Origin: Candidatus Arthromitus sp. SFB-turkey
GTDB lineage: Bacteria; Bacillota; Clostridia; Clostridiales; Clostridiaceae
Length of the DNA: 32,811 nucleotides
Direction of reading: 5' to 3'
NCBI RefSeq assembly: GCF_001655775.1
Contig: NZ_LXFF01000021.1
Location: 1-32,811, forward strand
The notes beneath the pieces are model-generated. The model saw only the letters and a program-made list of their open reading frames with translations, was not told the origin of the DNA and did no database searches. The translations under genes were made by a program, and so were the position numbers. Shown here one piece after another: positions 1-32,811 of this stretch. How positions within the stretch are numbered: the first letter of the stretch is position 1; every line of letters starts with the position of its first letter.

Positions 1-47
1 AAATATAAATAATAATAATAAATAAATCAATCCATTTTAATATAAAA

Positions 48-69
48 AATAATAATCATGATTATTATT
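48..69. repeat. Perfect 22-bp palindrome overlapping a promoter
   Basis: The two 11-base halves (AATAATAATCA and its reverse complement) match perfectly with no spacer. The right end overlaps the -35 hexamer at 68-73, so it could be an operator. The AT-rich pattern is loosely like operators of the Fur family, but it is not a clear match to any named box. In DNA this rich in A and T, chance is a real alternative. Confidence 0.4.
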
Positions 70-96
70 GAATATTTGTAAGAAATTATGTATAAT
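68..96 (+). promoter_or_regulatory. Sigma-A-type promoter, TTGAAT-17-TATAAT
   Basis: TTGAAT at 68-73 and a perfect TATAAT at 91-96 are separated by 17 bases. The predicted start is near 103. No protein gene follows before the terminator at 336-364, so the product would be an RNA of about 260 bases or a long attenuated leader. Confidence 0.5.
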
Positions 97-267
97 GGTT
101 GAAGTTAATATCTATTTTGGTATTAATGTTACTTTCTTGGTATCAGGAAAAATATTTTAGAGTTTGGTTTAGTATTATTTTTAAGTTTGCAATTAATTTA
201 TTTCATAGAATTGAAAGTAATATTTATTTTGTAAATAATTCGACACGAAAATGTTAATTTATAACTT

Positions 268-295
268 TTGTTAATGTTTTGTAATTTTATATAAT
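268..295 (+). promoter_or_regulatory. Sigma-A-type promoter, TTGTTA-16-TATAAT
   Basis: TTGTTA at 268-273 and TATAAT at 290-295 are 16 bases apart. The predicted start is near 302, about 35 bases before the terminator stem at 336. Confidence 0.45.
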
Positions 296-335
296 AGAAA
301 ATTTTTAATTTTAAAACCTTAGTTTGTAAAAGATG

Positions 336-364
336 GAGCATCTAAAAATGTAGATGCTCTTTTA
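336..364 (+). terminator. Intrinsic terminator
   Basis: A perfect 9-bp stem (GAGCATCTA at 336-344, TAGATGCTC at 351-359) closes a 6-base loop and is followed by a T run. It reads on the + strand. No gene ends just before it, which is why the upstream stretch is a candidate small RNA or leader. Confidence 0.75.
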
Positions 365-555
365 ATTTGAAAGCGTGGTAGTTGTAAAAAATTTAGGAAA
401 GTTACACTCAAGTTATATAAGTGTTAGTTTAAAATTTTAAAAAATAGAATTGTAAGAAAAATAGAGAAAAAATAAGAAAATGTCAAAAAAATTTAAAAAA
501 TACAAATTAAATCAAACTATATAAATATGTTAAAAAAAGATTACAAATGTTATTA

Positions 556-583
556 TTGTATCAAGAGGAAATCATAATATAAG
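556..583 (+). promoter_or_regulatory. Probable promoter of the 645 surface-protein gene
   Basis: TTGTAT at 556-561 and TATAAG at 578-583 are 16 bases apart, giving a leader of roughly 55 bases before the ATG at 645. It is the best-placed candidate, but both hexamers depart from consensus. Confidence 0.4.
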
Positions 584-644
584 TTTCAGTAATAGTAAAT
601 AGAAAGTAATTTTTAACTTTGTTTTGAAAATTAGGAGGACAAGT

Positions 645-3578
645 ATGAAATCTAAAAAATTAAGAAAATTGATTGCAAGTGTTGCTATGTTAGCGATGAC
701 TGCAGGAGTATTTGGAGGTGGGGCTTCAGCTTTAGCAGTTACCATACCAGAGTTTGAAAAGGGATGGGCAGTAAATTTGGATTCTAGGGTAACTACTATA
801 AGTGGACAAGGTGTTCAGTTAACAACTGGTGTTACTAAAACAGAAGAAACTATAATGACTGTTGATAAGATTGAAACAGAAGTTTTAACGACTGATACTA
901 TTGTTAATGTTAATATTAATGGTACAAATACAAGTAGAACATATAAAGCGACTGATAGTGAAGGTGGAGTAGCTAGAGTAGGAGTTAGACTTGGTGGGAA
1001 GTTAGAGAGTTATTTACGTTCATATGTTACTGATGCGGTTTCAGAATATAGAGATAATGTAAATACAGTTAATGCTAATAGACATAATAATGGAACAAGT
1101 ATAAAACCAGAGAAACAAGTAGCTCTTGGAGAACGTTTATATGCTGCACTTTGGGGTAAAAATTCTTCAGGAAATTGGTTGAATGAAAGTGTTAGATTTA
1201 TAGTAACGTATGAGTTGAGTGATGGAAGAACTAGAACAACTAGTGTTGGATTGTCAGATATTACTTTAGATATGCCTGTGACTGATCCTGCTTCAATAAG
1301 TTCAGCTTCTGATTTAAGATCACTTGTTGATGAAAATGGATTGGTGTATTTAACTCTTAGAGGGCTTCCAAGCGATGTTACTATAACTAATGTTGAACTT
1401 GATTCGAGAAGTGATTTGCATGCAGTTACAAATGCAGCTGGAAGTGAATATTCAGTTCAGAAAACTTTAAATTATACTGCTGGAAGAGTTTCTATACCTG
1501 CATCTACATGGGTGTTAACAGATTCTTTATATCCAAGTGTTATCGTTAATGGAAAGTCAGAGAAGCAATTTTTGGATGCTGGAACTAGTAATGTAATTGA
1601 GAAAGATGAGCATTTCTTCGTTGATGTTGCGGGTACTACTGTTACTTTGGTTGATATACTAAAAGATACAGATAAGGTTGTAACAGGCGTTACGTTTACA
1701 GATAGAAGAGGAAATACTTATAATGGTGAAGTTGGAGATTTTGCTGAAGGTAAGTATAGAGAGACTCAAAACGGAACAGCGTATAATATAAATTACGGAA
1801 CTAGATATAGAGATATTAAGATACCAGGTCTTAATACTAGAACAAACTATGAGTTTGAGTATATGGATATAACTTATAAATCAGGTGATGGAGAAAGAAC
1901 TCAAAGAGTAAGATTTGATAATAAAGTTGCTACAGGTGAAGTTACAGGAAATAAATATTTGAGCGTAACTACAAGTGATTATGCAACTTCTCAAATTTAC
2001 GCTTATAGATCTCTTATTAATGGTGCAAGTTCATTGTATCAAGTAAATGTTGGAAGAAATAGTTTAGAGTATTTAGTAAAAGTTGATGACACTACTAACC
2101 TTGATAGATTAGAAGTTAGAGGGTTAAGAGGTGGAGAAACTTATACAGTTGAAAATGTAAAATCAGAAGACGGTAAAAAAGATAAATCAAATTGGTTTGC
2201 AGTTAAAATAACTGGATTAGAGGAAAATAGAGATTATAGTTTCTTATCTCTTGAAACAGTTTATAACGAGAATGGAAGAGAAAGATATGGAACACCAATA
2301 TCTTTAGGAAGATCATCTGATAATAGATACGATAATGTTCTATTCCCAGGAGATAATATAACATCATCTAATAACAGATACAATATGTTTGCTACTACTA
2401 ATAATGGAAATGTATCTGAGCTTTGGATTGATTCTCAGCTAAAACATGAGTCTGTTCCAGGAGGAGTTAAATTCTATGGAAGAGTTAAAGATGCTGATGA
2501 TATACTAGATAAAGTTAATGTTTATATAAATAATGGTGGAAGTTACGAAAGAATAGATGATTCTAATGTTAAGCTTGAAAAAACATACAGAATTGTTAAA
2601 GGAATTGATATTGATTCTAATGGTACATTAGATAGTACTAATAAAACTATAACTTATCCATATGTAAGTTCAGGCAATAATACTATATCAATTTCTGAAA
2701 ATAGTGTAGAGTCTGCTTCTGAAATGGTTGAAATAACTATAACAGGTATTTCATCAGATAGATCAAGAGACTTTAGATTTGATTTTACAACAAAACAAGA
2801 TGGAAATAGAGTTTCTTCTATTAGAACTGGTGATATTGGTGCATTTGGTTCTATACCTGCTGATAATACTAAAACTCAACAAACTGTAACTAGATATGCT
2901 AGTGGTAGAGCTGGAACTACTAAAGTTCAAGTTAACACATCAAATGTACAAGTTTCTGGTGTAACAACTACAACTGCTAATGTTACTGCTGGTATAACTA
3001 ATCCAGATAAAGAGGCTATAAATGTAGAGGTAGCTGGAGCTACTGGAGTTACTGCTAAGTACAATACTGAGAAAAATATAATTGAATTATCTGGACTTAG
3101 AGCTGGAACTGAATATAAAGATTTAAAATTAACTCTTAAGTATGGAGATAAGTCTACTACAATAACTGTACCAGCATTTACAACTACAACTACAACTCAA
3201 GTTGAAGGCGGAGTTGCAGGATATGTTGCTAGAGTTTATAGAACTTTCTTTAACAGAGAGGCAGATCAAGCAGGATTATTATACTGGACAGAAAGATTGG
3301 CTGGTGGAGAAGAAACTTTATCAGGATTCTTGAGACAACTTTCATTTACACCTGAGTTAATAGAGAAGAATTTAACTAATACGCAATTTGTTGAAAGAAT
3401 GTATGCTATAGTTGATAGAACTGGAGAGGCTGAAGGTGTAGCTTTCTGGGTTTCTGAAATAGAGAAAGGAATAAAAGAAGGAAATACTCAAAGTCAAGCT
3501 AGAGCAGCTGTAGTTGAAAGAATGTTAGATACTGATGAAGTTAAAGGTATTGCAACAAAGTTAGGAATTAAATTCTAA
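645..3578 (+). CDS. Large exported surface protein with C-terminal DUF4214-type module
   Basis: A 977-residue exported protein. The start is the ATG at 645, behind AGGAGG at 633-638; a TTG at 624 is in frame but would place the ribosome binding site inside the coding region. Residues 1 to about 32 form a Sec signal peptide (Lys-rich start, hydrophobic core, ASA-L-A region). The body is Thr/Asn/Ser-rich and beta-like, with no catalytic motif I recognise. An Ig-like domain at about 785-850 precedes the C-terminal module (about 860-977), which has two helical units of the DUF4214 pattern (NREADQAGLLYW, then RTGEAEGVAFW). There is no LPXTG motif and no C-terminal membrane segment, so the module itself may hold the protein at the surface; that is inference. 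Related modules end the proteins at 11891, 21514 and 24952. The rich Thr/Ser/Asn content makes it a plausible glycosylation target. Confidence 0.85.
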   Translation: MKSKKLRKLIASVAMLAMTAGVFGGGASALAVTIPEFEKGWAVNLDSRVTTISGQGVQLTTGVTKTEETIMTVDKIETEVLTTDTIVNVNINGTNTSRTYKATDSEGGVARVGVRLGGKLESYLRSYVTDAVSEYRDNVNTVNANRHNNGTSIKPEKQVALGERLYAALWGKNSSGNWLNESVRFIVTYELSDGRTRTTSVGLSDITLDMPVTDPASISSASDLRSLVDENGLVYLTLRGLPSDVTITNVELDSRSDLHAVTNAAGSEYSVQKTLNYTAGRVSIPASTWVLTDSLYPSVIVNGKSEKQFLDAGTSNVIEKDEHFFVDVAGTTVTLVDILKDTDKVVTGVTFTDRRGNTYNGEVGDFAEGKYRETQNGTAYNINYGTRYRDIKIPGLNTRTNYEFEYMDITYKSGDGERTQRVRFDNKVATGEVTGNKYLSVTTSDYATSQIYAYRSLINGASSLYQVNVGRNSLEYLVKVDDTTNLDRLEVRGLRGGETYTVENVKSEDGKKDKSNWFAVKITGLEENRDYSFLSLETVYNENGRERYGTPISLGRSSDNRYDNVLFPGDNITSSNNRYNMFATTNNGNVSELWIDSQLKHESVPGGVKFYGRVKDADDILDKVNVYINNGGSYERIDDSNVKLEKTYRIVKGIDIDSNGTLDSTNKTITYPYVSSGNNTISISENSVESASEMVEITITGISSDRSRDFRFDFTTKQDGNRVSSIRTGDIGAFGSIPADNTKTQQTVTRYASGRAGTTKVQVNTSNVQVSGVTTTTANVTAGITNPDKEAINVEVAGATGVTAKYNTEKNIIELSGLRAGTEYKDLKLTLKYGDKSTTITVPAFTTTTTTQVEGGVAGYVARVYRTFFNREADQAGLLYWTERLAGGEETLSGFLRQLSFTPELIEKNLTNTQFVERMYAIVDRTGEAEGVAFWVSEIEKGIKEGNTQSQARAAVVERMLDTDEVKGIATKLGIKF

Positions 3579-3597
3579 TTATAATATAAAAAATAAA

Positions 3598-3631
3598 AAT
3601 GAAGTTCAAACTTTGAACTTCATTTTTTTCG
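3598..3631. terminator. Bidirectional intrinsic terminator between convergent genes
   Basis: A 13-bp perfect stem (3598-3610 with 3612-3624) has A-rich sequence before it and a T run after it, so it can stop transcripts from both sides. It separates the + gene ending at 3578 from the - gene ending at 3632. Confidence 0.8.
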
Positions 3632-5038
3632 TTATTTATTTTGAAGAAAGCTATCAATTTGTTCTTTTAAAGGAAGTAAGATATTTTTAATAGCTTCAAT
3701 GTTTTTGGGTGATTGTATTTGATTAAAATAGTAAAAAGCTCTTGTGTAATCCCTAAAACTTAAATATATAAGTCCTAGTGTGTGAAGTACGTGAGAATAA
3801 GTTCCATCGATTGTGTTAACTCTATTAGCTATATCTCCAACAGATTTTACCATAGTATTTATTTGTAAAAATTTATCGCTCATTACAGAATCATTTTCAA
3901 GTATTAATTTAAAATAAAAAGCATCTAAAGAATTTGGAATTTCATATTCCATAAGTTCAATTACTTCTTTCAATAAATCGTATTTTTTGTGTGAAACAGC
4001 TATTTTTGCAAGTAATGTTAAAATATTATAGTAAAAATTTTCAATTGAATTTTGAGTATGTTTTAGTTTTAATCCAGATTTTAAAATTTTAATACATTCA
4101 TCTACGTCATGTCCTAAAATATTTTTTTCACGTCCTAAAAAATAATACCATCTAATTTTATTTGGTTCTAGTTTTATCATTTTTTCAAGTATTTCTGTGT
4201 TTCTTTCAGCTTTATTTTTTCCTTTAAATACATCAGGATGATATCCATCGTGAGTTAGTGTTAAATTAAGCATAATGTAGTTTATTTCTTTTTCATTTTT
4301 TGAAACAATTTCTTCATGTATTTTTCCATCGAATTTCATGTCATGTTGTTTATTGAAAATTCTTTTTGTTGTATTTATTTTTTGTCCAAGAGAGTCTATA
4401 GTAGGTGAGAATACAAGAGGATGTTCTTTATTTGCTTTAAAGTTTTTAAATAAGGATATTAAGTCTTTTATGAGGTAAAATTCACCTGTAGGCGTTTCAT
4501 CAGCATCGATTGATAATATCCAATCGTTTGAAGATTTATCTATTAAAATATTTCTTGAATATGCAAAATCTTTTCTCCATTTATCATGAAAAATTTTAAC
4601 TTCTGGAAACTTTTCTTCAATTATTTTAACTGTATTATCTGTTGAACCAGTATCTAAAATAAGTATTTCATCAGCAAAATTTGAAAGTGCATTCAAACAT
4701 CGCTCAATACAACGTTCTTCATTAAATACAATTAGGTTTACACTTAATTTTATAGGCTCTTCATCTGAAAACATATTTATGAGATTAACAAGATCTTCAT
4801 TAGTAAAATCATCTTGATAATTTGTATAATCATCATTTATAAAAAATTTCAATATATCAGGGCATGTACCATTTATAAAACCTAAAAGTTTTATACGTCT
4901 ATTTAATTTATCTTCAAATTCTTTTGTCATTTCAAAATTATCTTCTTTTAGTTTGTTAAGTATATATTTGTGAAAATTTAAATTAAATTTAAAATAATCA
5001 ATATCTATATTTTCTAGTATTGAATTTAGTGTCAACAT
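3632..5038 (-). CDS. SunS-like GT2 glycosyltransferase with extra N-terminal domain
   Basis: A 468-residue cytoplasmic glycosyltransferase starting at the ATG at 5038 behind AGGTGG (5045-5050). Residues about 97-280 are a GT-A fold: an SVNLIVFNEE start, an LDTGSTDNT nucleotide-binding stretch, the metal-binding DAD at 178-180, and the KWRKDFAYSRN and FDGKIHEE stretches. These, with NGYxP- and FLGRE-like segments, closely resemble from memory the sublancin S-glycosyltransferase SunS and its relatives, which transfer sugar from a nucleotide donor to a peptide. The C-terminal part (about 290-468) looks like helical TPR-type repeats. The first ~90 residues are an extension (FxxNxNF, then LNRRIKLL, then DDYT) also present in the protein at 14814 and the remnant at 14155. 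No bacteriocin precursor or ABC exporter is nearby, so the substrate is more likely a surface protein. The family call is fairly secure; the substrate is inference. Confidence 0.75.
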   Translation of the reverse strand: MLTLNSILENIDIDYFKFNLNFHKYILNKLKEDNFEMTKEFEDKLNRRIKLLGFINGTCPDILKFFINDDYTNYQDDFTNEDLVNLINMFSDEEPIKLSVNLIVFNEERCIERCLNALSNFADEILILDTGSTDNTVKIIEEKFPEVKIFHDKWRKDFAYSRNILIDKSSNDWILSIDADETPTGEFYLIKDLISLFKNFKANKEHPLVFSPTIDSLGQKINTTKRIFNKQHDMKFDGKIHEEIVSKNEKEINYIMLNLTLTHDGYHPDVFKGKNKAERNTEILEKMIKLEPNKIRWYYFLGREKNILGHDVDECIKILKSGLKLKHTQNSIENFYYNILTLLAKIAVSHKKYDLLKEVIELMEYEIPNSLDAFYFKLILENDSVMSDKFLQINTMVKSVGDIANRVNTIDGTYSHVLHTLGLIYLSFRDYTRAFYYFNQIQSPKNIEAIKNILLPLKEQIDSFLQNK

Positions 5039-5201
5039 TTTAAACCACCTTTCAGATATGATGTAAATTTTATAGACGTTACAAATTTTAACTTTAAAAA
5101 ATTGTTAAAATCATTAATATATTTATTGTTAATTCTATAAAATTATAGCATTAACACATAATGTTTACAATCAATTTAAGAAGGCGTCAAATGAGGTGTT
5201 T

Positions 5202-6095
5202 ATGAAAGGAATTATATTGGCAGGTGGGGTTGCAAGTAGAATGTTTCCTATAACTTTGTCTATAACAAAACAATTACTACCTGTTTATGACAAACCAATG
5301 ATTTATTATTCTATATCAACTTTTATGATTGCAGGAATAAGAGATATTTTAATAATTGTATCACCAAACCAAATTGAAAATTTTAAAAATCTTTTAGGAG
5401 ATGGTTCACAATTTGGTATAAACATAAATTATGAAATTCAACAAAATCCCAATGGATTACCAGAAGCATTTATTATTGGAGAAAATTTTATTAAAAATAA
5501 TAAAGTTGCTTTAATACTTGGAGATAATATTTTTTATGGAAATGAATTTTCATATATTTTAAAAAATTCTATTGAAAAACATGATGGTGCCACTATATTT
5601 TTATATCCATCAAATAATCCAGAAAATTTTGGAGTTGTTGAATTTTCTGATGACAGAAAAATCATTTCTATTGAAGAAAAGCCTGAAAATCCAAAATCTA
5701 ATTATATTGTAACAGGACTTTATTTGTATGATGAAAATGTATCATATTACTCTAAAAGTTTGAGAAAGAGTTCTAGAGGAGAATTAGAGATAACAGATTT
5801 AAATAATATTTATCTTAAAAATGAAAAATTAAATTATGAAATTTTAGGAAAAGGTTTTTCTTGGATTGATACAGGAACTTTTGATTCCTTGTATGAAGCG
5901 TGTGAATTTATAAAAATTTTAGAAAAACGTCAAGGCATTAAAATAAGTGTACCTGAAGAAATTGCTTATAGAAATAAATGGATTTCAGAAGAAGAATTAT
6001 ATAGACAAGCTTTTAAATATAAAAATAATTCTTATGGTAAATATTTAAATAAAATAATAGATGAAGGAAAAGCTTTTGGAGGAAAATATGTTTAA
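5202..6095 (+). CDS. rmlA: Glucose-1-phosphate thymidylyltransferase
   Basis: RmlA joins glucose-1-phosphate and dTTP to make dTDP-glucose, the first step to dTDP-L-rhamnose. The protein is 297 residues, normal for the family, and starts MKGIILAGG as expected. The ATG at 5202, behind AGGTG at 5194-5198, is preferred to the in-frame GTG at 5196. Supporting motifs are SITKQLLPVYDKPMIYY, ILGDNIFYG (Asp about 109), EEKPENPKSNY and GFSWIDTGTFDSL. Two spots are unusual: the nucleotide-binding loop reads GGVASRMFP rather than the usual GGSGTRLYP, and DTGT is followed by Phe rather than His. The gene overlaps rmlC by 8 bases, so the two are co-transcribed and probably translationally coupled. Confidence 0.92.
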   Translation: MKGIILAGGVASRMFPITLSITKQLLPVYDKPMIYYSISTFMIAGIRDILIIVSPNQIENFKNLLGDGSQFGININYEIQQNPNGLPEAFIIGENFIKNNKVALILGDNIFYGNEFSYILKNSIEKHDGATIFLYPSNNPENFGVVEFSDDRKIISIEEKPENPKSNYIVTGLYLYDENVSYYSKSLRKSSRGELEITDLNNIYLKNEKLNYEILGKGFSWIDTGTFDSLYEACEFIKILEKRQGIKISVPEEIAYRNKWISEEELYRQAFKYKNNSYGKYLNKIIDEGKAFGGKYV

Positions 6096-6636
6096 AGATT
6101 TGTGGATAAATGGAGTTAAAGTTTATGAACCTAAAATATTTGAAGATGAACGAGGTTTATTTTTTGAAAGTTATAACAAAAATTTATTTTTTAATAATGG
6201 AATAACATGTGAATTTGTACAAGATAATAATTCTAAATCTTTGAAAAAATATACTATACGTGGACTTCATTTTCAAATAGGAAAATATGCACAAGCAAAA
6301 CTTGTAAGATGCACAAAGGGAAGTATTTTAGATTTTGTAGTTGATTTAAGAAAAGATTCTAAAACATTTTTATCGTGGGAAAAAGTTGAGCTTAGTGAAA
6401 ATAATAAAAAAATGATTTTTGTACCTAGAGGATTTGCACATGGATTTATAACACTTGAAGATGATGTTGAAGTGTCTTATAAAGTTGATAACTTTTACAA
6501 TAAAGAAAATGAACGTACGCTCATATATAATGATAAAACAATTAATATTGATTGGGGAATTAATTTGACTAAAGAAAATGTTATTTTATCTGAAAAAGAT
6601 TTGCTTGGTAAAAGTATTGAGGAGTTAGATTTTTAA
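6088..6636 (+). CDS. rmlC: dTDP-4-dehydrorhamnose 3,5-epimerase
   Basis: RmlC epimerises dTDP-4-dehydro-6-deoxyglucose at C3 and C5, the third step of dTDP-L-rhamnose synthesis. The start is the ATG at 6088 behind GGAGG at 6078-6082, giving 182 residues, a typical length. An in-frame start upstream at 6061 lies inside rmlA and has no better binding site. Visible family features are FEDERGLFFESY, IRGLHFQ with the catalytic His at 61, Lys at about 71, VPRGFAHGF, VSYKVDNFY with the active-site Tyr region, and the terminal IDW. It is cytoplasmic and follows rmlA with an 8-base overlap; a terminator comes directly after, so rmlAC is a two-gene unit apart from rmlBD. Confidence 0.93.
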   Translation: MFKDLWINGVKVYEPKIFEDERGLFFESYNKNLFFNNGITCEFVQDNNSKSLKKYTIRGLHFQIGKYAQAKLVRCTKGSILDFVVDLRKDSKTFLSWEKVELSENNKKMIFVPRGFAHGFITLEDDVEVSYKVDNFYNKENERTLIYNDKTINIDWGINLTKENVILSEKDLLGKSIEELDF

Positions 6637-6643
6637 AAATTAA

Positions 6644-6678
6644 AAGAGTTGGAATACCAACTCTTATTTTATTTTTTA
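6644..6678. terminator. Intrinsic terminator after rmlC, probably bidirectional
   Basis: A 9-bp perfect stem (AAGAGTTGG at 6644-6652, CCAACTCTT at 6657-6665) closes a 4-base loop and is followed by a T-rich tail. The A-rich sequence before it lets it also serve the convergent adenine deaminase gene. Confidence 0.75.
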
Positions 6679-6707
6679 TTCCTAGTTTATTTTAAAAAAA
6701 TACTATA

Positions 6708-8441
6708 TTATTCAGCTACATTTATAAATTTAAAATTATTAACATCAAAAACACCTTTATCTGTAATTTTAATTTCGGGAATTACAGGCAAAGATAAAAA
6801 TGATAAAGTTAAAAATGGATTGAAATTTATGCTTGGACATAGTTTTTTTATTTCAAGATGTAGTTTTGATAAATCATTAATAACTTCTTCTGTAGATCTG
6901 TTTGTAATAAGTCCACCAATTTCTAATTTTAAATGAGAAATTAAATTGCCTTCATTTACAATTACAATTCCTCCGCCAATTTCTTTAATTTTATTGCATG
7001 CTAAAATCATATCATCATCATTTGTTCCACAAACAATTAAATTATGAGAGTCATGAGCTATTGTTGTAGCTATAGCACCAGAATTTAGTTTTAAACCTTT
7101 TACTACTCCAAGACCAATATTTTTAGTATTATTATGTCGTTCTATAACCCCAATTTTTAATAAATCTTTTTCAGTACAAGGAGTAAATTCACTTTGATTA
7201 CTTAAAGTGGATACATCGATTTTTATGTGATTAGTTTTTAAACTATTAGGTATTATTTCAATTACATTTATAACTGATTTATTTTGTAAAGAAATATTGA
7301 AATGTTTTTTTGTAAGATTTGGTATGTTAATAGTTGTTTTGATATTTATTTCAAAATAGTCATCAGTTTTATTAATTAAAGAATTATTTTTAACTACTAA
7401 AATTCCATTTTTATATACAGATGATATTTTAAAATCGTGTAATGAATCTAAAATTAAAAAGTCAGCAATATAGCCTGGAGCTATCGCACCTTTTGTTCTT
7501 AAACCATAACATTCAGCAGGATTTAAAGTAGCCATTTGAATAGAAATTTCGGGATTTAATCCATTTTTTATACATAATCTTATTGAATTATCAATTGAGC
7601 CTTGTTTTAATAAATCATCTATGTGTTTGTCATCAGTGCATAAACAAAGTTTTCTACTATTGTGTATAGAGACACCTTTTATTAATTCTTTTAAATTTTT
7701 AGCAACAGTACCTTCTCTTATATGTACATACATACCACGTCTAACTCGTTCAATTAATTCATCGTAAGTATGGCATTCATGATCAGTTTTAATATAGGAA
7801 GTTGCATAAGTATTAAGTTTATCTATATCAAATCCTGCTCCATGTCCATCTATTATTACATTATTTTTATAGGCATCATATAATTTGTTTATCATATCGC
7901 TTTCGCAATTGATAACAGATTGAATATCCATGATTTCTGCGAGTCCTAATACTTTTTCATTGTTGTATAATGGTTTTAAATCTGAGCTATTTAATATTGC
8001 ACCAGAATTTTCAAATGGTGTTGCTGGTACACATGAAGGTAACATGAAGTAAAAATCAAGAGGTATGTTTTTACTTAAATTAATCATTAAGTTTATACCT
8101 TCAACTCCTAAAACATTTGCTATTTCGTGAGGATCTACAATTATAGAAGTAATTCCGTGAAGTAGCGCGGTTTTGTAATATTCTCTTGGAGTTAAAAGAG
8201 ATGATTCAATGTGAGCGTGTCCATCAATAAGTCCTGGACAAATATATTTTCCTGTACCATCTATTTCATTTAATCCGGAGTATTTTCCAAGGCCAACAAT
8301 ATATTTTCCGTGTATTGCTACATCTGAAACAAAAGTTGAATTTTGAAAAACATCAATAACAGTTATGTTTTTTATTACTAAATCACAAGGAATTTGCTTT
8401 GATGAAGCTTTTATGTTTTTTATATACGTTTCTTTATTCAT
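6708..8441 (-). CDS. ade: Adenine deaminase
   Basis: A 577-residue amidohydrolase that converts adenine to hypoxanthine and ammonia in purine salvage. Family motifs run in order: the N-terminal beta domain with GTGKYICPGLIDGHAHIESS (HxH at about 75-77), VDPHEIANV (103-106), the GHGAG and TDHE loops, IREGTVAKNL, and CTDDKH; the C-terminal half has LGVVKG and IVNEG stretches typical of AdeC-type enzymes. Length is normal. The ATG at 8441 follows AAAGGTGG (8450-8457). It is transcribed opposite to the rml genes on either side and has no link to rhamnose synthesis. A purine riboswitch (8493-8562) and a Shine-Dalgarno-masking hairpin (8446-8486) lie in its leader, implying purine-dependent translation control. 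Confidence 0.93.
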   Translation of the reverse strand: MNKETYIKNIKASSKQIPCDLVIKNITVIDVFQNSTFVSDVAIHGKYIVGLGKYSGLNEIDGTGKYICPGLIDGHAHIESSLLTPREYYKTALLHGITSIIVDPHEIANVLGVEGINLMINLSKNIPLDFYFMLPSCVPATPFENSGAILNSSDLKPLYNNEKVLGLAEIMDIQSVINCESDMINKLYDAYKNNVIIDGHGAGFDIDKLNTYATSYIKTDHECHTYDELIERVRRGMYVHIREGTVAKNLKELIKGVSIHNSRKLCLCTDDKHIDDLLKQGSIDNSIRLCIKNGLNPEISIQMATLNPAECYGLRTKGAIAPGYIADFLILDSLHDFKISSVYKNGILVVKNNSLINKTDDYFEINIKTTINIPNLTKKHFNISLQNKSVINVIEIIPNSLKTNHIKIDVSTLSNQSEFTPCTEKDLLKIGVIERHNNTKNIGLGVVKGLKLNSGAIATTIAHDSHNLIVCGTNDDDMILACNKIKEIGGGIVIVNEGNLISHLKLEIGGLITNRSTEEVINDLSKLHLEIKKLCPSINFNPFLTLSFLSLPVIPEIKITDKGVFDVNNFKFINVAE

Positions 8442-8445
8442 TTAT

Positions 8446-8486
8446 AAATCCACCTTTATAAAAATAATTATAACCCTCGTGGATTT
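8446..8486 (-). promoter_or_regulatory. Shine-Dalgarno-sequestering hairpin (riboswitch expression platform)
   Basis: On the - strand AAATCCAC (8479-8486) is perfectly complementary to GTGGATTT (8446-8453), which contains part of the ade Shine-Dalgarno AAAGGTGG. Inside, two TTATAA segments can pair as well. When formed, the hairpin hides the ribosome binding site. A competing small hairpin (GATTT / AAATC) begins at the 3' edge of aptamer helix P1, which gives a route for ligand binding to choose between states. Control therefore looks translational, not by termination. The switching direction is inferred. Confidence 0.55.
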
Positions 8487-8492
8487 TGAAAT

Positions 8493-8562
8493 CTTCATAG
8501 CAAATATCATTTACGGTGATATTGTAGATACGCTTAAACCATATTATTAAGCTTATACGAAG
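8493..8562 (-). promoter_or_regulatory. Purine riboswitch aptamer, guanine class
   Basis: The - strand RNA has the whole purine-riboswitch layout. P1 is CTTCGTA with TATGAAG. P2 is a GCTTAA / TTTAAGC stem whose loop holds AATATGG. J2/3 reads GTATCTAC. P3 is AATATC / GATATT with the conserved CCGTAAA loop. The base just before the P1 closing TATG is followed by T and is C, the discriminator that marks guanine/hypoxanthine-type rather than adenine-type aptamers. Small departures are G in place of the usual A before that C, and only one C after CTA in J2/3. Confidence 0.88.
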
Positions 8563-8575
8563 GTTATTATTTAAT

Positions 8576-8604
8576 ATTATAGTATTATTTAAGTTTAACT
8601 ACAA
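8576..8604 (-). promoter_or_regulatory. ade promoter, TTGTAG-17-TATAAT
   Basis: On the - strand TTGTAG (8599-8604) and a perfect TATAAT (8576-8581) are 17 bases apart. The predicted start lies a few bases before riboswitch helix P1, exactly where a riboswitch promoter should sit. Confidence 0.7.
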
Positions 8605-8764
8605 AGAAATTTTATTTTGGTTTAATATTGCTATTTATAAAGTGGAAGTATTTTAAGTTTTATAGTAGACTTAAGATGAATTAAAAATTTTTTAGTTGTG
8701 TAAATTTGCTTCATAAAAATTAGTAAATTTTTTAGAAATTAAATTTTTAAACTAGGAGGATTTC

Positions 8765-9757
8765 ATGAAAATTTGTGTAGCTGGTGGAGCTGGATTTATT
8801 GGGAGTAATTTTATTCATTACATGATTAACAAATATAGAGATATCCAAATTGTTTGTATAGATGCTCTTACTTATGCTGGTAATCTTGAAAATTTAGAAA
8901 TTGTTAGAGAAAATACTAATTTTAAATTTTATAGGGGAAATATTTTAGATAATATTTTTTTAGATAAGGTTTTTTCAAAAGAAGATTTTGATGTTGTAAT
9001 AAATTTTGCTGCTGAATCTCATGTTGATAGATCTATAAAAAATGGAAAAATATTTTTAGAAACCAACGTAATAGGAACGAAAAATTTGATGGACATGTCT
9101 TTGAAGTATAATTTAAAAAGATATCATCAAATTTCTACTGATGAGGTATATGGAGATTTAGAGATAAATGATGCTAAATCATTTTCTGAAGAAGATATTT
9201 TAAAGCCGTCCTCTCCTTATTCTGTTTCTAAGGCATCAGCTGATATGCTTGTTATGAGTTATTTTAGAACATTTAATTTACCTGTCACCATATCTAGGTG
9301 TTCAAATAATTATGGGCCTTATCAATATCCAGAAAAATTTATACCTGTTATTATAACTAAAGCTATAAAGAATGAAAAAATTCCTGTGTATGGAAAAGGA
9401 GAAAATATTCGTGATTGGATACATGTGTATGATCATTCAATTTCTATAGATAAAATTATAAGAGAAGGTAGAATTGGTGAAATATATAATGTAAGTTCTA
9501 GAAATGAAATTAAAAATTTGGATTTGGCAAAAAAAATATTAGATATTTTAGATAAAGATTATTCTTTAATAACATTTGTTGAAGATAGACTAGGACATGA
9601 TATTAAATATTCAGTTAATAACGAAAAAATAAGAAATGAGTTATCTTTTGAGTGTAGTGTGGAGTTTTCAAAAGGATTGGAAAATACAGTAAATTGGTAT
9701 TTGGATAATTTAAATTGGGTAGAAGCAGTTTTGAAAGATAAATATATAGAGGTTTAA
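8765..9757 (+). CDS. rmlB: dTDP-glucose 4,6-dehydratase
   Basis: RmlB makes dTDP-4-dehydro-6-deoxyglucose, the second step of dTDP-L-rhamnose synthesis. It is a 330-residue short-chain dehydrogenase-type enzyme. GGAGFIGSN at 7-15 binds NAD; ALTYAGNLENL, FAAESHVDRS and STDEVYGD (Thr-Asp-Glu at about 125-127) are the dehydratase signature; Tyr152 and Lys156 in SPYSVSK form the catalytic YxxxK; SRCSNNYGPYQYPEKFIP and RDWIHVYDH follow as expected. The ATG at 8765 has AGGAGGA at 8754-8760. It heads the rmlB-rmlD-10611 operon. Confidence 0.95.
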   Translation: MKICVAGGAGFIGSNFIHYMINKYRDIQIVCIDALTYAGNLENLEIVRENTNFKFYRGNILDNIFLDKVFSKEDFDVVINFAAESHVDRSIKNGKIFLETNVIGTKNLMDMSLKYNLKRYHQISTDEVYGDLEINDAKSFSEEDILKPSSPYSVSKASADMLVMSYFRTFNLPVTISRCSNNYGPYQYPEKFIPVIITKAIKNEKIPVYGKGENIRDWIHVYDHSISIDKIIREGRIGEIYNVSSRNEIKNLDLAKKILDILDKDYSLITFVEDRLGHDIKYSVNNEKIRNELSFECSVEFSKGLENTVNWYLDNLNWVEAVLKDKYIEV

Positions 9758-9763
9758 AGTATT

Positions 9764-10606
9764 ATGATTTTTGTTACTGGATCTAGTGGACAATTAGGAT
9801 TTGAAATATGTGGAGCACTAAAGAATTTAAATATAAAACATTATCCAATAACTAGAAATGATTTTGATTTAATTAATAAGAATGATGTATTTAGATTTTT
9901 TGAAAATAAAAATGTGGATTGTATAATTCATTGTGCAGCTTATACAAATGTTGACAAAGCAGAAAGTGAAAAAGAGTTATGTAGGGCTGTAAATATTGAA
10001 TCAACTAAAACTTTGTTACAAATATCAAAAATGTTATCTTGTAAATTTGTTTATATAAGTACTGATTATGTATTTGATGGAAAGAAGGATTCACCGTATG
10101 AAGTAGAAGATTCTTTAAACCCTATTAATTATTATGGGTATACAAAAGCCAAAGGTGAGGTATATGCTATAGAAAATTATTTTAATACTTATGTAATTAG
10201 AGTATCTTTTGTTTATGGAATTAATGGTAGAAATTTTGTTAAAAGTATAATTAATTTATCTAAAGAAAATAGTGAAATAAATGTTGTATGTGATCAAATT
10301 GGTTCTCAAAGTTATGCTAAACATTTAGCATATGGAATTATTAATATAGTAAATTCAAATAGACCAGGAATTTATCATTTAACAAATGAAGGATATTTTA
10401 GTTTTTATGATTTTGCAGTTAAAGTATTTCAAAAATTAGGAATTAAAGCTAGAGTAAATAAAATATTATCCAAAGATTATAAAACAATTGCTAAAAGAGG
10501 ATTAAATTCAATGTTATCTAAGGATTGTTTAACTAGGAATAATATACCGCATTTATTGAGTGTTGATGATGGGATTTCGGAGTTTATAAATGAAATGAGG
10601 TTATAA
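9764..10606 (+). CDS. rmlD: dTDP-4-dehydrorhamnose reductase
   Basis: RmlD performs the final NAD(P)H-dependent reduction to dTDP-L-rhamnose. The 280-residue protein has GSSGQLG at 6-12 for cofactor binding, HCAAYTNVDKAE, the YISTDYVFDG signature at about 97-106, and Tyr126/Lys130 of the YxxxK pair in YYGYTKAKGE, then RVSFVYG and GIYHLTNEG. It starts 6 bases after rmlB; the only binding site is GAGG at 9749-9752 inside the end of rmlB, so translation is probably coupled. With rmlA, rmlC and rmlB the pathway in this window is complete. Confidence 0.94.
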   Translation: MIFVTGSSGQLGFEICGALKNLNIKHYPITRNDFDLINKNDVFRFFENKNVDCIIHCAAYTNVDKAESEKELCRAVNIESTKTLLQISKMLSCKFVYISTDYVFDGKKDSPYEVEDSLNPINYYGYTKAKGEVYAIENYFNTYVIRVSFVYGINGRNFVKSIINLSKENSEINVVCDQIGSQSYAKHLAYGIINIVNSNRPGIYHLTNEGYFSFYDFAVKVFQKLGIKARVNKILSKDYKTIAKRGLNSMLSKDCLTRNNIPHLLSVDDGISEFINEMRL

Positions 10607-10610
10607 TTAA

Positions 10611-11747
10611 GTGAACTATAAAAAACGAAATATTATTGGAATTGCTTCATTCGTTGTTATAATTTTAGTTATGTTAAATTTTAATTTCTTTTTGGAGATA
10701 TTGAATTATAAGATTTTAGGTATAAAATTTATAGGGATAAAAGGAGATGAGCTATTTTTATCTGAACTCAGTGAAATAGAATTAACTAAGAGTGAGTTAG
10801 TTGAGTATATAACAGATAATTTAAATCAAATAGGAAGTAAAAAATTACAAAATTTTGATTTCTCAATATATGTTAGGAATATAGAAGAGGAAGATAAATT
10901 TTTAGAAAAATTAAGAATACCTATAGATGATAATTTTGATGAAAATTTATATCAAAGTTTAGATTTGATTCCTAAAAATGAGGAATTGTTATTTAGATTT
11001 GTGTTGTATTCAAAAGATAAAACGTACATGAGTAAAATATTTTCTATAAAACTTGTTGATGAACTTTATAAAAATGAAGGTAAAATTATTTTGGAATTAA
11101 ATGAATTTTCAAAAAATGGAACAATAAGCTCAGTTAGTGTACCTAAATATTTAAATTTAGAAGAAAATTCTAAAATAAATGTTACTGCTAAGTATAATGA
11201 ATTGGCTATAACAGGGTTAAGTGCTAGGTATGATGTAAAAAATAATAATATTGTAGTTAGTAATTTGGTTCCTTTAAAAGAGTATTCGTATGTTGAGTTT
11301 ACTACTAGAAATAGTGATAGTATTGATATTATTTTGAATATAAGAAATTTTTTAATGCAATCAGAGAATGAATTACAGGACTATTTATCAAAAATTTATT
11401 TAAATTCTTTGAATAGATATCCGTATGAAAGTGAGTATGTGGAAAGTTTAAATAAATTGTCAAATCATGAGATTTCTATTAATGAGTTTTTAAGTGGAAT
11501 TATTTTGAGCGAAGAATTTGATAATGTTAACAACACACCTAAGCAAATAGTAGATAGTATATATTTTCTTGTAAATAAACAACGTATCAACGGTAGATTA
11601 TCTACACTTATGCTAGATGAATTTAATCATGTTTTATTAGATAAAAATACTAGAAATAATGCGAAATTAGAAATGCTTAATGATTTTTTAAGTGATGAGG
11701 AAAGTTTAAATTATATGGAAACAAAATTAAACGTTAGAGTGGAATAA
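10611..11747 (+). CDS. Membrane-anchored protein with degenerate DUF4214-like C-terminus
   Basis: A 378-residue protein I cannot name. It starts at a GTG (10611) 4 bases after rmlD, with GAGG at 10597-10600, so it belongs to the rmlBD operon. Residues about 9-29 form one uncleaved-looking membrane segment with a basic Lys/Arg start, so the rest should lie outside. The middle is beta-like; about 215-235 carry an NNNIVVSNLVPLKEYSYVEF stretch equivalent to the domain before DUF4214 in the big surface proteins. The last ~120 residues match the DUF4214 pair in spacing (YLSKIYLNSLNRYPYES, VDSIYFLVNKQRING, ending METKLNVRVE) but have lost the Trp and Asp-x-x-Gly positions. It may be an assembly or anchoring partner of the surface proteins; this is inference. 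Confidence 0.7.
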   Translation: MNYKKRNIIGIASFVVIILVMLNFNFFLEILNYKILGIKFIGIKGDELFLSELSEIELTKSELVEYITDNLNQIGSKKLQNFDFSIYVRNIEEEDKFLEKLRIPIDDNFDENLYQSLDLIPKNEELLFRFVLYSKDKTYMSKIFSIKLVDELYKNEGKIILELNEFSKNGTISSVSVPKYLNLEENSKINVTAKYNELAITGLSARYDVKNNNIVVSNLVPLKEYSYVEFTTRNSDSIDIILNIRNFLMQSENELQDYLSKIYLNSLNRYPYESEYVESLNKLSNHEISINEFLSGIILSEEFDNVNNTPKQIVDSIYFLVNKQRINGRLSTLMLDEFNHVLLDKNTRNNAKLEMLNDFLSDEESLNYMETKLNVRVE

Positions 11748-11890
11748 CTTTAAAAATAAAATTATTTAATTTAGTAAATTTTTTTTAAAACATCTCGATT
11801 ATGAAATCATAAACGAAATTAAATAGAAGTTAATAAGTTTAACGGGTTAATGTACTGAAATTAAATTTAAATACTTTCAAGGAGGAAGAG

Positions 11891-14053
11891 ATGTTAAGTA
11901 AGAAATTTACTAAAAAATTAGTTGGAATGTTGATGTCTATATTATTATTTTCAACTTTTTGTGTAGGACCTGGTACTAATGAAGCTTTTGCAGTTCCTGC
12001 TAGTGAAGATAGATATATAGAAGGAGATAAACAGTTTAGTGTAAATCTTTCATCTACAGAAATTCCTGCTGGTGCTAATCCAGGTGCTGTTGATTTTAAT
12101 GGTAATGGTAAGTATGATGATGGTGAGGTTTTACCACTAAAAGGAACAGAAGATTTTACAGTTCCTAGCTCTGTTACGAAGGAAGAAGAGAACTTTATTG
12201 ATGTAGTAGGAGTTGAAGGAGGAATTTTAAGAAATAATACAGTTGTTATAAGAGAAGATATAGAGGATTATAAAAAGACTTATTTAAGGGATATATCTAC
12301 AAGTGGATACATTTATGTCAAAGTTAAGTTTGGTGGTAATGTTGCTGCAGCTCTTAAATCTACTTTAGATAAAGCGGTAGAAGAAGTTAAGAAAAATAAA
12401 ACGCTTCTTTCACAGGGGAAAGGTAGTCAGATTTCTTTAATAGATCAAGAAACACTTGCAACAGTTATTCAGAATTCACTTGGAATGGTTAATGATTCAA
12501 AAGAATTAATAAACAAAGATGTTTATTTAGCGGTAAGTTATACAACAGGTTCTAAATCTGAAGTTAAGAAGATTCCTATTCAGGATTGGTTGATGGATAC
12601 TACTACAGCTAAAATGAATCAGTATACAAATAGTTATAATGCACCTAAGATAGTTGACGAAGCAGGAAATGTTTATCTTAAAATTTATGGTTTACCATCA
12701 GGAAGTGAAATAACAAAAGTTCAACTTGAAGGTACCCTTTCTTTCCCTTCATTGGTAGAGCAAAGTGTTGTTAAGAAAATTTCTCAACAATCAAAGGTTA
12801 CAGAAAAATCTGGTATAATTCCATTTATAGATCCTATGCTTACGGAAAGTATAAATATTGATAATTCCAATTCATTAGATCCACTTACAATAAAGTCTAC
12901 AGTTTCTTATTTTGTTGATATAAGTGTGAATAGTAAGGGAGAGCTTACTACTGATGGAAATAATACTATCGAATATTTAGGGCCTTTTTCTGATGATGAT
13001 GAGGCTCATGGATATGAACATGCAAATGTACGACCACTTGAAGATGCTATTGCATTTTATGATGTTATATATGATCCAGAAAATACTATAAAGAGAATAC
13101 AAGTAAAGGATTCTGAAGGAAATCTTTATTCAGCTAAAATATTAAAAGAAGATACTAAAATTGGCAAGATGCAATCTTATGCTAAGGTAGATGATTTAGT
13201 TAAGGATCCAGAAAAAAATTCTACAAATTATAAAGATTTTGCTATAGAAGAATTAAAACCTGGTACAGATTATAAGTTTACAGAATTGATAGTAACTTTT
13301 AACTCAGGAGATGGAGATATCAATAGAAGATTTACCAATTATGATCCAATTTCAGTAAATCCAATTGTAATTAGAACTATGGGGTCATCGCCAGATACTC
13401 AATCAGGTGAATTATTGAAGTCTTTTGAACTTAAAAATATTACACCAACAAAAGCAGAATTTAAAATAGAATTTAATGATCCAGATGGAGTAGTAAAAGA
13501 TGTTAGAATTGAAGGAGATTCAATAGCAAGTTCTGTTTATGACTCTAAGAATGATCTTGTAAAATTATATGGATTAACTCCAAATAGTGAGCAAAAAGGA
13601 TTTGAATTAGTTGTTACTCTTGTAGATGGTGAAGAGTTAGGTATGGAATTAGAGCCGTTTACAACTAAGAGAGTTACAAATGCAAAAGATTGGATTGAAG
13701 GGTTCTATCATATATTCTTCTTAAGAGATGGAGATCCTGATGGTATGGCATATTGGACGTCTAAACTTTCATCACATGAACTTACAGTTAATTACTTTAC
13801 TGCAAATATAGTAAATGAAAAGGAATATAAAGAGAAAAACTTAGATAATGCTAAATATGTAGAGCGTATGTATAGATCTGTTACAGGAAGAACTTCTGAT
13901 GCTGAAGGACTTGCATGGTGGGTTAAAACTCTTGAGCAAACTATAGTAGAACTTGGAGATAGAACAGCAGCAATGCAAAATATATCTGCTAGAATGCTCG
14001 GAGAATCTGAGACAAAAAACTTCTTGTATAGCATTGGATTAAAAGTAGAATAA
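11891..14053 (+). CDS. Exported surface protein with C-terminal DUF4214-type module
   Basis: A 720-residue secreted protein starting at the ATG at 11891 behind GGAGGA (11881-11886). Residues 1 to about 35 are a Sec signal peptide ending EAFA. An acidic loop at about 68-79 (DFNGNGKYDDGE) resembles an EF-hand or dockerin-type calcium loop. The body is beta-like; a segment at about 535-590 is the same Ig-like domain that precedes DUF4214 in the protein at 645. The end (about 603-720) contains FLRDGDPDGMAYW and GRTSDAEGLAWW, the two DUF4214-type units, and closes with SIGLKVE as the 645 protein closes with KLGIKF. No LPXTG motif or membrane tail is present. It sits between the rmlBD operon and the methyltransferase genes and has its own terminator. 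No enzyme activity is suggested. Confidence 0.85.
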   Translation: MLSKKFTKKLVGMLMSILLFSTFCVGPGTNEAFAVPASEDRYIEGDKQFSVNLSSTEIPAGANPGAVDFNGNGKYDDGEVLPLKGTEDFTVPSSVTKEEENFIDVVGVEGGILRNNTVVIREDIEDYKKTYLRDISTSGYIYVKVKFGGNVAAALKSTLDKAVEEVKKNKTLLSQGKGSQISLIDQETLATVIQNSLGMVNDSKELINKDVYLAVSYTTGSKSEVKKIPIQDWLMDTTTAKMNQYTNSYNAPKIVDEAGNVYLKIYGLPSGSEITKVQLEGTLSFPSLVEQSVVKKISQQSKVTEKSGIIPFIDPMLTESINIDNSNSLDPLTIKSTVSYFVDISVNSKGELTTDGNNTIEYLGPFSDDDEAHGYEHANVRPLEDAIAFYDVIYDPENTIKRIQVKDSEGNLYSAKILKEDTKIGKMQSYAKVDDLVKDPEKNSTNYKDFAIEELKPGTDYKFTELIVTFNSGDGDINRRFTNYDPISVNPIVIRTMGSSPDTQSGELLKSFELKNITPTKAEFKIEFNDPDGVVKDVRIEGDSIASSVYDSKNDLVKLYGLTPNSEQKGFELVVTLVDGEELGMELEPFTTKRVTNAKDWIEGFYHIFFLRDGDPDGMAYWTSKLSSHELTVNYFTANIVNEKEYKEKNLDNAKYVERMYRSVTGRTSDAEGLAWWVKTLEQTIVELGDRTAAMQNISARMLGESETKNFLYSIGLKVE

Positions 14054-14059
14054 TTTTTA

Positions 14060-14100
14060 AAAAGCATGTACTTAATTTGTACATGCTTTTTATTGTTTTT
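14060..14100 (+). terminator. Intrinsic terminator after the 11891 gene
   Basis: A perfect 12-bp stem (14060-14071 with 14079-14090) with a 7-base loop is followed by TATTGTTTTTT. It lies 6 bases after the stop codon. Confidence 0.8.
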
Positions 14101-14154
14101 TAATTAGAAATGAATTAGTATTTATGTGTGCAATAATTAGTAGGAGAAAATTTT

Positions 14155-14708
14155 GTGAATTTGTTAAAGAAAATTGATTCAAGATTTTTAATGGCTAATT
14201 TTAATTTTTTAAGTGAAATTAAAGTTAAATTATTAAATGAAGATTTATTATGTAAATTAAATAGGAGATTGGAAGTTTTAAAATGTATAGAAAGTGTTTC
14301 TAAACCTTTAGAAGTTTATTTTTATGGAAGTAATTACAAATATGTATTAGATAAACTTTCATTGAAAGAGGTTGAATTTTTAGCTAAAAAAATTTTATTT
14401 TATGAAAAGAAAGAGATTGATATAAAAACTTTTTCAGGTTTTGATGAAATGTTTTCAAAAATTTCAAAAAAATCTTATGATAAGATTAAAAATTGTGCAG
14501 AGGGAGAAAGTTTTTTAGTTAGTATAAATTCAAATTAAATTTTTATGAAAGATTAACACCAGGTGGATATATTTTTATACATGATTATAATCATAAGGCT
14601 TTTGGAGGAATAAGAGAGGCTGTTAGAAAATTTGAAAATATAATTGGAAAAAGAATTAACAAAGTTCCAATTTGTGATCTTGCTGGAAGTTTAATTATAA
14701 CAAAATAA
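14155..14708 (+). pseudogene. Remnant of an N-domain/TylF methyltransferase gene with internal deletion
   Basis: The first 127 codons (14155-14538, GTG start, AGGAG at 14142-14146) encode the same N-terminal domain as the gene at 14814: FLMANFNFLSEI, LNRRLEVLK, EVYFYGSNY. They end in a stop where the intact copy continues. Immediately after, in another frame, 14540-14708 encode YERLTPGGYIFIHDYNHK and on to SLIITK and a stop, matching the extreme C-terminus of the same neighbour. The ~1.3 kb between is missing. So this is a diverged sister copy that lost its middle and the methyltransferase cofactor site. The short N-terminal protein could still be made, because start, binding site and downstream terminator are intact. 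Confidence 0.85.
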
Positions 14709-14714
14709 GAGTAT

Positions 14715-14755
14715 AAGTACATGAAATTTATTTCATGTACTTTGTTGTTTTTGGT
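14715..14755 (+). terminator. Intrinsic terminator after the remnant gene
   Basis: A perfect 12-bp stem (14715-14726 with 14731-14742) and 4-base loop are followed by TGTTGTTTTT. It is placed right after the stop codon of the deleted copy's C-terminal fragment. Confidence 0.75.
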
Positions 14756-14813
14756 TATTTTTTGTTTGAGAATAAATATAAATGTTGTGTAATAATAAAA
14801 TACGGAGGATATT

Positions 14814-16682
14814 GTGGGGGATTATTTGGATACCTATTCGAAGTTTTTAATAGGAAATTTTAATTTTTTTAGTGAGATTGTAGAAAGACTTTTATCTCAA
14901 CCCAAGGTAAATAAGGAATTAATTTTAAAAGTTCAGAGAAGGCTTAAAGTTTTAAAACTTATAGATAGTGTTTCTGAATCTTTAGAAAAATATTTTTATG
15001 GTAATGATTATACAGAAATATTGGAACATAATGTTTTTGATGATTTAGAATATTTTGTAGAATATCTTTTAAGGTATAGAAAACGTGAAGTTAAAATAAA
15101 TGTAAATGGAACTTCTCATGGAATTTTAAATAAAATTTGTTCTAAATCTTATGAGAGCATTCATAATTATAATTGTTCTGACAATGTACAGATAAATATA
15201 AATTCTGATGAAGTATTTTTAGAAGACTATGACGAAATAGATGAACTATACTTTGTATTAGATGAAATAGCATCTACGAATATAAATTTCAAAATTATAG
15301 ACGTACAAAATAATACCGAATTTTTTGAAGATAGAATTAATAATAGGAAATTTAAAAATTATGTCAATACTAAAATAACTCTTCTTAAAATAAGTGATTA
15401 CTATAATTTTATAAAGAAAACAGATACAAATGAATTTATATTAAATAGAATGAGTTTACTAGACCCTAATCCTATATGGAAATATTATCTTTTAAATATA
15501 AAGATAGAGAATGAAGAACTTCCGCAAACCATTATAAACTACGCCTCTTATGTTAAAGATAACTATAGTAAGTATGCTTATTTGAATGAAGAATTATATA
15601 AATTTATCGGAATGAATGCACTTATGACCCTTTGTGAAAAGTATATTGAAATTTGTGATTATAAAAAATTTGAAGAAAGTTTTGAAGAATTAAAAAATAT
15701 AGAAAGTAATTTGTTAGAACTGATATATCTAAAAGCGAAAAATATTATAAAGAACAATGATTTAAAAATAGATGAATTTTTGAGAGAAGTAGAGGACGAA
15801 TTAAATAAAAATCCAAATAAGCACTCCATTATGAATGCCACTTCAAAAAGTCTTTATAGCTTAATGGGAAAAATATTAGAGCAAAAAGGGGATTATCTCG
15901 GAGCTGCTCAAAATTATTTAGAAAGTGGAGAATTATTTCAATATGTGAATAAACTTGGACAAGTTGTAACGGATTTAAATAAGGCTATATATAAAAATAA
16001 TGAATATTCTAATGGAATGATTTTAACTTCTAAAATTAAGAGTGATTATGAATTTATTAGTGATACTTCAGATGTTGTTGATATGAGTGATATTTGGGGA
16101 AAAGATTATACAAGGTTATTTACTTTTGAACTTTGTGCAAGAGAAATTATACAAAACAAAATAGCTGGAGAAGTTGCAGAACTTGGAGTATTTAGAGGAG
16201 ATTTTGCTAAACTTTTAAATGAAGTTTTTCATGATAGAAAACTCTATTTATTTGATACTTTTGAAAGTTTTGATAATAGAGATGTAGAAGAAGAGCGAAA
16301 GAATAGATTTATGAATGATGGTACTCTAAATGAAATAATAGAAGGACTAAAAAATACTAATGTAGAATTAGTTATGAACAAAATGAAAAATAAAAATAAT
16401 GTTATTGTAAAGAAGGGATATTTTCCAGAAAGTTTAGGTTTTCTCGAGGAAAAATTTTGTTTTGTAAGTTTAGATGTTGATTTGTATAAACCAACTCTTG
16501 AGGGACTTAAATATTTTTATGAAAGATTGTCGCCGGGCGGATATATATTTATTCATGATTATAATCATAAATTATGTCCGGGTGTTTCTGCTGCGGTTAG
16601 AGATTTTGAAAAAATGCTTGGATATAAAGTTTGTAAGTTTCCTATAAGTGATCAAGGGGGAACTTTGGTTATAACAAAGTAA
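14814..16682 (+). CDS. N-domain/helical-repeat protein with C-terminal TylF-type O-methyltransferase
   Basis: A 622-residue three-part protein starting at a GTG (14814) behind GGAGG (14804-14808). Residues 1-90 are the domain shared with the SunS-like enzyme at 3632 (FLIGNFNFFSEI, QRRLKVLKLI, YFYGNDYT). The middle, about 130-425, is helical and TPR-like. Residues about 431-622 are a TylF/MycF-family SAM-dependent methyltransferase: VAELGVFRGDFAK at about 454 (SAM motif I), LYLFDTFESF, SLDVDLYKPT at about 552 and GGYIFIHDYNH (metal and catalytic region). Known members O-methylate sugars on natural products. Next to a complete dTDP-rhamnose pathway and several glycosyltransferases, sugar O-methylation of a surface glycan is the natural inference. 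No signal peptide, so it acts in the cytoplasm. A damaged sister copy lies just upstream. Confidence 0.78.
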   Translation: MGDYLDTYSKFLIGNFNFFSEIVERLLSQPKVNKELILKVQRRLKVLKLIDSVSESLEKYFYGNDYTEILEHNVFDDLEYFVEYLLRYRKREVKINVNGTSHGILNKICSKSYESIHNYNCSDNVQININSDEVFLEDYDEIDELYFVLDEIASTNINFKIIDVQNNTEFFEDRINNRKFKNYVNTKITLLKISDYYNFIKKTDTNEFILNRMSLLDPNPIWKYYLLNIKIENEELPQTIINYASYVKDNYSKYAYLNEELYKFIGMNALMTLCEKYIEICDYKKFEESFEELKNIESNLLELIYLKAKNIIKNNDLKIDEFLREVEDELNKNPNKHSIMNATSKSLYSLMGKILEQKGDYLGAAQNYLESGELFQYVNKLGQVVTDLNKAIYKNNEYSNGMILTSKIKSDYEFISDTSDVVDMSDIWGKDYTRLFTFELCAREIIQNKIAGEVAELGVFRGDFAKLLNEVFHDRKLYLFDTFESFDNRDVEEERKNRFMNDGTLNEIIEGLKNTNVELVMNKMKNKNNVIVKKGYFPESLGFLEEKFCFVSLDVDLYKPTLEGLKYFYERLSPGGYIFIHDYNHKLCPGVSAAVRDFEKMLGYKVCKFPISDQGGTLVITK

Positions 16683-16726
16683 TAAATATTTTATTTTTGC
16701 AGAAAGATTTACAGTAAATTGTTAAC

Positions 16727-16749
16727 ATCAAATATATTAAATATTTGAT
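16727..16749. repeat. Inverted repeat in the leader before the GT2 array
   Basis: Nine-base arms ATCAAATAT and ATATTTGAT flank a 5-base centre. It lies 45 bases after the methyltransferase gene and 14 bases before the terminator stem. It could be an operator or a weak hairpin; no T run follows directly. Confidence 0.35.
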
Positions 16750-16762
16750 TTTATATAGATTT

Positions 16763-16798
16763 TAGCTAGGATTTTTAAAAATTCTAGCTATTTTTTTT
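16763..16798 (+). terminator. Strong intrinsic terminator 15 bases before the first GT2 gene
   Basis: The 28 bases at 16763-16790 fold into a nearly perfect stem (TAGCTAG outer arms, A/T inner arms) followed by eight T (16791-16798). The ribosome binding site of the next gene begins at 16801, so there is no room for a promoter between. It ends the methyltransferase transcript but may also act as an attenuator for the gene at 16814. Confidence 0.75.
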
Positions 16799-16813
16799 GT
16801 AAGGAGAATTATT

Positions 16814-17752
16814 ATGAGGGATTTAATAACGGTTGTTGTTCCTATTTATAATGGTGAAAAATATTTAAGAGAAACAATTGAAAGTATACTTAATCAAACA
16901 CATAGAAAGCTTGAAATATTTTTAATAGATGATGGTTCTACAGATAATAGTTTGAGAATTGCTAAGTATTATGAAAAAGTTGATAAAAGAGTTAAGGTAT
17001 TTACTCAAAGAAATGCTGGTATATCTATGACTATGAAAAGGGCAGTAATGTATTCAAATGGGGAATATATTGCAAGATGTGATCAAGATGATATAAATGA
17101 ACTTAATAGATATGAAAAACAGCTTTTGTATTTAAAAGAAAACGATTATGATATGGTTGGTTGTTATTATAAGAGTTTTGGAAATGGTAATAGTACTATA
17201 AAAAGAAATATAGAAATTTCTGTAAATAGACCTATAAAAGATTATTTTGATCAGTATAGAAGGTATTGTGATGGAATTTGTATATATGGTGGTTCTATAT
17301 TTTCAAAATTAAGTGTGCTTAAAAAATTTAATCCGTTTCATAGAAAGTATGTAGCTATGGAAGATGCGTATTTATATATTATTCTTCATAAAAATGGGTG
17401 TAAAATTGGAATTTTAGATGAGGTTTTGTATAACTATAGAGTTCATAAGAAAAATACTTCGTTAAATGGAAGTTATAGAGAGGTATCTACTCCACAATAT
17501 TTTGATACATTATTTTCACTTTGGTATGAAGATAAAGTTAATATGTATAAAAATATAGTTATTATAAAAAGACAAGAGGAAGAAAAATTAATAAGAAATA
17601 GTTTTGAAAAATATCTTAGTAATTTAAATCCTAAGTTTGTAAATGAACATAGTCTTGATGATTTTTTAGAAAATGAAATTTTAAATTATAATCCAGAAGA
17701 TAGTTTATTTTTGTGGGAGGAATGTTTTTTAATAGAATTATTCCTATTTTAA
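16814..17752 (+). CDS. GT2 glycosyltransferase, tandem copy 1, frameshifted near the 3' end
   Basis: Start ATG 16814 with AAGGAG at 16801-16806; 312 residues. The GT-A domain shows VVVPIYNGEKYL, IDDGSTDNSL, the metal-binding CDQDD, and MEDAYLYIIL as the acceptor-side acidic motif. It transfers a sugar from a nucleotide donor in the cytoplasm; donor and acceptor are unknown. Compared with copy 2, the frame breaks at the T run 17708-17712. After one missing T, another frame continues GGMFFNRI to KMYENLFFVIDCYWK and stops at 17814, matching the copy-2 ending. As read, the protein ends in an unrelated tail (WEECFLIELFLF). The catalytic domain is untouched, so it may remain active. Confidence 0.8.
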   Translation: MRDLITVVVPIYNGEKYLRETIESILNQTHRKLEIFLIDDGSTDNSLRIAKYYEKVDKRVKVFTQRNAGISMTMKRAVMYSNGEYIARCDQDDINELNRYEKQLLYLKENDYDMVGCYYKSFGNGNSTIKRNIEISVNRPIKDYFDQYRRYCDGICIYGGSIFSKLSVLKKFNPFHRKYVAMEDAYLYIILHKNGCKIGILDEVLYNYRVHKKNTSLNGSYREVSTPQYFDTLFSLWYEDKVNMYKNIVIIKRQEEEKLIRNSFEKYLSNLNPKFVNEHSLDDFLENEILNYNPEDSLFLWEECFLIELFLF

Positions 17753-17817
17753 GGAGTAGAAATTTTAAGATGTATGAAAATTTATTTTTTGTTATTGATT
17801 GTTACTGGAAGTAGTGA

Positions 17818-17846
17818 GTCATTTGGATTTTTCCAAATGACTTTTT
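17818..17846 (+). terminator. Terminator after GT2 copy 1 (shared CATTTGG family)
   Basis: GTCATTTGG (17818-17826) pairs with CCAAATGAC (17833-17841), with an ATTTTT loop and a T run. Near-identical terminators follow copies 2 and 3. Confidence 0.8.
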
Positions 17847-17915
17847 GTTTTATGAAATATTCTAATGTTTTTTGAAATAAAATTCATTGAAATTAAATTT
17901 TTATTTGGAGGGTAG

Positions 17916-18914
17916 ATGGAAGATTTAATAACAGTTATTGTTCCTGTTTATAATAGGGAAAAATATTTGCATGAAACAATGGAAAGTATACTTAACCAAA
18001 CCCATAAAAACCTTGAAATAATTTTAGTTGATGATGGTTCTACTGATAACAGTTTGAGAATTGCTAGGTATTATGAAAGGCTTGACAAAAGGGTGAAGGT
18101 TATAATTCAGAAAAATATGGGAATATGCGTAGATATGAAAAATGCTTTAGCTATTTCAAATGGTGAATATATAGCAAGATGTGATGGAGATGATATAAAT
18201 GAGCTTGATAGATATGAGAAACAACTTAAGTATTTAAAAGAAAATAATTACGATATTGTAGGAGTATATGTTCAAAGTTTTGGAGATGGAAATGATGTTG
18301 CTAAAAGAGGAGTTAAATTTTTTATAAATAGACCTATAAAAAATGATTATGATCAGTATGTTAGAATATTAACAGGTGGTTGTATAAATGGAGGGTGTAT
18401 TTTTGCGAAAGCTTCTGTACTTAAAAAATTCAATCCTTTTCACAAAGATTATGGACTTGTTGAAGATGGGTATTTATATATAATTCTTCATAAAAATGGA
18501 TGTAAAATTGGAATTTTAGAAGAAGTATTGTACAATTATAGGATTCATCATACTAATACCTCTTTATCTACAGGAAATAGGAAAAAATGTGTGGATAAAT
18601 ATTTTGAAGCGTTATTTAGATTTTTGTTTAATGAGAAATTAGAAAAGTATAAAAATATAGTTGTTATTAAGAGAGAAGATGAGGAAAAACTCATAAAAGA
18701 TACTTTTAAAAATTATTTTAATTATTTAAATGTTAAGTTTGTAAATGAACATAATTTTGAAGATTTTATTCAAAATGAAATTTTTAATTATAAATCAGAA
18801 GACACAATATTTTTTGCTGGAAGTATGTTTTTTAATTGTGTTTTGGATATTTTAAAATATAGAAATTATAAAATGTATGAAAATTTGTTTTTGTTAGTGG
18901 ATTGTTATTATTAA
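17916..18914 (+). CDS. GT2 glycosyltransferase, tandem copy 2
   Basis: A 332-residue glycosyltransferase, ATG 17916 behind GGAGGG. Motifs are VIVPVYNREKYL, VDDGSTDNSL, CDGDD and VEDGYLYIIL. The catalytic half is almost the same as copy 3 at both DNA and protein level, while the region about residues 115-160, which should shape the acceptor site, differs. A C-terminal domain of about 100 residues (YKNIVVIKREDEEKLI to NLFLLVDCYY) is shared by the whole family of copies and is not one I recognise. This is the best reference for the full-length form. No signal peptide or membrane segment is evident. Confidence 0.83.
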   Translation: MEDLITVIVPVYNREKYLHETMESILNQTHKNLEIILVDDGSTDNSLRIARYYERLDKRVKVIIQKNMGICVDMKNALAISNGEYIARCDGDDINELDRYEKQLKYLKENNYDIVGVYVQSFGDGNDVAKRGVKFFINRPIKNDYDQYVRILTGGCINGGCIFAKASVLKKFNPFHKDYGLVEDGYLYIILHKNGCKIGILEEVLYNYRIHHTNTSLSTGNRKKCVDKYFEALFRFLFNEKLEKYKNIVVIKREDEEKLIKDTFKNYFNYLNVKFVNEHNFEDFIQNEIFNYKSEDTIFFAGSMFFNCVLDILKYRNYKMYENLFLLVDCYY

Positions 18915-18946
18915 AACCATTTGGAGTTTTCCAAGTGGTTTTTTTG
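18915..18946 (+). terminator. Terminator after GT2 copy 2 (shared CATTTGG family)
   Basis: AACCATTTGG (18915-18924) pairs with CCAAGTGGTT (18931-18940), including one G-T pair, with an AGTTTT loop and then a T run. It begins at the base after the stop codon. Confidence 0.8.
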
Positions 18947-18996
18947 ATATATTTGTATTTTTTATTAAATATAATTTCTTGAAAGTAGGTGATTAA

Positions 18997-19980
18997 ATGG
19001 AAGATTTAATAACTGTTATTATACCTATCTATAATCTTGAAAAATATTTACACGAAGGTATTTCAAGTGTAATTAATCAAACATATAAAAATCTTGAAAT
19101 AATTTTAGTTGATGATGGTTCTACGGATAATAGTTTGAGAATTGCTAGGTATTATGAAAGGCTTGATAAAAGAGTGAAAGTTATAACCCAGAAAAATATG
19201 GGAATATGTATGGCTATGAAAAATGCACTAGCTATTTCAAATGGCGAATACATTGCAAGATGTGATGGTGATGATATAAATGAACTTGATAGATATGAAA
19301 AACAACTTAAGTACTTAAAAGAAAATAATTGTGATATGATTGGATGTTATTTAAAAGGTTTTGGAAATGGTGATAAAGGCTATCAAAGATGTATGGAAGG
19401 GTTAAATATTCCCATAAGAAATTTTGATGATCAATTTATGAGGATATATCTGGGAAAAGCTATAAATGGGGGAGCTATTTTTGGAAAAAGTGAAGTGTTT
19501 AAAAAATTAATGCCATTTCATAAAGACTATGGAATTGTTGAAGATAGGTTAATATATTTATTATTTCATACAAAGGGGTATAAAATAGGGATAATAGAAG
19601 AAGTTTTATATAATTATAGAGTTCATAGCACCAATACTTCTTTAAACCCTAAGAGTAGAAAAAATATGCTTAGAAGGCATTTTGAACTTATGTTTAATTA
19701 TTTATTTTATGATGTTTTGTTTCATTATGAAAATATAATTTTTATAGAGATAAGTGATAGGTTAGAATTAATAAAAAGTGTTATTAATGAGTCTTTTAAT
19801 AATCTAAATTGTAAATTTGTAGATGAAAATCAATTTATGGATTTTATGAATGAAGAACTTTTTAAATATAGTTATAGAGATTCAGTTGTATTTTCAGGAA
19901 GTTTATTTTTAGAAAGTGTTTATTATTCTTCTAAACGTCTTGGGTATAAATATCTTGAAAATTTATTTTTGCTTGTGTAA
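18997..19980 (+). CDS. GT2 glycosyltransferase, tandem copy 3
   Basis: A 327-residue glycosyltransferase, ATG 18997 behind AGGTGA. Motifs are VIIPIYNLEKYL, VDDGSTDNSL, CDGDD and VEDRLIYLLF. Residues about 30-110 are nearly identical to copy 2, then the sequences diverge, most strongly after residue 115 and in the C-terminal ~80 residues (FHYENIIFIEISDRLELI). The end is a few residues shorter than copy 2, and its stop codon overlaps the stem of the terminator. Sugar donor and acceptor are unknown. Confidence 0.83.
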   Translation: MEDLITVIIPIYNLEKYLHEGISSVINQTYKNLEIILVDDGSTDNSLRIARYYERLDKRVKVITQKNMGICMAMKNALAISNGEYIARCDGDDINELDRYEKQLKYLKENNCDMIGCYLKGFGNGDKGYQRCMEGLNIPIRNFDDQFMRIYLGKAINGGAIFGKSEVFKKLMPFHKDYGIVEDRLIYLLFHTKGYKIGIIEEVLYNYRVHSTNTSLNPKSRKNMLRRHFELMFNYLFYDVLFHYENIIFIEISDRLELIKSVINESFNNLNCKFVDENQFMDFMNEELFKYSYRDSVVFSGSLFLESVYYSSKRLGYKYLENLFLLV

Positions 19981-20018
19981 ACCATTTGGAATTTTCCAAA
20001 TGGTTTTATTTTTTTTGA
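19979..20018 (+). terminator. Terminator after GT2 copy 3 (shared CATTTGG family)
   Basis: AAACCATTTGG (19979-19989) pairs with CCAAATGGTTT (19996-20006), loop AATTTT, followed by a long T-rich tail. It includes the last two bases of the stop codon. Confidence 0.8.
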
Positions 20019-20080
20019 GTAATTATTTTTTTAAATAAAAATACAATTTTATGGATTTAAAAATTTTTGGGAGATGAAAA

Positions 20081-21073
20081 ATGGAAGACTTAATAAGCGT
20101 TATTGTTCCTATTTATAACAGAGATAGATATTTACATGAAACAATTTTAAGTGTACTTAATCAAACGTATACTAACCTTGAAATAATTTTAATTGATGAT
20201 GGTTCAAGTGATGATGTTTTGAGAATTATGAAGCATTATGAGAAGCTTGATAAAAGAGTTAAGGTAATCACTCAAAAAAATATGGGAATTTGTTTAACTA
20301 TGAAAAATGCTTTAGCTGTTTCAAGTGGGAAATATATTGCGAGATGTGATTCTGATGATGTAAATGAACTTGATAGATATGAAAAGCAACTTAAGTTTTT
20401 AAAAGAGAATAATTTTGATATGGTTGGTTGTTATATAAAATGTTTTGGGACAGGTAGAGAAGGACAAAAGAGGTATTTAGAGCAGTGTGTAAATAAACCT
20501 ATAAGAACATATGAGGAACAAAAGAATAGAATTTTACTAGGTCAACCTATAACAGGAAGTACAATGTTTTGTAAAAGTGAGGTGTTAAAAGAGATATTAC
20601 CTTTTAAAAAAGATTGTTCTATTATAGAAGATTTTTATTTAAGTGTAATGCTTCATAAAGCGGGAAAAAGAATTTCCATACTCGAAGAAGAGAAACTAAA
20701 TTATCGTGTTCATAATGAAAATTTATCGCTAAGTGGTGATAAAAGATTACTTGAGAAACATACAGAAGTTGCGTTTACACATTTATTTAAAGATATTATT
20801 AATGAGAGCAGACGGGTAATAATTTTTAGGAAGAGTGATGAGAAAGAGAGCATTTTAAGAATACTTTTGAAGTTTTTTAGTGATAAGATTAATAAATTTA
20901 AAATAATAACAGAAAGTGAAGTTAAAGAATTTTTTATGAATAATATGAACGAGATTACAGATGGGGAAGGTAATGTTATATTTTATGGGATGAGTTTTAG
21001 AAATTGTGTTAAACCTTTCATAGAATGTGGAAAGTATCGACCTTATAAAAATATTTTTTTGTCTGGTAGCTAA
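20081..21073 (+). CDS. GT2 glycosyltransferase, tandem copy 4
   Basis: A 330-residue glycosyltransferase, ATG 20081 behind GGGAG. Motifs are VIVPIYNRDRYL, IDDGSSDDVL, CDSDD and IEDFYLSVML. It is the most diverged copy, with a different C-terminal domain sequence (VIIFRKSDEKESILRILL, then YRPYKNIFLSGS) that still aligns in layout with copy 2. Unlike copies 1-3 it is not followed by the shared terminator. Its position at the end of the array fits an older duplicate. Specific activity cannot be told from sequence. Confidence 0.82.
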   Translation: MEDLISVIVPIYNRDRYLHETILSVLNQTYTNLEIILIDDGSSDDVLRIMKHYEKLDKRVKVITQKNMGICLTMKNALAVSSGKYIARCDSDDVNELDRYEKQLKFLKENNFDMVGCYIKCFGTGREGQKRYLEQCVNKPIRTYEEQKNRILLGQPITGSTMFCKSEVLKEILPFKKDCSIIEDFYLSVMLHKAGKRISILEEEKLNYRVHNENLSLSGDKRLLEKHTEVAFTHLFKDIINESRRVIIFRKSDEKESILRILLKFFSDKINKFKIITESEVKEFFMNNMNEITDGEGNVIFYGMSFRNCVKPFIECGKYRPYKNIFLSGS

Positions 21074-21163
21074 AATAAATCTAAATAAATTATTATTATT
21101 CCAATTAAATAAAAATCTATACTTACTAAATATTAAAAAATATTTAAATATGAGTTAACATTA

Positions 21164-21193
21164 TTGACTTTCGAATAAATAATGTATTATTAT
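21164..21193 (+). promoter_or_regulatory. Distal promoter, TTGACT-18-TATTAT
   Basis: TTGACT (21164-21169) and TATTAT (21188-21193; a second overlapping copy at 21185-21190) form a near-consensus promoter. It would give a leader of about 310 bases for the gene at 21514. Confidence 0.5.
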
Positions 21194-21359
21194 TGTAATG
21201 TAATTGTTATTATTTTATAAAAATGATTGAAATGCTTTAAGTTGATTGATGAGAAATGACATTATAAGGGGGCGTTTTAAAGTTTTAATAGGGTATGGCA
21301 ATAGGAAAGAAGTTAACTGTAATTCGAATTATTTGTTTTCTTTAAATTACTAAAAATGT

Positions 21360-21388
21360 TTGACTAAAAACCTAAACCTAATTATTTT
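21360..21388 (+). promoter_or_regulatory. Proximal promoter, TTGACT-17-TATTTT
   Basis: TTGACT (21360-21365) and TATTTT (21383-21388) are 17 bases apart and give a leader of about 120 bases. Two promoters suggest strong or conditional expression of the surface protein. Confidence 0.5.
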
Positions 21389-21513
21389 TATTTTGATGTT
21401 TGCGAGAAGGAAATTTTAAACTTTACTTAATTAGTGCGAGAACTTAAATTAAATAGAAATTAAAAAATTGAAAAGTTTATTTTTAAAAAAGGAAATTTGG
21501 AGGCAAATTTATT

Positions 21514-24500
21514 ATGAATAAAAAAAGAGTGGCTTTGGCTTTAGCAGCTGCACTTGGTGTTAATACTTTAATGGTAACTGTTGGACAAGTTGGGGAGCAA
21601 ATTACGGTAGCACATGCTCAATCAAGCAGACTTATGACTGATCAAGAGGAAGCAAGACGTAAAGCTATAGGTATAAAACAATTAGATACTACAGCTACAA
21701 ATTTAGCAAATGGTAATGTTGAAGTAACATTTAACAATGTTAAAACAAGTGATATTAAATCAGTTACTTCTACAGCATTTGAACACAAAAAATTCACAGA
21801 GAGAGAAAGTATTGATGGACAAAATTCAGCAGTAACTCCTACATGGGCTAACGGTAAGTTGACTTTCAGTGGAATTAAAGAAGCTGGTATATATACAGGA
21901 ACTATTACTATAGAGTATAATGGCGGAGCTAAAGAATCATATACATTATCTTTAACAAAGAAAGCTACTGATACAATAGAATTAGGAAAAGTTGATGTTA
22001 CAGCAGGGGCTATAAAAATTACTGGTGTTAAATTTAATGGACAAGCATTAAAAGATGGCGAAACTTTGTATTTAGTAGAAAAAGGAGGAAGTGTAACTTC
22101 AACTACTCCAAAAGCTACTTATACTGCAACAGATGGAGCGGTATTTAATAGCGGAATCAATTTTAAAGAAGGACAAGTTTACGAAGTTGTTTATAAATAT
22201 GCAAATGATTTACATGAAGTGTCTACTCAGCTTATGTTAGTTAAGGATGCTACACCTGTATTTGCAGGATTTGGTTCAAATGATAATGCAAATTTTGAAG
22301 CAAATTTAAAATCACAAGTTGTTGCTGACTATGGAGTAGCTGATGCGGATGTTACACTTGACACTACTGCAGCTAATGTTGTTGTTAGTGGAATATCTTC
22401 ACCAATAGTTGAGTTTAAGCAAACTTATAGTGGCGCTAATCCAGCAGGAGCTATATTAAGTGCTAGTTTTAATACCGATAGTACATTAAAAGTTAATTTA
22501 GGTACAGCTGGACTTGATGCTGCAGCAGCTAACTATGTGCCACATCTTGAGCTTGGATATGGAGCAACTCCAGCTAATGCTACAGGTTTAGTTGGAATTT
22601 ATACAATTAAAGTAGGAAGCGATGCTCCAGTTGTATATTTTGATGCGTCTGATAAAGTTTCAGGAGTTTCACAAGATACGACAGGTAATAATGGTAATCT
22701 TAAGGTAGATTCTATATCAACAAGTGTGGCAACTTTGGATGTTTCAGCCTTAGATTATACTAAGAGTTTTGAGCATGGATATTCATCAGTTCCAGTTACT
22801 TTTGGTATTCAGTCTATTAATGGTTCAGAAGTTACATTTGGTGGTAATACGTTTGATGGCTGGTCAGGTGCTATAACTCATGGAACTAATCCTGTTAAGC
22901 CTACTCTTACTGAAAAGCCAGCTGTGGGAGTATCAAGTGTGACTGCTTCAATAATAGTTTCTGCAGATAAATTGGATGCGTCTACAATTAGTGCAGAATT
23001 TGTTAAAACTAGTGATTCAACTGGAGAATTAATATTAAAGAATGGACAATCATTATTCCCAGCAAACTTTAATCCAAACGATGTTGTTTCTAAGTTAAGT
23101 GTATCAGGAGCGTCAAAAGTTGGTTTAGTTGCTGATGGAAGCAAAACTGATTTAAGATTTGCAGTTGAGTACAATGGAACTCTTCCTACAACTATAGATT
23201 GGACATTTACTGTCGATAATAAAGACTTAGTTTCAACTTCTTCTACATTTGGTGGAAAGTTAGAAACAAGTAAAGGAGCAGTTGAAACTGTTAACTTTAA
23301 AGATACAGTTACAACATCAAATTCTAATACAAACAATATTCAAAACCAATTTGCGCTTGTAGCTGCATTTGGAAATTCAGTTCCAACAGGTGCTACTGTA
23401 GGATTTGAAAGTCAAAGTAATTTAAGAGTTACTTTTGCTGATTTAGGAACTGGAAATAAAACTATAAATGCTACAGTTGGTGCTGGAAGTAAATATCAAG
23501 GAACTTATGCAGCTGGTATTTGGGTTACTCAACAACCATTTACTATATTAGCAAAAGACGCTAAGTCAGTTTCAAATACTTCAGCTAGTTTAGTTGTAGA
23601 TGCTAACTTCTTTACAACTGATGATATTTCTAAAGTAACTGGTGGTGTTGTTCAGTATTCAGAAAAAACTACTAGCGGATCTACTACTACTTGGTCAGAT
23701 TGGAAAGATTCTTCAACTAAAGTTGAGAAATCTGAAGTTAAAGAAGATGCAATCACTAAGACTGTAACTGGACTTACAGGAGGAAAAACTTACAAGTTTA
23801 GGGTTGTTTATGATTATAACAACGGAACTACAACAGAAAAAGTTTACTCAAATGAAACTGCGGAAGTAACGTTACCAACTTCTTCAAGCAGTAGTACAAT
23901 TACAGGAAGTGGAGGAACAACGACTGGAACTTCAACAGGTTCAACTACTATTAATGTAACTACAAGCAACTCAACATTAACTGGTACTTCAGCTTCTGTA
24001 ACTCTTCCTTCAGGCTTTAGATATGATTCAGGCAAAAATCCAGTTGCTGTAACATTCAAATATAAAGATAAAGATGGAAAAATTGTTACTGAAACTAAAG
24101 AACAATACAGTAATGTAACTGCTAGATTTAACGGAAATAACGTTGAACTTAACGGTTTAGTTCCAGGAAAGGATTATAACGAAATAACTGTTGATTACAC
24201 TGATAACAACGGAAGAACTAGAAGCATAATTCTTAGAAATATCCAAACTTCTACTACAGTAGAATCTGATAAATATTTAGCTAATGTTTACGAAGTAGTA
24301 TTTGGAAGACCAGCAGATGAAGCAGGTTACCACTTCCACTTAGACAACTTGAAAAACAAGAAAGTTTCTTTAAGAGATTTCTTATTGAATATGTTGAATG
24401 AAAAAGAATTTGTTGAAAAGTACAAATCTACAGAAGAGAAAATAGAAGCTTTATACAATGCTATAGTTAACAGAACTTCCGACGAAGCAGGTAAGAAATT

Positions 24501-24633
24501 CTGGGTTGATGAGTATAAGAAAGTATTAGCTGTTTATGGTTCAGAAACTACTGCTCTTAAAGCTATAGCTGATAGAATGGTAAATGAAAATGAATTAAAA
24601 GAACTTGCTGACAAAATGGGAGTTCAATGGTAA
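21514..24633 (+). CDS. Large exported surface protein with DUF4214-type C-terminus, tandem copy 1
   Basis: A 1039-residue secreted protein; ATG 21514, GGAGG at 21499-21503. Residues 1 to about 35 are a Sec signal peptide ending AHA before QSS. The body is Ala/Thr/Ser/Val-rich beta-sandwich-like sequence with no Cys and no enzyme motif I recognise. A fibronectin-type-III-like domain lies at about 690-790 (GLTGGKTYKFRVVYDYNNG), followed by a Ser/Thr/Gly-rich linker (about 790-815), an Ig-like domain (NNVELNGLVPGKDYNEI), and a DUF4214 pair at 921-1039 (FGRPADEAGYHFHLDNL and NRTSDEAGKKFWVDEY, ending KMGVQW). The signal peptide and everything after about residue 660 are shared with the next gene; the middle differs. 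There is no LPXTG motif. The Ser/Thr linker is a plausible O-glycosylation site; that is inference. Confidence 0.87.
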   Translation: MNKKRVALALAAALGVNTLMVTVGQVGEQITVAHAQSSRLMTDQEEARRKAIGIKQLDTTATNLANGNVEVTFNNVKTSDIKSVTSTAFEHKKFTERESIDGQNSAVTPTWANGKLTFSGIKEAGIYTGTITIEYNGGAKESYTLSLTKKATDTIELGKVDVTAGAIKITGVKFNGQALKDGETLYLVEKGGSVTSTTPKATYTATDGAVFNSGINFKEGQVYEVVYKYANDLHEVSTQLMLVKDATPVFAGFGSNDNANFEANLKSQVVADYGVADADVTLDTTAANVVVSGISSPIVEFKQTYSGANPAGAILSASFNTDSTLKVNLGTAGLDAAAANYVPHLELGYGATPANATGLVGIYTIKVGSDAPVVYFDASDKVSGVSQDTTGNNGNLKVDSISTSVATLDVSALDYTKSFEHGYSSVPVTFGIQSINGSEVTFGGNTFDGWSGAITHGTNPVKPTLTEKPAVGVSSVTASIIVSADKLDASTISAEFVKTSDSTGELILKNGQSLFPANFNPNDVVSKLSVSGASKVGLVADGSKTDLRFAVEYNGTLPTTIDWTFTVDNKDLVSTSSTFGGKLETSKGAVETVNFKDTVTTSNSNTNNIQNQFALVAAFGNSVPTGATVGFESQSNLRVTFADLGTGNKTINATVGAGSKYQGTYAAGIWVTQQPFTILAKDAKSVSNTSASLVVDANFFTTDDISKVTGGVVQYSEKTTSGSTTTWSDWKDSSTKVEKSEVKEDAITKTVTGLTGGKTYKFRVVYDYNNGTTTEKVYSNETAEVTLPTSSSSSTITGSGGTTTGTSTGSTTINVTTSNSTLTGTSASVTLPSGFRYDSGKNPVAVTFKYKDKDGKIVTETKEQYSNVTARFNGNNVELNGLVPGKDYNEITVDYTDNNGRTRSIILRNIQTSTTVESDKYLANVYEVVFGRPADEAGYHFHLDNLKNKKVSLRDFLLNMLNEKEFVEKYKSTEEKIEALYNAIVNRTSDEAGKKFWVDEYKKVLAVYGSETTALKAIADRMVNENELKELADKMGVQW
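24274..24630 (+). repeat. Near-identical DUF4214-coding repeat, copy 1
   Basis: These 357 bases encode the last 119 residues of the 21514 protein and match 27871-28227 in length and nearly all codons, far better than the middle parts of the two genes match. The third-position identity points to recent duplication or gene conversion. Confidence 0.8.
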
Positions 24634-24951
24634 AATAATAATGTACCCTTTACAAATGAAAATGAATTGGAAATTAACAAAAGAATAACTCGCAAATGAT
24701 GAATTTTTAAATTTACAAAAGATAAAATTTTTAAGTATAGAAATTTAACTGTGTCGCGTAACTTGAGAACAAGAAATTGTTTTATTAATTCAACTATCAC
24801 TTCCTAAAAAAGGATAGGCGTAGAAAATTGTTCTACGCCTTATTTATTTTTTAGTTAAGATAATATTTAATTAGAATAAAAATTTCGTACTTAATTAAAG
24901 TGTTTAATAAATTTTTATATAAAAATATATATTTTTGGAGGTATAATTATT
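24634..24951. other. Intergenic region between tandem surface-protein genes
   Basis: It contains the terminator at 24816-24852 and the binding site GGAGG at 24937-24941. I see no gene and no promoter I would defend; the promoter of the 24952 gene must lie after the terminator, in very AT-rich sequence. The 180 bases before the terminator hold nothing I recognise, which is unusual because the stop-to-terminator distance is short elsewhere in the window. Confidence 0.5.
24816..24852 (+). terminator. Intrinsic terminator (AGGCGTAGAA family)
   Basis: AGGCGTAGAA (24816-24825) pairs with TTCTACGCCT (24831-24840), then TATTTATTTTTT. The terminator after the next gene (28239-28273) has nearly the same stem and tail, consistent with duplication of gene plus terminator. 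Confidence 0.85.
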
Positions 24952-27900
24952 ATGAATAAAAAAAGAGTAGCGTTGACCTTAGCAGCTGCACTTGGTGTTA
25001 ATACTTTTGTTGTTTCAGTTGGAAATTTTGGCGGAAAGGTACAAGTAGTTCACGCACAACAACAAGGAAGATTGACAAATACTGAAGATATAAACAAACT
25101 TAATAGTATAAAAATTGAAACTTTACAAACAACAGTTGAAAGCGTAACAGATAGTGAAGTTATTTTGACTTTTAAAGATGTAAATAAAGATAATGTTAAA
25201 AATGTTAGTGGAAGTCTTGCGTATACAAAATTTACTGAAAGACCAACTACAGATACTAATGGAAATGTAAATGTTTTTTGGGATGCAAATACAGGAAAAT
25301 CTACAGTTAAAGGAATGAATGCTCCAGGAATATATAGTGGAGATGTAACTATTGAATATAAAGACGGAACAAATAAAGTTTACACACTTACTTTGAGAAA
25401 AACTTATGAAGAAAATGAATTAACAGCGAGTATTAATGTTGGAATCGGAACAATTGAAGTTACAGATGTTAAAGTTAATGGACAAGCTAAAACAATAGAT
25501 GCAAGTAATACTTTGGAGTTGTATTTAGGTGATAAATTAATAGATACAATAAAAACTTCAAATGATAATAAATTTACTGTTCCAGATATGAAAGCTGGAC
25601 AAGTTTATAAACTTGTTTATAAAGAAAACGGAAATGAAGTTACAAGTACTCAAATAATTTTAACAGAGCAAGAACAAGCAACAGTTAAAGCATACGCAAC
25701 TAATACTACAACTGCAGCAAATGAAATTAAAACTGTAATTGAAAAAGATTATGATACTTCAACTGTAGACGTAACTAAAACTTCTAGTGCTAATGGTAGT
25801 ACATATTTAAATGATACAAACTTTAAGTTTAAAGTTGGAACTACTTCTGTTTTAGACTATACTCAAACTGAAACTAAAACAGCGGATTCTAATGGAGCTC
25901 ACAGACAAGGGGGAGCAAAAATTGATGTGTCATCTACTTCAACAACAAATGCTAACTTGACTATTAGTGTTGGAGGAGAAAATGTTGATTTATTGTATTT
26001 AGATAAAGCAACTGGAGGTAATTTCTTGCCAGCTTATATGATGACATGGGGACCTTTTAGAGGATATTTAACTACAGCAGATAATGGAAAACAAATGAAT
26101 GTTGCTTATGGAGTAGGAAGTGTTGGTTTAGGAAGTGAAGTTCAATCTTTATACGATGCTTCAAAAGAAGTTAGTTCAGTAGGTGTTGCTATTATAGTTA
26201 TAAATCGCACAAAATATAAAAGTTTATACGTTATGGGAGGAGTTAAGCCTATTTTAGAAATGAATGAAATTCCTCCTACAGCTAGTAAGCCTGATACTAA
26301 TTCAGGTGCTACAGATGCTAATATGGTTCCTGTAAGTACGGTAACATTTAATTATGATACAAGTAAGTTAGAACATGGATATAATTCAGTATCTCTTAAT
26401 TTTACAGCAGAAGAAACTCCTATTTTAGGTAGTACTGTAGCACAATTAGCAGATATGGTTGATAATGAATTATTTGCTGATCAAAGTGGTGCTTTGGTAG
26501 ATTTACCGCATATAGCACCTGAAAAAGCTGGAACTAATGATTCTGATACTTCTAAATTTAATACAAGACATACAACAACACCAGTTAAAGCATCAGTAGT
26601 TATAGCTAAAGATGCTATAGATGGAAGTATAGTAAATGCTAAGTTTGAGAGAGTAAGTGCGTCAGAAGGAAATCTAATTTTAACAAATGGAGAAGAATTA
26701 TTAAAAGGAACTGATGAAAATACATTAGCTAGAAAATTAAGTGTTTCTGGAAGCACAGGTATAAGCTTCGTAGAGAAAGATAATAATGGAAATTTAGTAT
26801 TTAGAGTTCAATTTAATGGACAAGTTCCTTCAACTATAAATTGGAAATTAAATGATTTAGGAAGCACAATTAATATTACAAGAGTAGATGCAGTTAATTT
26901 TGACGGAGAAGTAAAAGTTTCAAATGCGAATACTGATAAAATAGAAGGTCAATTTGATATAGTGGCTAAGTTTAATTCAACAGTTACAACAGGAGGAACA
27001 TTGGGCATTGACGGAAGTAATAGTTTAAGAGTTACTTTTAGTAGTTTAACAAATGGTTCTCATAAGATTTCTACAACTACAAATACAGGAAAATATCAAG
27101 GAACTTATTCAGCGGGTATTGTAGTTAGTAGGACACCATTTACTATAGAAGTAAGAGATGTTAAGGCAGTTTCAAGTACTTCAGCAAGTATAGTTATAGA
27201 TGCTAACTTCTTTAGTACAGATGATATTCCTAAAGTATCTGGTGGAGTTATTCAGTATTCAGAAAAAACTATTAATGGAAATACTACTACTTGGTCAGAT
27301 TGGAAAGACTCTTCAGCAAAAGTTGATAAATCTGAAGTTAAAGAAGAGGCAATTACTAAAACTGTAGATGGACTTACAACAGGAAAAACTTATAAATTTA
27401 GGGCAGTTTATGATTATAATAATGGAACTTCAACAGAGAAGATTTATTCAAATGAAACTACAGAAGTAACTTTACCAACTTCTTCAGTAAATAGTACAAT
27501 TACAGGGAGTGGAAGTACAACTGGAACTTCAGGAGGTTCAACAACTATTTATATAACTACAAGTAATTCAACATCATATAGGGATTCTGTATCTGTAAAT
27601 CTTCCTTCAGGATTTAGTTATGATTTAGGAAAGAATCCAGTTGCTGTTAAAATAACTTATAGAGATCTTGATGGAAAGATTGTTACTGAAAGTAAGGAAC
27701 AATTTAGTAATGTAATTGCTAAATTTGAAAATGGTAAGGTTGTTCTTGAAGGATTAGTTCCTGGAAAAGATTATTCAGAAATAAGTATTGATTATATAGA
27801 TAATAACGGAAAGACTAAAACTTTAGTTCTTAAAAATATTAAAGTTGATTTTACAACAGAACTTGAAAAATATTTAGCTAATGTTTATCAAGTAGTGTTT

Positions 27901-28230
27901 GGAAGACCAGCTGACGAAGCAGGTTACCACTTCCACTTAGACAACTTGAAAAATAAGAAGGTTTCTTTGAGAGATTTCTTATTAAATATGTTGACTGAGA
28001 AAGAATTTGTTGAAAAATACAAATCTACAGAAGAGAAAATAGAAGCTCTATATAATGCTATAGTTAATAGAACTTCTGACGAAGCAGGTAAGAAATTCTG
28101 GGTTGATGAGTATAAGAAAGTATTAGCTGTTTATGGTTCAGAGTCTACTGCTCTTAGAGCTATTGCTGATAGAATGGTAAATGAAAATGAATTAAAAGAA
28201 CTTGCTGACAAAATGGGAGTTGAGTGGTAA
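24952..28230 (+). CDS. Large exported surface protein with DUF4214-type C-terminus, tandem copy 2
   Basis: A 1092-residue secreted protein; ATG 24952, GGAGG at 24937-24941, the same 10-base spacing as its sister. The signal peptide (1 to about 36, ending VVHA) is almost the same as copy 1. Residues to about 160 are related, the middle (about 220-560) has little similarity, and the last ~400 residues are again close: an FN3-like domain (GLTTGKTYKFRAVYDYNNG), a Ser/Thr/Gly linker, an Ig-like domain (NGKVVLEGLVPGKDYSEI) and DUF4214 units at 974-1092. Conserved ends with a variable centre are the usual pattern of surface antigens and S-layer-like proteins. No catalytic motif or cell-wall sorting signal is seen. 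Confidence 0.87.
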   Translation: MNKKRVALTLAAALGVNTFVVSVGNFGGKVQVVHAQQQGRLTNTEDINKLNSIKIETLQTTVESVTDSEVILTFKDVNKDNVKNVSGSLAYTKFTERPTTDTNGNVNVFWDANTGKSTVKGMNAPGIYSGDVTIEYKDGTNKVYTLTLRKTYEENELTASINVGIGTIEVTDVKVNGQAKTIDASNTLELYLGDKLIDTIKTSNDNKFTVPDMKAGQVYKLVYKENGNEVTSTQIILTEQEQATVKAYATNTTTAANEIKTVIEKDYDTSTVDVTKTSSANGSTYLNDTNFKFKVGTTSVLDYTQTETKTADSNGAHRQGGAKIDVSSTSTTNANLTISVGGENVDLLYLDKATGGNFLPAYMMTWGPFRGYLTTADNGKQMNVAYGVGSVGLGSEVQSLYDASKEVSSVGVAIIVINRTKYKSLYVMGGVKPILEMNEIPPTASKPDTNSGATDANMVPVSTVTFNYDTSKLEHGYNSVSLNFTAEETPILGSTVAQLADMVDNELFADQSGALVDLPHIAPEKAGTNDSDTSKFNTRHTTTPVKASVVIAKDAIDGSIVNAKFERVSASEGNLILTNGEELLKGTDENTLARKLSVSGSTGISFVEKDNNGNLVFRVQFNGQVPSTINWKLNDLGSTINITRVDAVNFDGEVKVSNANTDKIEGQFDIVAKFNSTVTTGGTLGIDGSNSLRVTFSSLTNGSHKISTTTNTGKYQGTYSAGIVVSRTPFTIEVRDVKAVSSTSASIVIDANFFSTDDIPKVSGGVIQYSEKTINGNTTTWSDWKDSSAKVDKSEVKEEAITKTVDGLTTGKTYKFRAVYDYNNGTSTEKIYSNETTEVTLPTSSVNSTITGSGSTTGTSGGSTTIYITTSNSTSYRDSVSVNLPSGFSYDLGKNPVAVKITYRDLDGKIVTESKEQFSNVIAKFENGKVVLEGLVPGKDYSEISIDYIDNNGKTKTLVLKNIKVDFTTELEKYLANVYQVVFGRPADEAGYHFHLDNLKNKKVSLRDFLLNMLTEKEFVEKYKSTEEKIEALYNAIVNRTSDEAGKKFWVDEYKKVLAVYGSESTALRAIADRMVNENELKELADKMGVEW
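27871..28227 (+). repeat. Near-identical DUF4214-coding repeat, copy 2
   Basis: This is the partner of 24274-24630: same length (119 codons) and near-identical bases, encoding the C-terminal module of the 24952 protein. Confidence 0.8.
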
Positions 28231-28238
28231 AAAATAAT

Positions 28239-28273
28239 AAGGCATAGAAAAATTTCTATGCCTTATTTATTTT
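28239..28273. terminator. Bidirectional terminator between convergent genes
   Basis: AAGGCATAGAAA (28239-28250) pairs with TTTCTATGCCTT (28253-28264), followed by ATTTATTTT; the other side is A-rich. It overlaps the stop codon of the - strand gene ending at 28263. Confidence 0.85.
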
Positions 28274-29510
28274 GAGACGTTACAGCTATAACATTTACTA
28301 CAGCTCTTTGATATTTATCTTGATCGTTCATTAAAAAAAGTTTATGCTCATTATTTTCAAATGATATGGAAGTAGAACCTCCTCCATCTAAATTCATGGC
28401 ATTTATAATTCCTAATGATTTTAAATAACTAGATAATTCTTTTAAACTCATTCCTAAACTTTCATCAGATTTGTCAACAGTAAATAGTATAACTTTGCTA
28501 TCCGCTGTAACTCCAATTGCAGTTCTTGCATTTCTATTATTAATTAAACTAACATCAGCTAAATTTTTATAATAATTAAAATCCATTTCTTGTCCGTTTC
28601 TGATTAGATATTCATGACCAGTAAAAGCTGTAATAATATCATTTCTCATTTTTTTATCATTATCTGAAAAAATATCAAATTGAATAGAAACAGGAGAATA
28701 TAAAAAATCGTATCCAATATTATAATAATTTTCATCTCCGTAAGAGGTTATAAGAATTTGATTTTTCTTAATTTTCTTAGGCTCGTCCATTTCTCCAACT
28801 TCAATAACTTGTCCTAAAATTTCACTTCCAGGATGAATTGTACCATCACTGTTTGATAATTCAATAAGCATATATCTTGAAGGTAATCCTTGATGTGGGT
28901 AATAAGTTGATTCAGGATTTATTTTATAAGTAGAAACATTTGTGTCATTGTATGAATCTAATTTGTTTAGTGAGTCTATTTTAAGGTCATCATATCTCCC
29001 GTTTAAAAATTTTAAAACTCCAGTTATTGTTAAATAGTCAAAAGCAAAATTCCTATATTTATCTATATAAAATACAGGTCTTTTTAAAGATTCCTCTTTA
29101 GTGTCTATTATTGAAAAAATTTCTCCATCTGAAATTGTTGTAAAGAGGGGTTGTCCGTCTGCGAGTCTAAAAAACTCTCCGTTAACACCGCCTACTATAT
29201 TTTTTCCTGTTAATTCTCGTTCTTCTTCAAGTTGATTTAATAAAGTTTCTTTAGAGGCTGATAAATCATCTGATTGTACTAAAGATAAACTTATATTTGG
29301 ATTATTGAAATCAAGTTCAATGTAATTTATTTCTTGATTGTTTCCTTTTCCATCATAATTTGTAAGAGTATCATGTACAAATGTTATACCTTCCTCTAAA
29401 GTTATTTTGTAATAATATGGTGTGTAAGAAAATGCTGTAGTAATGCTAAACATTAAAAACATAAAAATACTAACTATAAATAATTTAAAATTTTTCCTAA
29501 GTGCTTTCAT
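28263..29510 (-). CDS. Exported phosphodiester glycosidase family protein (NAGPA-like)
   Basis: A 415-residue protein; ATG at 29510 with GGAGT at 29518-29522. Residues about 8-28 form a signal peptide or membrane anchor. The phosphodiester-glycosidase fold (NAGPA/PF09992 type) is shown by GVNGEFF at 108-114, RNARTAIGVTADSKVILFTVD at about 328-348 and NLDGGGSTS at about 373-381. The mammalian relative removes GlcNAc from a phosphodiester; bacterial members are thought to act on sugar-phosphate linkages in envelope polymers. It follows gatD by 74 bases on the same strand and may be the last gene of a murT-gatD unit, although a TATACT at about 29528-29533 could give it its own promoter. Its true substrate is unknown. 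Confidence 0.82.
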   Translation of the reverse strand: MKALRKNFKLFIVSIFMFLMFSITTAFSYTPYYYKITLEEGITFVHDTLTNYDGKGNNQEINYIELDFNNPNISLSLVQSDDLSASKETLLNQLEEERELTGKNIVGGVNGEFFRLADGQPLFTTISDGEIFSIIDTKEESLKRPVFYIDKYRNFAFDYLTITGVLKFLNGRYDDLKIDSLNKLDSYNDTNVSTYKINPESTYYPHQGLPSRYMLIELSNSDGTIHPGSEILGQVIEVGEMDEPKKIKKNQILITSYGDENYYNIGYDFLYSPVSIQFDIFSDNDKKMRNDIITAFTGHEYLIRNGQEMDFNYYKNLADVSLINNRNARTAIGVTADSKVILFTVDKSDESLGMSLKELSSYLKSLGIINAMNLDGGGSTSISFENNEHKLFLMNDQDKYQRAVVNVIAVTSQNK

Positions 29511-29584
29511 AAAAATTACTCCAAAGTATACTAAAAATATAGTTATATTATCGTTATGTTATTTTTAAATTTAAGCTAAAAATT

Positions 29585-30307
29585 TTAATTCATAAATCTT
29601 TTTAATAAAGCATCTCTACATTTAGTTTCATAAGTAGAATCTATTTCTTCAAGTGAATCTACATTTTCATATTTTTCTTTTAAACTATTTAAAATTAATC
29701 TATCTGTTATTTCAGGATTCTTAGGTAAAAGTGGACCGTGAATATATGTACCAATTAAATTTTTATATATAATTCCTTCTGTGTTATCCTCTCCATTGTT
29801 TCCATGTCCAACTAAACATTTTCCAAGTGGAGTGTGATCATTTATGTATGTTTTTCCAGAATGATTTTCAAAACCAACATAAGTTTCATTTAATTCTTCA
29901 TTTTTAATAATAATATTTCCAATATTTCGAGTATTTGAAGACTTTGTTTCAATATTTAAAATACTAAGTCCTTCTAAAACTTCTCCAGTTACGGTTGTAT
30001 AACTTTTTCCAAGTAGTTGATATCCTCCACATATACACAAAGTAACGCCACCGTTTTCAATGAAATTATGTAAAATCTCTTTTTTGTTTAATAAATCTTT
30101 CGTTACAAGTGATTGTTCAAAATCTTGTCCACCACCAATAAAAACAATATCCCCCTTATTTAATTCAGGTATATCATTTAGATGAACGTTATTTAAAATA
30201 GTTGATATACCACGTTTTTTACACCTATTTTTAATAGCAAAAATGTTCCCAATATCTCCATAGGTATTTAATAAGTCAGGATAAAAATGATGAATGGTTA
30301 TTTCCAA
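29585..30307 (-). CDS. gatD: Lipid II isoglutaminyl synthase, glutaminase subunit
   Basis: GatD supplies ammonia from glutamine to MurT, which amidates the D-Glu of lipid II to D-isoglutamine. I place the start at the TTG at 30307 (MEITIHHFYPD, 240 residues), which matches the usual GatD N-terminus and has GGGAGAGGA 6 bases upstream; a TTG further upstream at 30331 overlaps the end of murT and has no site. The class I amidotransferase nucleophile is Cys at about 93 in ICGGYQLLG, and His at about 190 in YIHGPLLPKN; FIGGGQDFEQ and GFENHSGKTY are also typical. It lies 17 bases after murT, in one operon. Confidence 0.93.
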   Translation of the reverse strand: MEITIHHFYPDLLNTYGDIGNIFAIKNRCKKRGISTILNNVHLNDIPELNKGDIVFIGGGQDFEQSLVTKDLLNKKEILHNFIENGGVTLCICGGYQLLGKSYTTVTGEVLEGLSILNIETKSSNTRNIGNIIIKNEELNETYVGFENHSGKTYINDHTPLGKCLVGHGNNGEDNTEGIIYKNLIGTYIHGPLLPKNPEITDRLILNSLKEKYENVDSLEEIDSTYETKCRDALLKRFMN

Positions 30308-30324
30308 TATAAATCCTCTCCCGT

Positions 30325-31668
30325 CTACCAAACTACATCTAAATAGTTTTTATTATATAAAAATTTTCTGAACTCTAGCATACAAGTGTAGCTACACAGA
30401 ATGTAAATCGTCTCGTTTTCTTTACTTTCTAAGTATTTTAAAATATCTTCATATTTTTCAAAAGTATTAATTGGTTTTTCAATTTCTGTAAGATTAAGCC
30501 TTAAAGACATATCATGAGTTCTAATTCCACCTGTAAATAATTCTTTTATATTGAAATTTTTTATCATCTCTAAATTTACGTCATATATCCAAGAAACATC
30601 TTGTCCGTCTGCAAAATTGTCGTTAAGTAAAAAACCTATAGACATTTCACTATTTTTGTCTAAATTTATAGTGTTTAATGTTTCATTAAATCCAGCAGGG
30701 TTTTTAACTAAAAACATTGTTATAGAATTTGATTTTATTTTAAAATTTTCTTGCCTTCCGAAAACCTTTGAAAATGATTTTATAGAATCAATTACTATAT
30801 AATCAGGAATACTGCAAACTGTACTTATTGCATAAGCACAAAGCACATTGTATATGTTGTATATACCACCTTGATTAATAGTAATAACGTTATTTTTAAT
30901 TTTAATTATGCTTTCATTTATGTTGTTTTCTAAAATGTCTGCTATGGAAAAGTCAAGTTTTTCTCTTTTAAAACCACAGTTATTACACTTAAAATCTCCA
31001 AGATGGTTGTAAGTTATAAAATTGTAAGTATAGGTTTCACCACAAAATTTACAATTTTTAGCTTCAACATTTAAATTTTTTGTATTTTCATCACTTTTAA
31101 AATTATCAAAACCAAAGAAAAATTTATTATTATAAACTTTTTCAAGTGAACAAAGAAGTGGCTCGTCTCCATTTAAAATAAGCTTTGAGTTACTACATAG
31201 CTTTATTCCTTCTTTTATGTGATTTAAAGTAGTATAAACTTCTCCATATCTATCTAGTTGATCTCTAAAAATATTTGTAACAGCGATTATTTTAGGTTGT
31301 ATGTATTTACAAACGTGTTTTAAACTAGCTTCATCAACTTCTATTATGGCAGTTTTACTAATTTTTCTATTAAATAAATTGTAGTTTTTTATGTATGTAG
31401 TAACTATTCCAGTTAGCATATTTGCTCCTGTTGAGTTTGAAAAACAATCTATAAAAGCATTATTGAATATGTGATTTGTTAGAGCCGTAGTTGTTGTTTT
31501 CCCATTTGTTCCCGTTATTAAAATTGTTTCCACATTTTTAGATACATGTTTTAAAATATCTGGATATATTTTTAAAGCAATTTTTCCAGGAAAAGAGCTT
31601 CCCTTGTTTTTAAATTTCAAAAATAAAATGATTATTTTTGTTACTATAATTGATAATAATTTTTTCAT
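30325..31668 (-). CDS. murT: Lipid II isoglutaminyl synthase, Mur-ligase-like subunit
   Basis: A 447-residue ATP-dependent ligase subunit acting with GatD at the cytoplasmic face of the membrane. The Mur-ligase P-loop is GTNGKTTT at 53-60; VTNIFRDQLDRYGE follows. A zinc-ribbon insertion with four Cys (206, 209, 228, 231) is diagnostic of MurT, and FLVKNPAGFNE and TGGIRTHDMSLRL lie in the C-terminal domain. Length is normal. The ATG at 31668 has only GAGG at 31679-31682, a modest site. A TATACT -10 element lies upstream. Most Gram-positives with this pair show amidated, better cross-linked peptidoglycan. Confidence 0.94.
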   Translation of the reverse strand: MKKLLSIIVTKIIILFLKFKNKGSSFPGKIALKIYPDILKHVSKNVETILITGTNGKTTTTALTNHIFNNAFIDCFSNSTGANMLTGIVTTYIKNYNLFNRKISKTAIIEVDEASLKHVCKYIQPKIIAVTNIFRDQLDRYGEVYTTLNHIKEGIKLCSNSKLILNGDEPLLCSLEKVYNNKFFFGFDNFKSDENTKNLNVEAKNCKFCGETYTYNFITYNHLGDFKCNNCGFKREKLDFSIADILENNINESIIKIKNNVITINQGGIYNIYNVLCAYAISTVCSIPDYIVIDSIKSFSKVFGRQENFKIKSNSITMFLVKNPAGFNETLNTINLDKNSEMSIGFLLNDNFADGQDVSWIYDVNLEMIKNFNIKELFTGGIRTHDMSLRLNLTEIEKPINTFEKYEDILKYLESKENETIYILCSYTCMLEFRKFLYNKNYLDVVW

Positions 31669-31705
31669 ATTACTCTAACCTCAAAAAATTTAATAACTAT
31701 TTTTG

Positions 31706-31734
31706 AGTATATCATATTTATTAAAAATAATACA
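31706..31734 (-). promoter_or_regulatory. Probable murT-gatD promoter, extended -10
   Basis: On the - strand TATACT (31706-31711) is preceded by TGA, forming an extended -10; the -35 at 31729-31734 (TGTATT) is weak at 17-base spacing. It lies about 40 bases before the murT start. Confidence 0.45.
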
Positions 31735-31795
31735 GGTATGTTAAAATCTATAGTTAAAGCGTTAAAAAATATGAAATTTTATTTTAAATATAAAA

Positions 31796-31859
31796 AAGAA
31801 AACTTATATTTTTGATATTGCAGAATGATTAGATTTATATCAAAAAAATAAGTTTTCTT
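31796..31859. terminator. Long inverted repeat, likely bidirectional terminator of the recombinase gene
   Basis: Two 23-base arms (31796-31818 and 31837-31859) match with a single mismatch around an 18-base loop. T runs flank the outside on both strands, so it can terminate the recombinase gene ending at 31902 on the - strand. It is much longer than other terminators here and sits where an element end would be expected, so an attachment-related role is an alternative. Confidence 0.6.
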
Positions 31860-31901
31860 ATTTTTTATATACTATTATTTGATTTTTTTAAACAGCTTTA
31901 T

Positions 31902-32811
31902 TTAAAAGATTTTAGATAAGGTTTTAAAAAGTTGTATTTCATGTTCAGGAACAATGTGTGTGTATGTTTGTAATGTAAATGAAATATTAGAATGTCCTAG
32001 TCTTTTTGATAAAATTTTGTAATTTATATTTTTATTTAATAGAAGAGTTGCATGAGTATGTCTTAAGTCATGGAATCTGATTGGTTTTATATTATGCTTA
32101 TTTAAAAAATTTCGAAAATAATTTGATACACACATTGGATTAACTGGGATGTTGTTATTTTTATCGCTAGGAAATACATATTTAGAGGTTCTATTTTTAT
32201 ATCTTTTTTTTAAGATTTTAAAACTTTCATTTAAAAGTACTATCTCTCTTGTACCTGAGTTTGTTTTAGGGGTGTGCATTCCAACAAAACCACTATGGAT
32301 TGTGTAAGACTTATTTACTGTTATAATTCCTTTATTAAAATCTACACAGTCCCATGTTAAACCTATAACTTCTCCTCTTCTCATACCTGTTTCTAAAGTG
32401 AGTAAAACAATGTCAAAATACTTAAAATTTCTTAATATAGGCAAATATTCTTGTATTTCAACTTCACTCCAGATATTTCTATTTGTTCTATTAATAGGTG
32501 GTAACTTAATTTCATCAAATATATTGTTATTTATAAATTTATTTTTTTGAGCATAACTAAATATATATTTTAGGAATTCTATAATTCTACGTTTAAAAAT
32601 TCCGTGATACAAATTGATTCTAGAATTTATGAATTCGTGTATATCATTAACTTTAATTTTTCTGATATCTTTGTCGGATAGCTTGAAATTTTTTAAAATA
32701 AATTTAATTTGAGTATTATAAGTAATTATTGTTGTATTTCTTAAACCCCTAATTTTACAGTCTTCTAGGAATATATAGCATATTTCTCTAAAGGTTTTTT
32801 TGTTATTTTTT
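31902..32811 (-). CDS. Tyrosine recombinase / phage-type integrase (5' end outside window)
   Basis: The frame stays open from the stop at 31902 to the window edge, giving at least 302 residues without a start; a TTG at 32612 is inside the gene, not its beginning. The N-terminal part (TFREICYIFLEDC to NDIHEFINSRI) is a SAM-like core-binding domain. The catalytic part has the first Arg in ETGMRRGEVIGL, the HxxR box in RFHDLRHTHAT, His in RLGHSN, and the nucleophile Tyr in LQTYTHI, in proper order. It is most like integrases of phages and integrative conjugative elements of Gram-positives. Such genes usually lie at one end of the element, so the element probably extends to the right and the chromosome (murT) lies to the left. 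Confidence 0.88.
   Translation of the reverse strand, partial: KNNKKTFREICYIFLEDCKIRGLRNTTIITYNTQIKFILKNFKLSDKDIRKIKVNDIHEFINSRINLYHGIFKRRIIEFLKYIFSYAQKNKFINNNIFDEIKLPPINRTNRNIWSEVEIQEYLPILRNFKYFDIVLLTLETGMRRGEVIGLTWDCVDFNKGIITVNKSYTIHSGFVGMHTPKTNSGTREIVLLNESFKILKKRYKNRTSKYVFPSDKNNNIPVNPMCVSNYFRNFLNKHNIKPIRFHDLRHTHATLLLNKNINYKILSKRLGHSNISFTLQTYTHIVPEHEIQLFKTLSKIF

Follow-up and report, generated by a model that had tools for sequence, protein, structure and literature searches.

A candidate protein-glycosylation locus beside DUF4214-tailed surface proteins in the turkey segmented filamentous bacterium

Segmented filamentous bacteria (SFB) are gut bacteria that attach to intestinal cells, and their contact with the epithelium shapes gut immunity. 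The DNA analysed here (the window, 32,811 nucleotides) is a contig of the turkey form, which comes from the bird gut, and it carries the following features:

645..3578, + strand: predicted exported 977-aa surface protein with a DUF4214 tail, its gene convergent with that of the SunS-like enzyme (Pfam, ORF reading)
3632..5038, − strand: putative GT2 glycosyltransferase of SunS/GmaR type for peptides or proteins, with an N-domain at its N-terminus (profile and structure-chain matches)
5196..6095, + strand: rmlA (NCBIfam equivalog, 431 bits)
6061..6636, + strand: rmlC (NCBIfam equivalog, 208 bits)
8765..9757, + strand: rmlB (NCBIfam equivalog, 438 bits)
9764..10606, + strand: rmlD (NCBIfam equivalog, 256 bits)
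10611..11747, + strand: 378-aa N-terminally membrane-anchored protein, beta-domain and weak DUF4214 (Pfam below cut-off, alignment)
11891..14053, + strand: predicted exported 720-aa DUF4214-tailed protein (Pfam)
14155..14538, + strand: stand-alone N-domain protein, 127 aa (N-domain search)
14814..16682, + strand: N-domain, long middle region and TylF-type O-methyltransferase (Pfam, N-domain search)
16814..17752, + strand: GT2 no. 1, C-terminally truncated (Pfam)
17916..18914, + strand: GT2 no. 2 (Pfam)
18997..19980, + strand: GT2 no. 3 (Pfam)
20081..21073, + strand: GT2 no. 4 (Pfam)
21514..24633, + strand: predicted exported 1039-aa DUF4214-tailed protein (Pfam)
24952..28230, + strand: predicted exported 1092-aa DUF4214-tailed protein, tandem paralogue of the 1039-aa protein (Pfam)

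The initial annotation of this DNA had listed four secreted proteins and one membrane-anchored protein with the same tail, a complete dTDP-L-rhamnose pathway, a SunS-like enzyme, four GT2 enzymes and a sugar-type O-methyltransferase, and this inventory was borne out. DUF4214 scores 46.3–49.7 bits against a Pfam cut-off of 23.2 in four of the five tailed proteins (645–3578, 11891–14053, 21514–24633 and 24952–28230), whose N-termini, read by eye, resemble signal peptides; the fifth (10611–11747) reaches 18.9 bits, below the cut-off, and aligns over the same beta-domain and DUF4214 tail. The sensible start of the 977-aa protein is the ATG at 645, the mechanical ORF beginning with a TTG at 624. 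All four rml genes match their equivalogs above the cut-off, and all four GT2 enzymes were confirmed as ORFs, the first of which is cut off by a TAA, with homology extending as far as 17794. The TylF-type methyltransferase lies behind a long N-terminal part, and alignment to solved TylF-family chains indicates that its SAM motif and metal-site acidic residues are kept. The absences that had been noted also stood, as a Pfam scan of 21 window ORFs found no flippase, oligosaccharyltransferase, sortase or SLH domain, and the same scan found no lipid-linked initiating transferase, ABC exporter or polymerase. Terminator-like hairpins occur 3' of GT2 nos. 1–3, of the 720-aa, 127-aa and TylF genes and of both large genes, and the whole locus is therefore not one operon.

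The SunS-like enzyme finds its best named family in TIGR04195, but its 202.7 bits lie under the curated SunS equivalog cut-off of 350, and an identity as SunS itself was rejected on this score. Its GT2 domain (PF00535, 1.4e-18) carries a DxD-type donor and metal site (DAD, residues 178–180) that aligns to the motif of a SunS-family chain and is kept in the SFB genome MAG.106. The alignment extends over most of the solved chains of this sublancin S-glycosyltransferase family (7msk, the best match, 1.2e-47; 7msn, 1.4e-44), and the GmaR structure 22ao is matched at 1.4e-24. In contrast to SunS, most of an N-domain (about residues 1–95) precedes the aligned part, and no glycocin gene was recognised by eye at the SFB locus. 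On these sequence comparisons the enzyme groups with SunS and GmaR, and, judged from its family, it is probably a cytoplasmic protein glycosyltransferase. A genome search detected the N-domain in three turkey proteins, all within the window, namely the SunS-like enzyme, the TylF protein and the 127-aa protein, and strong matches were confined to SFB. The N-domain is probably a docking module that joins the enzymes to each other or to their client.

We compared the turkey locus with those of rat SFB (a single-contig genome) and MAG.106. The order of the SunS-like enzyme, rmlB, an N-domain protein, at least one GT2 and four DUF4214 proteins is kept in all three, and because this core order recurs in two further SFB genomes, the locus is more than a chance assembly. 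The SunS-like enzyme is 84% (rat) and 86% (MAG.106) identical to its counterparts, whereas none of the other locus proteins compared exceeds 81% (68–73% for the 720-aa protein). Its gene adjoins a DUF4214 gene of about 960–980 aa in each genome, the 977-aa protein having an orthologue at the same position in the other two; the membrane-anchored 378-aa gene always comes after rmlB (rmlB-rmlD in turkey), GT2 no. 3 is the copy closest to the single locus GT2 of each other SFB, and at least one intact counterpart of the tandem pair of about 1,050 residues is found at each of these loci. The neighbourhood could instead be a hot spot where duplication and gene turnover simply pile up surface and sugar genes, with only individual parts functional. 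Several observations agree with this: besides the truncated GT2 no. 1 there is a decayed RmlA-like fragment elsewhere in the turkey genome, the second large DUF4214 gene is split into 558- and 162-aa ORFs in MAG.106, the methyltransferase is degenerate there, with SAM and metal motifs lost, and missing at the rat locus, and a tyrosine-integrase-family ORF lies at the window end. The kept gene order and the high identity of the SunS-like protein argue against such a hot spot, which we consider quite improbable.

Possible clients were surveyed at 28 external loci of SunS-like relatives in other Clostridia, and 25 of these relatives lie near flagellar or DUF6385 genes. Flagellin is encoded within about 1.5 kb at 11 loci and in wider stretches at four further ones (15/28 flagellin-linked), DUF6385 proteins are found at nine, one of them also with a BclA-like collagen, and the best external match sits with rmlABCD, FlaG and FliD; at three loci no client gene was recognised. 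In the tree, the SFB enzyme stands apart from the DUF6385 clade on a long branch of its own, a position that points to no particular ancestral client class. Across the SunS-like family as a whole, the enzyme also occurs in genomes where no DUF4214 was found (G004, G008, G010, G011 and G023), a finding that the initial annotation had set against its own idea of a glycoprotein assembly line with its clients next door, but those matches have no N-domain and their neighbours are other client types. What remains of that idea is a protein-glycosylation-type enzyme beside candidate clients, with relatives that are often found near surface-protein genes.

The survey makes flagellin a serious rival client: the SunS-like enzyme would be the SFB flagellin glycosyltransferase, its adjacency to DUF4214 genes would be incidental, and the N-domain proteins would assist flagellin glycosylation. 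Flagellin_N matches are present in all three SFB genomes (5 to 8 per genome), and GmaR, to whose glycosyltransferase domain the window enzyme has a significant match, glycosylates flagellin, placing the sugar on its client in the cytoplasm ahead of export (PMC9638930). In contrast to GmaR-type enzymes, however, the SFB gene has no flagellin beside it and no recognised antirepressor part, and it carries the N-domain, which is confined to this locus and was not found in the external matches, including the flagellin-linked ones. In rat SFB, about 610 kb separate the gene from the nearest flagellin of about 400 aa, and a 284-aa Flagellin_N match, which is weaker, lies about 306 kb away; no SunS-like ORF stood out by eye around the fetched SFB flagellins. 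Furthermore, the enzyme is kept although turkey SFB may be without parts of the flagellum, according to a published study (PMC9482736). On balance, we regard flagellin as an unlikely client. The family's clearest clients are flagellins, which SFB encode, and the turkey genome has no second SunS-like match at E≤0.001, a combination that speaks against DUF4214 clients.

S-layer glycosylation (slg) clusters of Bacillota place rmlABCD beside an S-layer gene, and the window likewise has rmlABCD, glycosyltransferases and a methyltransferase adjoining large exported surface proteins, but, unlike slg clusters, no initiating transferase, ABC exporter or oligosaccharyltransferase among the 21 ORFs scanned. 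Rhamnose and methylation as core chemistry were not supported: RmlC was found in turkey but not in the two other SFB genomes, rmlB is at the locus in all three but stands there in those two with none of its rml partners, the best matches to rmlA there are just 27–32% identical, and the methyltransferase is not kept intact. Rhamnose, like the methyl cap, would be an elaboration of the turkey type. As it occurs in one of three genomes, RmlC has no fixed link to the conserved DUF4214 genes. The rml genes might rather serve, together with the four GT2 enzymes, to build a cell-wall polysaccharide with rhamnose in turkey-type SFB, unrelated to the surface proteins, with which they would share no more than a surface theme. 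This corresponds to the published reading that turkey SFB and one human SFB group possess the dTDP-rhamnose pathway together with a larger number of glycosyl transferases, with a possible effect on the cell-wall polysaccharide (PMC13153320). A Wzy_C-family protein, the only such component sought genome-wide, is coded outside the window or its counterpart in all three genomes, and a contig of polysaccharide type occurs in MAG.106, with an initiating sugar transferase and with distant relatives of the window GT2 enzymes. The window ORFs nevertheless include no lipid-linked initiating transferase, flippase or polymerase, the best external SunS-like relative accompanies rmlABCD in a flagellar context that is likely a protein-glycosylation setting, and gaps of only 6 and 4 bases separate rmlB, rmlD and the membrane DUF4214 gene. 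We consider the polysaccharide reading rather doubtful.

DUF4214 has been described as a motif at the C-terminus of p3340 and of further proteins (PMC7474095) and was already proposed as a likely SFB surface anchor (PMC12780176); the window tails are the same domain. Fold comparison supports a helical domain with the fold of a phycobilisome linker domain, as judged from modelling and sequence. Only 5 of the 27 DUF4214 ORFs read in the turkey genome lie in the window, DUF4214 is fused to Amidase_2 and Beta-lactamase2 in SFB and joined to NlpC/P60, YkuD and choline-binding repeats in another clostridial genus, and three DUF4214-bearing genomes from outside the SFB, all of one clostridial genus, do not appear in the set of 71 genomes that have a SunS-like match at E≤1e-15. 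Given these off-locus copies, fusions and occurrences, the suggestion that the tail is a recognition tag for glycan enzymes is not supported; the tail is probably a general wall-attachment module. New here are the likeness to the phycobilisome-linker fold and the independent fusion to wall enzymes in another clostridial genus.

We favour, at a probability of roughly 45%, the reading that the surface proteins encoded nearby are O-glycosylated in the cytoplasm, with the Ser/Thr-rich linker of the pair of about 1,050 residues as a possible site; that the DUF4214 neighbours are the clients is close to an even chance. The locus would belong to the genes with which turkey SFB build their cell surface. 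The SunS/GmaR-type enzyme would place the first sugar, from a nucleotide donor, onto client Ser/Thr before export, brought to its partner enzymes or client by the N-domain; the GT2 enzymes would extend the glycan, with rhamnose and the methyl cap added in the turkey type, and the proteins would be exported and held in the wall by their tails. With sugar transfer in the cytoplasm, a flippase, oligosaccharyltransferase or sortase would not be needed. Against this reading, cases in which proteins as large as these are glycosylated ahead of Sec export are less common than cases ahead of flagellar export. No unfamiliar route, which the initial annotation had offered as an alternative to attachment before export, is required, as direct cytoplasmic transfer is a published mode of GmaR and SgtA (PMC9638930, PMC7157674). 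In Clostridioides difficile, the SgtA gene is immediately upstream of bclA3, and GlcNAc is added to Thr, and Ser, of peptides from a low-complexity region of this surface client (PMC7157674); relatives of the window enzyme similarly lie beside DUF6385 and BclA-like genes. However, BclA3 is a spore collagen whereas the SFB client would be a vegetative, DUF4214-anchored wall protein, and the window enzyme has the extra N-domain; SgtA is compared here by its published description. If cytoplasmic glycosylation holds, vegetative surface proteins that carry signal peptides and are anchored in the wall would join the known clients of the SunS/GmaR/SgtA type. It would also hint at a way for SFB lineages of different hosts to change the sugars on a conserved protein scaffold, as with rhamnose and methyl in turkey and not at the rat locus.

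The likeliest clients would be the two large paralogues. The 1039-aa protein has a 40-residue stretch of 67.5% Ser/Thr just N-terminal of its C-terminal beta-domain, and the 1092-aa protein one of 60% at the corresponding place, ranking 2 and 3 among 158 turkey ORFs (an unrelated 177-aa ORF ranks first); the stretch is retained in rat (62.5%) and MAG.106 (60%). That an unrelated ORF ranks first, and that no 40-residue stretch of the 977-aa protein, encoded beside the SunS-like gene, exceeds 37.5%, speaks against the client reading. Length, tandem genes and a lack of cysteine that the 977- and 378-aa neighbours share are indirect hints of an S-layer protein; codon bias gave no signal. In a 2025 cryo-EM study the composition of the SFB hair-like layer was unknown and typical clostridial wall-binding domains were largely absent (PMC12780176), and the locus gives a short list of candidate subunits for SFB surface layers. 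It is improbable that the pair forms subunits of the SFB IO S-layer and/or hair-like layer. On this reading the two proteins would be swapped during development, in the way that the study mentions for two S-layer proteins of a Bacillus (PMC12780176); they would be anchored through DUF4214 and receive their O-glycans in the cytoplasm from the N-domain enzymes. By our own estimate, for which the last domain was modelled, about nine or ten Ig-like domains in a row would reach 30–40 nm or so, and SFB hairs measure 28 nm (ordered) and 34 nm (disordered) (PMC12780176).

Our preferred reading of this contig from segmented filamentous bacteria (SFB) is that the DUF4214-tailed proteins encoded next to the SunS-like enzyme are its clients and would be O-glycosylated in the cytoplasm, to which we give a probability of about 0.45. 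The window is one of the 41 contigs (1,631,326 bases) of the turkey SFB genome, and open reading frames together with Pfam and NCBIfam profiles recovered all parts of the surface-glycoprotein system named in the initial annotation, some with qualifications. The five DUF4214 tails are present, but that of the 378-aa membrane-anchored protein is sub-threshold (18.9 versus a cut-off of 23.2 bits); the SunS-like enzyme deserves this name but is not a SunS equivalog (202.7 versus 350 bits); and the four GT2 genes are there, but no. 1 is truncated by TAA. An adenine deaminase gene on the opposite strand separates rmlAC from rmlBD. The features are:

3632-5038, (-), SunS-like enzyme with N-domain (its N-terminal ~95 residues)
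645-3578, 10611-11747, 11891-14053, 21514-24633, 24952-28230, DUF4214-tailed proteins of 977, 378, 720, 1039 and 1092 aa
14155-14538 and 14814-16682, 127-aa N-domain protein and TylF protein with N-domain
16814-17752, 17916-18914, 18997-19980, 20081-21073, GT2 nos. 1-4
28263-29510, (-), NAGPA-type phosphodiester glycosidase with a signal-peptide-like start
31902-32612, (-), tyrosine-recombinase-family (Phage_integrase) ORF at the contig end

The locus was compared with those of two other SFB genomes, MAG.106 (JAGHEJ01) and a single contig of 1,515,556 bases, the second genome of the genus, which we take to be rat SFB-Yit. Common to both is the order 954-974-aa DUF4214 protein, SunS-like enzyme, adenine deaminase, rmlB, membrane DUF4214 protein, ~720-aa DUF4214 protein, N-domain protein, GT2, large DUF4214 protein, NAGPA-type protein and GatD-like gene, with gene names given there by position and likeness; in the window, the names MurT and GatD come from domain and family profiles. 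By eye, both have two extra genes between the SunS-like gene and the adenine deaminase gene, and the stand-alone N-domain gene is absent among their locus ORFs. Identity to turkey (rat, MAG.106) is 84% and 86% for the SunS-like protein, 75% and 81% for RmlB, 68% and 73% for the 720-aa protein, 60% and 62% for the ~980-aa DUF4214 protein, 45% and 61% for the membrane DUF4214 protein, and 42% and 62% for the large one; in rat-only comparisons it is 75% for adenine deaminase, 81% for MurT and 60% for the NAGPA-type protein. One GT2 copy lies at the locus in each of these genomes versus four in turkey, which cluster apart from the other SFB copies in the tree with moderate support (86/84), and one intact large DUF4214 protein is encoded in each versus two. 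The second large gene of MAG.106 (L046 15426-17912) is interrupted, leaving a first ORF of 558 aa, without an evident signal peptide, and a second of 162 aa. The NAGPA-type gene adjoins a large DUF4214 gene in all three SFB genomes (in MAG.106 the broken second copy), and the substrate of this glycosidase could bear on the surface glycan.

Relatives of the SunS-like enzyme at E<=1e-15 occur in 71 of 391 clostridial genomes, two of them SFB, and the top external relatives are 27-37% identical. The listed non-SFB local alignments begin at query residue 82 or later, with one exception at 65, and therefore most of the N-domain is not reached. We examined 28 external loci, as returned by the search, out of the 69 external genomes with a match. 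A flagellin lies at most about 1.5 kb away in 11 of them, and wider stretches for the other 17, some ended by contig ends, contained one in four more. Around the best external match (L134 4524-16682), the row of genes includes rmlDCBA, each scoring above its NCBIfam cut-off, and is followed by FlaG and FliD; this stretch is likely a rhamnose flagellin-glycosylation island. In published work, flagellin is modified by GmaR (PMC9638930), and FlmG is a further cytoplasmic flagellin enzyme (PMC7591256). These neighbourhoods speak for flagellin as the client in SFB as well, and we consider it a serious rival, though less likely than the proteins next door. DUF6385 proteins are found at nine of the 28 loci, once with BclA-like collagens. 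In the tree, a single clade unites the DUF6385-linked enzymes with two of the three loci at which no client was recognised, and the SFB enzymes form a separate long branch. Given the flagellin and DUF6385 neighbours, enzymes of this family are commonly encoded close to a plausible surface-protein client. For the clients next door that we prefer, a precedent is SgtA, which is reported to modify BclA3 peptides with GlcNAc at Thr or Ser, with sgtA directly upstream of bclA3 (PMC7157674). An AlphaFold model of the SunS-like enzyme (two sequences) had a mean pLDDT of 40.3 and was set aside.

The N-domain occurs three times in the turkey genome, always in the window: in the SunS-like enzyme, in the TylF protein and as the stand-alone 127-aa protein. 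Strong matches among the 391 clostridial genomes were confined to the two SFB of the sample; two partial, marginal hits from other genera (E about 8e-4) are doubtful and were excluded as members, and a search of solved structures gave no sequence match at E<=10. The N-terminal part of the TylF protein is kept in all three SFB genomes; the rat protein lacks the TylF domain, and in the MAG.106 copy of that domain acidic and SAM-motif residues are gone which the turkey protein has in common with solved TylF-family enzymes. The presence of the N-domain in a transferase, in a methyltransferase and on its own, all within one locus, suggests a docking role.

Rhamnose as the core sugar was rejected, as rmlC had no match in the rat or MAG.106 genome and the best rmlA-type matches there are only 27-32% identical. 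The rml and GT2 genes could instead make a polysaccharide, and the rhamnose genes are read in this way, as wall polysaccharide, in print (PMC13153320). A Wzy_C protein is encoded in all three SFB genomes, and a MAG.106 contig outside the locus (C89; L077 1-8436) carries an initiating sugar transferase (Bac_transf) with several glycosyltransferase-like ORFs, polysaccharide-type in content; these show that SFB can hold putative lipid-linked glycan genes outside the window locus. A polysaccharide product of the rml and GT2 genes is possible, though less likely than not. Each of the three readings, glycosylation of the neighbouring proteins, glycosylation of flagellin and synthesis of a wall polysaccharide, accounts for part of the locus. 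Their likelihoods overlap, since the SunS-like enzyme may serve another purpose than the rml and GT2 genes.

For glycosylation of the neighbours, a candidate acceptor is a Ser/Thr linker. On the stretches read, 158 turkey ORFs reach 150 aa or more; when these were ranked by their richest 40-residue stretch, the 1039-aa protein came second (67.5% Ser/Thr) and the 1092-aa protein third (60%). An unrelated ORF of 177 aa came first (70%), and the window's three remaining DUF4214 proteins peak at 22.5-37.5%. The stretch is kept in the counterparts of rat (62.5%) and MAG.106 (60%). We take it as a pointer rather than proof, since low-complexity Ser/Thr linkers also occur unglycosylated. Codon adaptation was rejected as a proxy for abundance: three of the four reference flagellins rank only 26, 28 and 30 of 158 ORFs on their own table, the fourth outside the first 35, so the measure gives no signal in this A+T-rich genome; on it the two large DUF4214 proteins take ranks 27 (1092 aa) and 120 (1039 aa).

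The initial annotation had left DUF4214 as either an anchoring or a recognition tag. The turkey genome has 50 matches, in 27 ORFs on the stretches read and one match outside them. The domain is found in all three genomes of the genus and in none of 54 other relatives; class-wide, six of 391 genomes match, five above the cut-off, namely the two SFB of the sample and three genomes from a single other genus (f44/g95), none of which belongs to the 71 genomes with a SunS-like match. Fusion partners are Amidase_2, Beta-lactamase2 and Cohesin in SFB (ten proteins scanned), and NlpC/P60, YkuD and choline-binding repeats in three of five proteins scanned from the other genus, two genomes of which gave 110 and 131 loose first-look candidates (14 scored each). 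Recognition by glycan enzymes was rejected as the main role on the fusions to wall enzymes, the genome-wide spread and the genomes without a SunS-like match. Together with print, where DUF4214 figures as a likely SFB surface anchor (PMC12780176) and as a C-terminal motif of p3340 and other proteins (PMC7474095), the fusion partners lead us to infer wall attachment by DUF4214. SLH and other typical domains are described as largely absent (PMC12780176), and no sortase is reported (PMC7474095). A model of the tail (pLDDT 81.6) has a beta-domain and eight helices. The helical part resembles the linker domains of phycobilisomes (best Z 9.6, with 112 residues aligned at 3.6 A), and since values below about 13 may reflect an arrangement common to helical bundles, the assignment leans also on the DUF4214 alignment profile, which finds ApcE at 1.2e-16; non-linker rows, from Z 6.5, lie on the beta-domain and are generic Ig-like only. 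The helical part is predicted to have the phycobilisome-linker fold, which says nothing of function. Elsewhere in the turkey genome (C12:37652-40795; L073 9653-12796), the C-terminus of a DUF4214 protein holds the peptide EMMDQPEFK, which is reported from human gut fluid by mass spectrometry and assigned there to an SFB DUF4214 protein (PMC6034559).

The turkey SFB rhamnose pathway and DUF4214 as an anchor are already in print. A literature search, with most subscription journals outside it, listed no match reporting SFB protein glycosylation, and none of the matches listed concerned an SFB SunS/GmaR-type enzyme, the SFB N-domain, a conserved locus tying them to DUF4214 proteins, or the Ser/Thr linker.

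One operon for the whole locus is not supported, as 12 terminator-like sites were found versus 2.8 expected; promoter-like sites were not in excess (112 versus 123.7 in shuffles). The terminator-like hairpins after GT2 nos. 1, 2 and 3 (17816-17843, 18913-18942 and 19979-20006) are very alike, and none is listed after no. 4; the GT2 genes look as if they had been duplicated along with their terminators. A decayed RmlA-like fragment with stops, 56% identical to the RmlA of the window, lies elsewhere in the turkey genome (C32:239-601).
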